From NCBI GenBank assembly GCA_035771165.1, contig JAWNZC010000265.1, positions 2,816,001-2,880,000 on the forward strand: a stretch of 64,000 nucleotides of DNA. The letters run 5' to 3'. Within the stretch, counting starts at the first letter, position 1. Each line of letters starts with the position of its first letter. This DNA is from Paragorgia papillata (lineage: Eukaryota; Cnidaria; Anthozoa; Scleralcyonacea; Coralliidae). The position numbers were made by a program, and so were the translations under genes. The notes below the pieces were generated by a model, which saw only the letters and a list, made by a program, of their open reading frames with translations, searched no databases and was not told the origin of the DNA. Positions 1 through 64,000 of this stretch are shown in pieces.

Positions 1-1184
1 AAAAGCTTCGTACATGCAATAAAATTTGTTTTATCAGCTTTTTTCAACATATAAACAATCCACAAGTTCTGCTTGTTCATGTACAGTTCATATTTAAAAG
101 ACTTTGTGTCTTACCAAAACTGATAAATTATACAATTAGCACAACAAGCAAGCCAGCCCAGCTAGGCGAGCTAGCCCTTCTTATGTAAAGACAATAAAAA
201 TCATCTTGGCAAAGCAAGCTAGCTTGAGTACCCGAGCTGGCTCGCCTCCATATAAACACCCCCTAAATGGACTGTACAGCTATATTCTTAGCACTATGCA
301 TTTGACAAGCTAATAAAATCCCAGAAAAATTTGGATAATTAAATGGTTGTAATGTTGTACCTCCTACACAATTTTTAGTCAAATTCCTGCACTGACAGTC
401 TCTCCATTGACAATTAAAACTATCTCGTGTTATCGATAGTAAAATCAGAAAAGTCCATCCAGACAGGAATGGGTTACACACATAATAAACAATTGGCAAA
501 TTAAAAAAATATTAATATTTAATTAACCTAAACAGTAAACACTACTATACTAAAATGAGAATGGGAATAAATTCATAATTACTGTACCAACAAAATTACA
601 AAAAAACATTTCTTGTTATTTCCTATTTTCATCAATACAGATTTCCTTTAAAAAACCAAACACTACTTGAGAACACTACTAGATCCTCGTATACGCCGAG
701 CAAGTCTTCAAAGCATACGTTTGCAAAGATGGGAAAGCAAGATGATCCTCGAGGTCTGTCACCACTTCAGTTAATATCGTTGATGAATCTCGCCAAACCG
801 TTGTTCGAAGAGTCACCACGAACAAGGGATGAATGAAAATGTATTTGAACTGAAGACGACCATCGAGTGAAGCTGATCAAGTACACGGCCGATAAATATT
901 CACTCTTTTTGTACTTATCTTATAAGTCTGTTGTCATTTGGGCTTTTGTCAGAGTTGTCAAACCATTGACATTGTTGATTGTTGTATAGTAAGCTGAATC
1001 TAATCCATCGATTCAAATTTTGTTTGCAAAAGTTTGTTCTTGTAAGTACTGGAGTATTAAACATTTTAAATGCATGCTCGCTTCAATAGACCAGTAATTC
1101 ATCAAAAATGCCTTGAATATTCGACTGTTCACTTCTATTCGACACAATTCGAACGCAAAGAACTCAGCCATGCATGGTGATGGC
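1..1184. other. Intergenic stretch, one repeat end
   Basis: No supported gene. Around 238-268 the sequence reads as the right end of a short inverted-repeat element (CCTCCATATAAACACCCCCT), the same terminal motif seen complete at 53951-54309. A short minus-strand open frame (263-499) stops inside this repeat end and has no recognised domain. Confidence 0.5.
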
Positions 1185-1264
1185 TCCCCCCAAAGTTTGG
1201 CTTCACCCAATCATAGGGCCGGCCTTATGGAGTTATCGTTCCAGTCTTTATATAGAGTTCAATG
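1185..1264 (-). repeat. Partial copy of the small DNA element at 11605-16037
   Basis: The minus-strand reading starts CATTGAACTCTA and continues through the same blocks (CTCCATAAG, CCTATGATTGGGTGAAG) found at the right end of the element that interrupts the old Gypsy copy. The opposite terminus is not recognisable here, so this is a truncated or diverged copy. Confidence 0.6.
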
Positions 1265-1424
1265 CTTCAACCTCGTACCCAGGGTTTTTCTCTGCGCGGT
1301 CGGACTTCTGGTTAATCCTTATTCTGTGCACGGTTAATAGAAGGGAGACTGGTTAGGCTAGCTGGCAAACTTCAAAGGGAGCGACGAATCATGTTAGGAA
1401 CCAGTTCTATTTTGCGTCACGTGA

Positions 1425-1690
1425 CCTGCCTCCTCCACAGGCCCGCGTTGCATCATGGACAGGTCACACACGCAGAATTTAGGGCCTGCAAGATCCTGTA
1501 AAAAAATTGGCAAAATTGACACGGAATAAATTTGCATAATTAACTGCCAACCAAACAACCAAAGCAATTACGGTTGAACTTTGTCAACTTTCGGCCGGAA
1601 TAATCAACGAAAATGCACTTTACTCTACCCAGAGACTCTTGGGTTTATACTTTTTCGGTTTCCACAACAACAGAAACTTGAATTACGCTA
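1425..1690 (+). repeat. Interspersed repeat, copy 1
   Basis: Shares ordered blocks with 5545-5865: a GGACAGGTCACACAC/GGGCAGGTCACACAC block, then GGCCTGCAAGATCCTGTAAA, then TACTTTTTCGGTTTCCACAA. The two copies are diverged and have lost different internal segments. No coding content or terminal repeat was recognised. Confidence 0.65.
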
Positions 1691-2275
1691 CACTTACTCA
1701 AGTACACTTTCCACGACTGATTCGAACTTTAAAATCCATTTTAAAGGTCAACTGGGTACACACATCTGTCAAAAAAAAAAACCCGACTTCTTTTGGGGGT
1801 AGTAAACGGTCAACAAACAACAGATATTAGTCATTTAACATAGAAGTTTACGATACTAGATCACACCTTGTTCTTCGTCAAATTTTCCCGCCATATCTGA
1901 TTAGTGATTTCAAGTCAGCAAATTCTTGATATCCTACAATATCCCTAGTATCCTCTTCAATGGATCCATTATTTTCCTTTATCTTCACTAATTTTATCGT
2001 ATGAACCCACATGTACCACAACGCTCATTCGCTCCTGATTCATCTCGCGCCAGCCACGCGTTTACACGCAAGATATTCGTTCTACGCATGCGTAGCTAAT
2101 CCAGGTCAACCTGGATTAGATCCCAGTCAACAGCCGCAATTTGCGATCGTGTTCTGGTTCACGAACCCACGCGAAATCCACGCATTCATGCCGCGCATGT
2201 GCAGACAAATTGCCCAGTCAGTTCGCGTCAATGGTTCGCGTCTGTCGCTCTCTCCTCTAGAGGCTTAGAGGGGGC
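1691..2275. other. No gene seen
   Basis: Short open frames only, without family resemblance or splice context. The last ~35 bases (2240-2275) are inverted relative to 2990-3031 and form the outer arm of the nested structure that follows. Confidence 0.4.
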
Positions 2276-2462
2276 TGGCCTGGTACCCTGGCCCAATTTC
2301 AAAAGAAATATGGGCCAGGTAACCACTAATCTCATTCTCGCGTCATCAGGGCTAAATCCACTTATGACGATTGCAGTTTTACCAATTTCAACCAATAGGA
2401 AAGCAGAAGTCTTTAGTGGTTACCTGGCCCATATTCTTTGATTGGGCGAGGGTACCAGGCTA
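2276..2462 (-). mobile_element. MITE with TAGCCTGGTACC ends, copy A
   Basis: About 187 bp with terminal inverted repeats: left TGGCCTGGTACCCTGGCCCA, right ending GGGTACCAGGCTA. It is inverted relative to copies B and C and lacks a ~25-bp internal piece (the CGCGCGTTTT segment) that they have. Non-coding, non-autonomous. Confidence 0.85.
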
Positions 2463-2491
2463 AGAGGGAGCCTGGGGAACTTGTTTTCCTC

Positions 2492-2699
2492 TAGCCTGGT
2501 ACCCTGGCCCAATCAAAGAATATGGGCCAGGTAACCACTAAAGACTTCTGCTTTCCTATTGTTGAAATTTCGCGCGTTTTAAGTGGCTATGAGTAAAACT
2601 GCAATCGTCATAAGTGGATTTAGCCCTGATGACGCGAGAATGAGATTAGTGGTTACCTGGCCCATATTTCTTTTGAAATTGGGCCAGGGTACCAGGCTA
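2492..2699 (+). mobile_element. MITE with TAGCCTGGTACC ends, copy B
   Basis: 208 bp, ends TAGCCTGGTACC and GGTACCAGGCTA. The 9 bases GTTTTCCTC flank it on both sides (2483-2491 and 2700-2708), as expected of a target-site duplication. A 9-bp duplication is typical of Mutator-like elements. Confidence 0.9.
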
Positions 2700-2708
2700 G
2701 TTTTCCTC

Positions 2709-2918
2709 TAGCCTGGTACCCTGGCCCAATCAAAGAATATGGGCCAGGTAACCACTAAAGACTTCTGCTTTCCTATTGGTTAAAATTTCGCGCGTTTTTA
2801 GTGGCTAATGAGTGAAATTGCAATCGTCATAAGTGGATTTAGCCCTGATGACGCGAGAATGAGATTAGTGGTTACCTGGCCCATATTTCTTTTGAAATTG
2901 GGCCAGGGTACCAGGCTA
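2709..2918 (+). mobile_element. MITE with TAGCCTGGTACC ends, copy C
   Basis: 210 bp, same orientation as copy B and nearly identical. It is bounded by the same 9-mer GTTTTCCTC at 2700-2708 and 2919-2927, so B and C share the middle duplication. A tandem duplication of one insertion is more likely than two independent insertions in the same 9 bases. Confidence 0.9.
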
Positions 2919-3031
2919 GTTTTCCTCTAACGCCCGACAAGTTCCCCAGGTGTCCCTCTCGACAAGTTCCCCAGGTGTCCCTCTTCTCCAGGCCCCCTCT
3001 TAGCCTCTACGGAGGAGAGAGCGTCTGTCGT

Positions 3032-4260
3032 CGGTAAAATTGTGCATGTACTCGAGCATGTATTTTTAAAGAAGTATCAATGGAATAAATGAAACTATGA
3101 AAGGTTGGCCCAACTCTACAAGGTATGTGCATAAAAGCATGTACTGTTATATAAAAGCACGTTTGAAGTCATTTGAACACAAAGGAGTTCAGTTTTTAAT
3201 AATAGTGGAGAAGTGAGGTACTGAGGCTTATAGGCTACTTCTGTCAGTTCTGTGTTCAAAGAACGTCAAACGTGCCTTTTACAAAAACTGAAAAAGAAAG
3301 GTAACAAAACGAAAAGGTTGTAAACCGCCGAGGTTTTAAGGAACGAAAACGTGACGTTTCGAGCGTAGCCCTTCATCGGAGTAAAACGTTTTTACGTTTT
3401 TACTCTACGAAGTTGGTCCAAAATAAACTGCGGCAAAACCTGTCTGTCAACCGCGACTCGCGACTTATTTAAGCCGTGGCTTTAAATATTTTCTCTCGTA
3501 TAAATGGCGTTTTGCCCGTTAAATTGAAATTGTATACATTAGTTTTGACTACAAATTGCTTTTCAACGGCGCTGTCGTGCATTTTACTATTCAGATATTT
3601 TCAGACAAATGTGAGGAACGATGTTGACAATAAAATTCAAAATGGTGGCCAATTCTGCAATGGAAAGTTTTCACATTTCCAACGACTTGTGGTACACTAT
3701 GAACTAAAATTTTTGAAATAAGTACAGAGATCACCCAGAGTAAAAATGTTTCTTGTCAAGTAATGAAACAATGTGAGTGATTTACACTATTCGTGATATT
3801 TGAAAATTATGCCAAATTGCACTCACTCACCTAAACGGCTCGTGCAATTTTGGAAAAATTTTCAAATATCACTTGTATAGTGTAAATTCTTAATTGTACT
3901 CGCTATCATATGATTACCTATACATATAATGCCAAAGTTACCCCAAGATCACTATATGAGAATTTGTATAAAATGGCTTTTATAATAGCGTTAAAGCAGC
4001 CAAATTAATATTTTAAGAATATAATTTGAATTAAATACATCTATTTAACGTTCTGTGTTGATTGGTTCCTTCATCCACTCCATTCGACTGATATAAAAAT
4101 CTCAACAGTTTTGAGTTCTATGCTTATGACTCATGTGACATGACTGAAAATATTTTCCTAGATTTTTTGGTATTGGTTTCATTAACTAAGAGTACCAATT
4201 AAGTTGTCATAGGCTTAAAGGAGTTGTTCACATTGACAGGAAATGAGATTATAAAATTTG
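3032..4260. other. Gene-free stretch with one conserved repeat motif
   Basis: No supported coding region. At 3350-3385 lies GACGTTTCGAGCGTAGCCCT followed by TCATCGGAG, related to repeats at 25600, 34920 and 44230. A short palindrome around TTTTGAAAAT flanks an inverted pair at 3790-3870. Nothing else was recognised. Confidence 0.4.
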
Positions 4261-4267
4261 AATCAGA

Positions 4268-4545
4268 GTATCCAAACACGGAAAATTCCCGCCAAAACGA
4301 TTTTTTGAAAATGTCGGACAGTATATCATATTCACTTGTGATTATTTTATAAAAGAAATACCAAATGGTTTTTTCCGTGTTTGGAGACTCTTATCCAAAC
4401 ACTTGGGAAATTGCTCGACTTTCGAAAAGCTAAAAACACTCACCTACGGCTCGTGTTTTGTTACGCTTTTCTCTAGTCTCGCAATTTCCTGCGTGTTTGG
4501 ATCAGAGTATCCAAACATGGAAAACCATTTGGTATTTCTTTAATA
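4268..4545. repeat. Palindromic repeat built on ATCCAAACACGG
   Basis: Three copies of AGTATCCAAACAYGGAAAA or its complement (4268, 4370-4400, 4508-4541), with inverted AAGAAATACCAAATGGTTTT blocks at 4355-4375 and 4520-4545. The layout is that of a foldback or MITE-like repeat. Non-coding. Confidence 0.6.
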
Positions 4546-4729
4546 CTCTATGTGAAAATATTGTGACTCGCGTGACCCTAAAATGAGGGTGTTTTCACTG
4601 TGGGTTAACACAAAGCCATTACCTCATTTTGAAATTTGAAATGAGTTCTTAAATAGCAATGAACACATGAATAAATATGATAAATGCAAATCATTATGCA
4701 TGATAAAATGCATGATAAATTGCCAATTG

Positions 4730-4890
4730 CAAGATTTCCTATTAAAATCGAACAATTTTTCAGTCATCAGGACTTCCTGTTGAATCTTTAAATAGTTTTA
4801 ACCTGAAAATGACTGTTCAACTGTCTGGACAGGAAGTCCTGCTTGATGACAGAAAAATCATTTGATTTTGATAGGAAATCTTGGAATTTT
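4730..4890. repeat. Hairpin inverted-repeat element
   Basis: Left arm AAGATTTCCTATTAAAATCG and onward through TCAGTCATCAGGACTTCCTG is matched in inverted order by CAGGAAGTCCTGCTTGATGA through GATTTTGATAGGAAATCTT. About 60-bp arms surround a ~45-bp centre. Non-coding. Confidence 0.75.
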
Positions 4891-5544
4891 AGCAAATCGA
4901 ACCTCGTGAAAAGAATAGCTATCCGTTTTTCTTTGTTTAGCAAAAACTAGGCAATAGGACCACTGCACATGGAAATTAAATTGTATCCGGGTAACTGTCA
5001 TGCTTGCTCAAATGAAAAAATATTCAAAAAATATTGCTGAAAAACAATTTCAGCAGTCGCCTCGCAAGGACACAAGAGGCTCTGTTCGCAGAGACATACA
5101 CTGGAATTTATTCATACATAATTTGAAATATACTTTTGATGTGTTTTCTCTGTACAGTTTTGTGTATTGTTCCATAGTTGCTACTAAGGTTTATAATTAA
5201 AACAAATATGTACCGGTACATACAAAGCTATGAGTGTGTTCTTGAGAGAGGACAAATTTCCGAAGAGGGGAACATATATTTCCTAGGAAATTTGGCCAGA
5301 GGGGACTTTTGAGGGGGACAAATTTCCTGTGACACTGGTCAGACATTGTCTGTTGGCTGGCCATTTATTTTCAAACCCTGCAAGATCTTGTCAGCTCTCT
5401 CAAAACTGTGACCTTCCCATAATGCAGAAAGGACCTGCAGAGGAAGCAGACTCGTACCGTACATGAAGGAAATAACTGGGGACCAGTCAACTATAAGTCA
5501 GCTATTCTTACAATCTCATTCCCACAGTTTGCAATCCCTTTTGG

Positions 5545-5865
5545 CTCTGTCTCCTTCACAGGCCCTCATTGCATTATGGGCAGGTCACACACATGTTCTG
5601 GAGTGGAGGCCCTGCAAGATCCTGTAAAAAATTTGGCAAAACTTGGCACAGGATAAAGTTGCATAAATTAAGTAATTAACCATCGTTAACAGCCATGGCT
5701 ATTTAATTGTGGCTATATTCGAAGATTTTGAAGGACAATTGAAGCATTATGACATACAAATTATGGCTTTGAAATGAAGAGGTTATGTTTAGTCTATTGG
5801 GAGCTCGCCCAGGAGTTTAATATACTTTTTCGGTTTCCACAACAACTGAAACTTGAATAAACATG
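5545..5865 (+). repeat. Interspersed repeat, copy 2
   Basis: Second copy of the repeat at 1425-1690, with the same order of blocks and a longer middle segment. No open frame. Confidence 0.65.
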
Positions 5866-5887
5866 CGCAGCCATTTTCTATTTCTTA

Positions 5888-5931
<44 letters not shown>
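5888..5931. repeat. (TA)n(TG)n microsatellite
   Basis: About eleven TA units run directly into about ten TG units. Confidence 0.95.
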
Positions 5932-6114
5932 ATGTTTATGGACGCATTTAATTCCAGCCATATAATCAGATCCTTTTTAATCATTACTTAAATTACTGTA
6001 CTTAAACTGTACCTGTTTTAGAACATGATGACCATGGGATTGGCAGCAGGACCTTCAAATTATTAAATAATCAGCCATTAAGAGAAGTATTCCTTTGACA
6101 CTGAATTATTTGTG

Positions 6115-7084
6115 ATGTCGGAATTCAGAACAAAAGCGCTTGTGAACAACTTGAAACTGCCTTTCTCTCCAATGAAATTTTGCGATAGTGGACGAGATTG
6201 TTACAAAAAAGAAGTTACGAAGGAATCGAAGGAATTAATGACTTATATTTGTGCACTCTTGAACAGTGGTGGTGGAATTCTAACTTTAGATTTCGAAAGA
6301 ATGTGTCCTCGTGGAAAAGTTAATCGCTGTGTGAAAATGATTACAGGTTTGGTGCATAGCATGACATCAACAACTTCTACAGTGTTTGATTTTACAGTGA
6401 CGGGATCAGCCGATAAAATTATTATGAGTGTAAAACCAAGTTGTCGTTTTGTTATGTTGAAGTCTAATTTGTACTTGCGTGATGAATGCGAAGTTATGTC
6501 AGTGCCTCCTGCTGAACCTGTTGAATACATCATGAAAATCATACAAGGCAAGACTGGCCACATTAATACACCAATTGGATCCCACTGCACAAATTTCATT
6601 CAACGCCAAGACGTAGGATTTGGCGAGTCTAAAACTGTTCAACTGAAATTGTTCACAGCAGAGAAAGGCAACTTGGCCAACCGCATTGTTGGAAAGAACT
6701 TCCGTTGTTGTGTTTCTGCATTTGCAAATCTTTCTGGTGGACATATTTATTATGGTGTTAATGAAGATGGAATCGTTACTGCAGAAAAAATTTCCAAAGA
6801 AGAGAAAGAAGAAATTGTTCTGAGCGTTAAAAATGCGGTAAGCACGGTGGTGTGGCCGGACCACATTGGTGGGCCAAAGAGAGGAACACACTGGGAAATT
6901 TTCTGGGAGCCTGTTAAGAACAGTGAGGGCGATGTGATTCCATCTCTCTTTGTGATCGTTATCTTCATCGCCCAGTGTCCAGGTGGTGTGTTTACTGAAG
7001 CACCAGAAAGTTACCACATGGTGAATGGCCAAGTAACGAAGATGAGTTTATCTGAATGGTTGTCGTATCTCCAGCCTACTACAG
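6115..7084 (+). CDS. Schlafen-like N-terminal module, 5' coding exon
   Basis: Encodes 323 residues plus one base. The ATG at 6115 is the first in frame; the GTG before it is unlikely as a eukaryotic start. Two lobes typical of the Schlafen core (paired AlbA_2-type folds) are visible: ALLNSGGG at residues 47-54, then FGESKTVQLKLF at 169-180 and SAFANLSGGHIYYGV at 201-215. Family knowledge: vertebrate SLFN cores bind tRNA and some cleave it using E-x4-E plus a later Asp. Here the second acidic position is Q176 and the GVDD-type Asp appears as N216, so cleavage may be lost while RNA binding remains. The exon ends ACAG|GTAAGA (donor at 7085), phase 1, so the protein continues downstream. The next phase-compatible exon is 17615-17672. 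A standalone short Schlafen with a lost last exon is the alternative. Confidence 0.8.
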
Positions 7085-7436
7085 GTAAGATGAGAATAAC
7101 AAAGGATTACATAAACGACAAGAATATGAAAGAGCATGCACAAAATTATAGGAGCGCGACCAGGATTACACATAATCAACAAATTGACAAACCTTATCTA
7201 GACAGAATTTATATTTCTACACAGTGGCGTGGTGGCAGGGGGGGGCTGGGGGGGGGGGGGAAGGCCCCCCCAGCTGGGGTTTCAGAAGGGGCGCCAAAAC
7301 TAGCAAGGGTGCCAAAACTTAACAAAATAAACCTATTTCTTTGTATACATGTAGCTAGGTCTTCAATGGGGGATATAAAGATCTGTAATCGTTTGTGTTT
7401 TCTATGAAGTTTTATAATCTTCAGAATTCTGTAAAA

Positions 7437-7530
7437 TCTCACTCTAAAATGCAGGAAATGGCATATCAGAGACTTTAGATTTCAAAATGTTTCGGGGGAG
7501 CATGCCCCTGGACCCTAGAGGTTTGGCACT
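7437..7530 (+). repeat. Interspersed repeat, CATGCCCC family copy 1
   Basis: Matches 52700-52800 in inverted orientation: AAAATGCAGGAAATGG, then AGAGACTTTAGATTTC, then a GGGGGAGCATGCCCC block. Diverged copy; the flanking G-rich tract and the GGCGTGG sequence upstream may belong to the same repeat. Confidence 0.65.
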
Positions 7531-8439
7531 ACTTCGCCGCTTGCATTGGCGTGGTCTTTGAGAGAACCCGTTGTTTGTTGTAATATATATTGCTACTTCA
7601 GTTATTTTAAAACAAAAAATGTGATCATTTATCAAATACAGTAATGTCTTTTTAATGACCGTTTAATTTGTAAAATAACCCCATTGGTGTCATATTGCAA
7701 TCAAATCATGTGATATATCTCTGTGGAAACAAACTTTATATGCATGACTTTCTTCATAAAATTGATTGGAGGTTTTCATATATGGTAATTTTTTAAAGAA
7801 TTTATGTGCTATTTTCGCCAATTGTGTAACGCGGGGACCCAGGCATTAATGCACCTGAGTAACGGTATTATGCTTAATGATGTGTTCCGTTACTGCGTAA
7901 CTGAGAGTATAAGTAAGAGTAGCCTAAAAACAACAAGTGTACTTTCTTTTCTCCCCTCCCCGCCCCCTCCGTCTCCCTCTTGGGTTGAGTTGCCTTGGTT
8001 ATTCTGATGACCTTAACAGGCGTGAATATTACGGCCGGACATCGGACAATGTCCGGCGTAAATTCGTCTTATAACGGGCATCTTGAAGCTGTTGCCGCAT
8101 ACATAATGTCCGGCAGAAAAGTGGTCTTGTCCGGCTAATTTTCTCTGTTGCTGGACATTGTGTCCAGCGAACTCCAAAAAATTATATTCAGGCCCGCTTA
8201 AGAATGATGGAAAAGAAATACATGGGTGGAAAATAATGCTCAAATTTTGACAGCGTTAGTGGAAACGAATTTATTTATCAAGTTGCCCGAGGATGGGGTC
8301 GCTGTTTCCCAATTTGACTTATTTTGTAATAGGAATGGGACGAGTTGCCCGCAATGGGACGAGATGCCCGCAAAGGCAATTGGATCCACGAGGATCGGAG
8401 AGAGGACTCTATGTTTGATTTTTGATAGTTAGTTTATAG

Positions 8440-8605
8440 TTAAAGGGGATATTACATGGTGGCGAGAAGATATGGATTTTATGTTCGAGTGGCAAGGACA
8501 ATATCTCACGAGTGAGCGTAGCGAACGATTGAGATTTTGTTCTTGCTACGAGAACATAAAATTCGTATCTTTGAGCAACCGTGTAATGTTCTATTTATTA
8601 TATGG
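8440..8605. repeat. Inverted-repeat (MITE-like) element
   Basis: Left arm GATATTACATGGTGGCGAGA ... GATTTTATGTTCGAG pairs with right arm ACGAGAACATAAAATTCGTA ... GTGTAATGTTC around the centre CGAGTGAGCGTAGCGAACG. AT-rich sequence to 8900 with a GTTACATGCC motif may be a longer relative; no TSD was identified. Confidence 0.65.
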
Positions 8606-9092
8606 ATAATGAAATTGTGCGTGGAAGTGATGTTGATGTTGAGTTTAATGCAAAAACTACACCGCTTTACCTAAAACTTTTAGAAAATACAAATGAAAAG
8701 TACAACAGCCTATTCGAATACGTCATTTTACGTAAAAAACTGAAGTAAGAGAAGTTACTGGCTCAAATTTACTTGCATGGCTCGAAACTTACGGCAAAAG
8801 GCGTAAATTTTGACGATATGTCACTCGCGAGCGTTACATGCCAGAAATACGCCACTCGGTTCCCGGATGTAGTGAAATATAGATTCTACGAGTGTTTTAG
8901 TTGCTAGTAAAATACTCTTCTCCATATAATAAAATAAGTTGTGCAAATAAATGAAGGTTAAATGCTAATTTCTCTTTGACTACTACAATTGGTGGAGGAT
9001 GCAAAACTTCAGAACAAAATTCACCTGGATTTAGCCGCAGTCCTTGGCACCGCCTCGCAGAACACTCGATCGAAAAGGACATGCTGTAAATC

Positions 9093-9589
9093 ATGGCTAC
9101 AGTCGCTGAACTACCTGGTCTTGTTCAAGGCCTTGCAGACGTTGTGAAAACTCAGTTGTCAAACCAGAATCAAGCCCACGAAGCAAATCGGCAGCACATC
9201 GAAGCACTGACTAAAACCGCGAACTCAGCAAGTTCAAGCAATAGCGACACACTCAAGTTACCTCAGGACTGTTTTCTTGACCAGCTTACTACATTATTAA
9301 ACTCTTCTGGAGTTCCTCCGAAACATTGGACAACTTATCTTAAACAACAAGTGCAGCAAGATGTTCGTGCTTATGACTCGGTTGTGTTTGCCGAACAAGA
9401 ATGTAAACATGAACTTGGACAGGATCCTGCTAATGTCACTATACTGCACAGTATGAAAAGTATTTTGACCTCGTCAAAGATTCCTTGATCAAGAAGCGTG
9501 GAAAGCCTAAAGACGAACGCAAACGTGAACTGCTTCAAGACTACTACAACCTCGACAAGGTAAAACCGAACCGCACATCGATTTCGTGA
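9093..9589 (+). pseudogene. Gag region of decayed Gypsy retrotransposon A
   Basis: ATG at 9093 opens a frame of 131 codons (glutamine-rich, helical N-terminus beginning MATVAELPGLVQGL). A frame change near 9470 leads into a lysine/arginine-rich part that continues to the insertion at 9590. It is followed in order by later gag, RT, RNase H and integrase pieces on the same strand, which is what identifies it. Remnant; no 5' LTR was recognised upstream. Confidence 0.6.
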
Positions 9590-9597
9590 GATCCAAC

Positions 9598-10300
9598 CAC
9601 AGGGAGCCCATCTTGGCAGCGCGTGGGCACCCTGTGGCGGACTCGAAACACGCGCGGGGGACTGTGGCAGGGGATTTAAAAAAAAAGAAAAACGGTTACC
9701 GGAAGCGGGAAAAAAGGCGGAAAAAAGGAAAAAACGGGGGGAAAAGGGGGGAGGGAGAGGAAAAAATATAAGGGATGAAACACCAAACGTTCAACGTGGA
9801 ATGTGTTCCGCAAGTAGCCAGGACATCTCGTATCGTCGGGAGCCACCGTTAGAATACTGAAACCGACTGAAACTCAGAGTCAGATGAATGTGCAATAAAT
9901 CAATAATCCTGAGACTTCCCGCTTTATCCAAAAAGCTTATCGTAGGATTTCGTAGCTATCCGAAGTGTCAACGATTATGTAGTGTTCTAGCTAGTTGCGG
10001 AACACATCTCCCGAAAATACGATAGTAATTTAGCTGCAAAATCACGGCTAAAAGGTGAGATTTTGCATCAATTTGAGTTATATTTTGATAAATGAATCAT
10101 TATCACAACTACTTCGCTCAATTGTCTTACAATTTTAATACCTATAGGCACTTAAAACGATGTTCAATCGTGTTTCATCCCTTTATTATTTTCCTAAACA
10201 CACCCATTGAAACACACCACGATCGAGTGTGCCACAGTCCCCCGCGCGTCTTTCGAGTGCGCCACAGGGTGCCCACGCACTGCCAAGATGGGCTCCCTGT
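9598..10300. mobile_element. hAT-like non-autonomous element inserted in gag
   Basis: 703 bp with long terminal inverted repeats beginning CACAGGGAGCCCATCTTGGC, the right end being its near-perfect complement ending GGGCTCCCTGT. The 8 bases GATCCAAC occur immediately before (9590-9597) and after (10301-10308). An 8-bp duplication is typical of hAT elements. The gag reading frame is continuous across the site if the insert and one duplication are ignored. The interior is purine-rich and AT-rich, without a transposase. Confidence 0.88.
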
Positions 10301-10810
10301 GATCCAACATGAACTTGAGAAATGTATTCCAGGTATTCACTACACCGCAACTAACGACGGTATCGAACTGAGACATGTATTTTTGATAAAATTACGTCCT
10401 GAAATTGGGAAAGCCATGATAAGACGAGATGCTAAATATTCCTCTTTGGCTGAAATAGTATAGAAGCTGCAAACCGATATGAACATAGTTCCCCTTCATT
10501 ATCTGCCCTATCGTCTGACTATGTTGATCCATTCAGAGAAGATAAATCTATATGTTGCTGGGCAACGCTGTTACAAATGTAATGAACTTTGACACATCAA
10601 AAAGGATTGCCCTAGCCTGTCCAATCGCCAAAACCAATCAAAGCTACCTCCGTCTACGAAGAATATTTCTGCTGAAGTGTGCCTTCAATGGAACCAGCGC
10701 CACAGTCCAAGGTGCTTGCTTGATAACAACAGTTGCAAGTTCAACCACCAACGTGTTTGCCTTATGTGCAAAAAGAAAGGATGTACCTGTAAACAACCTC
10801 GTACCCAGGG
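10301..10810 (+). pseudogene. Gag C-terminal part with degenerate zinc knuckle, Gypsy A
   Basis: The frame resumes after the hAT-like insert (HELEKCIPGIHYTATNDG) and runs to a stop at about 10461. Cys/His-rich codons follow in shifting frames (CYKC near 10560, CLMCKKKGC near 10770), matching the zinc-knuckle region expected between capsid and polymerase. Multiple stops and shifts show decay. Confidence 0.55.
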
Positions 10811-10819
10811 CCATTTGTA

Positions 10820-11210
10820 GGCCCACTCATTAAACAAGAGATTCAGAAGATGATTGAACAACATTTTGGAACCTTCTACATCTCCTTGGGGGGCGCCTTG
10901 TCTTCTAGTGAAGAAGAAAACCGAACACGGTCTACAAGTCACTCCTCGTCTTGTCTGGGACTATTGTAGGAACTGTTAGCTGTGATTTGGGCTTGGGAAA
11001 CATTTCATCGTTATCTTTGGGGACGAACATTTTTAGTGCAAACTGAGCACGCAAATCTCCAGTGGTTACAGGCTGTTTATAGTCCACAGAAAAGTCGCCT
11101 CGCTCGCTTGGCAATGCGCCTGGCTGAATATGACTTCGACCTACAACACCGGCCTGCATGGAAAAGAGAACTCCAATGCCGACGCTCTTTCCAGATGTCC
11201 TCAGACTTGT
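10820..11210 (+). pseudogene. RT start fused to RNase H remnant, Gypsy A
   Basis: About 30 codons resembling the entry to a Gypsy reverse transcriptase (IKQEIQKMIEQH, then a VKKKT-like end) are followed almost directly by RNase H sequence (ELLAVIWAWETFHRYLWGR ... TEHANLQWLQ). Most of the RT domain, including the catalytic YxDD region, is deleted. Confidence 0.7.
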
Positions 11211-11600
11211 AGTGATACATGTACCGTCGCAGAAACTGTCAGCTTAAATGATGTCGAACCGCTGATGGACGTCAAGACCTTGGTCGTAGTCGAATCCGCA
11301 CTTGGTCTAGATAATGAATCATCCACTCTTGACACTGCTCCGAACGCCAGTTTGGAGAATGACGAAGAAAACGAGTTTGCCACAGATCACCTTATCGCCC
11401 TAAAACCATCGCTCTTCGAATTTCGAGATGAGCAGCGTTCGTGTCCTCAGTTACGACCCATCATTGAAAAATCTCTCTGGTGCAACGTTGGAACAATCTC
11501 AGGATGACCACTCTAAATTCACAGGATACGAACTTAACCCCAATGATGGTTGTCTTTATTACCATGACTACTGATATCAACGACAGTCCACCGTTGGTTG
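11130..11600 (+). pseudogene. RNase H-integrase linker, Gypsy A
   Basis: Opens with NADALSRCP, the conserved junction after Gypsy RNase H, followed by an acidic, low-similarity linker of about 115 codons. It shifts frame near 11480 and reaches the target duplication GTTGTACC at 11597-11604, where a small DNA element interrupts it. The sense frame continues at 16046. Confidence 0.7.
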
Positions 11601-11698
11601 TACCCATTGAACTCTAAGTTGTGCCCTTCACACCTTCTGTTGACGTGCAATGGCTACCCCCAGCGGCCGGAAGTTTGACTTCACCCAATCATAGGGGC

Positions 11699-11827
11699 TG
11701 TAATAACTCACGTTTATTAGACGACCACTTGTTGAATACAAGCCTATTTATATATCCTAACTACTGATTAACATATAAAGTAATCAACTACTAATTTACA
11801 TATAGTCTCACGCCACCGCATGTGACA
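11699..11827 (-). repeat. 3' LTR of Gypsy B
   Basis: 129 bp, TG...CA ended on the element's strand (TGTCACATGCGG to GAGTTATTACA). Identical to the other LTR except for one base in the AACATATAAAGTAATC/AACATATAAAATAATC segment. Confidence 0.97.
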
Positions 11828-11849
11828 TCTCTCTTTTTTTCTTTTCTTT
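11828..11849 (-). promoter_or_regulatory. Polypurine tract of Gypsy B
   Basis: On the element's strand an uninterrupted run of about 22 purines directly abuts the 3' LTR. This is the expected plus-strand primer for reverse transcription. Confidence 0.9.
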
Positions 11850-11925
11850 AAAACTAAATCCTAATTAAACTGTAAATACTGTAAGATTGTTATCAAATGT
11901 AAATAATGTAAGATTGTCATCAGTT

Positions 11926-14358
11926 CTAACCCATAGTCTCAATTAAACGTGACGGCGCGTGACGAATCCGCGTACTTCTTCTAAGAGGCTGATTTGTCTG
12001 CACCACCGGTCGACTCGTTTGTACTTCTTCTGCTATAACCTCAGGTGGTGGTGGTTGAGGCGAGCGATACTCTACACTATCAGGCTCCATGGGTGGGCTT
12101 ATAACAATCGGTTCTTTCGTTGGCAAAAGATGAATGCGATTTCGACGTAACTGCGTTCCACCTGGAGTGGCAATGACATAAGAACGAGGAGCTTGATGTT
12201 GATCAATGACCACTGCAGGATTCCATTCACGTCCATGTCGGATTCTCACTGACTCGTTTGGACAAAGAGGCGGTAATAACTTCGTACCACGGTCGTAATG
12301 TGCTTTTTGACGTTGCTGGCGTAACCGCAATCTCTGACAAACGTCATTGACTGGCTGAGGCTTAGGCTTAAGGAGATGCTTCGGAGTTGGCAATTTGGTT
12401 CTCAGCTTCCGGCTCATCAATAGTTCTGCGGGAGATTGTTCCATACCACTGATAGGTGAATTGCGAAACTCTAGTAAAGCGAGAAATGCATCTTGTTTGG
12501 AATCATCAGCTTTCTTTAACAGTCGTTTTATGGTCTGCACGTTTCTCTCGACGAGTCCATTTGACCGCGGGTAATGTGGGCTGGATGTTACCACATCCAC
12601 CTCCCATTCTCTAGCAAATTCCTTTACTCTAAGGCTGTTAAATGGCATATTATCAGCAATAATCTTCTCTGGAATACCATGACGCGCAAACATGTCCTTC
12701 ATTGCTAAAATGACAGCTTCACTATTCTTGTGGTTAAGTCGAGCTACTTCGGGGTACTTCGAAAAATAATCAACGACTAGCAAATAATCTCTTCCTTTGT
12801 AGTAAAAAATGTCCGCCGCAACGGTTGCCCACGGTCTTCCTGGGACTTCTTGTGGTATTAAAGGCTCTCTTTGATTACTTCTCTGGTGTTTTAAACAAGT
12901 GCTGCATGCTGAAACCATCTCACTAATCGAAGTATTTATACCAGGCCAGAATACTGCATTCCTAGCTCGTGCTTTGCATTTTCCCATTCCCAAATGGGCT
13001 GCATGTATGCGATTCAAAATTTCTGGTCGAAGAATATGAGGAACGATTATACGATCACCTTTGAACATCAGGCCATCATAACAGCTTATTTCATCCCTAT
13101 AGGTCCAATACGATCTAGTTTCTATAGGCGTTTCAGCTATCGTCTGTGGCCAACCATCCATAACAACTCTATGCAGCTCCTGAAGCTCTGGATCTTTCTT
13201 GGTTTCTTCTGACAGTTTGACAAACATAGTCTCCGAGACCTGGCCTGATTCCAAAATATTTTCTTCAAACTCATCCTGTTGTTCGCTTGTCTGCACAGGT
13301 AGGACTGCTCTAGAAAGTGCATCGGCAATGAAAAGTTGGCTACCAGGTGTATATTTCACTTTGACTGCATAAGGTTTAACTCGAAGTATCATTTTCTGCA
13401 ATCGAAGAGGTGCTTGATGGATAGATTTCTTTAATATTGCTTCTAACGGTTTATGGTCAGATTCAACAGTCACTTCTCTTTGCCCATACAAATACTGATG
13501 GAAATGTTCACAACCAAAAACTATTGCCAACATTTCCTTCTCAATTTGTGAATAGTTTTGTTGGCACTTCGTCAACGACTTTGAAGCATAAGCCACTGGA
13601 CGATCATTCTGTAGAATCACTGCACCCATACCTTTCGAGCTAGCATCGACAGACAAACACACAGGTTCTTCCTGATTGAAAAACTTCAAGACTGGTGCAT
13701 CAGTAATTGCTGTTTTCAAGTGTGTAAAGGCTTGTTCTTGTGCTTGATCCCAGGACCATTCAACATCTTTCTCGAGCAACTGCCGTAATGGAGCACTTAT
13801 CTGCGACATATTTGGAATGAACTTGGACACGTAAGTGACAATGCCCAAAAATCTTTTCACTTCTTCGCGATTAGTAGGACAAGGCATTTCCCTGATTGCT
13901 TTCACTTTCTGAGGATCTGGTTTCAGTCCATCTGAACTCAACACATGACCCACATAACTCACTTCGGAGACCCGAAACCGGCACTTTTCTTCATTCAACT
14001 TGAGATTTTTCTCACGACAACGTTTCAAAACCGATCGAAGTCTCTCGTCATGCTGCTCAACGTTCTCTCCCCACACTACCAGGTCATCCACGATGACTTC
14101 AACCCCTTCTATGTCTTGAAACATGTTGGACATAACACTCTGGAAAACCTCGGGGGCTGAAGCTATTCCAAATGGTAAACGTTTATAACTATACCTGCCA
14201 AAAGGAGTATTGAAGGTGGCTAACTTGCTGCTTTCTTTGGCTAATTTAACCTGCCAAAAACCATGGTTGGCATCAAGAACACTGAAAATCTTTGCATTAG
14301 GCATTCTACTGATGACATCTTCCACTGTCTGCATTGGAAACTGTTTCACGCATGACAA
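11926..14358 (-). CDS. Gypsy B polymerase: RT palm, RNase H, integrase
   Basis: About 810 codons. RT palm: FSVLDANHGFWQVKL near residue 25 and VIVDDLVVWG with the catalytic DD at 91-92. RNase H: SVDASSKGMGAV and QIEKEMLAIVFGCEHF between about 225 and 290. Integrase: zinc-binding H-x3-H ... CSTC (about 457-493), then the core with Asp in AADIFYY, Asp in IADNMPFNS and Glu in NGLVERNVQ, giving an intact D,D,E triad. The C-terminus is basic and proline-rich. The natural polymerase start lies upstream in another frame: at about 14345 the frame shifts by one base after DLNQVVMRE, so this ORF begins inside the RT. Confidence 0.95.
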   Translation of the reverse strand: MSCVKQFPMQTVEDVISRMPNAKIFSVLDANHGFWQVKLAKESSKLATFNTPFGRYSYKRLPFGIASAPEVFQSVMSNMFQDIEGVEVIVDDLVVWGENVEQHDERLRSVLKRCREKNLKLNEEKCRFRVSEVSYVGHVLSSDGLKPDPQKVKAIREMPCPTNREEVKRFLGIVTYVSKFIPNMSQISAPLRQLLEKDVEWSWDQAQEQAFTHLKTAITDAPVLKFFNQEEPVCLSVDASSKGMGAVILQNDRPVAYASKSLTKCQQNYSQIEKEMLAIVFGCEHFHQYLYGQREVTVESDHKPLEAILKKSIHQAPLRLQKMILRVKPYAVKVKYTPGSQLFIADALSRAVLPVQTSEQQDEFEENILESGQVSETMFVKLSEETKKDPELQELHRVVMDGWPQTIAETPIETRSYWTYRDEISCYDGLMFKGDRIIVPHILRPEILNRIHAAHLGMGKCKARARNAVFWPGINTSISEMVSACSTCLKHQRSNQREPLIPQEVPGRPWATVAADIFYYKGRDYLLVVDYFSKYPEVARLNHKNSEAVILAMKDMFARHGIPEKIIADNMPFNSLRVKEFAREWEVDVVTSSPHYPRSNGLVERNVQTIKRLLKKADDSKQDAFLALLEFRNSPISGMEQSPAELLMSRKLRTKLPTPKHLLKPKPQPVNDVCQRLRLRQQRQKAHYDRGTKLLPPLCPNESVRIRHGREWNPAVVIDQHQAPRSYVIATPGGTQLRRNRIHLLPTKEPIVISPPMEPDSVEYRSPQPPPPEVIAEEVQTSRPVVQTNQPLRRSTRIRHAPSRLIETMG

Positions 14359-14737
14359 CTTGATTTAAGTCACTAGGATCCATGCATACTCTAATCTTAT
14401 TGTTTTTCTTTCTGGCAATCACAAGGCTGTGTACCCACGCAGTTGGTTCTTTTGTTTTTTCAATAACACCCAACTTCTCCATTCGTCGTAACTCTTCTTC
14501 AAGTGGCTTGCGCAAAGCAACCGGAACTCTGCGAGGTGGGTGGACAACAGGTTTCGCCTCGGCATTGACCTTGATTTGGTGCTGTACGCCTTTAATCTCC
14601 CCCAGACCTGCAAAGAGATCACTAAATTCTGTCTCAACCTTTGGTTGATCTACCTCGAGGCTATAAACCCGCTTAATTAAACCAAGTTCAAGACAGGATT
14701 TTAATCCGAGGATAGATGGTAAGTCTTGTTCAACCAA
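14306..14737 (-). CDS. Gypsy B RT N-terminal segment
   Basis: Carries the RT entry region: RKPLEEELRRMEKLGVIEK, then AWVHSLVIARKKNNKIRVC and MDPSDLNQVV. It runs in a different frame from both the protease before it and the RT palm after it; each change is a one-base shift. The ORF's own first codon is an internal position, not a real start. Confidence 0.88.
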   Translation of the reverse strand: MVEQDLPSILGLKSCLELGLIKRVYSLEVDQPKVETEFSDLFAGLGEIKGVQHQIKVNAEAKPVVHPPRRVPVALRKPLEEELRRMEKLGVIEKTKEPTAWVHSLVIARKKNNKIRVCMDPSDLNQVVMRETVSNADSGRCHQ

Positions 14738-15095
14738 ACGAAGTCTAACACGAAAAATTTCCCTTTATATTCGCACGCTAAACTAACCTTCCCTTTTGGG
14801 GTAATTTTCCGCCCATCATACACTTTTAATTTGCATTTACTCTTGAGTGTTTTTGTATTCCTGAGAGACAAACGATCAAACAACGACTGCGAAATAACAT
14901 TACAATCGGCACCAGAATCCAATTTGAAATTCAAATCAGTACTGGCAATCTTCAAAACAACATGCCAGTCATCCTGCGAAACGCTCTTATTACTTGAGTC
15001 TACTGAGAATGTTAGCAAATCGTGTTCGTTTTCGCTATCTTCAGATTCCCCCAATGTATCAACCGCTTTCCCCTCAGAATCACGTTTTTTTTGCC
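14701..15095 (-). CDS. Gypsy B aspartic protease region
   Basis: Retropepsin active-site motif FKLDSGADCNVIS near 14930, followed by flap-like and C-terminal strands. It is reached from gag by a +1 change at a run of eight A (element strand) around 15085-15095; upstream codons of the open frame are shadow. A canonical -1 slip at that run would enter the wrong frame, so either a +1 event or a one-base homopolymer error is needed. The frame changes again near 14715 before the RT. Confidence 0.85.
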
Positions 15096-15838
15096 CGACA
15101 CACACGCTCAAAATGCCCTGTCTTCTTACAATAGTTACACGTTTTACCAAACGCGGGACAAGACCTCGCTGTATGAAATAAACCACAAAACGCACACTTA
15201 TCTGTCTTGGAATCTGTTCTTGAACGACGTCTAATCGGGTTCTTCTCATTGTTGTTAATGCTCCGAACTTGATTTACCGACTGATCAAAATTAATCTGCT
15301 CCTGGGGACTCATCACTTTGATCTGCTCTTTCGAGACTTCGGCTGCCCTCGCCATGCTGACTGCCTTTTCAAGTGTAAGTTTCTCTTCTCTCAACAGCCT
15401 TTCTTTAACTGCTAAATCTCGTATGCTGAACACCAACTTGTCTCTCACCATGTCATCCACGACGGTATACTCACAGGATTTCACCTTGTTTTTTAATCTT
15501 GTGACGAACTGATCAACCGTTTCGGAGTCTTTCTGCGTAATCTTCCAAAACTGATATCTCTCAAAAACCACATTCTTCCTAGGATTACAGTACCTATCAA
15601 ATTGTTCGATAACTTTATCCAGTTTCTTCTCATCGCCCTCCGGAAACTGAAATGTGTTGAAAACTTCAATAGCATCCTCGCCGGCAAAGTTCAACAAAAC
15701 GGCTATCTTCACCGAATCGCCTTTGTCTTCACTACCCGAAGCAACCAAGTAAATCTGAAATTGTTGTTTGAATCTTCTCCAGTTTTCAGATATGTTTCCC
15801 TCAAAACCCAACGTACTAGGCTTATGGAAACTATCCAT
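15080..15838 (-). CDS. Gypsy B Gag with two zinc knuckles
   Basis: 252 residues starting 23 bases inside the 5' LTR. Capsid-like helical region (residues 10-150, FxKWxxT-type QFWKITQKDSETVDQFV around 95-112), then a basic stretch and two CCHC-type knuckles: CAFCGLFHTARSC (C-x2-C-x3-H-x4-C, slightly short) and CNYCKKTGHFERVC (canonical C-x2-C-x4-H-x4-C). Gag packages the RNA; the knuckles bind it. The stop follows directly after the A8 run shared with the protease frame. Confidence 0.92.
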   Translation of the reverse strand: MDSFHKPSTLGFEGNISENWRRFKQQFQIYLVASGSEDKGDSVKIAVLLNFAGEDAIEVFNTFQFPEGDEKKLDKVIEQFDRYCNPRKNVVFERYQFWKITQKDSETVDQFVTRLKNKVKSCEYTVVDDMVRDKLVFSIRDLAVKERLLREEKLTLEKAVSMARAAEVSKEQIKVMSPQEQINFDQSVNQVRSINNNEKNPIRRRSRTDSKTDKCAFCGLFHTARSCPAFGKTCNYCKKTGHFERVCRAKKT

Positions 15839-15844
15839 AGTCTA

Positions 15845-15861
15845 CCCCACACCTGACACCA
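15845..15861 (-). promoter_or_regulatory. Primer-binding site of Gypsy B
   Basis: TGGTGTCAGGTGTGGGG directly follows the 5' LTR on the element's strand. The TGGTGTCA start is common at Gypsy primer sites; I do not assign the tRNA. Confidence 0.75.
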
Positions 15862-15990
15862 TGTAATAACTCACGTTTATTAGACGACCACTTGTTGAAT
15901 ACAAGCCTATTTATATATCCTAACTACTGATTAACATATAAAATAATCAACTACTAATTTACATATAGTCTCACGCCACCGCATGTGACA
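15862..15990 (-). repeat. 5' LTR of Gypsy B with TATA box
   Basis: 129 bp. On the element's strand it contains TATATAAATAGG (about 15906-15917), the likely core promoter, and ends TTATTACA. Very short for a Gypsy LTR. Confidence 0.96.
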
Positions 15991-16034
15991 GGGGCTGTCT
16001 TATGGAGTTAGCGTTCCAGTTTACTTAGAGTTCA

Positions 16035-17014
16035 ATGGTTGTACCTGCTAGTTTACGACGTCAATTTCTGTATGCACATCATAATGCACCTTTGTCTGGC
16101 GGACACAGAGGACGAGATTCTACTCTCTATACCATTCGTAAAAAGTACTATTGGCTTGGAATGGTTCGTGACGGCCGTAAGTGGACCAAAACGTCCATCG
16201 CTTGTGTGAAACGAAAAGCCTCTCAAGTCAAACAAGGACTAATGTAAATCCGATCGTATGAAGAACGTTGGAATACCATTGGAATCGACCTGATTGGTCC
16301 TTTTCCTGAAACCAAAACGGGTTACAAGTACGTGCTGACCGTAACAGATTTCTTCAGTCATCATACTGTCATTGTTCCGCTACCATGCGACAAATCAGCA
16401 AGAACCGTTGCATGCATACAATCTCTTTAACCATGTCATTTGTGTACGTGCCTGCCCAAAGAAATTCATGAGTGACCGAGTTCCTGAATCTCATCATCAA
16501 TGAACTTTGTCAATTTCTTTCCAGAAAGAAAGTATATACCAGCGCTTACCGACCACAAGCAAATGGCGGTACAGAACGAGCCCACCGCTTTATCAATGAC
16601 GGTGTCTCCATGTACGTCACCAAGTTTGCAAGAGAATGGGACATTTGGATACATGCTAGTGCATTTGTGCACAACACTTCCGTTATTACTGGCACAGATG
16701 AACTCACTCCTTTCTATCTGATATTTGGTAGAGAACCCGTTATGCCAACTGATGCAATGTTGTCTTCCGTCATTTCAATCCCACAAGACCAGAAAACATA
16801 CGCTCAAGACCTGCTCACACGACTCTCCACAGCTCCCAAATACATGTCGGACAGAAGCAGAAGGAGTATTACGACCTTGGCAGAGAAACTGTTCAATTTT
16901 AGCGTAGTGGGAAAACCGGAATTGCAGCCAAATGATTTACTAAAAGTTGGCTTGGGTAAGAGGGACACTCTACCCCCCGAGACAACTTTGACGTGCGTTT
17001 ACATGAGGAATTAG
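16035..17014 (+). pseudogene. Integrase of Gypsy A, decayed
   Basis: Starts with the integrase zinc module (HHNAPLSGGHRGRD ... IRKKYYWLGM; the expected CxxC is damaged, reading SIACVK), then part of the catalytic core (IGIDLIGPFPETKTGYKYVL near 16280), a break at about 16430, and the C-terminal core (YRPQANGGTERAHRFIND, with the catalytic Glu) to about 17011. Three frames and several stops. No 3' LTR was recognised after it. Confidence 0.85.
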
Positions 17015-17039
17015 ATTATGACTTCTGAACCGGTTTAAG

Positions 17040-17614
17040 CCTGGAGGACTGGGTATAGTTTAATGCATTTAATTTAAGATGGCCGATCGTCGGGAAGAAA
17101 CTGTAACTGTACTGTTAGAATTAAACGATAGAATTAAACTCACAGAAGCTTTTATACTTCTTCAGGCCAATTATCAGGTTTTCAACCATTGTTGGAGACC
17201 AAGACCATTTTTTTCGCTTCGTATTTGCTACTCTATCAATTGTTTCACTTTTTGCTGCCATTTTGTTTCGCAGTTTTGCCTCGGGTAGGCGAGTCAAATT
17301 GTTTACATGGAGGGAACTTTATCTCACCCCCTAGGGTAACCCTACCCCCAAGTATGAAATTCCCCATGTAAACGCTCGCTGTCGAGACTAAGTAAAATGA
17401 ACACAAAGTTGGCTCCCCCACCAGGGTCAACGTTTGTCCATGTAAGCGGCCCCTTCCTACATGCCAGTCAATCAGTGAAATATCACCTAGACCGTTTAGG
17501 AGGACGATATGGTATTGGATTTTTCATTTAAGTAACACTTGTTTGGGAGTGGAATGTTCTTTAACAGTAGGTTGTTCATATGCAGTTTACACTGATCTTG
17601 TATATATTTTTTAG
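17040..17614. other. Stretch upstream of exon 17615, one repeat
   Basis: An ATG with a good Kozak context (17079, MADRREETVTVLLELNDRIK) opens 69 codons, but no donor in the phase required by the next exon was found, so I do not call it. 17285-17452 resembles a member of the GTTTACATGGAG family (inverted CCATGTAAAC and CCATGTAAGCGGCCCC ends). Confidence 0.4.
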
Positions 17615-17672
17615 GAGGGTTCATCAACAAAGATGGTACCCTAAAAGATGTTTATGACGCAGCCCTCAAAAG
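17615..17672 (+). CDS. Protease gene, internal exon 1 of the supported chain
   Basis: Acceptor TATATATTTTTTAG|GA and donor CAAAAG|GTAAAAAG. Phase 1 in, phase 2 out; codes GFINKDGTLKDVYDAALK. The reading joins the next exon (starts with one base, completing AGC) without a stop. It requires a phase-1 exon upstream; the Schlafen-like exon at 6115-7084 fits, and no other fitting exon was seen between them. Confidence 0.7.
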
Positions 17673-19089
17673 GTAAAAAGCTTTTTCCAAACTGTAGCCT
17701 GCAATGCAGGCGTTTTTGATTGACATCTGTCAGTCAGTCGATAATTTATAACTAACTGATGAGGTTTAGATTATAGCCAAGAAGAGTGCGAAGCTTTGTC
17801 TCAACTTTTTAGCGTCGTAGAAACAAGAAGTTCTTTGGACGTACACATGTTACTCTCTCTTCCGCAAGGCGGAAACCGCTGGGTGGGATGAACGCGGGCG
17901 GAAGGGGAGGGAGAGAGAAGCCTCTGCCAGAAGTCTGTCGAAAAAGTGCTAAATTGGTCGAAAAAGTGCTAGATTTTAAATTTGTCGGAGGGCTTTTGAA
18001 CAACTGGCACAAAATCTTCCCTGAAGGTGTATATAGCCAAGACCTTTAAAACAGATATTTACTATTGTCAGAAAAAATTATCTCCATGTGAATTAATACT
18101 ATTAAATAGCACCAGCGATGAGAAAAGGATTGCTACCTGTTTTCCCCAAGAAGTCTATCATTTGAGAGTCTTGAGAGAGATATAGAGGAGAGGGTCTCGA
18201 GGGGTTTGTGAACATGGCTGAAGCCTGAAGGTGATGTTTTAAATCCTGTGAACGTTACCATTGCATCATGACTCGTTGATTGAAGGTTTCAGATTCGCAT
18301 ATTGTAAACACTGGTCTCGACTATGGACTGGACTTTGGACTGGAATTTGGGCTGGAATTTGCTTAAGGGGCCGTTTACATGGAGATTTTCAGCCCGGGCT
18401 GAAATTTCAACCCGGTCTTATTAAATTCTCCAGCCCGGGCTGAAAGGTTAGCCCAGGTTGAAAGTTCAGCCCGGCTGAAACCAAGATTTTAATCAATAAC
18501 TTGTCACGTAAGGAACCCGTGCAGGATGAAATTTATCCATCGTTCAGTAATTCGTAGGTCTTTGCTGATTGCTGAAACCGCTACACCTTGAGAATGCAGT
18601 CGGATTATGCGGTGCTTAATTATTTGCGGTGTTGATTTCCTGTGTTAAACCTATATGAGGCTGTATTCGCAGGTTGTCAATGTGGAAGGACGACTTTCTG
18701 CTCTACTTTCGTGTTAAAGCCTTGACTGTTCGACACAGACTGTATGAGCCGGGCGATTTCATGAAGGACGTTCGTAACGTTATTTCCCGATGAATTACTA
18801 ATATTTAATAGTAAAATGACAAAGGTTTAATACACAGAGGCGAAACTAATAACATTGGCGACTTTTGGTGCTGTTTACGTCCCCCCCCCCGGGCACGCAA
18901 TACGGTGGTACCCATGCTCCTTCCTGTATGTTATTTTATTTTACATTTGGCGGGCAGCCATCTTTTTTTTACATTTCCGGCGCACAGGAAATTTAGATTT
19001 CAAACTGGTTTGAATTTAACTGTGATTTAACCGTACTGAAATCGTGATTGTAACTACAATTAGTCTAATTTTACTGCCATTTCCAGGCC

Positions 19090-19885
19090 AGTGAGGCCAC
19101 CGTTATTAGACTTGCGATTATTTTCACGTTTGTTTACGTTTGAAGTCGCAAGTTTCACCAGAAAAAGTTGAACATTTAAAAACAATTCTCAAACTCATTA
19201 ATAATTCATGAACCAAAAACAAAAGAAATTAAAGGTGCTGTCCAGTCCGTTCTGCGCACGATCCGCATCTTTGTTTATCGGGGCCCTCAAACATGACATT
19301 CGTAGATAATTACATGAAGTACTCAGCTCAATGTAAACCGTTAGAAGCGACATGGCAGAAAACCAAGCGATTCGGTGAGGATATCTCTTCGGATTTCTTC
19401 TATTTCTTCGGAAAATGTTTTGTTTTGGGTACAAGTAATGAAGAGGAAGCAAGAAAAGCTTACAATCTTCAATAAGGTATCAGTAAATATTTTTATAAAC
19501 GAAGAAGTAAACATTAGTTTCGTACATGCGCAGAACGGACTGGACAGTACCTTTAATGTTTGGGACTTTGAAATAAGGCAAATTATATTACGTTTCAGAG
19601 GTATCTTCGGAGTTTTGAGTTTGGGAAGTCAGTTCAAATACTTGACGTCGAACTTTACCGGGATTACAAAGCCCTCGTGCATTAAAAAGGCTCGCCTTTT
19701 CAAAAAGCACTCGGACTTTGAAATCTCGGTAAAGTCCTCCGTCTCGTATTTGAACTATTACATCAATCAACTTGCGGCGTCATTTTGACAGCTTTCTTTG
19801 AAATTGTTCTACGTTTTCTGGTGAAACTTGCAACTTTCAAACGTCGGAAAATAACTGCAAGCCTATTGAGTCCCCGAAGCCCCTA
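19090..19885. repeat. Inverted-repeat element hosting a TTAA MITE
   Basis: The left arm (GACTTGCGATTATTTTCACG ... CGCAAGTTTCACCAGAAAAA) is matched in inverted order at 19800-19880 (TTTTCTGGTGAAACTTGCAA ... CGGAAAATAACTGCAAG). Diverged arms of ~80 bp; ends not precisely defined. Confidence 0.6.
19233..19552. mobile_element. MITE with TTAA target site
   Basis: 320 bp, ends AGGTGCTGTCCAGTCCGTTC and GAACGGACTGGACAGTACCT, flanked by TTAA on both sides (19229-19232, 19553-19556). TTAA duplications are typical of piggyBac and Kolobok elements. It contains a 60-codon plus-strand frame (19293-19475) with no recognised domain. Confidence 0.85.
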
Positions 19886-20119
19886 GAAACGCCTACATTG
19901 CAGACTATCCAAACTGTATTGATGCTGGATTACATGAGGGTATATTCGATCGATTTCTTTTTTGCTTCAACAGGTCTTGTGCTGACACAATTAGAAATTA
20001 GGTCCATAACACATGTGTGCTTATTATATATTCAGTAAATATATAAGACTATATTCAGTAAAATATATGATGACTGAATATATAATATTATACACTTTAT
20101 TTATTTCAATTATATATAG

Positions 20120-20271
20120 CTTCGATTGGATTGAGAATTACAAGACGGACTTAGTTTTAACATGCAAAGACGGAGATGTACCTTCAATGGGAGATCTGAG
20201 GAAGCATCTTCCGAAAGATGTTCTCCCCTGCGTTGAATTTGCGAAAAGTGAACATTGGAGTGCAGCAGAAG
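20120..20271 (+). CDS. Protease gene, internal exon 2
   Basis: Acceptor TTATATATAG|C, donor GAAG|GTGAGT (strong). Phase 2 in, phase 1 out. About 50 residues including FDWIENYKTDLVLTCKDG and LRKHLPKDVLPCVEFAK. Predicted mixed helical; no domain recognised, possibly an adaptor fold. It joins exon 28107 across a 7.8-kb intron with correct phase. Confidence 0.75.
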
Positions 20272-20332
20272 GTGAGTAAGGCTATTTTTAAGTAGGGTGT
20301 AAGAAAAGCAATTTCGTTCATTCATTTTTGCA

Positions 20333-20375
20333 TTTGTTTGTTTGTTTGTTTGTTTGTTTGTTTGTTTGTTTGTTT
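20333..20375. repeat. (TTTG)n microsatellite
   Basis: About ten TTTG units. Confidence 0.95.
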
Positions 20376-20655
20376 ACTATCGTTTGTTAATTGATTTTAA
20401 TTGATTAATTTGAATTACTGTGTTGTTTGTTTGCGGAACCTATATAGACTCTTTGCACATGATTTTAAAACAGTTCATCTGGAAGACAATTTCAAGGTTC
20501 CGATGTTTTTTTAACAGTGTTTAACTATGTTGCTTGTAGCTTTGCATGGCGATAATAGATATTTGATAAAACGTTTGTAGGTTTACACCTAGCCTGCGTA
20601 GCCGGCGCTGGGGTGATTGGGGAAGGGGAGCGCCTGCAGGCGTCTATTGTTATTT

Positions 20656-22305
20656 TTCGTGCCGCCCCCTAATAAAAACAGTGTATTTTTGGAAGTTGTC
20701 AATTTCAAAGTTGATAGAATATTTACTCCGTTTAAAAAACACGTATCTAGAATTAACTAAAATAGTACAGTTATGAATGAGTATGTGTATCAGTGCATTC
20801 TTGGTTCTGGAATTTGTGTGGTATATGCTTGTCAAATATTATTCTGCTGTTGCTATATGTTGGCTGGTTTACAGTTAATAGCGTTCACTGCACTGAATAT
20901 TTTAAAGTCTTTTAAATAATTAAACAATTTATGTTGAGTGGGCTACAGAAAGCTCAGACAGATTATTTTCGTAGTTATAAAACATGTGTATGTAACGACT
21001 ATGACGATCAATAATATAATCTTAACATCCCGCGACATTCTCACGCGTATCAATAATAGTTAAATTTAATAGCGAATTTTATTTTCCATTGGCAATTGGC
21101 GCTGATGGCTAATGCAGCCGGAGAAGTACGCCTGAGTAGATCCCACTGATTCGAATCAAATGCAATTGTATAAGAAATTCTAATTGATGTCTCGCTCTAG
21201 CCAGTGTCAGACAATTCAGTTTAACACTCGCCGTTTACAGTGAATCACTATAAGTGGGGCCACGTAGCCAACGAAAACCAATCACATTCAAGAACGAAAA
21301 CAAAGAAGTTCAATTTCGGCACCGCGCCAATCAGTAAACAAATGCATGGATTCCTTTCAGTGGGTACTCGTGTTACCGAATTGCGGAAAAAGTTCGTCTT
21401 AATTTGTAATATATAAGAGACCGCTGCTTGTTACTCCAACGACCGAATTCAAAATTCGATATAGAAGGTAAATCTATTTCACCTAAACGTACATGTTTGA
21501 ATGTGTGGCGCTATTTACACCACAAGTGACCGCGACAAATACAAATTTTGTTTCCTTCAGTGTGTTGCTGCTTGAAGATTTTTTACATACAACTATATAA
21601 TAAGGAAGCTGACATCTCCGACAGTCAGTTGCGAGGTCAGTTGACGGACACTAGATCAGCTTACGCATTTTTGCATAAAATTGAGCTCTAAATAGTAAAT
21701 TAAAAAATTATCACGTTTTCCATTTGAATTACCAAAATCGGAATTTTGGTCGTTGGCAACGCTTCCGAACATACTTTTAGGATTATTACTATTAGGCTAT
21801 AAATACCAAATGTAAATATAACAATCAAGATAAAAATTTCCACGGGATTCGGTGTACATAACCCAGTGGAAAATCACTAAAATTCGTTGTTTGAGCCAAT
21901 CTGTCGCATTTATGTTTGGAACACGCATTTATACTACATTAGTCTTTCAAAAGGAACGATGTGGTTTTCAATTGTTTGTATTCTACCACAGTTTACACGG
22001 AATTTTACAATATTGTTTCCAGGCATATACAGAAGCCATAAGGGTTGCAACTCTATAAATAATTATATAAAAAGCTTGGGATCCCTCCGAAAACAATAAC
22101 ACATCAACAACAAATGAACAAAATATAAATACTTTACTGTTCCAATTCATGAACTATACAGATATGTCAGTTTACAGAACATAATCGATCAGAAATTTAG
22201 CAATAAAGTCAAAGATTCGTCGATTACACAACGTATAAACGGCAACAAAAACTGTCAAATGAGAACTCAACGTACATGTTATTCGTACTATAGTCTACAG
22301 AAAAC
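20656..22305. other. Left half of the 6.3-kb element, no ORF
   Basis: No coding region recognised. Subterminal repeat 21211-21345 mirrors the region upstream of the paired-domain gene. Downstream of it lie a TATA-like ATATAAGAGA (21411-21420) and a splice-donor-like TAGAAG|GTAAAT (21468), which could make an untranslated first exon of a plus-strand transcript. Confidence 0.4.
21411..21467 (+). promoter_or_regulatory. TATA box and possible untranslated first exon
   Basis: ATATAAGAGA is followed about 30 bases later by CCAACGACCGAATTC and a consensus-like donor at 21468. By symmetry with the right end of the element this is where a promoter would be expected. Inference only. Confidence 0.3.
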
Positions 22306-23332
22306 TCAATAAGTGAGTCTTCTGTACATATTGCTTGAACTGGTTTGCTTGAAACCACTGTTCATACTTTCTTGAAACGTTACCATGTTCATCCTAAACT
22401 CTTCGACAATCATTGGTAGTCTCCAGTCTTCGGATTCATCCATAGGGACCTTATTGTTCAACGCTTTCTTTAGAGTCATCAGATCCCGATCTAGTATGAT
22501 TCGGTCAGTGCCAGCATATTTCATAGCGTTCTGTTTTTTCAGCCGAGGCCTCATTATTGCAAAAAAGCTATTGCATGCCTTTTCACGAGCAGCTTTGAAG
22601 GACAAAAATTCGTTGCTGGACTTCTCGGCCTTCTTTTCTAAGCTCTTTATTAGACGTTGAAGCTCTGTCATTGCGTTTTTCATTTCTGGATGTTTACTTC
22701 GAAGGTTACAATTACCAATACCAGGACAGATTGGGTTTTTACACTTTCCTTTGTTATGCCCTTTGTTATGGTAAGTGGCAGTTGGAGCATACCTTTGTAC
22801 GTTTTGTCGCCATTTGGTCATACTCGTCTGCTTCCTGTTCCAGTTGCGTATATTGTTGTTTAGCACTCACGATTTGTGCTTGAAGGAACCGCATGTCACT
22901 GGTAAGAGTTTCTTCTTTCTTGGCAAGGAAACCGGTTGGCATTTGACTGGAGTCGTTTGTGCGCACCAGAGTCTGAGATGAGGAAGGTGTTTGTACGAAG
23001 TAGTGGTTCTCCCTTATATGCGTGCAGGCACCCGGCGCTTCCACGACGTCCTTGTGTACTTCGGACAATATGCTTGTCGTTATGGTAGAGGTAGCCGGTC
23101 CTTGAACGGCGTCCTTTGCGGGGAGTTTCTGTATCTCCGTCAAAAGAATTTTCTTATGGGCGTACGAAAGTTTCCTGGGTGAAGGAAAGAATACGTCCAA
23201 GTCAGATCCTTCAACATACTTCAAAGACTCCTTTGTAGTGAAACCCCTTTCTTCAAAATCGTTAGCCAAGTGTCTGAAGTCTAACCCACATGAAATAGAC
23301 GAAAGCCAGCGAGAAATTTCACTGTCTTCCAT
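22306..23332 (-). CDS. SAM-like, coiled-coil, zinc-cluster protein of the element
   Basis: Reads from 23332 down to 22306 with one frame change near 22790. N-terminal ~65 residues look like a SAM-type helical bundle (SEISRWLSSISCGLDFRHLA, then DFEERGFTTKESLKYV and an AHKKILLTEIQKL end). A low-complexity linker follows, then a coiled coil (MRFLQAQIVSAKQQYTQLEQ), then a Cys/His cluster (KVCSNCHLP | HNKGHNKGKCKNPICPGIGNC), then a second helical, lysine-rich region (KNAMTELQRLIKSLEKKAEK). The frame change splits the Cys/His cluster and looks like a one-base deletion, so this copy may be broken. Divergent to the HIRAN gene, 155 bp away. Function unknown; possible scaffold or nucleic-acid-binding partner. 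Confidence 0.65.
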
Positions 23333-23487
23333 TGCGAATTTGTAAATACAATCTGGCAGAAAAAGGCGCGCCCTTTCGATTTAATTATTGACGTCATGCG
23401 GTGGCATTTAGCCAATCAGAAATTTGTATTCCCGCGACTCATGTTGTTTATTTCATATATTCATAAAAGCACTGCACAAGAGCAACA
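23333..23487. promoter_or_regulatory. Divergent promoter between SAM-like and HIRAN genes
   Basis: 155 bp between the two start codons contain TGACGTCA (a CRE-type palindrome, about 23389), GCCAATCAG (a CCAAT box, about 23411) and a TATA-like CATAAAAG (about 23461) on the HIRAN side. Placement suggests co-expression of the pair. Confidence 0.6.
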
Positions 23488-24048
23488 ATGGCCAAGATTT
23501 GTGTTGAAAATGCTGTCGTGAAAGGACACCATGCCTATTTATTTGAAACCCACATCGGGGATATTTACGACTGTTTTCCAGAGGTAAATAACGCACACGA
23601 TCCCCATGCGGTAATCGTAAAGAACGGGCGAGACGTAGTTGGACATCTTCCCATTGGTTTTGCTGATCATATTCACATTCTTTTTATGGAACTAAAAGAA
23701 AACGTAACCGTACTTTGGTAGGTTTGTGGTGTTTACATTGTTACTTAGATTCTCCGGGGATTTTTTGAAAATATTTGCGAAACTAAAATAATATATATTT
23801 TAATATAATTATACGCCAACATAATTCCTGGTTCTATGCCTTTTTATTTACGCTTTAGTGAGATCACCGGGTTTCCCACGCCAAGCCGAAGACCTTGGCC
23901 ATTTATCTGGAATAAGGGAGGTGGGGTTGTCATGCCTTGTCGATACATCTTTTTATGCGAAAAGGAACGTATAGCATCGGTGGGCCTCCGATTACATTTA
24001 TCACTGGAATTCATTCCTGAAGGCTTCATTTCTCAAGATGATGTATGA
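23488..24048 (+). CDS. HIRAN-domain protein, two exons
   Basis: Exon 1 23488-23718 (ATG in AACAATGG context) ends TTTG|GTAGGT; exon 2 starts after TACGCTTTAG at about 23859 and ends at the stop 24046-24048. The two halves join in frame, giving about 140 residues. HIRAN-type signature: a hydrophobic start (NAVVKGHHAYLFETHIGD), EVNNAHDPHAVIVKNGRDVV and GHLPIGFADHI, i.e. the N-x-HD-x-x-A-V...VGHLP pattern. Family knowledge: HIRAN domains bind DNA ends or 3'-OH termini in remodelers such as HLTF, and standalone copies are known in mobile and conflict contexts. Complete and intact here. A role in element mobility or DNA-end handling is inference. Confidence 0.7.
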
Positions 24049-24059
24049 AAAGTTGGACG

Positions 24060-24829
24060 AACTTCGCCGCACAAATGATTGGTGTTTACAAACTATTCTG
24101 CCATGTAAACATAACTATATTTCTCGTCCAAACGTAAGACACGACTCTCTTTTATAAATTATACCCTCGCCTCAATGGTGCAAAACTTCATTAGCGCCAG
24201 ATAACGACGTAAAACATATATATATATAATTACATAAAATAGATTGCCAATAATATAATTTATATTATCTCACATGTGTGATTATTCATGACTGAGTTTC
24301 CTGCCCAATATTTGTGTGGCAATGGGAATATTTTTTATATAATAATAAACAGAACAATAAACGGACGCTTCGAAACTATGAATTCCGGCTATTTCGAGCA
24401 TTGAACAGGATAGCTCACTAATCGAGGGGGTGTATCACTCCAAAAAATCTCGTACACCTTTAAAAATCGGAAATCTCAAAAAATCCGAAAAAATCTCAAA
24501 AAATCTCAGAAAATCACCAAAAATCTCAAAAAATTGTAAAAAATCCAAAAAAAAATCTCAAAAATTCCCCCAAAATCAAAAAAAAATCCCACGGGATTTT
24601 GAAAATCCAAAAAATCTCGTGCACTTTTTCTGGAGTGATACACCCCTCGTCACTAATGAGATATCGTGGTCAACATGCACTCGAGATAAATCTCGTACTT
24701 CCGTACATGTTTGTTTTAATTTATTCTCTGATACGATTGCCTTTTATATCATCTGTCAAAATGAACTTTATAGTTTATTTGTTATAAATCTATTCATTGA
24801 AAGTTGGATATAAATAAAGAATAGTAATT
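24060..24829. other. AT-rich spacer, no gene
   Basis: Contains a tract of repeated CAAAAAATCTCA-like units (24440-24620, bounded by inverted TGTATCACTCCA / TGGAGTGATACACC at 24430 and 24633), i.e. a short inverted-repeat element of about 220 bp with a degenerate AAAATC interior. Nothing else seen. Confidence 0.55.
24430..24650. repeat. Short inverted-repeat element with AAAATC-rich interior
   Basis: Ends GAGGGGGTGTATCACTCCAA and TGGAGTGATACACCCCTC are inverted; the inside is a degenerate run of AAAAATCTC units. MITE-like. Confidence 0.75.
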
Positions 24830-24951
24830 TTATTGCTCCTTATCAGACAAGCATTTAACAATTCTATTATCATGTTGGACACTTGGTTTCATTAGTTTTT
24901 CCGTTTCAATGTAGTCAATGACATCGGGCGTCAACTTATGCCTTGGGTAAG
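24830..24951 (-). pseudogene. Pax-like gene, 3' fragment after the insertion
   Basis: On the minus strand the frame after the nested element reads YPRHKLTPDVIDYIETEK then LMKPS and about 16 more codons to a stop at 24830-24832, overlapped by AATAAA. The IDYIETEKLMKPS segment resembles the start of the second (RED) helix set of paired domains. Same gene as 26086-26305. Confidence 0.6.
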
Positions 24952-26078
24952 CAAGGGAGCACGCCAGACTGACCTGTGTTTCTTCTTCTTTGACTTTGTA
25001 CGGAGTTCCTTCATTTATATTCAGCCATTTTGAATAATGCGGTATATATCATTAGCGTATCGTAGGCGCGGGTTACGGCGCCGAAGGAAACCCGAGGCCC
25101 GAGCGTTTACGAGGGCGGAGAAAGGAGGGAAGAGAAAAGGAGGGGAGTGAAACAACCGTCACGTGAAGGAGTATTGACCAATGGCGATGCGTTATTTGGG
25201 TTTTGAAATGTAGCTATGCTCGTAGCCGGTAGCCCTTGATCTGTCAACAATCAATTAGGTTGTTCGCGCGAGGTAAGTTTAACAAACGTTTATAAGTTGC
25301 CAGCAGTTACAACCCATGATCCAACCGTCCCAGCGTTTCTGCAATATTCCTCAATTCCTGTCTAGTAAACACTTTTTAATAAAACATATAAATCGCTAGC
25401 CAACAGCGAACCACTTGCAAAGACATAGTCAGAGAAAGAATATACTGTTCGAATGCTGTATTTAAATTACATCGTCTAAGTAAAGTTCAAAATTCAAAGA
25501 ACTTAAGAAACACGTCGTAAAATTGTAACATTATTTAATTTACTCACATATCAACTGAAATCCGCCTTCGATCTACTGATAGTATTAGTTTGTTTATGTA
25601 CTGCCGAAACATAGAACGTAGATGTCTCACGTTTCGAGCGATTGGAGCCAAGGCCCTTTAATATAAAGTCAAAATGTTAGACATTACGTTTCATGTTTCG
25701 GCAGTACACCAACCTTGCTATATTTCGACTTGCATTTCAACACTGCCCTCGCAGCAGGCTGCTTTTATTTCACTATTTCATTTTGGATGGATAGTGACAT
25801 CATACATGTATATCGACCATAATTAGAAATGTTCCTAGCAACGGAAATGTTCCTAGCAACGGTCAACCAGCATCATCTTACAAAATCTCTGGCGTTTCAC
25901 TCCCCTTCTATTTATCTTCCTTCCTATTTAATTTTCGTAACGCGCTCGGGTTTCCTTCGGCGCCGTAACCCGCGCCTGCGATACGCTAATGATATATACC
26001 GCATTATTCAAAATGGCTGAATATAAATGAAATAACTCCGAACAAAGAAGAAACAGGTCAGTCTGGCGTGCTCCCTTG
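24952..26078. mobile_element. 1.1-kb foldback-like element splitting the paired-domain gene
   Basis: Ends CAAGGGAGCACGCCAGACTG and its complement; inverted homology extends ~150 bp inward (to GGTTACGGCGCCGAAGGAAA on the left and its complement at about 25950). GGGTAAG is repeated on both sides (24945-24951 and 26079-26085), a 7-8-bp target duplication. The interior carries no gene; 25595-25790 is a copy of the GTTTCGAGCG repeat family. Confidence 0.8.
25595..25790. repeat. GTTTCGAGCG repeat family, copy with palindrome
   Basis: ACTGCCGAAACATAGAACGT and ACGTTTCATGTTTCGGCAGT are inverted arms around CGTTTCGAGCGATTGGAGCC. The downstream part (TTTCAACACTGCC..CGCAGCA..GCT..CTTTTATTTCACTAT) matches 44310-44350 and, inverted, 34835-34870. 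Confidence 0.65.
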
Positions 26079-26085
26079 GGGTAAG

Positions 26086-26305
26086 CTGATTTGGGAGGTG
26101 GAATGGTTGAATTTGTGCAATCGTAGTCGCGAAGAACATTCTGGACAAAGTGGCGACTTTTTCTCATTGACCGAGCAATTTGCCGTTGTGAACAATTCTC
26201 ATGATTTAAGTCCAAAACTCTTTCACGAATGAACGGTGGCAATCTTTGCCCTCTCACGTATAATCCACCGCTCTTGTTGATACCGAGGTTTGTAAATGGC
26301 AGCAT
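26086..26305 (-). pseudogene. Pax-like paired-domain gene, 5' part
   Basis: From ATG at 26305: TNLGINKSGGLYVRGQRLPP, IRERVLDLNHENCSQRQIAR and SMRKSRHFVQNVLRDYDCTN match the N-terminal (PAI) subdomain of paired domains: beta hairpin, then helix-turn-helix ending in a recognition helix. Family knowledge: Pax DNA-binding domains are related to transposase HTH regions. The open frame continues to 25928, but codons beyond 26085 belong to the inserted element. Its upstream region (26380-26520) is the subterminal repeat of the host element, which probably supplies the promoter. Confidence 0.7.
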
Positions 26306-26876
26306 GGTATATTCAAATAATTACGATTTAATTTCCCGTCGATTACTAATATTTCGTTGAAGTATATTCAAATTCCACGCTTCCTAAACTGGCATTGTTT
26401 TCTGCGTCGTGTGGATTGGCTAATGTACCGCCTATTGAAATTCTTTTATTTTCGTTCTGTAATGTGATTGGTTAGTATTGTCTGAGCGGCCCCACTTAGG
26501 TAGACGCACTGTAAGCCGAAGGGGCCACGTCTTGCGTGAAAATCTTACCGTAATTAACAGTTGGGAAACCAGCGAATAAACATTTTCCTTCGGATGCACA
26601 TGCAGCTGCCTTATGGCCACTCTCTTCTCAATCTCAGTTTATTTTGAACTCGTTTCCTTCTACTATGCAAGGCACATTTTCGCAACGCTCTTCGAACTCT
26701 TCGCCAACGTCTGCAGTGGAAATTCAAACTCTCTTTGATTGATAGGTCATTAGTGTGTCAACCAATAGATTGCGAGCGTTCGTCGGCGAACGCTATAAAA
26801 CGAAAAATAACAATGGGCGACTGCAGGCGCTCCTTTCACTGTCCGTCCCAATCCCCAGCGCCGGCTACGCAGGCTA

Positions 26877-28106
26877 GTTTACACCATGTTGCTTTTTCAA
26901 AAATTTCAAAAAAGAATATGGTGTACACCTATAAAGTTTTTATCAAATATGAGAATACTATACTTTATAAACATTTTCCAGCTAACAGGGGATAAAGGGT
27001 GTATTGCATTTAATAACAACGATTCCTAATACCTGCGACAGACATGCAGTTATTGTCTAGTTTTAACTTTTAATGTTCTGTTATTTTTTATAATTCATAT
27101 TCTTCGTATTAATACATATTGCGATAACATAATCTGAAAATATAAGCGCTTTGTAAACGTAAGATCCGAGTAGAAATCACAACAGACCCCTTTTCAGATG
27201 TTCAAAATCCAACTGAGCTGATTTGAATACACAGTGGAAGCATGTTAGTTATACGATTATACAGTTTCAAGGGAACTACATTGAGTTTCTGGTCAGATAA
27301 CGTTTGCCAGAAATGGCAGAATAGTTCCGAATAGTTTGGAAACAACGCTTGTTGTTTGTTGTAAATAAACAATATGCTTATATACACAAGTGACCTGCAA
27401 TTTGCAAATGCAGATCCTAGTAAAAAAAAGTTGGCATTTACTACTAGTGGTTTTACATATTTTTTGCTGCAAGAGTATACAAAAATTTTATTGTTTAATG
27501 GTTTCTGTTAAGGTCGATGTACAGGATACGATTGTCATTCTGGCGTATACATCGTCGTGTATGAAAGTAGTACTGGTGTGTGCAATTGTTTGTACGCCAC
27601 ACAATTCTTGTTTATGATTCGATGGTGAATGTTGGAAACGCGTGTACAGTTTGATCACATAATACCAAAATGACAATCGTATACGACAAAGCGTATCGTG
27701 TAGATGGGCCTTTAAACATTTAATTAATTACTAAACGAGTACTGATTTTTCTAACGTTTCAACGTTTGACTGTAAAAGCCCTATTAAAAAAAACTCACTC
27801 GTTTGAATTAATCTCGACTTGTACGATAAACCATACCATTACTTACACATAAAGTAAGCTTTTAATGCGCAATATTTTTGTGCACTGCGTCAAATTTTAT
27901 TATTGTAATGGATATCTGAAAGCATAAAAAAGATTAACAGATAACGAAAACGCGCTTTGCACTGTTGTGAAAATATTTAATTTAAAACTTTTTTTCTGCA
28001 TTTTGTGTATGTTTTTGCTTGTTTTTGGTTTATTTTGTTTAGCATAGTTTTTTAAGTACAATTCTAGGACAATTATCATGATCGATATCATTGCATGTCA
28101 TTGCAG
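26877..28106. other. Intron, right of the 6.3-kb element
   Basis: No exon recognised. 27508-27718 is a short inverted-repeat element; the rest is AT-rich sequence without recognisable content. Confidence 0.5.
27508..27718. mobile_element. MITE-like inverted repeat
   Basis: Left TTAAGGTCGATGTACAGGAT..ACGATTGTCATTCTGG and right ATGACAATCGTATACGACAA..GTGTAGATGGGCCTTTAA are inverted, about 45-bp arms. TTAA sits at both edges. Confidence 0.6.
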
Positions 28107-28259
28107 CCTTAACAAGTGAAGATGATGTTGAAGGTGACGATGATGGTGAAAGTGAAGATGATGTTGGAAGTGACGATGATGGTGAAAGTGAAGACGATGG
28201 TGAAAGTGACGACAATGGTGAAAGTGACGAAGATATGAGCGATATCAGTAGTGACGATG
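28107..28259 (+). CDS. Protease gene, acidic exon
   Basis: Acceptor ATGTCATTGCAG|CC, donor GATG|GTAATA; phase 1 in, phase 1 out. About 50 residues of imperfect repeats of the type GESEDDVGSDDD, almost all D/E/S/G: an unstructured, strongly negative linker. The DNA is an imperfect repeat of GATGGTGAAAGTGAAGA, so length variation between individuals is expected. Confidence 0.7.
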
Positions 28260-28325
28260 GTAATATTTAAATTTAAGTCAAAATATTTAGCTTTGTGAGT
28301 TTTTTATGCAGACTTTTGCATGAAG

Positions 28326-28445
28326 GAAATAACTTTGATATTTTTACCTGTTTCGAGAAAGATACGAAAAGCCAAAGTGATTTGGAAGAATCTGATACAA
28401 ATAAAGGTCCTACTGTTTCAACACTAGCTTCAAAAGAAACGAAAG
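28326..28445 (+). CDS. Protease gene, internal exon 4
   Basis: The frame NNFDIFTCFEKDTKSQSDLE ends ACGAAAG|GTATGA (phase 1), joining the next exon in frame. The 5' border is less certain: the better-looking acceptor TTTTTTATGCAG at 28311 gives the wrong phase, while GCATGAAG at 28325 keeps the frame. Alternative splicing or a small error upstream would also explain this. Confidence 0.55.
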
Positions 28446-28599
28446 GTATGAAAAATAGTTATGGAACGTTGCAGGTTGTTTCAATAGTTCTTTGTCATAT
28501 ATAATACTTAGTTTTTAAAAACAATGTGCATTATATCACTCAAACTGGGTTAATGCCAACAATCTGCCTTTGAACCATGGCAAGAGTAAAATGCATCAA

Positions 28600-28700
28600 C
28601 TCATTCCTGTCCGAGGCTTCCCCAGAGGTGAATAAAATCGTCTGGCGTTAGCCAGAATAAAATACTAAAGACCAATTCGGACAGGAAAGAGTTAGAGCCA
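28600..28700. repeat. Short interspersed repeat (AAAATCGTCTGGCGTTAGCC family)
   Basis: CTCATTCCTGTCCGAGGCTT..GAGTTAG ends are inverted, with AAAATCGTCTGGCGTTAGCC inside. Related pieces lie at 45960-46060, 50145-50220 and 54860-54920. Confidence 0.6.
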
Positions 28701-28842
28701 AATTGTCCGAGGGAGATCGTCGCTTTACTATCACTTGTATCAATCTTGAAGAGACTGCACGAAGCTTGGTTTCTATTACATGTAAATCCCAAGAATCGCA
28801 TGACGAGAATCGCATAAATCGTTGTGCAACAGTCGTCGCGAC

Positions 28843-28878
28843 TTGCCTGCCTGGCTGCCTGCCTGGCTGCCTGCCTGG

Positions 28879-28913
<35 letters not shown>

Positions 28914-28916
28914 GCT

Positions 28917-29013
<97 letters not shown>

Positions 29014-29014
29014 A
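28843..29014. repeat. (TGCC/TGGC)n microsatellite
   Basis: About forty tetranucleotide units, CTGCCTGG-type on the left, pure CTGG on the right. Period four keeps several frames open on both strands; none is a gene. It lies in an intron. Confidence 0.95.
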
Positions 29015-29111
29015 TTGGTCTGTTTCTGTCTATCTTTAGTAAATTATTTATCTTGCTTTTTAAAAACATTGGTGGAATTGATTCCATTTTTTTTCTTTCT
29101 ATTCTTTTAAG

Positions 29112-29190
29112 GAGATTTGTCTTGGTTTAGAACGACACTTTATGATGAGAATTTTGATTTAAAAGATAAGCACGTAGAATTCTTATCCAG
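29112..29190 (+). CDS. Protease gene, internal exon 5
   Basis: Acceptor CTATTCTTTTAAG|GA, donor TCCAG|GTAATG; phase 1 in, phase 2 out. Codes DLSWFRTTLYDENFDLKDKH plus five residues. It completes an AGG codon with the first base of the terminal exon. Confidence 0.7.
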
Positions 29191-29740
29191 GTAATGGACT
29201 TTGAGTACTTAAAATGATATCTTTGTGAAACCGACCGGTGATTTTCCAGTAAACTTCTTTTATAGTTTGACTATAAACTGGCATTACCTCACTATACGAA
29301 GGAAGATATTCGCAATTTTCGTTTGTGAAATTTCCTTCGTGTTTTAGCAGTTCTTGTTGCTTACGCTGATTGACCGGCAAAAGGGCGTGAAACGACGTGG
29401 AAATATTAAAGTTTTGAAATGACGCAAATTCAATCGAACTTAAATCAAGGACAATTTATTAAATATCTATTTAAAACATTTTCTGTGTTTCCATCCAAAG
29501 CTCCACAACTCACAAGTGTTTCAATAACTGTTTGGGGACACAGACAAAATGTTTTCTATGTCTTCTATAAAATAACCTGTTGTAAATGGGTAAAATGTGA
29601 AAGCATTGTTCCTATATTAATTCTAAAAATGGCATAAATTTTGTCGTGTTGAACACGGAATGTATCTATGTACTGTTGTATGTATGGATGCACGGAGAGA
29701 TAAAGTGGAGTATTTTGTTTTGCCTTTTTTGAAATTTTAG

Positions 29741-31166
29741 GTTAAAATGGGTACAAGCTTTTGGCATTGCAGGGCCAAACGAAGAGTGTGATACGCTGCA
29801 TTTAGTAATAACATGTAGAAGCAGTGAGGTTCCCTGTATGGCTGAACTAAAGAAACAATTTGGAAAAGAAATTGTTTTCTACGTGGAATTCGTTCCAGGA
29901 ACAGATGACGAACACTTTCAGTTTCTGGTAAATGAAAATAACCACGCCAGCGCGTCAATCCATACATCCAAGTCGGATCAAGCGAGGGACCCAATGTCTG
30001 GTGATGGAATCTATATTCATGGTGATAGTCCAAAGCGTTACGGTACTATAGGTGTATTTGCCTGCAAAGACGGTGAGGAGATAAAACATTACGCCACAAC
30101 ATGTTATCATGTTTGCTACAATGGCAGAAAGAAGCGGTTACCCAAGAATCGAGCAAGGAAGCACAGAATATTATGTCAAGATAGCGAAAATTTGTGTTCG
30201 TCTACTCGCAAATCGAAGTACTGCTATAGACTTAACAGAAAAAATAAACAAAAGGAAGGTCCGGGCGGTAACAAAGATGCGGAGAAAGACGAGAAAGAAC
30301 CAGAAGGAAAGGAGAAGAAACAAGAGCAGGAAGAGGAAGAAGAGAAGGAAGAAGAGGAAGAAGAGAAGGAAGAAGAGGAAGAAGAGAAGGAAGAAGAGGA
30401 AGAAGAGAAGGAAGAGGAAGAAGAGAAGGAAGAAGAGAAAGAGAAGGAAGAAAAAACGGGGGGCCAAATAGTAAACGGGGAGAATAATGTCGGCGAAGGG
30501 ATGGAAGTAGAGGACAAAGAAGGAAGCAAAGAAGATAAGGAGAAAGAGAAAGGAAAACAAGAAGTTGAGGATCGGAGTAAAAAGAAAAAACCCTGTAAAA
30601 CGGTAGAAATAAAAGGGGGTGTGCTGGGGAAATTTTTATGGGGAACGTTTGGCGAATTCCACGATATTTCCGTGGTGGAGATACACAATCATGTACCATG
30701 TGCCTGCAGAATCGATGATATTACTTGCAACAGATTAGCCATAAAGAGCGAAATTGACGACGAATTAGAAAAGCCGGGTGACGTGATTGTTAAAAAAACG
30801 GGTTGTGCAAGTGGAACAACAAAGGGCGTCCTTATTCAACGAGGCCATATTAGGTTGTCAGGTCGGAAGGGTCCATTCTTAAAAAATGGTTACCTAATCA
30901 AAAATTTAGCTGGATCTAAATCTTTTGCAAGGGATGGTGATTCCGGTTCCATAGTAAAACTGGTGGTGGGCGAAGAGAATCTCCCGTTTGCTTACCTTGT
31001 TTATTCATCGTTGGAAAAGGTTGGTCGAGCTAAGGACCCTGAGAAAGTATATTTTTGCTTTGATTTATCCGAAAGTTTTGAAGAGTTCACTAAATATGAA
31101 AGGAAAAAGAATCCTCATATTCTTACCAAATTATGTTTGACTTCATGCGCCAGTAGTCCAAGTTAA
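29741..31166 (+). CDS. Intracellular trypsin-fold serine protease, terminal exon
   Basis: Opens after GAAATTTTAG; phase 2 in; stop TAA at 31164. The part from 29838 (an internal ATG) is 442 codons. Numbered from there, a chymotrypsin-like triad is visible: H91 in YATTCYHVC, D276 in HDISVV and S369 in ARDGDSGS, with a GCASGTTKG strand before the serine loop. There is no signal peptide or zymogen cleavage segment, so a cytosolic enzyme is likely. Between His and Asp lies about 110 residues of charged low complexity (EEEEEEK units, 158-207; K/E-rich to 250). Family knowledge: cytosolic trypsin-like domains of this type are found at the C-termini of metazoan and bacterial conflict and cell-death proteins. 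The upstream partner of this chain is inferred to be Schlafen-like. AATAAA follows at 31259. Confidence 0.75.
30320..30460 (+). repeat. GAA/GAG-rich coding minisatellite
   Basis: About 18-base units (GAGGAAGAAGAGAAGGAA) encode the glutamate/lysine tract of the protease exon. Long minus-strand frames here (30171-30699) are only the complement of this tract. Confidence 0.85.
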
Positions 31167-31258
31167 AAAACGAGTGATTATTCAGAATCTATAATGATTG
31201 ACGGATTTGATTTGAAAACAAAAACTTTTAAAAACTGTATGCTTATACTTGCTTGATC

Positions 31259-31264
31259 AATAAA
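31259..31264 (+). terminator. Polyadenylation signal of the protease gene
   Basis: AATAAA 93 bases after the stop codon, with GT-rich sequence (GTTTGTTCGG) about 20 bases further on. Confidence 0.65.
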
Positions 31265-31279
31265 ATTAAGGCTTTGCTA

Positions 31280-32012
31280 CAAGTTTGTTCGGAATTTAGT
31301 TTTGCATATTCACAAGCTGTTACGTAATGAAGTAAACTTATAATTTACAATAACGGTATTAAGATTTATTTAGTCATTTAGGACCGAATTAAGAATATAG
31401 ATAGAAGGGCAATCCCTTAGTTTTTGTTATCACAAAGTCCGCATTACAGTATTTGTTTTTGTATTAGTGTATTATTGTATTGTACAAACATGAAACTGGA
31501 CAAATCGAACTCTTTCTTAAAAATGTTGATAACAATTTCAGTCATATTTGCATGTAAGTAGTCGACCTAGTAATCTTTTACGTACTGTTTGTCTTTTCGT
31601 TGCGTATATATATATATAAGTAGGGTTTTAATTACTTAAATTGTAATTCTAGATCGCTTTTTTAATTGTATTTACAGGAATATAAAACTGAACTAAAGAA
31701 ACTATTTGTAAATATCGTGTTTTTTGTCACCGTTTTTGTGTCACTGCTTCTATTGAAGCTGTGGCACTATGTCATGAGATGAGGTTCCGATTGGGTGATG
31801 AATTTCCGTGTTAACATTTCGGACGTTATCGGTACTTATGGATCCAATCAGAACACGAATTGCACTTCGGGTTAGGCGGGCAAGTACGACAGTGCTGTGG
31901 CCTGTGGGTCACGTGGCAGTGTTCTTATCCGGGACTTTCAGTTGTTTTTTTGCAATTTTGTGGCCTCGTGTTGTTCAAAGTACAGTAAAAAGACAAGTTA
32001 AGAAAGTAAGTC
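31280..32012. other. No gene seen
   Basis: AT-rich; a short (TA)n run at 31605-31618. A 71-codon frame at 31808-32023 may belong to the unknown block that follows, but nothing supports it alone. Confidence 0.4.
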
Positions 32013-32868
32013 ATGCATTTTAATAAATTTAGAAATCTGATTTGGCAGCGCTTTCGACTACTGTGTAATGCTGGTGGATTGAAAGGGTTTCCTAGTTCTG
32101 GAGTAACTAGTGCTCTTTGGCGGTTAAGGCCAGAACTGATCGAGAGTGGTTTGCAAAGCACCAGTCGAATTCAAACCAACTTAAGGCTTATAGCTGAAAA
32201 TCCCCGAGCAGGTAACATAAAACTCTTTCGGGAGGCAAAATTTATTCCCTGTGTGGGAACCAAAAAATATCTCCTTCGGGAGACCAAGTTTATAATTCCA
32301 TGTTTTTCCACCTTAAAACTCGTTCGGGGGATACAATTGATTCTATTTGTGAGAACAGAAAATATCTTACGAGATTCAAAAGTCGTTCTTTTCGAGATAA
32401 ACAATACAGAATTTGCTCGGAGAGCAACACTGCTAATGCCGATGCCGATGGAGTGCATATTTAGCACTGATAGCAGACCTACATGTAGTTCGTCTCCGAA
32501 GATGACAAAATATGAAACCTCCATTCACCAAGCTGAAGCACATTCGAAGGCTTTGTGTTTATAGTGAGATAAGTATGGATATAGAGTTTGATAAATCGAG
32601 TACTGTTATTAAGAAAACAGCGACTGGGTATATGCCACATTTGTTTGCCTTCACTAGTAGATCAACAATCAAGCAATTTACTAGTTCGTCAAAACTTTAT
32701 AGTAAGAGATTTAGACATCGTGATCGAGAACCTTCAAGAGTAAACATGAAAAAAGTAATGTCTTGCTTGGGGAAAAGATCGTTAAAACAAAAGGTTAAGT
32801 CTGTTATAAGAAAATCTGTTCCCAAAACATCAAAGCTATATAATATTTCAAGCAATTACAAGTCATAA
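32013..32868 (+). pseudogene. Unknown protein remnant upstream of the 2A/OTU fragment
   Basis: Two overlapping frames (183 and 118 codons) on the same strand, the second basic at its end (MKKVMSCLGKRSLKQKVKSV). Composition is protein-like, but I recognise no domain. Proximity and orientation suggest it could be the upstream part of the polyprotein whose 2A peptide lies at 33069; that is inference. Confidence 0.3.
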
Positions 32869-32999
32869 TTGGTTTGCGAGTTAAGTACATAGAAGCAATA
32901 GTTTCTTTACCAAATATTTGGCCGTGGGTTTAAAAAAGTATAAGGTTAAACGTCTGTTCAAACCGGAATATGCAAAAACAATTGCCATAAACTTCTTGA

Positions 33000-33281
33000 G
33001 TTGTCAGCAATTGTATATCCAAAAACGATTTTTCGTTCTGTGCATCAAGAAGAAAGTTATTAATATCCGGTGATATTGAATCAAACCCAGGTCCTCTTGC
33101 AACAGAAAATAACACAACAAAAGAAATGTTTGGTTTAGACCCATCTGTGATATTAACAATAAGATTAAGTGAACTTGGATTGAAACCATTTGATGTTGGC
33201 GGTGGAGGTGACTGCTTTTTTAAAGCTGTTTCACATCAACTGTTTGATACTCCAGACTATCACTTTTCTATTCGATGCTAA
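33000..33281 (+). pseudogene. 2A-peptide plus OTU-protease fragment
   Basis: 93 open codons. KLLISGDIESNPGP (GDIESNPGP at 33069-33095) matches the D-x-E-x-N-P-G-P signature of 2A ribosome-skipping peptides. After about 35 residues, FDVGGGGDCFFKAVSHQLF matches the start of an OTU cysteine protease: D-x-C with the catalytic Cys, then the helix. The frame ends before the catalytic His, so the copy is truncated. Family knowledge: OTU domains occur in Helitron/Helentron and some retroelement polyproteins, and 2A-like peptides in several non-LTR elements. Which element this came from is not clear here. Confidence 0.7.
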
Positions 33282-34834
33282 GTTAATGTTATCATTATTT
33301 TTGTTTTATTGAACTTTATGCTCTTGAAATTTATTATTGAACTTTTTATAGTTGCTGTACCTGTTCATCCGTTCATATTATTAATTAAAAAGAGTTAAAA
33401 CTTTATAGTTGCTGTACTTGTTCATATTATTAATTAAAAAAAAAGTTAAAAACAATGATGTAGTAAAGCCTCGACTCTTTACCTTTTAGTTCACACTTTA
33501 CTTAACGACCATGTCAAAGCGCAATCATTCCTACTGCAGAGCCCAACATCTCTTATGGCTACCGCCAGAAACAGTAACGCGGGCTATTGGAAGGGGTGGC
33601 AGTAATACTCGAACACAAAATAGAGCAGACCTTCTGCCACTCCTGCTCACTCCGTGACAGTACAGTACCGATTTTCAACATTCATGCCTTGTTTACTCAT
33701 CAACGTTAAAAATAGCGAATGATATTCCTATTTTCGAATCTCATTAATTTGTTTATAAAGTTGCCCAATTTTTTAAGTTCCTTACGTTTCTCTCTGACGA
33801 TAGCTTTAAGACGATTTCCATCAACACATTTTTGCCAAAAAATGTTGTAGTAATCCGTCGCTCTGTTCTTTCAATGCACAGTTTATGCAAAACCACTCAG
33901 ATGTATTAGCAGTGACACATGTACACTCTGTGTACCTATTTTTGCTTTTGTCTTCCACGGCATTGCCTTAACAAAAAAATGTTCTGAGGACTCATGCCGA
34001 TCTTTGGTCTGAAAGCCAGTAAGTAAAGAGTTAACACTATTTTCGTAGATAATATTAATCTTCCTATATCAGTTTTTTACTATACACTATAGCCTATCAC
34101 CTGTTTTATATCTTTTCAAATTTCAAATTTGAATTTTGTAATCCTACTTTGACCATTGTAATCTAACACTTAGCTTATCAGTTTATTTTTTCCCTGTAAA
34201 TATAAAGAACATTGATATTTTATTTTAGTCACTTGGTCTGATGATGACTTTGGAATAGAGTCGAAATATTACCATAGTCTTGTTTTTTATCCATATCTTG
34301 AGTTTTTCAAGATGTTTATCTTCGGATTGTGTTTTAATTTATATTAAGACACGAATGCATAAGCATGTTATCCAGTAGGACTATACCATTACAAACCTCA
34401 ACGAAGTTAAACTGTTTAGTTAAACGTTTTCTTATATTTTACAAAAAAACGCCAGTAAAATCACGCAGGTGATGTACACTCGACTCTGCAGACAATTTTA
34501 AATGGACGCGCTGAATCGCTTCGTGGTCGCTTTGCTCCCGTGTGAAGATGTGTGACGTAATTTATTGAGTTGTGACGTAGCGAGCACATGTTGTCGTTGA
34601 TAGAGGTCTTGAGATGATGAGTTTTGATCTGTAGTGTGACGGAAGTGATTTATAGATTCAAGGTGATTTGTGATTGCGAGTATACTGAGTGAATAAAGAA
34701 AAGAAGTCCCGTGTGCTTCGTTACATGGTCGCGCACGTTCTCACGTGATTTTGTATTGACCAATGATAAAAAGGAATTACCTATCGTGTGATCATGCGCG
34801 GCTAGTAACTAAATAATCCAAACATTGAAATAAA

Positions 34835-34990
34835 AGTAGCGTGCTGCGTAGGCAGTGTTGAAACAACAATCAAAATATAGTAAGGTTAGATATACTGGTC
34901 TGCCGAAACAGAGAACGTGGGAGCCTAACGTTTCGAGCGAAGTCCCTTCGTCAAAGAGAAACGTAAAGAGTGTAAACAAACAACGAGCTT
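34835..34990 (-). repeat. GTTTCGAGCG repeat family, copy at 34.9 kb
   Basis: GTGCTGCGTAGGCAGTGTTG ... ATAGTAAGGTTAGATATACT ... GCCGAAACAGAGAACGTGGG ... AACGTTTCGAGCGAAGTCCC..TTCGTCAAAGAG. Same blocks as 44195-44350. On the minus strand it reads TTGACGAAGG..CGCTCGAAACG, reminiscent of a hammerhead core with substitutions. Confidence 0.7.
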
Positions 34991-35968
34991 ATATAAGAAA
35001 GATAATCATGTGACCAAAAATAAGCCAATCAGATAAAAATAACAATCTATATATTAATAGCCGTGTCTGTCCGTCCGCGGAAAAGCTAGAAAACCACCGG
35101 GCCCATTCAAACTAAACCACTACCAAAACTAAGCCTAAACTTCGACAGTGTGCAATGGGTGTATGGCTTTTGAAAAGATTAGCGTTTTCACTTTCGAAAG
35201 AACGAAAACGTTCACCCATCGCTAACTTGGCGGCCATTTTGGATTATGACCACAACAGGTAGCCCAATACTCACAACCATCGCCTTCGCTTTTTGCAGAG
35301 CGGGGGAAAAGTAATGTAACCATGAAACATGACAGAAGAAGTTGTAATAACGTTTCTTTTGTTAATTTTGAAAGGAATAATATACAAAATAACAGAATCA
35401 AACCCGAAGCTGTGCCACACGGCCCACATGAGTGCATGACTCTTGACTCTATATGGCCACAGGAGCCCGATCCAGTCACTTCAACAATCCTATGTTGATC
35501 TTGCCCCTACCTTGTATCTCTAAACAAAGAGACCTTCCTAAAAACATGTTCTTTTTCAAGACCGTGAATTCTTCACGGGTAACCACGAGTAACAAATTAA
35601 TAATTAGATGCGAAAAAATTAGCCAATCAGAGCAAAATAACTAAATAACCCGTAACTAAATGTTAAACTCGGGGTTGCGATGGTTAAGCATGACTGACAA
35701 AGACAGTATAAAAACATCAACAGGTTCCGTGTCCCTATCCAGAATTTCAAATGAAAACGGGAAACTCACAAGTCACTTTAGAATCTTTCAAGGTAGTCTT
35801 TTCTGGATATTTACCAGCTAGTTATACTAACGTTTCGTTGCGACATGCAACAAATCCAGATTAAGTTAGTCGGATATCTTGCAGGCTAAACTCAACCCAC
35901 CATTGGGTACCCTCGTGCTAGACAGAGATTCCCTAACCTCTGTCTAGCAGGGTAACCATTGGACTGTT

Positions 35969-35995
35969 AACTCCAATTCATGATGATGATGATGG

Positions 35996-36030
<35 letters not shown>
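35969..36030. repeat. (ATG)n microsatellite
   Basis: About twenty GAT/ATG units with one GGT interruption. Confidence 0.9.
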
Positions 36031-36032
<2 letters not shown>

Positions 36033-36303
36033 TGTTTGTTGATGAGAGCGGGCGATGCGATTGTAGAAGGGTGATCCCAATCTGGGTTATGTCAGGTCTA
36101 AGCAATTAAGTGTGTTGTACCTCTTCCTTTATATTTCAATTGGCGTTTACGCCAGCAAATAAATAAACGTGCGACAGATTTGCTTGCGTAGACGACCTTA
36201 CCGGGGGTTTAACGTATTTGAATAGAGCAAAAAAAGTTAGTTGTTTTGGATTGAATCGTTCCTGGTTCCTGAGTCCCACGCCGCCAAGGTGTTAAAATGA
36301 ACG

Positions 36304-36660
36304 ACTACAGGAGGAAACCGGAGTATGGTAGAGTCAAACTGGAGCACTCTTCTTACATGCGGCCAAGGTGAATTTTTTTAATCAGATAACTGCACCGTGC
36401 AGGAATCGAACCCGGTTCGCAGAGGTGAAAGGCACGTGCACTAACCACTGTGCCACCAACACCCCAAGATCTAGGTGTTGATTTTACGGAGGGAGGAAAA
36501 CCGGAGAACCCTGCGAAAAACTCTCATAGCACAGGAGAGATCAACTTCAAGTCTACTCACGAATTCCAAGCTCGACAACGGAGTCATTCCCAAGCGGTCA
36601 CCCATCCAAGTGTTAACCCTATCCAACTGGGCTTAACTTTTGGACATTTCCAGACGCGTG
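36304..36660 (-). mobile_element. Composite SINE with 5S-like and tRNA-like parts, copy 1
   Basis: On the minus strand a 5S rRNA-like internal-promoter segment (about 36645-36580, with TTGGATGGGTGACCGCTTGG) is followed by a tRNA-like segment (36456-36390): GGCACAGTGGTTAGTGC as box A and GGTTCGATTCC as box B. A tail containing CCGGTTTTCCTCC repeats lies between and after them. Both are pol III promoter modules. Compared with copy 2 a ~26-bp piece beside the 5S-like part is missing. Confidence 0.75.
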
Positions 36661-36689
36661 GCACAAGACTGAAGAATTGTAGTAAATAT

Positions 36690-36805
36690 ATCTTATTAGA
36701 TGTTTTGGTGTGTAGTATCACTGTATATTTTTACGAGTTGTGCCAAAATACAAACAACTCGTAAAAATAAACCGCGATACTACACACCAAAACATCTAAT
36801 AAGAG
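36690..36805. repeat. Long hairpin inside the duplicated block
   Basis: Arms TTATTAGATGTTTTGGTGTG..TAGTATCACTGTATATTTTTACGAGTT and their complement are separated by GTGCCAAAATACAAAC. About 48-bp arms, nearly perfect; conserved also in copy 2 (46836-46955). MITE-like. Confidence 0.85.
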
Positions 36806-37274
36806 ATTTATTATACAACTGCTCTGCTCAACCAATTTTTATGGAAAAAGAAAACTTTAAAAAGGCCAGAGAAGTAGCGTGACTTGCACCAGGACAAAAT
36901 AATAAGCACACATGAAGTAGTCTCCCGTGTGATAAATTTGATTGGCTAACAATCCAAATAACCAGTGCAAATAACTAACTATCGAAATATCGCTGTATAT
37001 TTGCACTAATTTTTAGCGTTAACTGTCCTCGATTAGTTAATTGTGCATGTAAGGTCGTTAACAACTTGCCCAATTATCCAGCGTTAATCTTTTTTTATTT
37101 AGCCTACTCTGTGGTTTTGATAATGTTTTCTCAAAGGAGAGAGAAGAATAGAGACGCCTAAAAGTCGAGTCATTTGTCGCCAGTTTATCGTAATTGCCGC
37201 GCCCTTCTCAATAATAATTAGCGTTGTGATAAAATACAATTATTGGATGACACTTTCTTGATATCTTGGCAAGA

Positions 37275-37590
37275 ATTAGTGTGAGATTGGTCTAAACGAG
37301 TGTGAGATTGATCTAAACGAGTGAGAGATTGATCTAAACGAGTGAGAGATTGATCTAAACGAGTGAGAGATTGATCTAAACGAGTGAGAGATTGATCTAA
37401 ACGAGTGAGAGATTGATCTAAACGAGTGAGAGATTGATCTAAACGAGTGAGAGATTGATCTAAACGAGTAAGAGATTGATCTAAACGAGTGAGAGATTGA
37501 TCTAAACGAGTGAGAGATTGATCTAAATGAGTGAGAGATTGATTTAAACGAGTGTGAGATTGATCCAAACGAGTGTGAGATTGTCAGCTG
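37275..37590. repeat. 21-bp minisatellite, copy 1
   Basis: About fifteen head-to-tail units of GAGTGAGAGATTGATCTAAAC with few differences. The minus-strand 116-codon frame (DQSLTRL repeats) is a by-product of a period divisible by three. Confidence 0.95.
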
Positions 37591-40347
37591 AAATCAATAT
37601 ATGGCAGCCAGAGTACGATGAAGATTTGAATGCTCACTGCAACACGAGCTTAGATGGTGAGTTTGAATAATAGGCCCTCTTCGGAATGACAGGATAAATG
37701 GTTTAAACCTAGGATTAGTACATGTTGTTTGTGAAAATTGTTCGTCTAGGTTACTAGTCTTGAGAAAGACTTGTTGATCGCTAAAAAAACAACTTCGCCG
37801 GCCTCAGCGGCGGTCATCGTCAGAGTCAAGTGAAATGTTTCTGTCAGGTTCGCCTTAAATACATTTTCTTGAGGACAAGAGAGTTTGTTAGCCAAAAATG
37901 CACAATAAAGTTCGATGAAATGGTCTTTCTTCAGCATCTAGAATTCTTGCATTGCCATTTTGAATGTGTAATCTGCCGTTGTTATTTTTTCTCTCCCCTT
38001 CCCAGATCCCCTTGCGAGTTTAGCCTAGCAGCGTACGATGTAACGACTGGGGACGAGTATGCTCAGCCAACTAATGATACAATTAGCAACGGCAACGATA
38101 GCAGTAAAAACAGCAACTGACCGCGAAATAAATCCTAGAGATGCTTTTAATTCACCACCAGATTCAGAGAACCTAATTCCATTGACAAACAAATCTTTCA
38201 TCGGCTTATACAATGTTATTATGTTGAGTGCGGTTGTACCAAGCGATTTTATAAACACTGTTATACCAATTGCCAAGCCATAGCCTTACTGGTTGTCTCG
38301 TGACGACATTGTTTAATCTTATTGGATGTTTTAAAGGGTGTGTCGAATAACCTTCTCTTATTGGTTATTTCAACGGGGATTACCCTTGTGTCAATGGGAC
38401 TTTCCTAGCTTGACTTTTGCTGCATGGGGCTTTCCCAGTATACGACTTTGCTTTTAGTTTCCTGGGATATCCCCAGAGGGAATTTCCCTGGCTTTTTTTG
38501 GGTATTTCCAGTACGGCTTTAGTTGGGGTCGCACGCTATACGATTTTAGGTTTTATCGGCCAACTCAATTTTGCGCTTTTGACTAAAATCGTTACGTGAG
38601 CGGTGTCATACTGAGCAATATTTATCGGCCGATTTTAGTATTGGACAATATCAAACTGGTTTGATATTGTCCAATTAAAATCGGTCAAAATACCACACAA
38701 TTTTTATTGTTCACTGATCATTATTCGTCCTGACGTTATTTGGTTGGATGATCGTAAAAATGGTGGCTCCAGTTGCTAAAGATGTGATTGTCAGCTTTTA
38801 CATGTTAATGGAGCACACTTGTATGGTAAACACCATACAAGCGCATGAGAAGAGCGACGTTTGACCTGGGCCTTAGCGAATTTTACCGAAATGATCGCTT
38901 GCATGTAGGGTTCGGAACAGAACGTTTCAAAGGTGACAGGGGCAGACACATGTATAAGTTCTGTACGCCCACCTATTTTTTGAGTTATTCCCCAGTACGG
39001 CTTTCTTTGCATTGTCTTGGTCATTTGGCAAATCTAAGCAGCTGTTTCGCTCATCAGCACAGTCAAGCCAATTAGTGACCTTAGCACATCCAGAATAAGG
39101 TATATATGTACCACAGTCTCAAGGATGGGATGTGGGATATACCACACTGATCTAATAAACAAATACTCGATTTTTGTCTTGATTCCTCATGCGAGTCTGC
39201 TATTCAATAGTATATATTAAATATATTTATATATATATATTTATATATATATTTATATATTTATATAAAAATGTTGGTGAAAAAACTCCAGGAAAAAGTT
39301 GGGGAAAGCTGATAAAAAGTCAAGAGAAAAGTTGAGAAAGAAGTTGGAAAAAAATGTCAATTAAAAGTGTAGAAACAAATCAGAAAAGGTTTATTGCATT
39401 GTTTTCAGTTAACAATTACAGACAGCCTGCCCAAACTTCCCCCAACATCACTTTTTCTTTTGCACTGAATCCATGCCATTCCTGAATTTCTTAGACAATC
39501 TTTCGCGCCTGTAAAAAGAAAATTCAAAATTAGGGTCTTATTTAACTCCGAGCAACAGATCAACATGACAGGAGCATTCACTTAAAATTTCAAGTATATA
39601 TGCTGTATAGTCTTTGAGCTATATAAACTTTTAAAATTTGCCATGGCTTATCCATTTTTGAAGAAATTAATCGCTCGGTTAGAGTGCTTGATGACGTCAT
39701 GCAGTTGCACAACAACGCATGACAACATCGGTTCTTATAAAATTAATATTAATCCGACGGCATGCCGCATGCATCATCTGCCCTATAAATTCAATCCTAG
39801 TCAGACGTTTTGTTAGCGATTGAACCCAAACACTGTAAATGCTTCTTATACCAAACATGGCCGCCATGACGTCAAGTGCAAACCAAGAATAGACTATAGT
39901 TTGTGCGGGAGGCAAAATTTTGTCTTCTGGCTGTCTTTTCTGAAACTTACCACATTTTCAACCATTTTCGTTTTTCAATGTTTCCGTTGGGCCGTTTTTC
40001 ATAATCATCGATGCCCTTAGGCATACGAAGAGAGCTAGATAAATTACAAGTAATTACACACGTTTAGTGATAGTATGGCTACATGCATACATTCAAGTGC
40101 AAATTTTTATTAAGTACTTTCGATAAGCACTCTCAAAGAAAATCATACTTCTCTAAAAAGTCATACAGTGTGATGTCATAAGTATGACATTTGCATATCA
40201 AACAAACCTGAATATCTCAAGAATGAAGCAAGGAAACGAAATTCTACGAAAGATGGTACGTTGTCCTTTTAAGTGTTCTTTCAAATGCAATCATAAAAAA
40301 CTGGGGTGAAATTTCGCTGCATTGGCACTTTAACAATGAATGATATT
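37591..40347. other. No supported gene
   Basis: Small frames at 37830-38283 (both strands, one with two hydrophobic stretches on the minus strand) lack splice or family support. 39217-39262 is an AT microsatellite. Sequence around 38385-38520 has loosely repeated GGCTTTCCCAG-like pieces. Confidence 0.45.
39217..39265. repeat. AT-rich (ATATTT)n microsatellite
   Basis: ATATTTATATATATATTTATA-type units. Confidence 0.9.
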
Positions 40348-41172
40348 TAACAATTATTCACCGAAGTGGAGGTGAATACCTTACATTGGTCAGGCCACAG
40401 TTGGAATTCTCATCAGAATTGTGGTCCCCTTCAGAAGTAAAATATCAACTTATGTTGGAAGGGGTACAACGCAGAGCTACAAAGTTCGTTTTAAATTACC
40501 CTGCTGACACTGACTATAAAGAACGTTGATTAAACTCAACCTTCTACCACTTGATGTCAGGCGAAATATGAAAGATTTGTTATTCTTTTTTAAGTGTAGA
40601 GCAGGTCTTTTGGATATTCAATTACCAGATTATGTACAGAACCGACCAGCTCCTAAATATAACATTAGATCTTATTATGTGAATAATTTTATTGATTTTA
40701 AATGTAGAACTCAATATTTTAAAAATTCCTATTTTCCTCGAGTTGTAACAAAGTGGAACTTATTGGATAGTGAACTTAAAACAATTGGTAGCTTTAGTCT
40801 TTTTAAGCCAAAACTTTATCAGAAATTTTATAGGGAACTTAATCTTTACCAACTTCCACATAAATAGTTTGTATATTATTTTACTGATCTTTAATCTGTA
40901 ACAAATAGGTCTTATATAACTTCAAATATGTTTTACATTGGTAGTCATGTTCAATTGGGGCAATACCCTGTTTGGCCACCAGTTGCTTTAATTAATTATT
41001 TATTCATTTGTGTTTAGTTTTATATATAGATGCATGTATGTATAATTTTTGAAAGCAACAAAGTTGTTAAATACAAATACAAATAAATAGTGCTGCAGAT
41101 ACTGTCACTGAGCCGCGAAGTGGCGAGGTGAATATCTACACTATTCACCAACACTGAAGTGAATAATTGTTT
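40348..41172. mobile_element. MITE interrupted by a LINE 3' end
   Basis: Left end TTAACAATTATTCACCGAAG..TGGAGGTGAATA; right end GAGGTGAATATCTACACTAT..TCACCAACACTGAAGTGAATAATTGTT, inverted. The non-LTR fragment 40380-41090 lies inside. TTCACT motifs at the ends are inverted copies. Confidence 0.65.
40380..41090 (+). mobile_element. 5'-truncated non-LTR retrotransposon, C-terminal end
   Basis: From about 40381 the reading LVRPQLEFSSELWSPSEV, then VQRRATKFVLNYP, then (after a one-base shift near 40527) IKLNLLPLDVRRNMKDLLFF to a stop at 40867. This is the conserved tail after the RT of Jockey/CR1-type LINEs. A 3' UTR ends in ATACAAATACAAATAAATAG. 5' truncation is usual for LINEs. Confidence 0.85.
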
Positions 41173-41284
41173 TAGCATATACCTCATAAATGAAATAACA
41201 AGTTTAACATTATTATATTTTGGCACGTCTGTGACGCTAGAAACGTAACGTACTCGATATTTGTCGACAAAACAGTTTTTACAA

Positions 41285-41660
41285 CTTTTAATAATAATAA
41301 TATACATTTATATATCGCTATTTCTAAGAGGTATCCAATAGCGCTTTACATAAATAGAAGACCTAAGTAAATTATATAAATATTAGAATCTATTACAATA
41401 AGTAAAGTTAAAGATTATTAACTAAGGGTCAACAAAAGCTCGATTAAAGAGAAATGTCTTAACTGTTGTCTTAAAAATGCCTAATGATGTAATACATCTA
41501 ATGTCTTCTGGGGGGTTGTTCCAAAGCGTTGGTGCAATAACTGAAAAAGCTCGCAGACCATATGATTTCATATTATATTTAGGTACGACTAGGAATTGTT
41601 TATTTGAAGAACGTAATGGTCTAGTTGTTTCATAATAATAATAATATATTAATGGCATAA
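41285..41660 (-). mobile_element. 5'-truncated non-LTR element, 3' end (minus)
   Basis: The minus-strand frame from 41658 contains VPKYNMKSYGLRAFSVIAP then TLWNNPPEDIRCITSLGIFK and a stop at 41422: the C-terminal signature of L2/CR1-like LINEs. The 3' UTR has GTAAAGCGCTATTGGATACC and ends in an ATT-trinucleotide tail (about 41285-41305). ATA repeats at 41633-41670 mark the truncated 5' junction. Confidence 0.85.
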
Positions 41661-42220
41661 TAATATATTAATGGCTAGAAAATTGTAGAGAAACATATAC
41701 CTGTGGACACTTTTCTACTTAATTTTGTTGACTTTTCTCGTTATTCTACTACATCAGCCTTGTTTATCAACAAAATCTCCTTGCTTCGGTCACTGGCTTC
41801 GGTAAACAAAGCAAGTGAATAGTGCAGGATATCCCGAGCTAGAGGAACCAATCAAATTGTGTGAAAAGCACTATTCACCTGCGAGGTATATGCTAATAGT
41901 GATTATATGTGTCAGTGTTACATTTAAATGAGGACCTTACGAAACTTCTGCACATATGACCATTAATCCCAGGAGTACAACGAGGAACATTGAGCTTTTC
42001 ATGATCTTACGTTGAAAACGCTTGCAAACAAAGGCATTAAAATATATAAATATATACACTGTTAAATCTCTTAAATAGTTATGTTGATGTGAAAATGTAT
42101 TGGACAAAAGTACGCATGCAAGGCATTCTCGTGATACTTAAGAATGTTAGTGTTTCAATTCTAGTTTGGTAACATCTATATAATTATTGATTTCGGGGTG
42201 TGAATGGGTTTGAATCCCAT

Positions 42221-43148
42221 ACAGCACAGCGCATGCAGTAAAGCACAGCACAGCAAAGCACAGCGAAGCAAATTGTAGCAGAGCAAAGCTAAGCAGAGCA
42301 AAGCGCGGAGAATCACGCTGACGCAAAAGCAAAAGAAAGCAAAGCACAGCACAGCAAAACACAACAAGAGCACAGCGAAGCAAATTGCAGCAGAGCAGAG
42401 AAAAGCAAAGCATGCAGAGCAAAGCAAACTATGCATGCAGAGCAAAGCGCAGAGAAGCACACCAAGGCAAAGCAAAAGAAAGCACAGAACAGAACAGCAA
42501 AGCAAAGCAAAACACAGCAAAGCACGGCAAAGCAAAACAAAGCACGGCACGGCAAAGAAAAACAAAAAACAGCAAAGCACGGCAAAGCACGACAACTGAA
42601 AGCACGACAAAGAACAGCAAAGCACGTACAGCGAAGCACAGCAAAGCAAAGCACAGCAAAGTAAAGCACAGCCAAAGCAAAGCACAGCCAAAGCAAAGCA
42701 GAGCAGAGCAAAGCACAGCAACGCAAAGCACGGCAAAGCACAGCAAACCACAGCACAGCAAAGCAAAGCAAAGCACAGCAAGGCTATAACGCGGCAAAGC
42801 AAAACCGCGGCAAAGCACAGCACAGCACGGCAAAGCAAAATAAAACAGAACAGAACAGAACAGAACAGAACGGAACAGAACAGAACAGAACAGAACAGAA
42901 CAGAACAGAACAGAACAGAACAGAACAGAACAAAACAAAACAAAACAAAACAAAACAAAACAAATCAAAACATAGCAAAGCAAAGCACGGCAAAGCACAG
43001 CAAAGAACAGCAAAGCACGTACAGCGAAGCACATAAGCATGGCAAAGTAAAGCACAGCAAAGCACAGCCAAAGCACAGCCAAAGCAAATCACAGCAAAAC
43101 AAAGCACGAAAGACACAATAGAGCACAGCGAAGCAAAGTACAGCACCA
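42221..43148. repeat. Period-5/10 satellite (GCAAAGCACA)
   Basis: About 0.93 kb of degenerate AAAGC/ACAGC pentamers, with a pure AACAG run (42845-42928) and an AACAA run (42929-42964) inside. No stop codon can form in several frames, which creates long cysteine/leucine/phenylalanine-rich frames on the minus strand. These are not genes. Confidence 0.95.
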
Positions 43149-43504
43149 CATAAGAATGCATGGTAACTCACCGTGTTATAACAGCAAAACGAAATACCAA
43201 ACTTCTCTCTTTGATGAAGGTCTGTCGTTGAATGAAATAATCCTGATTTGTGTTTGCTTATATGTTTTGTCTAAGTGTTTTATAATTATAAAGTGATTCA
43301 TGACATTGATAATATGAATTTCTAATCGTTTTAAAAATAGTGTACTATACTTAAAAATAGTGTATTTGAATTGTTCCAATGCAATTGATAATAATGGCTT
43401 TGTGCATGACTATAGTCGAACGGATGCTGTGGCAGACAACTTGAAAGTTTAATTGCTATTCAACTGAGGGTTAATGATTATTAATTCAAATTTCTTAGAA
43501 AATC

Positions 43505-44128
43505 ATTGTTTCTAACATGCATTCAAAACAATTGCAGAGAATATTCTAGGTTGATTAAGGACATTCCTCGGTTGCTCTTTCATATGCCCTTGAATCGATC
43601 CAAGTTCGTATTGACAACGAGTTCACACTCGTCTCGATCTCTATTGCAGATATATCCCTAGAAAGAACAAAGAAAACCGACTCATCTATTATAAATGAGA
43701 TAGTATAGTCAATCAAAAGAGGAGCCCTCTGGCTGCCTCCGACTGTGGTGGACCAACTCAACTCTATTTGAAAGAAAACTTAAAATGACAAAGTAACATC
43801 TTTTGCTGTTTTTGGTTTCCTTGTTTTGTGATATTCCACTTTGTTTGATATGCAAATGTTAAGTGTTTGACGTTCATGTAAATAATGACTTATCGGTGAA
43901 GGTTAAATATCTTTGCTATTATCAAACAATTTTTCTCTCCCACTAAGCGACAAAGCGAAGAGGGTCTATAATTATTTCTAACATTCAAAACAATTGCATG
44001 TATCGAGAGAATATTCTGGTTGATGTAACAACATTCCCCTGTTGCTCTTTCACATGCACTTGAATCGATCCAAGTTCGCATTGACAACAAGTTCACACTC
44101 GTCTCGATCGATCTATCTACCAATGATT
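43505..44128. repeat. Direct duplication of a ~155-bp unit
   Basis: AACAATTGCA..GAGAATATTCT..GGTTGAT..ACATTCC..GTTGCTCTTTCA..CTTGAATCGATCCAAGTTCG..TTGACAAC occurs at 43525-43645 and again at 43988-44115, about 85-90% alike, 460 bp apart, same orientation. Confidence 0.8.
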
Positions 44129-44194
44129 TGTTTAATCTTCTTTAAAAACGGTAACCCTTCAGTGCAAGTATATAGGCGACTGATTTTCAAAGGT

Positions 44195-44350
44195 CGAAAT
44201 ATAGTAAGGTTAGATATACTGCCGAAACAGAGAACGTAGGAGTCTATATATACGAAGGGCCTTCGCTCAATCGCTCGAAACGTTAGACTCCTTATATTCC
44301 GATTGTTGTTTCAACACTGCCTACGCAGCACGCTACTTTTATTTCACTAT
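44195..44350 (+). repeat. GTTTCGAGCG repeat family, copy at 44.2 kb
   Basis: GAAATATAGTAAGGTTAGAT..ATACTGCCGAAACAGAGAAC..GTAGGAGTCTA..GAAGGGCCTTCGC..TCGCTCGAAACGTTAGACTCC..TTTCAACACTGCCTACGCAGCACGCTACTTTTATTTCACTAT, broken here into shorter blocks. Inverted AGGAGTCTA/TAGACTCCT arms give it a hairpin. Confidence 0.7.
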
Positions 44351-45329
44351 TGTGATTTTCAAATCTACCTCAGACTCGTTTAGATAAAGTAAAGTAAAGT
44401 GATTTTATCTATTGAGGGTAACATAAGAGAGTATTTACTTAGATACTGATAACCCAATGCCTCTCACCCCTTGATAGAACTAGTTGAAGAAGACGCCTGG
44501 TCAGGCGTTCACTCGGGCTACTAGAGAGCTTAAGCATATTAGGCGTTTTTGAGACACGGACGGTGACCGGAAGAACAGGAATACAATACAGAACTACTGA
44601 ACCGCGTATTCTTTGAAAATACTTTTTTACCCAAAACAAAGGCTATGAATAATCACATATCTAAACTGTTAGCTCATAAGCTTAAATTTCATCTTTATTT
44701 AAAAATATAGATCTTTTATTTTATATTGTAATGTAATGAAATTATCCCCCTTAAAATACAAGTTTTCTACTTTAAAGGAGTATGTCACATTGTATAGTAA
44801 AACAACGATGACAGGCCTCAACGTTCTAGAAGTTCCCGTCGTCTCAAGAACGTGAAAATGCTCTCAATGACGTCTTGTGTAGAACGACGACGGCGTTCAC
44901 TTTGCTCTTGGAATTTAAATTGCTCATTATCATTGTTTTGAATGAAAAAATGCTATTGAATTAAAACGCCGTCCGTGGCAGTAAAACGTCGGTTGCTTAA
45001 GCTCTCTACTGCAAACTGGCAGCTGCAATTATACATCGCATGCAGTGCTAAAATCTATAAAAGTCGAAACATCATTGGTCACAGAACATAGTCAAAACAC
45101 AATGTAATTCTCCGATAGAAAACACAATTCGCAATACACAAAACACGATGGCCTGTATTTAACGTATTTCCACCGGTACCCTGCGTTCATATGTCGAGAC
45201 CCTTCGGGTATCAACACAGCACGATCATGTTTAATCGGCGATTGTAAGCGTATATAAGATCAAGATACCTGCCAGCGACATTACTAAACAATAACTATGT
45301 CTGTGAACACACTGAACACGTCCAAGAAA

Positions 45330-45403
45330 GAACACTTCACTTCACTTCACTCCACTTCACTTCACTTCACTTCACTTCACTTCACTTCACTTCACTTCAC
45401 TTC
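45330..45403. repeat. (CACTT)n microsatellite
   Basis: About fourteen TTCAC pentamers with one TCCAC variant. Confidence 0.95.
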
Positions 45404-46395
45404 CTTTGCGTTAGGCTTGTTATTTATGCGTCGCTATTTTGAGCCCGACGAGCACGTACGTTTCTACCACGTTTAGAGTCTATACGAACACTGTTTCCAT
45501 TTATCTAAACTGTTCTCCGTAGAGCCCAGTACAGTAGGAAACTGGAGTACAATAAACAAACTTTATTATACTGGATAACACCATCAGTCATATTTAAATT
45601 GTTCTTCCTAGAGGTCCAGTGAGGACCATACTTTATAGGGGCCGAAATCATGTTTTCGCAAACACGATTTGAATTTATAACAAACACATGAACAAACGTA
45701 ACTTGTAAAATAAAAAGTTGACCAAAAAATATTAGTAACTGAGCTTCGAGTTGTTAGCCCTCCTAAGAGGGTTGGGCCTCTTGAGTGCGTTTGCATGGGA
45801 AATTTCCAGCCCTCGATCCTAGGCGAGAACTTGGGTTGTCAATAGCGAGATCTCGCATAGGATGGCTGCATGGCCCTGTCATGTAAATGCAAACACAATT
45901 TTACAAGGAATTACGCTGAGATGCGGGATCTGCGAGATCTGAGATCAGGATGGCGCCTGAGAACTCTCCCCTTGACAAATAAAATCGTCTGGTGTTAGCC
46001 AGAGTAAAATACTAAAGGCTGCATCGTTTCAAACGAAACGACACAGAGAAAGGGTTAAGCTAAACTGGAAATTTCTTTTCGAAATATGGAATTGAAAATG
46101 ATTCTTTTTAAGGCTAGGTTCTGATCAGGACAGGTGTGAGAGATAACCTTTAAGACAAGGGCAAGGGGCGTAGCTCTGTTTGTAGTTAACGCAAAGATAA
46201 CTATTTGTCTTACAAAACCACTTTGTATATATAAGCGCTCCAGACAGCCGCCATACGACACAGTTCAGACCACGGATCACAACTAAACAAACCAAAACTA
46301 AACTAACCTTATTTATACTGGATAACTCTATCAGTTATATCTAAACTGTTATCCTCAGAGGTCCAGTAAGGGCCCACCCTCATTGGTCCAGTGTT

Positions 46396-46785
46396 ACTAC
46401 AGGAGGAAACCGGAGTACCCGGAGGAAACCTGTGGTGTTTGGTAGAGTCAAACTGGAGCACTCTTTTTACATGCGGCCAAGGTGAATTTTTTTAATCAGA
46501 TAACTGCACCGTGCAGGAATCGAACCCGGTTCGCAGAGGTGAAAGGCACGTGCACTAACCACTGTGCCACCACCAACACCCCAAGATCTAGGTGTTGATT
46601 TTACGGAGGGAGGAAAACCGGAGAACCCTGCGAAAAACCCTCATAGCATGGGAGAGATCAACTACAACTCTACTCACGAATTCCAAGCTCGACAACGGAG
46701 TCATTCCCAAGCGGTCACCCATCCAAGTACTAACCCTATCTAACTGGACTTAACTTTTGGTGAGAGGCAGCGCGCTAACAGCAAA
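46396..46785 (-). mobile_element. Composite SINE, copy 2
   Basis: 5S-like part at about 46760-46700 on the minus strand: AAAAGTTAAG..GGGTTAGTACTTGGATGGGTGACCGCTTGGGAA. The tRNA-like part is at 46573-46503, with box A GGCACAGTGGTTAGTGC and box B GGTTCGATTCC. This copy keeps an extra segment (GCTGTTAGCGCGCTGCCTCTCACC) missing from copy 1. Confidence 0.75.
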
Positions 46786-47165
46786 GGACATTTCCAGACG
46801 CGTGGCACAAGACTGAAGAATTGTAGTAAATATATCTTATTAGATGTTTTGGTGTGTAGTATCGCTGTATATTTTTACGAGTTGTGCCAAAATACAAACA
46901 ACGAGTAAAAATAAACAGCGATACTACACACCAAAACATCTAATAAGAGATTTATTATACAACTGCTCTGCTCAACCAATTTTTATGGAAAAAGAAAACT
47001 TTAAAAAGGCCAGAGAAGTAGCGTGACCCGCACCAGGACAAAATAATAAGCACACATGAAGTAGTCTCCCGTGTGTTAAATTTGATTGGCTAACAATCCA
47101 AATAACCAGTGCAAATAACTAACTATCCAAATATCGTTGTATATTAGCACTCATTTTTAGCGTTA
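46396..47165. repeat. Duplicated block, copy 2 (left part)
   Basis: Matches 36304-37020: composite SINE, hairpin (46836-46955) and spacer in the same order and orientation. Interrupted at 47165 by about 1.24 kb of unrelated sequence. Confidence 0.9.
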
Positions 47166-48408
47166 TTTGGACAGTTTTTAATGCAGTTGTTGCTGCCGAC
47201 CGAAGGGAGGCAGGACACTAATCTGGTTATAAATCCATGTCCTATTTACACGAATTTTTATCCTTAGGTTAGGGGGTGTGTTGGGGTAAGGCTTTCATGA
47301 AGTACCTGGGTTATGTAGGACATGGAATTATTACCACTAATCTTGACTTGGGTTAACTGTGTCTTGTGCCCAGATCTCTTGGCCGAATCATGTATATATG
47401 CGACTTGAATCTCGGTTTGAAAATGTCTGTCTGTTGACCGAGTTTGTGACGTTTTGTGACGTTTTGTGACGTAGCAGATTGTTCCTATACCCTACAATAC
47501 ATACTCTAGAGGGTTTTTCGACTTTGTGTGGCGCATTATTTTTTACTGTGTAACCCGCAGCCATGGGATGTACTGAACTGTCGATTACAATGAGGCAAGG
47601 ACTCGCGGCGAGTGCTGTGAGCTACAAATAAACCTTGATTTCAGCCATTTTTCTTGTTTAAAAATTCTATATTTTGGTAAGAGATTTTACGGTTGTTTTC
47701 TTCTATTTGCTGCCGTTCAGTGGCCAGTCTTGACAGTTGACTCTTGAGGAAAGCAGTGCTCTTTCATGAGTTTATAGTGGAACTCGACGACGCCACGATA
47801 GTGTCAACAGTTGACAGCGTCTTTTATTAATATTTGCAAGGAAACAGTATGTACATAAATGCTTTTGAGAATGATATCATTACGCGTGAGGGATTTCTCT
47901 TGCTGAGCCATTTACTAACTATTGTTCTAGGCATCAACATGTCGTCTCATAATGTATTTTACTTAATAATAATTTTTGTACTTCCCAGTCTCCTTCGCAG
48001 GTAACCTCCTTGGCTCTTCATATTGGGAAGAGGTGAAAAAAACTTGGGTAGAGTGGGCAAAGTTGGGTGGAGTGGGAAACTTTGGTGGAGTGGGCATACT
48101 CAGGTGGGGGGGGGGGGGGGATAGGAAACTCTGCTAGATTGGTGGCCAAACTCTGGCGGATTGGGCAACGTCGGGTGGTGTGGGCAAACTTGGGTGGAGT
48201 GGGCAAACTCGGGTGGAGTGGGCCAACACTTGAGTGGAGTGGGCAAACTCAGATGTAGTGGACATTTGGGGAGTGTCACGTGGGCCACAAACTGCACAGA
48301 GTTGCTTGCAGAGTACGCTAAAGCTTTTTGTCCCATTTGAGGCAGCACTTCACTTGCGATAGTAACTTCTAGTATAATAATATTCCTTTTGGAAGTCTAA
48401 TAATAACT
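47166..48408. other. Insertion within the duplicated block
   Basis: About 1.24 kb absent from copy 1. Contains three GTTTTGTGAC direct repeats (47448-47472) and the minisatellite at 48045-48265. No terminal inverted repeat, LTR or coding domain was recognised, so the kind of insertion is open. Confidence 0.5.
48045..48265. repeat. GGAGTGGGCAAACT minisatellite
   Basis: About a dozen degenerate 17-19-bp units of GGTGGAGTGGGCAAACTC(G), with a run of G at 48107-48120. Confidence 0.85.
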
Positions 48409-48990
48409 CACTGCCCTCGATTAGTTAATTGTGCATGTAAGGTCGTTAACAACTTGCCCAATTATCCAGCGTTAATCTTTTTTTATTTACTCTGTGGTTT
48501 TGATAATGCTTTTTTTTTTCTTCTCAAAGGAGAGAGAAGAATAGAGACGCCTAAAAGTCGAGTCATTTGTCGCCAGTTTATCGTAATTGCCGCGCCCTTC
48601 TCAATAATAATTAGCGATGATGATAAAATACAATTATTGGATGAGACTTTCTTGATATCAAGAATTAGAGTGTGAGATCGATCTTAACGAGGGTGAGATT
48701 GATCTAAACGAGGGTGAGATTGGTCTAAACGAGTGAGAGATTGATCGAAACGAGTGAGAGATTGATGTAAACGAGTGTGAGATTGATCTAAACGAGTGTG
48801 AGATTGATCTAAACGAGTGTGAGATTGATCTAAACGAGTATGAGATTGATCCAAACGAGTCTGAGATCGATCTGAAATATAACGAGGGTAAGATTGATCT
48901 AAACGAGTGTGAGATCGAGCTAAACGAGTGTGAGATTGATCTAAACGAGTGTGAGCTTGATCGAAACGCGTCTGAGATCGATCTGAAGAT
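48409..48990. repeat. Duplicated block, copy 2 (right part) with minisatellite
   Basis: 48409-48660 matches 37021-37270; 48670-48985 is a more degenerate version of the 21-bp minisatellite (GAGTGTGAGATTGATCTAAAC), about fifteen units. It lacks the homogeneity of copy 1. Confidence 0.9.
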
Positions 48991-49247
48991 TGAAACAAAC
49001 GGAAAACTTGAACGAGTTCAGGAAAGAGCCTTGAGGGCAGTGTTTAATGATAAAGTAAGCACTTATGAAAATCTTTTGAACAAAGCTGATGTGCCCAGCT
49101 AACAAAACAGGAGATTGCAAGATATAGCAATCTTGATGTATAAGGCAAAACACAATCTCTGCCCTCAATACATATCTGACTTGTTAATACGTTTAATATC
49201 AAGGATGTGTCTAACCTGCCGGAAACACGCACTTTGATAATTGGTTA

Positions 49248-51171
49248 TAGACTGAAAGCCAGCCGCCGATCTCATCTCGTTCCCACTCGCTGAGAGAGGC
49301 GTCTGAATTCAATAGGCGATAATGCCGTCCAGTGACGTCACGTACTACCAAGAAACCTGGTAGTGAAATCTGATTGGTTGACATGTTTCTAATTTGGGAT
49401 AATTATAGAAATTATAGAATAATAAACAATCTGAATTCCTTCCATCTTGTCAAATATACGGCGGCTGGTTTTCAGACTACAGAATACTCTCAACTTGGTA
49501 GATATTTAAAGCAGGGCTGTGATATTTTGGTTCCCGGTGCCTTTGGACTTTCATGTTGACGGCTTTTGAATGGTTCCGAGAGGCGAAGCGGTGAGTATAT
49601 CAAGTGGCATTGCATATTAATTGAGCGCGGCATCTTGTCAGTTGTGGAACACGATGTCTAGTGATTTTAGAACTACTCATTGTTAAAATATATTGTGTAC
49701 GTATGTTATCAGATGTTGAATAAGCTTTCATTCGATGTATAGTCAAGTTTCTCCGCTATGTGAAACTTGTTAAAACGTCAAAAATGTGCGACCGTTCTTC
49801 GAAATAATATTGTACAAATAGACAGGAAATTGACTTCTCAAGTGTTAATACAGAATTTTAGATATTTTTTAAAATACTGAACGCGCAACATCGAGATATA
49901 TATCAAACAGAAGCTATTGAAAAATGCTATTTGGGGTAGAAATTTCTAGTTTGTAGCTAAATGGAAAATAGTTTTAAAATGGGGAATCGTCTTCATTTGA
50001 TTCATTGCGTGAATGTACATGAAATCAGTAATATTGTTTACTTCGAATGCATCATGATCTTAAACCATTATGAAGGGTTTGAAACATTTGCGGCTTTCTA
50101 GCCAAAACAGAAAAATTTGAATTTATAGCTTTTATTTAACCCTTTCAATCCATCGGCCTCCCAGGCAGGAACGCGTAAAATCGCCTGGTGTAGGCCAGAG
50201 TATAAAAAAAAAGCCCCAGCGGTCAGAGTAGGTTTTGCCATTTTGGTATAACCGTAACTCTTTAACCTTAGTGGCCTAACGACTAGAATGGTTTGCCGTT
50301 ACAGTGTAATAATATAGCCAGAGTGAAATACTAAAATACAGAATAAAGTGGATTGTAGCGTTCAGAAGGTTTACACTGTAATAATTCGAAGTCAACAATA
50401 CATTCACGCAATGAATCAAATGACAGACGTTTCCCCATTTTAAAAATATTTTCCGTTTAGCTAAAAACTAGAAATTTCTACCCCAAATAGCATTTTTCAA
50501 TAGCTTCTGTTTGATATATATCTCGCGATGTTGCGCGTTAAGTATTTAAAAAAAAATCGAAAATTCTGTATTAACACTTGTGAGAAGTCAATTTCCTGTC
50601 TGTTTGTGATATTATTTCAAACAACGGTTCGCACATTTTTGACATATTAACAAGTTTCACATAACCGGGAAACTTGAACTATGCATGGATTGAAAGTTTA
50701 TTCAACATCTAATAACATACGTACACAATATATTTTAACAATGAGTAGTTCTGAAATTACTAGCCATCTTGTTCCACAACTGACAAGATGCCACGCGCAA
50801 TATGCCATGCCACTTGATATACTCACCGCTTTTCCCCTCGAAACCATTCAAAAGTCGTGAACATGAAATTAAAGTCCATAGGCATCGGAGTCCAAAATAT
50901 CACAGCCCTGCATTAAATAGCTAACAAGTTGAGAGTATTCTGTAGTCTGAAAACCAGCCGCCGTATATTTGACAAGATGGAAGGAATTCAGATTGTTTAT
51001 TATATTCTATAATTCTATAATTATCCCAAATTAGAAACTTGTCAACCAATCAGATTTCACTACCAGGTTTCTTGGTAGTGACGTCACTGGACGGCATTAT
51101 CGCCTATTGAATTCAGACGCCTCTCTCAGCGAGTGGGAACGAGATGAGATCGGCGGCTGGCTTTCAGTCTA
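49248..51171. mobile_element. Element with ~780-bp terminal inverted repeats
   Basis: 1924 bp. Left arm starts TAGACTGAAAGCCAGCCGCC and runs to about 50030; the right arm (about 50385-51171) is its complement at roughly 90% or better. AATTGGTTA flanks it exactly on both sides (49239-49247, 51172-51180), a 9-bp target duplication. Long arms plus 9 bp match TIR-MULE elements. No ORF in the ~350-bp centre, which holds another short repeat (50145-50220). Small frames in the arms lack support. Confidence 0.9.
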
Positions 51172-52699
51172 AATTGGTTAAATTGGTGTAAAAATGTCAA
51201 ATTAAAATATACATGCATGATTAACATTTAATTAATGTCTCCAAGTATTCCAGATTGCTCATATAATTGATCCCGAAAAGCATTTGGCATAAAGACAAAA
51301 TTTAGATTTTAAATTAAATTTAACTCGATCTATATAACTGCACGTATACTCCCCAGTTTTAACATGCAACTATAAATAACTGATGAAATATCTCCCAAAT
51401 CGAGCTATGATATACGGCTTCACCTTTGGGAACTCTTGTCTGCATATAATTGCAGCATACTTATATAACTGATTTAACTGCTGAGCTAGTCTGCTTGGCA
51501 TGTTATTGTTATTTATAGTTTACATGAGCCGGGCTAGTCACGCGATTGATTAGGATCTCACTGTGGTTTTAAAACTTGCGTAAACTAAATTTACAAAGAA
51601 GAATTGGTTTAGTTTAGATGTAAACAAATCTTAACATTAATTCAAATCTCCTTTTTCGGCCGAGGAAAGATTCTAATAATCGCGTGAGCCCTGCGCCGCA
51701 GACGACTAAACCCCGGTATAGTACTAGGTTAACCGTGCTAGCCCAGTCTTACACAAAAAAAATTAGGTTTTTCCACTTTTTCAAATATCTGTTAAATCAA
51801 TTCTCTATATGTTACTTTTTATATTGCAAACTTTGATTTTTCGCCGTTTACACTGCAAAGTGTCAAATTCTCAAAAAAAAACCTTTTTGCATTTCAAGGT
51901 GGTTTGGGTCTTAAAAATTTAATATATAAAACAGAATACTAAAAACGTACATATTTCGTTGACTTTATCAGTATGAAGTCGACATTTCTCTGTGACGTGA
52001 ATGTGCTTATTCGCTTGTTCGCTTGTCACTAAATTGACAATTCTTAGTTAGAAATTCCATAACCACAAGAAAATCTGTGAACTCACTTTCTCAGAAACAC
52101 AAAATACATGTTATAAACTGGTAATCATTAATATTTCTCACGCTCTTGTCAGTCTCGTTTTAACAAGAAGCAATGTGGCAGTTAAACAGGTTACATTTTT
52201 TGATGATTTTCTGGCAACGAAACGTTCAGTGCGATTTCATCTCATAACAAGAATATTCTCCACATTTCGCGGTTTAGTTTGATATAAGATTTGGGTCGGG
52301 TACTTCTTCAGACAACGAGATATTCAGAGAAACGGGAATTGTTTACACCGCAATGAGATGAACTGTTATGAAATTGACAACGAAGATCAATATATTAATC
52401 AGGGGGAGCAGTAAACTGTGTTAATGTTCAGTTAAACTGTTAATCGTATCAAAACCAGCCTTGTAGAGACTCAGTCGTTTATTTAACTTAGCAGCAATAT
52501 TTCATCAAGGTTAGGAAGGAAGAAAATCAATGGACTAAATAAAAACATTACGCTACTTGCGTTTTATTCCACAGATAGGAACACCAATAACATAGAGCCC
52601 ATCACCACCCTGAAAACTACTCTCGAATGGCATTATGGATACACCTTGTGAAAATTTGACATGGACCTTCCTTCTTGGGTTTGGGGAGGCGAGAACCTC

Positions 52700-52800
52700 G
52701 GTCTCCTATGGGGCATGCCCCCCGGAAAATTTTGGATTTCTAGGGTCTCTGAAACACTATTTCCTGCATTTTGAGGCAAGTATTTAAGAGTGATCTGAAA
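52700..52800 (-). repeat. Interspersed repeat, CATGCCCC family copy 2
   Basis: GGGGCATGCCCCCCGGAAAA..TTTGGATTTCTAGGGTCTCTG..ATTTCCTGCATTTTGAGG, inverted relative to 7437-7530. Confidence 0.65.
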
Positions 52801-53010
52801 GCCTTAAATTACATAATTTTGTTAAAATCAAACCAGAACATAGAATGATACGCATCAGAATATCTTTAGATTTATTTATAAACAAGTCGTAAATGTAAAA
52901 ACAAGTTGGAGGCATTTTGTATTGACCCTTAGTATTGTAATTTATAGCATATGCATGCCTGCAGTATATATAACACATCACTATCTACTCACTTGTGACT
53001 TAAAACAACT

Positions 53011-53041
53011 GTACCCCCCCCCCCCCCCCCCCCCCCCCCCC
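53011..53041. repeat. Poly-C run
   Basis: 31 consecutive C. Length may be unreliable in assembly. Confidence 0.95.
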
Positions 53042-53950
53042 GCCTACAAGTTTCTCCACGGATTTTAACTTTTCATGAGAACTGTCTTGGAGACCATTTG
53101 ACTACGCCACTGACCCCTTAAAGTCTAATTCGAGGTCAAAACCGAAAAGCCAAACATATCCTAGGCGAGAGACTTACTAACATATCTCAGTAATGTACCA
53201 GTCTAATTTTTTTTTTAAATGTTTTGGCCTAGCTAGACTAAAGTTCGGGTCTCCGTCAGTTGTTGTTTATGTGGTGGAGGTCGCTTCAAGGAACGCCAGA
53301 ATATCCGACGTTGTTCGACTTCTCGCCGTTCTTTGAAAAGTCATTGGCAGATCGACTATTACTCGGTCGGACTTTACATGATTTCCCTTAAGTCAGGCGC
53401 AACTGATTAAAATGGAACCTTATTTCGACGGATTCAGACACCTTGACGTGGAACGTCTCTCGCGCTGTAAGGCGCTCCCAGTCCCGCGGGATAACACTCG
53501 CGCGGGAATGCATTTTACTTCTAAATCTGCCTCGACCCCAGTATTGCGCGCGCTCTACGCTATCCCTGATATTTCATGCAGCATATCTCAATGTATATTT
53601 AAGCTATCTTTATTAATTTTTTAGTGTATACATTTCTCTCGGAGATGAACTAAAAAAACTGAATTATGTTCACTTGTTATAGAATAACGGTAGTTTTAGT
53701 GACACAATTGTAGGCATTTCCTGTATTCGAAAAGCAAAATCTTAATTGTGGTCGCTACGTAAATAGTAGAGAAATGATTCTAGTTCACCTCCTAGATAAT
53801 GTTGTATGTGACTAAATAAAAGTTATTTCAAATTTTTATCATTATTATGTATTTAGTTATCGGGTTTATAAAAGTACGCTCTATTCACCATGGGGGTGTC
53901 ATATCTTGGTAACCATGGAAACAATGTACAAGCACAACATATTTTTTAAG

Positions 53951-54309
53951 GGCCTGTTTATACGGAGGGGAGTTACCCAGTACAACGGTACAACAAACAC
54001 TGTTTTTCCCACCGCAGTGTTTATATGAGACAGACCACGGACAGATGGGTAACTCGCTTTGGCGAGAACTCGGTACTGGCAGTCGGGATCTCGGCAAAGC
54101 GGGATAAATATTTCCCCATATAAACACTTTTCCCCGGCGGGTAACTTGGCATAGCGGGATGAATTTTCTATATTCGTTACTTCATGTCACTTTCGTTGAT
54201 GATAATCATCTCAAATATTACAACTTGCCAGGTAAACAGAATGTAAAGTTTATCCCGGCAAACCGCGTAACTTGGCTGACCGAGTAACTCGCCTCCATAT
54301 AAACAGCCC
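53951..54309. mobile_element. Tourist/Harbinger-like MITE
   Basis: About 359 bp, ends GGGCCTGTTTATACGGAGG and CCTCCATATAAACAGCCCC, with TAA on both sides. A TAA (TWA) duplication and GGGC-CTGTTT ends are hallmarks of PIF/Harbinger-derived MITEs. Internal GTTACCC/CGGGTAAC blocks repeat in both orientations. Partial relatives: 238-268, 17285-17452, 18365-18480. Confidence 0.8.
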
Positions 54310-54311
54310 CT

Positions 54312-55349
54312 AAGTCAGATGAACTCTCCCAACGACTTGGTGTAGATAGATTTTAATTATATTCTATAATTCTATAAGACCACCTTAAGGGTGTGTTTCC
54401 GGAAACATCCCTGATAAGTTAACATGAAATTTATATATAAACAAAATAACAAAAATATGAACACCTAAACAAACACCTAAAGAACACCTAAGATAAGTGA
54501 CAAATTTGAGCAATGGAGTCACACGTTGTCTGTGGGAGAAAACGGAAAATCAGTTATATCTTTGCCGGGATTGTTTTGACTAAACTGAATCAAACGTTGG
54601 AAATTTTCCTTGTGTTGTATGGTCTGATTACATCTGCAGCTATATGTGTGGTTTCGTGTAGTTAAACCAATCCAAAGATCTGACTAATTTTCCGTTTTCT
54701 CCCACACACAAACAAGTTGCATAGCCAATAACTCAAGAATGGGATAAGATTTGTCAGTTATCTTAGGTGTTCTTCCAAATACAATCTTAAAAAGCTGAAT
54801 TAAACCATCGTGCTCTTCGCGCCTAGAGATTAATTCTTTCTGCGCAGCATCCGACACTGACTAACGCCAGACGATTCAGTTACTCATCACAGATGAACCA
54901 CCGACAGGAACGGGTTAAGAACGCGTTGAAAAAAGTGGATTTGTAGTAATACATTGTTAAAAAATTAAACTGCATTTATTCAGTGTAATTGTGTTCTCCA
55001 AGATTCCCATACCGATATATAACACTGGGTTGCGACCATTAAGATTCTTAAACCTAATTACTGGTAAAAAAACACCTTTTAAAAGTGTACCTTATATGCT
55101 AATATTTTCAAACAAGCAAATTTTTGTTAGTTTTTCCCAGTTTGTTGAACTTATGTTCCTGTTGTGTTTTAGCTTCTAATCAAACAGTAATTCTAATTCA
55201 GTTAGTAGTATACTATTAACTGTTCTCCTATGCCAAAAAATTACAGACGTGCGTGACTGAGGTGAATGAATGCGGTGTTATATGTCTTATGACGATAGTC
55301 GGGGGCGACTTATTACCATTATAGACCCATTATCTTTCTTTCTAATCAT
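54312..55349. other. No gene; one inverted-repeat element
   Basis: Contains the element 54482-54773. Remaining short frames are unsupported. Confidence 0.45.
54482..54773. mobile_element. Inverted-repeat element, ~290 bp
   Basis: Ends AGAACACCTAAGATAAGTGA and GTTATCTTAGGTGTTCT; inner inverted GGGAGAAAACGGAAAATCAG / CTAATTTTCCGTTTTCTCCC. Non-coding. Confidence 0.8.
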
Positions 55350-55527
55350 TCACGCTTGGTGCGTGTTCACCAAGCATGCGGAAAGACAATAGTTCATCAG
55401 TCTCGAATTGAACTGCTTGGTAATAAATCGAAGAAAGACGCAGCATATCAACCAGAAGAGCCTGGCCTCCGAACAAGAAGGATCTTAGAAAACGCTAACA
55501 ATCGTCTACTGCATTCAGTGATCAGAG
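55350..55527 (+). CDS. Possible host exon, unknown protein
   Basis: An open frame (ACGKTIVHQSRIELLGNKSK ... RRILENANNRLLHSVIR) ends exactly at the consensus donor ATCAGAG|GTAAGT (55528). A pyrimidine-rich stretch (TTATCTTTCTTTCTAATCATTC, 55329-55350) could be its acceptor region. The amino-acid composition is protein-like, but no domain is recognised and no partner exon was found in the window. Confidence 0.35.
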
Positions 55528-55549
55528 GTAAGTTAGAGAAATTCGTTTT

Positions 55550-55603
55550 ATATATATATATATAACTGATTCGTTTTATATATATATGATATATATATAT
55601 AAC
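55550..55603. repeat. TA microsatellite, duplicated
   Basis: TTCGTTTTATATATATATAT and AACTGATT occur twice in tandem. Confidence 0.85.
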
Positions 55604-55745
55604 TGATTGTTTCTTACTTAAAACATCGTTGTTGCTACTCTGAGTTTCACGCGGTTAGGCGACTGTGAAAGATTCAGTTATTAAACGGTTTGCTGACGTT
55701 GGACAGTTTGCATGATGGCGCGTCACTTTCTAATTCTTTGCGCGG

Positions 55746-56257
55746 CTAACACTTCCCGCGAAAAATCTTCGTTGGGGGCGGCATTTTGAGAAGAGTTCTG
55801 ATCTTTTGTTCAGTATTGCATGGTTGCTTGATGGCTTTCAAGATGCAGAGCTTTTCTTCAAGGCAAAGATTGCATCGCTTCCCTCCACTTGAATGAGATG
55901 CAGCATGCTTCATAACTGACCAGTTGATGTTAAAAGGTCGTCCGTCTTGTTTTAAATCCCATACATACTTTGAAAGTTCTGCATGTTGTTTGAATATTTC
56001 GTGTACTGGAAAGATTTTTTGTGGTTTCTGTGACGTTCTTTAAAGTTGTTTGATGTCATACCAATGTATTGTTTTGTCTCCCCGTTGTCTCTTGTGGTGA
56101 TTTCGGCTTTGTAAACAACGCTATTAACCAGGCAGTTACCTTGCAGTGGGCATTCATTCTTCCTTCTGCAGTTGCATTTGGTTTCCTCGTTGGTTGTCAT
56201 CGTTTTCGAAAGGGTGTGGGTGTTGTGCTTTGAGATGGCGCTTTTGAAGTTATCCAT
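55746..56257 (-). pseudogene. Penelope-like element, GIY-YIG endonuclease end
   Basis: Minus strand: a Cys cluster CNCRRKNECPLQGNC, then VVYKAEITT and KQYIGMTSNNFKERHRNHKK, the GIY-YIG nuclease motif region. After a frame change at about 55990 come WDLKQDGRPFNINWSVMKHA and CNLCLEEKLCILKAIKQP to a stop at 55746. Penelope-like elements combine an RT with this C-terminal nuclease. At least one frameshift, so inactive. Confidence 0.9.
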
Positions 56258-56720
56258 ACAGCTGTAACTAACTTTTATAGTGTTCCGGTTAAATATCTTA
56301 GAAAGGTTGCTTGATTCGGGAAATGCTTGTCGATGAGTTGTAGAAAGTTTCTTCCAATATTGGTTTTGACATTCTTGCTATATGGAGGGTTAAACCAAAT
56401 GATATTTCTTTGTCGTTTTCTCATGTGTTTGGTGGGTCGCTAGCTGGGGAGTACTGTAAATTGACTTGGAATTTGCTACGGTTGATTGCGGTTTTGTAGG
56501 TTGGTACAGCTGATTCAAAGGAGGACTGATCAGATGATAGTTGGGAGATTCTTTTGTTTACTGATGTTGGTAGTTGTTTTATGATCGATGGTGGATGGTT
56601 GGAATGGCTGTGGATGTAGATTGGTTCATTGTTTGGTTTTCTGTAGGGTCCGTATATTCCGTCTTGTAAGTTGAAGGTAACATCAAGAAAGTTTACAGAT
56701 TGATAGTTAATTTGGGCTTG
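56258..56720 (-). pseudogene. Penelope-like element, RT C-terminal part
   Basis: Minus strand: YQSVNFLDVTFNLQDGIYGP, then KPNNEPIYIHSHSNHPPSII and VNKRISQLSSDQSSFESAVP: the thumb-side region of Penelope RTs. A frame change near 56420 leads into [20 protein letters not shown] and LIDKHFP. It continues the RT fragment at 61900-62318, from which it is separated by 5.2 kb of LINE sequence. Confidence 0.88.
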
Positions 56721-58455
56721 ATATAAGAAATAATATAAAACTACGTGAGACATGTTTAAAACAAGCTAAGCAAACAAATCTTCAGGATGATTTGGTTTTA
56801 TATAGAAGCTATAGAAACAAAGTTGTGAAAAAAATTCGTGAATCAAAAGAGACTTATTACACTAAACTACTAAACGAAAATATCACAAAACCCAAGTTGC
56901 TTTGGAAAATCTTTAGGGAAACTGCATCAATACATAAAGATGCGACAACAGAATGTCTAATTATTGATGATGTAAAATACACTGATCACCATGCAATTAG
57001 CAACATTTTTAACAACTACTTCATCGATGTTATCAAAGAAACAAGGGACAAAATACCCTCCAACCTCCAGATAGGCTATATACGAAACTGCAAATATATA
57101 TTGAATAAAAAATACATAACAATTTCAGTTTCAGCATACCTTGTATAACTGAAGAAAATACACGTGAACTTTTAATTAATCTCAGTGTCAATAAGGCCAC
57201 TGGCCTTGACAGTATTGATGCATTTTCCTTAAGAATGGCAACTCCGGCAATATATGAATCAATAACTAAGCTATGCAACATCAGCATTACTAACAGTGAA
57301 TTCCCAACGCAATGAAAGAAGCCAGGGTGATGCCTAAACCAAAAGAGGAAGTGACATCTGAAAGATCTAATCATAGACCTCTCTCCATACTTTCTATTGT
57401 TTCTAAAATATTGGAAAGACATGCCTATAATAACTCGTTAAATTTCCTGCAATGCCATGCATGGACTATTAACTAAATATCAACATGGCTTCAGAATGAA
57501 TCACTCATGTGAAACGTTATTAACATCTTACATGACATGATTTCATCGTCAATTGATAATGGTGAAATAAATGGATTAACGCTTCTTGACTTTTCAAAAG
57601 CGTTCGACATAATTGATCACAACATTGTGTTAAAAAAACTTGAATTATATCATTTTAACACGGATACATTAAAGTGGTTTAAATCATATATACCTATCAA
57701 ACCGTTCTCAAAGAGTCAAATTTAAAACCTCTCTTTCCGATTCACTGCCTATATATTATGGTGTTCCTCAAGGATCTATCTTAGGACCGCTTTTATTCAT
57801 CATTTATATTAATGATCTTCCTCTTGAGCTCCAACAAAATACAACAACTCCTTTTATATTTGCGGACGACTCTACGTTGCTTGCTTCAAGTCAAACAACA
57901 ATAGATCTAAACCTCAAATTGAACATTGGCATCAGACAAGTGCTAAACTGGGTCAACACTAATCTAATGTGCCTAAATACTAAGAAAACTAAAAGTATGA
58001 AAATATTTTCCAGACGAAAATTCCATGCCTTAGATAACTTGGAAGTCAAAGTAGATAATGTAACGATTGAAGAGGTAAAAACAGTAAAACTTCTAGGTGT
58101 CCATTTTTCTCTTATGGGATGAGCAGATTAAAGCCGTATACCAAACTGTTAATAAACGGTTATTTTTATTAAAAAGAATAAGACAAAACCTACCGTTTCC
58201 CTCTCGCATAATGTTTTATAATTCTCTAATCTATCCTCATCTACTTTACTGTTGCACTGTTTGGGGCAATGCAACCAACGAAAGACTTAATGATCTCTTG
58301 AAACTACAAAAGAGATCAGCACGTATTATACTTGAAGCGACCACTGAGAGTCCGTCAGTTGATTTATTCCAGAAACTTGATTGGATTCCAATTCACAATT
58401 TAATTAAGATGAGAAAACTTCTTCTGGTATTTCAATCAATCAAAATTTATTAACC
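56712..58455 (+). mobile_element. Non-LTR retrotransposon 1 (plus), main part
   Basis: Begins within a pre-RT linker (LRETCLKQAKQTNLQDD, YRSYRNKVVKKIRESKETYY) and continues through RT motifs: NKATGLDSIDAFSLRMA near 57195, NHRPLSIL near 57370, TLLDFSKAFDIIDHNIV at 57585, YGVPQGSILGPLLFIIYIND near 57760, FADDSTLL near 57860 (catalytic DD), then the post-RT tail to 58453. At least four frame changes and stops, so dead. Interrupted at about 58455 by LINE 2; the tail continues at 61446. Confidence 0.88.
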
Positions 58456-61445
58456 ATATTAATAATTATTACAGCGAGATAGAGATAAGTAGTAGAGATT
58501 TTGCTTTTCAAGTAGAATAGAAATAAGTATAACTTAAGATTTCATTTGTCTATCAAAAATTAATTAATAACAGATTATTTTAACATGTGTTAACAATATT
58601 ACATTTTTTCTATTAATAAAATAATTTTCCTAATTAATGTATTTTTGAATAAATATGGAAGGAGATTGGCAGAAGAAAACTCGAGAGAGTTTGTGAAATT
58701 GCCAATCACCAAAAACTAAGTAAAATGGAAGTTAAAGTGAAAGTAAGTATAATAGACTAAAATAATGATCTAAAAATGCACTGTTTAGCTGTTCATCATT
58801 TCGTTAAATAAGAAATCTTTAAGCTTTTTCTGAAAGGATTTTAATGTTTTGGATTGGATAATATCATCAAGAGAATTCCAAAATGATATCCCGCTTTGTG
58901 TTAGTGTCATTTGTCTAGTTTTGGTTCTTGCTTGAGTGACATGTATTTTGCCGGCAATTCTGGTATTATAGTTGTGAATCTCATCATTGCAAACAAAGTA
59001 TGTTTGAAAGACAGAAGGAAGAGTGGATGGGAAAACTAAGCATTTAAACATGAAAGATCCAGTTTGAAATTTATTTATGTCATTAACAGTCAATAATTTT
59101 AGCTTAGTAAATAAAGGCTTTGTATGGTCTCTATATCCAACATTAGCAATTATTCGGATGATGCGCTTTTGTAGTTTCAAAATCTTTTCAAGATTAGTAC
59201 TATAAGTCTTTGCCCAGATTATATTGCAATATTGGATATAGGGCAGAACAAGGGTACAGTATAGTGATCGCCGAGCTGTGGCAGAAATGAGTGATTTTAT
59301 TTTGTTTATAACCCCCAATGGATTTGGACATTTTTAGTGAAATGATATTTATGTGAGGTTTCCAGTCAAGGTGTTCATTAATAAGAACACCAAGAAATGT
59401 TGTGGAACTAACTTGCTCAATTATTTGATTATCAATCTTAATATCAGAGTTTTTGTTGTAGCTTTTATTTCTGGCACAGAAAATAACACATTTAGTTTTT
59501 TCAAGATTTAAGGAAGGTTTGTTGGATTTAAACCACAAGGCTATTACATTAAGCTCCTGGTTTATTAACTGTATCAGCTGATTAAGATCAGTACCTGAAA
59601 TAAAAAGACTAGTATCATCTGCAAATAAGATTATATTTAAAAGGGAAGAGCAATTAGAAATATCATTTATATATATGAGAAATAGCAGAGGTCCTAATAT
59701 AGAACCCTGAGGAACGTACACTACACGTAACAGTCCTATGTGAAGACAATGTGTTATTGAATTTAACAAATTGTTTTCTATTAGAAAGGTAATCCGAGAA
59801 CCAGAGTAATGGTGTTCCTCTTATGCCATAATGATTAAGTTTCTCAATAAGAATACTATGGTTCACAGTGTCAAATGCTTTACTCAAATCAATAAAAACA
59901 CCTACAGAAAACTCCATTTTATCAATTGAGTTTGAGAGGTTATCAATTAACTCCAACACAGCCATAAAAGTAGAGCGGTTTTTCCTAAAGCCAAACTGAT
60001 TATCAAGAAGAATATTGTATTTGGTAAGGTAATTTAAAAGTCTCGCATAAATTATTTTTTCAAGAATTTTTGAAAAAATTGGAAGTATTGATATAGGCCG
60101 ATAGTTTGAAAATTTCCTGGTGTCATCGGCCTTAAAAATAGGGACAACTTTAGCAATTTTTAGTTGATCTGGTATTCTACCCACTTCCATTGATCTATTA
60201 ATGGGAGAGGATATGGGAGAGGATTGGCGCAAGAGGCTCTGCAGCCATTTTAAATACAGAAGGATCTAGATTGTCAGGACCTGGTGATTTATTTGGATTA
60301 AGATCTCTTAATATGGTAGAGATTTCATTATCATAAGTAGGGTAGAAAACAAAAGAATTTGGGTATGATCCCTTTAAGAATCGAGAAAAGTTGGTTTGAG
60401 TAAAAGGAATTTTAGAAGCAAGATTAGACCAACATTTACAAAATAGTCATTAAAGTTATTAGCAATTATTTCATGATTTGTTATATCATTGTTATTGTGT
60501 ATAAAGGAATTAGGGTAATTGAGTTTAGGTTTATTTTTGTTTAGCAGGTCCTTCAAGGTTTTCCATGTAGCTTTAATGCTGTCTTTTACGGGTTCAAATT
60601 TATTAGTGTAGAAACGTTTTTTTGTTATCCTGAGTAAATGGTTCAGTTTATTTCGATATGTTTTATATTTAGTTTCAGATTTGGTTGTCCTATTTTGCAA
60701 AAATTTATTGTAGAGTTTATTTTTTATCCTAATAGATTTAATTAGTCCCTGAGGTAGCCAGGGTTTTCTTGACTGGTATTTTTTTTGTTTAACTTTGATT
60801 AGTGGAAGATGCTGATTGTATAGAGTATTTAGATGATCGAGAAAAAGAGCATAGGCAGAATTTGGATCAGTTGTATTATATACTGCACTCCAGTTGAATG
60901 ACTTTAAGGAGTCTATAAGTCGATGCACGTTCTCCCTAGTGTTATTTCTTTTGTAGGTATAGGATGGGAGTTTAGGCCTAGGCAAATTTATCTCTAGAAT
61001 AGAGAAGATATAGGCAAATGATCAGAGATGTCAGTAAGTAGAATACCAGATGAGGATGGCAGTGTATAGTTATTGGAAAAAATGTTATCTATCAATGTTG
61101 CAGAATGAGTAGTAATTCTAGTTGGTCTAAAAATAGAAGAACATAATGAATAAGATAGCATTGTTTCAAAGAAATCACTAGTAAGATTACATGTTTCAAT
61201 GTTTAATAGATTTATATTAAAATCACCCATAAGATGTATAGATTTGTTTGAGTTTGTTAAGCTGCTTAATATATTGTCAATGTATTCAGTAAATTTCTTG
61301 AAATCACCGCTAGGTGGTCTATAGATTACTCCAATTATAATGCTAGAATTATTAAGTTTTAGCTCGACAAGAATTGACTGACAGACATTGTCGTCTTTAC
61401 TTTCAAGATTTTTTAGCTGTTCAAAAATGAGGTTATTTTTAAGAT
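58456..61445 (-). mobile_element. Non-LTR retrotransposon 2 (minus), APE plus RT
   Basis: Reads from about 61445 to 58456. Endonuclease C-terminal half: GVIYRPPSGDFKKFTEYI, then GDFNINLLN and TDISDHLPI, the conserved APE motifs. Linker 60985-60374. RT 60232-59200: YRPISILPIFSKILEKIIY, GVFIDLSKAFDTVNHSIL, VPQGSILGPLLFLIYINDI, LFADDTSLF. Post-RT tail 59318-58785. Frame shifts near 60990, 60400, 59750 and 59280. 5' truncated. Simple tail TTGATTGATTG at the 3' end. Jockey/CR1-type by domain order; less decayed than LINE 1, which it interrupts. Confidence 0.9.
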
Positions 61446-61899
61446 ATTTAGTGTTTTAAAGAATAAGGCTCCGACATATCTTTACAATTTATTTCAGTTT
61501 GTTAATGATGCACACAGTATAAATACAAGATCGTCATTAACCGACTTAAAACTTCCAAAAGTGCACAGTGAGATCGGAAAAACAAAGATTTCGTATAGTG
61601 GGGCTATATGTTGTTCAATTCTCTGCCCAACTTCCTTAAAAATATTGAAAATACTTCTATTCTTAACTTTAAAAAAACATTAAAAAATTTCTATTTGGAA
61701 CAAAATTATAATGTAGCCCATTTAGAGGATTTTGCATGTATAAACTGTAGATACAAATTAACATGCACTTGCACTCAATAATTATAGAAGAGCGTGTTAA
61801 TTTGATCATTAATCAATTTCACAATTAATGAAGGCCATCTGGCAGAATACTCATGTAAAGATGTTTTTTATACCTTCTTTAAATAAAGTTCAAGTTCTA
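61446..61899 (+). mobile_element. Non-LTR retrotransposon 1 (plus), 3' end
   Basis: Continues LINE 1 after the insertion: the reading FSVLKNKAPTYLYNLFQFVN follows from KMRKLLLVF at 58430 in the order expected of one protein, and short TATTT sequence occurs at both junctions. Then TRSSLTDLKLPKVHSEIGKT, a frame change near 61600 and a 3' UTR to about 61899. Confidence 0.8.
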
Positions 61900-62318
61900 G
61901 TTCATAAGACCAAAATGTTCAAACAGTTTGTTCAAGTCTTTCCTAATTGCTCTGTCGGCTAATCTTCCAATGGTTCCCTTTAGTAAAACAAGCCCGTCGT
62001 CTCGGTACTGCCCCACGTTATCCTTGCCAAATCTTTTTGCTAGCTCATTCAAAATAAATAAACCAACAGGTTCGCATTTACGGCGCCGTCGTAACTGCCC
62101 ATTGTATAACATCAGACGTGGATTGGTTATTTCGCTTGGTCCAGGGTTTCCCGCCATTGAAAAGTAGAGACTTCCGCGGCGTGTTTGATGCATGATGGTG
62201 ATGTCTTGGTCTGGGATTGTAGTCAATTCTTTGGCCCATGAAATGACTTTATCTAGGAGATCTTCGGTTATAGAAGGGTAGAATTCTGTGATATCGCGGA
62301 AGGACAGGAATATGTCTT
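61900..62318 (-). pseudogene. Penelope-like element, RT palm part
   Basis: Minus strand: DITEFYPSITEDLLDKVISW near 62290, VGLFILNELAKRFGKDNVG and QYRDDGLVLLKG, the Y-x-D-D catalytic motif of this Penelope group (YRDD). It ends at FEHFGL at about 61905, directly at the border with LINE 1; the matching continuation is 56720-55746. Both halves are on the same strand in the right order. Confidence 0.82.
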
Positions 62319-62329
62319 ACCGAGATAAA

Positions 62330-62730
62330 ATAAATCTTACCGAGATTACATAGTACAAGCTCAAAGTTCATTTCAATTACGGTTAGTCACCCCAACAGAG
62401 GTTCGTGAGCTATTATCTAACCTATCCGCGAACAAGGCGACAGGTCTCGATAAGATACCTTGTCGCCTTGTTAAAATTGCTGCACCCTACATAAATGAAT
62501 CTTTGTGTAGCATATTTAATGCGTCTATAGTTTCTGGTATTTTCCCTTCGGACTGGAAGTTGGCGAAAATTATTCCTATCTATAAAGGAAATGAAAAGGA
62601 CGAATTGAACAATTATAGACCAATATCTATCCTATCGTCAATTTCAAAAGTTCTGGAGAGACTTATATACAATCAATCGGCTCTTACGAAAAGCAATTTT
62701 GTAAATTGATTAAGATTCCGAGTTTAAATA

Positions 62731-62735
<5 letters not shown>
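62330..62735 (+). mobile_element. Non-LTR element 3 (plus), RT start joined to 3' end
   Basis: VTPTEVRELLSNLSANKATG at about 62385, then FPSDWKLAKIIPIYKGNEKD and NNYRPISILSSISKVLERLI, RT motifs 0-1. The frame stops at 62709 and sequence passes directly to a 3'-end-like AATAAAGTCTCTC. Everything between RT motif 1 and the tail is deleted. Confidence 0.8.

Positions 62736-62821
<86 letters not shown>
62732..62821. repeat. (CT)n microsatellite
   Basis: About 45 uninterrupted CT units, attached to the 3' end of non-LTR element 3; probably grown from its tail. Confidence 0.95.
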
Positions 62822-62825
<4 letters not shown>

Positions 62826-63240
62826 GCTCTTTGATATTGTTTGCTGTCATGCCAATGAAGTGTTTGGTGTTATTTATGTCGCTTGTGGAAACAGTTGCTT
62901 TGTATATACTATGCTATTTGTCAGGCACTGTCCATGAAGTGGGCACTTTCTTTCATCCCTGCAGTTGTAACTGCATGACTGTGTTTTCATTTTGTACCTG
63001 ATTTTGTTTCAAGTATGTGTGCATTGTGCTTCATGATTGTGGACTTGGCGTTGTTCATGCAACTGTAACTGACTTTCACTGTATTTCTGTTGAAAATTTT
63101 ATGGAGTTTGGGAAATGTTTGTCGATTAGGTTAAGAAAGCCGCGGTCCTATATGTTTGATCTTACGTTTTTGTTGTATGGTGGATTGAACCAAATGATAT
63201 TGCGATGTCGGTTTTTGCGTGGTTGTTGTGGGATTTGCTG
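62822..63240 (-). pseudogene. Second Penelope-like element, GIY-YIG end
   Basis: Minus strand, several frames: [15 protein letters not shown] region near 63190, a [20 protein letters not shown] region, the Cys cluster (CNCRDERKCPLHGQC near 62950) and HFIGMTANNIKER at 62830-62870. Same regions as 55990-56420 but a more decayed copy. It precedes the RT fragment at 62318 in head-to-tail order, as in Penelope tandem arrays. Confidence 0.78.
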
Positions 63241-63263
63241 TGTGTAATTTAATTCCTGATTGA

Positions 63264-63282
63264 AATATATATATATATATAC
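63264..63282. repeat. (TA)n run
   Basis: Nine TA units between the Penelope fragment and non-LTR element 4. Confidence 0.85.
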
Positions 63283-63299
63283 ACTCGTTGAAAGTCCCA

Positions 63300-64000
63300 T
63301 GAATGAGACTATTTACAAAACATATAAAAATAACTGACTAAACCACTCGTTGCGAATTGCCAAACGCCTGTTATATGAAGAAAAATTAGAACGTGCCAAG
63401 ACAAATATAAGGAGTACTTGGCGGGTTCTAAATGAAGTCATAAACAGGAAAAAGCGTACTGTCAAGCGTACCTTCAGTCTTTACTATCGATAAACAAGAT
63501 ATTTCTGATCCTATGACACTAATTGCTAATCGGTTATGTGATTATTTTACTAACATTGGTCCAAATTTAGCTAAGAAAATACCTGCTACGTCATGTGCCC
63601 CTTGCTCTTTTCTTAGTGGAAATTTTATAAATTCTATATTTTTTGAGCCTGCTACTCAAGTAGAACTTATTGAAATTGTACAGTCCCTTCGTTTGGGAAC
63701 GGCTTTTGGCTATGATAAGATTCCTATGTGGTCAGTTAAGAATTTCATTGAAAGAATTTCTGAACCTTTGGCACATATTGTTAATTTATCTATCGAATCA
63801 GGTATTGTTCGGGATCAGATGAAAATTGCTCGGGTCATACCACTCTTCAAATCAGGTGTTAATAGTCTATTTTCTAATTACAGACCAATCTCGATTCTAC
63901 CAATCTTTTCCAAACTTTTGGAGAGGGTTGTGTATAACCGTCTAATTAATTATTTAAATAAATACGATATTCTTTGTAAAACTCAATATGGTTTTAGGAA
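63300..64000 (+). mobile_element. Non-LTR element 4 (plus), runs off the window
   Basis: Pre-RT linker (RIAKRLLYEEKLERAKTNIR, TWRVLNEVINRKK) to about 63465, a shift, then an open frame from about 63479 to the window end: LIANRLCDYFTNIGPNLAKK, LRLGTAFGYDKIPMWSVKNF, NYRPISILPIFSKLLERVVY and YDILCKTQYGFR, i.e. RT motifs 0-2a. The catalytic motif lies beyond the window. Jockey/CR1-type. Confidence 0.88.

Follow-up and report, generated by a model that had tools for sequence, protein, structure and literature searches.

Exons and other features of the window

The window (the whole 64 000-nucleotide stretch of DNA that was analysed) contains a chain of seven exons, E1–E7 (Table 1), which after splicing give a 985-codon open frame with its stop codon at 31164–31166. 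Each of the seven exon starts is an ATG or is preceded by AG, the exon ends are directly followed by GT and the phase is kept across E1–E7. The seven-exon, phase-keeping chain of about 985 residues proposed in the initial annotation was recovered with all exons located and all joins in phase.

Table 1. Features of the locus (positions are those of the window)
Feature	Position	Strand	Description
E1	6115–7084	+	Schlafen core, N- and C-lobe AlbA_2; 323 codons + 1 base
Proposed intron 1, 10.5 kb	7085–17614	+	Mostly dispersed repeats
Dispersed repeats	7222–7653 and 8441–8937		In intron 1
Element	~8991–17420	+	In intron 1; 5' end inferred
Ty3 element	11699–15990	−	Nested in the ~8991–17420 element
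60-bp piece	17458–17517	+	Resembles region upstream of D0 in two paralogous loci
E2	17615–17672	+	Repeat module 2, first half; phase 1 in, phase 2 out
E3	20120–20271	+	Repeat module 2, second half; phase 2 in, phase 1 out
Insertion, 6.3 kb	20590–26876	.	In E3–E4 intron; 9-bp flanking repeat; strand unassigned
E4	28107–28259	+	Acidic linker exon, phase 1-1
E5	28326–28445	+	Linker exon, phase 1-1; in frame in paralogue
E6	29112–29190	+	Repeat module 3, first half; phase 1 in, phase 2 out
E7	29741–31166	+	Module 3 second half, then trypsin-like domain split by poly-Glu insert

E2, E3, E5, E6 and E7 were compared with the paralogous copy at C131:435239–443873, to which they are 81–95% identical. 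All nine borders compared were kept, in frame, and the indels are multiples of three in 12 of 15 cases within exons versus 21 of 76 outside them. This recurrence of exons with kept borders and indels in threes is more than chance. E2 is 71–88% identical over 17 residues across five loci, E3 has its counterpart in a 66% identical stretch at C131:437669–437854, and E6 is 88% identical in four paralogues, with its borders kept in the one compared. The module of E3 resembles that of E6/E7 (blastp, 6e-9). E4 is of low complexity and is missing from the compared paralogue. The acceptor of E5 at 28325 is weak, and a better-looking AG 14 nt upstream would break the frame. The insertion between E3 and E4 carries SAM and paired-box open reading frames on the minus strand.

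The Schlafen core and its relatives

E1 was matched by the Pfam profile SLFN_AlbA_2 in two stretches (3.2e-12; 47.5 bits versus a cut-off of 25.3), and both lobes of the Schlafen (AlbA_2) core were found. Among PDB chains, SLFN12 is the nearest solved structure by sequence (2.6e-11), and SLFN14, SLFN5 and SLFN11 were also matched. E1 differs at three of 29 columns conserved at 90% or above, and its sequence is that of an intact two-lobed Schlafen core. Like SLFN12, it has the two-lobed AlbA_2 core, the first catalytic Glu and the N-E-D motif. Its donor, CAG/GTAAGA in phase 1, agrees with the consensus at eight of nine positions, which bears out the earlier description of a Schlafen-like exon with a strong phase-1 donor.

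The RNase site of rSLFN13 is described as three carboxylates, Glu205, Glu210 and Asp248 (PMC5862951). The corresponding residues of E1 are E171, Q176 and E217; the SLFN13-type three-carboxylate site is therefore absent from E1, a Gln standing at the Glu210 position. Of the 102 aligned rows, counting E1, 79 have Q and 18 have E in this second column. Since Gln is found where SLFN13 needs Glu, a role as sensor or tether is likelier than that of an RNase, and the E1 core is probably not an active RNase. Where an RNA sensor or effector had been suggested initially, the sensor is thus favoured and the effector is doubtful.

The search for Schlafen sequences gave 37 matches (E1 and 36 further), and 29 relatives were retrieved. 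In 16 of these the core runs on in the same open frame to 584–721 residues; the remaining 13 carry no tail in the open frame, several of them being pieces. The C-terminal tail typical of the relatives is absent from the window, and the window frame beyond 7084 gave no match to the relatives' frames (blastp, E up to 10). The core end is reached by 25 relatives; a phase-1 donor-like site (at least 7/9) within 45 nt of it was seen in none of them, and two have a phase-0 donor-like site there, the frame continuing in both. One relative, L056, carries GTAAGT in phase 0, 3 nt away from the site of the E1 donor. From the animal Schlafen family E1 differs in the Gln at the SLFN13 Glu210 position, the missing tail and the protease exons downstream.

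The protease gene family

E2–E7 represent one of the five copies of a protease gene family that is trypsin-like and weakly NAL1-like. The catalytic set in E7 is H123, D308 and S401 (positions 30108, 30663 and 30942), in the order His-Asp-Ser and with GDSG around the Ser, as in trypsin-like (S1-type) proteases. The His-Asp-Ser set noted initially was identical in the window, in three of three aligned homologues, in protein P0079 and in the four paralogues. The trypsin fold claimed with it is suggested by these motifs and by weak profile matches. As in rice NARROW LEAF 1 (NAL1), to which the His and Ser were aligned in a weak profile match (PDB 7y77, E = 1.9), the order and the motifs around His and Ser correspond. 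Unlike NAL1, the window protease has a poly-Glu insert and repeated N-terminal modules, and it scores below the curated Pfam cut-off for Nal1_C (PF25819; 0.024, 14.3 bits versus 26.1), so that it was not assigned to that family; P0003 scored 12.8 bits against the same family. A Nal1_C search of the whole genome gave no match and was uninformative, the controls being equally blank; scans with NCBIfam and PADLOC gave no informative match. A structure model of the protease built from four sequences (pLDDT 37.8) was too poor for a fold search.

An additional upstream exon type, D0, is present in all four other protease copies; in the window, none was detected upstream of E2. In one paralogue D0 ends in phase 1 and precedes E2. 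Upstream of D0 in the paralogues, a separate open reading frame was scanned and set aside. In the window, the 60-bp piece directly adjoins the homologue of the D0–E2 intron, which begins at 17518. We considered whether 8353–8990 and 17458–17517 form the collinear 5' flank of a paralogous gene; this was weakened because the pieces are out of paralogue order and because the unit matched by 17458–17517 is also present on contigs C72, C261 and C311, on which no protease copy is listed. For the same reasons deletion of D0 from the window copy is likely rather than shown, the alternative being that the other copies gained D0.

Most non-coding segments are 2–6% diverged from the paralogues, and the copies are therefore young; the exceptions are intron 5 (9–12% in three of four comparisons) and the 97 bases before E2 (10%). 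The C-terminal part of the protease is 14–15% diverged in all four comparisons. The exon dN/dS is near 1 (0.72–1.25). In four of four comparisons the first part of E7 and the C-terminal part both have dN above dS, and the middle part (60 codons) is reversed (dS 0.30–0.49, dN 0.15–0.19). Positive selection on the protease was tested in one pair (p = 0.09) and was not adopted, the middle part pointing in the opposite direction. As dS in the protease exceeds the intron divergence, the pattern could also stem from old recombination or gene conversion.

These values bear on the possibility that the protease was recently decapitated, the loss of D0 with repeat insertion having silenced E2–E7 next to an unrelated E1. 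Such a history would fit the young copies and the dN/dS near 1, and a D0 loss late on the branch is compatible with the decay tests; the loss could be too recent for visible decay, which counts against a fusion. Neutral decay along the whole branch is nevertheless unlikely. In non-coding DNA the copies differ by frame-breaking indels at about 11.5 per kb, whereas three of 15 exon indels are not in threes and the frames of both copies are still open; the probability of finding no stop is 0.09 at 3% substitution, before indels are counted. Conserved residues are also better kept in the window than in the paralogues: where three outgroup proteins are invariant, there are three window-only changes versus 11 common to all four paralogues. 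The window protease is intact as judged from its sequence, and we regard silencing as improbable.

One gene or two

We estimate a probability of about 0.5 that E1 and E2–E7 form one fused gene spliced at 7084/17615. For the single protein originally proposed, the two halves, the frame and the phase were confirmed; the splice itself is inferred from a phase-compatible junction. A match in phase alone is a 1-in-3 event. The fusion is likelier than the initial annotation could have known, because the Schlafen half lacks its tail and the protease half lacks D0.

On a two-gene reading, E1 would instead be a short Schlafen core gene whose end lies within the first repeat or shortly beyond it, with E2–E7 as a protease gene of its own. 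Read-through past the 7085 donor gives a 430-residue protein with its stop at 7407, a possible alternative Schlafen end. No Schlafen gene neighbours the other protease copies (C131 and C133 carry none of the 37 Schlafen matches), and the same-strand dispersed repeat stops at about 17420, 200 bp before E2. This element, within the 10.5-kb intron, could end or start transcription; E2–E7 would then start from an unrecognised exon, or from a promoter in the element's part 17010–17420, perhaps with translation from an internal Met in E3. Against this, a check directly upstream of 17615 for a separate start exon, which the initial annotation had named as a refutation, found no in-frame ATG there and an in-frame stop at 17593. 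Rival first exons are few: three of the scanned kind (ATG with a phase-1 donor; 37–53 residues) occur in 7085–17614, their donors score 7/9 and all lie in the stretch taken as repeats. The near-consensus donor also stands where the E1 homology stops. We therefore consider two genes rather unlikely.

A fused gene would be a chimera, probably young, of a Schlafen gene and a same-strand protease gene downstream. The tail-less Schlafen would be spliced from its phase-1 donor over a repeat-filled intron to the D0-less protease at E2. The product, of about 985 residues, would comprise the Schlafen core, a repeat module, the acidic linker, a second repeat module and the trypsin-like protease. Its expression, the order of events and its mechanism are likewise inferred: the core, probably no active RNase, would bind RNA (tRNA or foreign RNA, for example) and recruit or switch on the protease, which would cleave cytosolic host or viral proteins. 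We advance only tentatively a working Schlafen–protease in which RNA sensing by a non-cleaving core would govern a fast-evolving trypsin-like protease, an innate-immune architecture that was not encountered in the sets searched and that would have arisen by recent exon capture between two multigene families.

The initial statement that no protein of this architecture is known holds within the sets searched, in which no relative joining both halves was found. The fused protein was not found in the 5.8-billion set either; this says little, since scoring covered proteins of 0.55–1.75 times the 782-residue query among the 7993 candidates sharing most words. Among the papers retrieved on Schlafens in corals or cnidarians, none describes such a protein, judged by title, and no paper was found that brings Schlafen together with coral and trypsin-like proteases or with an invertebrate serine protease fusion. 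If transcribed, the gene would represent a new domain architecture, an RNA-binding antiviral-type core with a protease, and an example of defence proteins arising by the joining of halves of two gene families. If untranscribed, the locus still reveals a NAL1-like family of proteases that changes quickly in a coral-like animal, and shows that Gln is widespread at one nuclease-site position of the Schlafens in this set.

FAM111A/B resemble the window gene in that a trypsin-like protease follows two N-terminal modules, and FAM111A is described as restricting viruses (PMC9798293). The Schlafen part of the proposed fusion distinguishes it from them. FAM111 proteases carry ubiquitin-like (UBL) domains in tandem and a Trypsin_2 domain; no UBL or Trypsin_2 Pfam match was obtained here at E up to 1, and neither of the two weak matches in the profile search of the protease was a FAM111 chain. 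To our knowledge, the partner domains of SAMD9/SAMD9L include no protease. The trypsin mentioned in a SAMD9L paper (PMC11221667) is that of cell detachment. As would be the case in the proposed fused protein, SAMD9/SAMD9L have a Schlafen-like part in a larger protein, a Schlafen-like active site being described inside a larger antiviral protein (PMC11221667).

Exon chain and reading frame

Comparisons were made within the 618 Mb genome to which the window (contig C265, positions 2816001–2880000) belongs. The seven exons of the initial annotation, from the Schlafen-core exon E1 to the last protease exon E7, were all present with AG/GT borders. Phase is kept along the proposed chain, and the joined exons give an open frame of 985 residues. 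Shorter spliced forms would stay in frame, because E2+E3, E4 and E5 are each 1–1 in phase.

Exons of the proposed chain and other features of the window
Feature	Position	Strand	Phase in	Phase out	Remarks
E1	6115–7084	plus		1	Schlafen core
E2	17615–17672	plus	1	2	
E3	20120–20271	plus	2	1	
E4	28107–28259	plus	1	1	
E5	28326–28445	plus	1	1	
E6	29112–29190	plus	1	2	
E7	29741–31166	plus	2		runs to stop
Dispersed repeat	7222–7653				
Dispersed repeat	8441–8937				
Dispersed repeat	about 8991–17420				5′ border inferred from stop of C131 match
Ty3 element	11699–15990	minus			nested in preceding repeat
6.3 kb insertion	20590–26876				9 bp flanking repeats, short inverted ends
Long simple-sequence tract	28868–29013				intron before E6
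Long simple-sequence tract	42176–43121				
Reverse-transcriptase-like ORFs	55952–61455	both			LINE-like by eye

Protease half and its paralogues

The His-Asp-Ser set claimed for E7 was found in the correct order and is identical in the window, three homologues and the protein P0079. Rice NAL1 was weakly found by a five-sequence profile (E = 1.9, ranked after an unrelated chain at 0.27), with the His and Ser of E7 aligning in order; Pfam Nal1_C matched E7 at 0.024, under the family cut-off. One module is present in two copies (E2+E3, and E6 with the start of E7; blastp 6e-9), both split by a phase-2 intron.

Five copies of E7 occur in the genome (window, three on contig C131, one on C133), with an additional distant, partial match on C6. 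Window positions 17518–31738 align to C131:435239–443873 across exons and introns (81–95%), all nine compared splice borders being kept. The C131/C133 copies carry an extra upstream module exon, D0, which on C131 (about 434880–435060) ends in phase 1 before E2, as read from the one copy examined closely; in the other three, no E2–E5 were detected in the interval that separates the last D0-type exon from E6. These four cluster copies vary in their number of ~65-residue modules and are mutually ~94–95% identical over much of their length.

In the window, D0 was not found upstream of E2, and there is no in-frame ATG just upstream of E2. Fresh decapitation of the protease gene is an improbable account of this end. 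Divergence from C131:435239–443873 is 5.5% at aligned non-coding sites and 10.5% in exons; for the C-terminal part of the protease it reaches 14–15% in four comparisons. Indels were multiples of three in 12 of 15 cases within exons and 21 of 76 outside. Where three outgroup proteins do not vary among themselves (331 columns), three changes were window-only and 11 were common to all four paralogues. Conflict genes change fast; by its indel pattern, divergence and invariant-site counts, the window protease appears to have been maintained and, in some stretches, to change fast like them. In the middle part of E7, however, dS exceeds dN, and recombination is an alternative account of the fast-changing part.

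Schlafen half

The Schlafen-like identity of E1 was confirmed by an SLFN_AlbA_2 match in two stretches (3.2e-12); the structures matched were SLFN12, SLFN14, SLFN5 and SLFN11. E1 is intact, differing at three of 29 columns conserved at ≥90% in an alignment of 102 rows. There are 36 further matches in the genome, many clustered on C393. Core and tail share one open frame of 584–721 residues in 16 of 29 retrieved Schlafen loci; the frames of the remaining 13 are shorter, and several of these loci are fragmentary or broken.

Homology of E1 ends at the donor CAG/GTAAGA (8/9 consensus positions), some core alignments extending beyond 7084, at most to 7224. Among 25 relatives reaching the core end, a donor-like site lies no more than 45 nt from the corresponding point in two, L052 (+33) and L056 (+3); each of these sites is in phase 0 and the frame continues past it. 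None of the 25 has such a site in phase 1. At a threshold of 1e-3 the relatives' tails did not match the window separately, and the window frame downstream of 7084 matched none of their frames at E up to 10.

The nuclease-site residues of E1 are E171, Q176 and E217. In SLFN13, replacing either of the first two of these residues by alanine abolished cleavage (PMC5862951). Gln occupies the SLFN13 Glu210 position in 79 of the 102 rows, so that the nuclease site known from vertebrates may be missing from most Schlafens in this set. For E1, binding of RNA without cutting it is thus the more plausible activity: of the 'RNA sensor or effector' proposed initially, sensing is favoured and cleavage disfavoured.

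Joining of the two halves

A 7084–17615 splice is predicted across 10.5 kb of repeats. The repeat end at 17010–17420 was found at at least 35 other places (best 40 of 954 candidates scored). The Ty3 insertion is probably recent, because its very short end repeats (129 nt) are 99% identical. With repeats removed, E1 and E2 would lie roughly 1.2 kb apart (7085–7221, 7654–8440, 8938–8990, 17421–17614).

Two separate genes, Schlafen and protease, would be a less likely arrangement. In a large protein set, 37 Schlafen-bearing matches (named sources: the octocorals Dendronephthya and Paramuricea, and three bivalves) were retrieved in the length range searched, none of which matched the protease half. 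Other candidate first exons that end in a good phase-1 donor are few in 7085–17614: there are three, all inside the ~8991–17420 stretch. Judged from sequence, each half lacks a part present in most or all compared relatives, and the broken ends fit, which is stronger support for fusion than the phase match alone. We place the probability of a real E1 + E2–E7 transcript at about one half. If fused, the Schlafen core would likely sense or tether RNA, coupled to proteolysis. In purpose, though not by descent, such a protein would resemble FAM111A (PMC9798293) and SAMD9L (PMC11221667).

The 6.3 kb insertion resembles a DNA transposon. Its minus-strand ORFs are of SAM and PAX-like type, with matches to paired-box (1.7e-7) and, narrowly below the family cut-off, to SAM_2 (7e-4).
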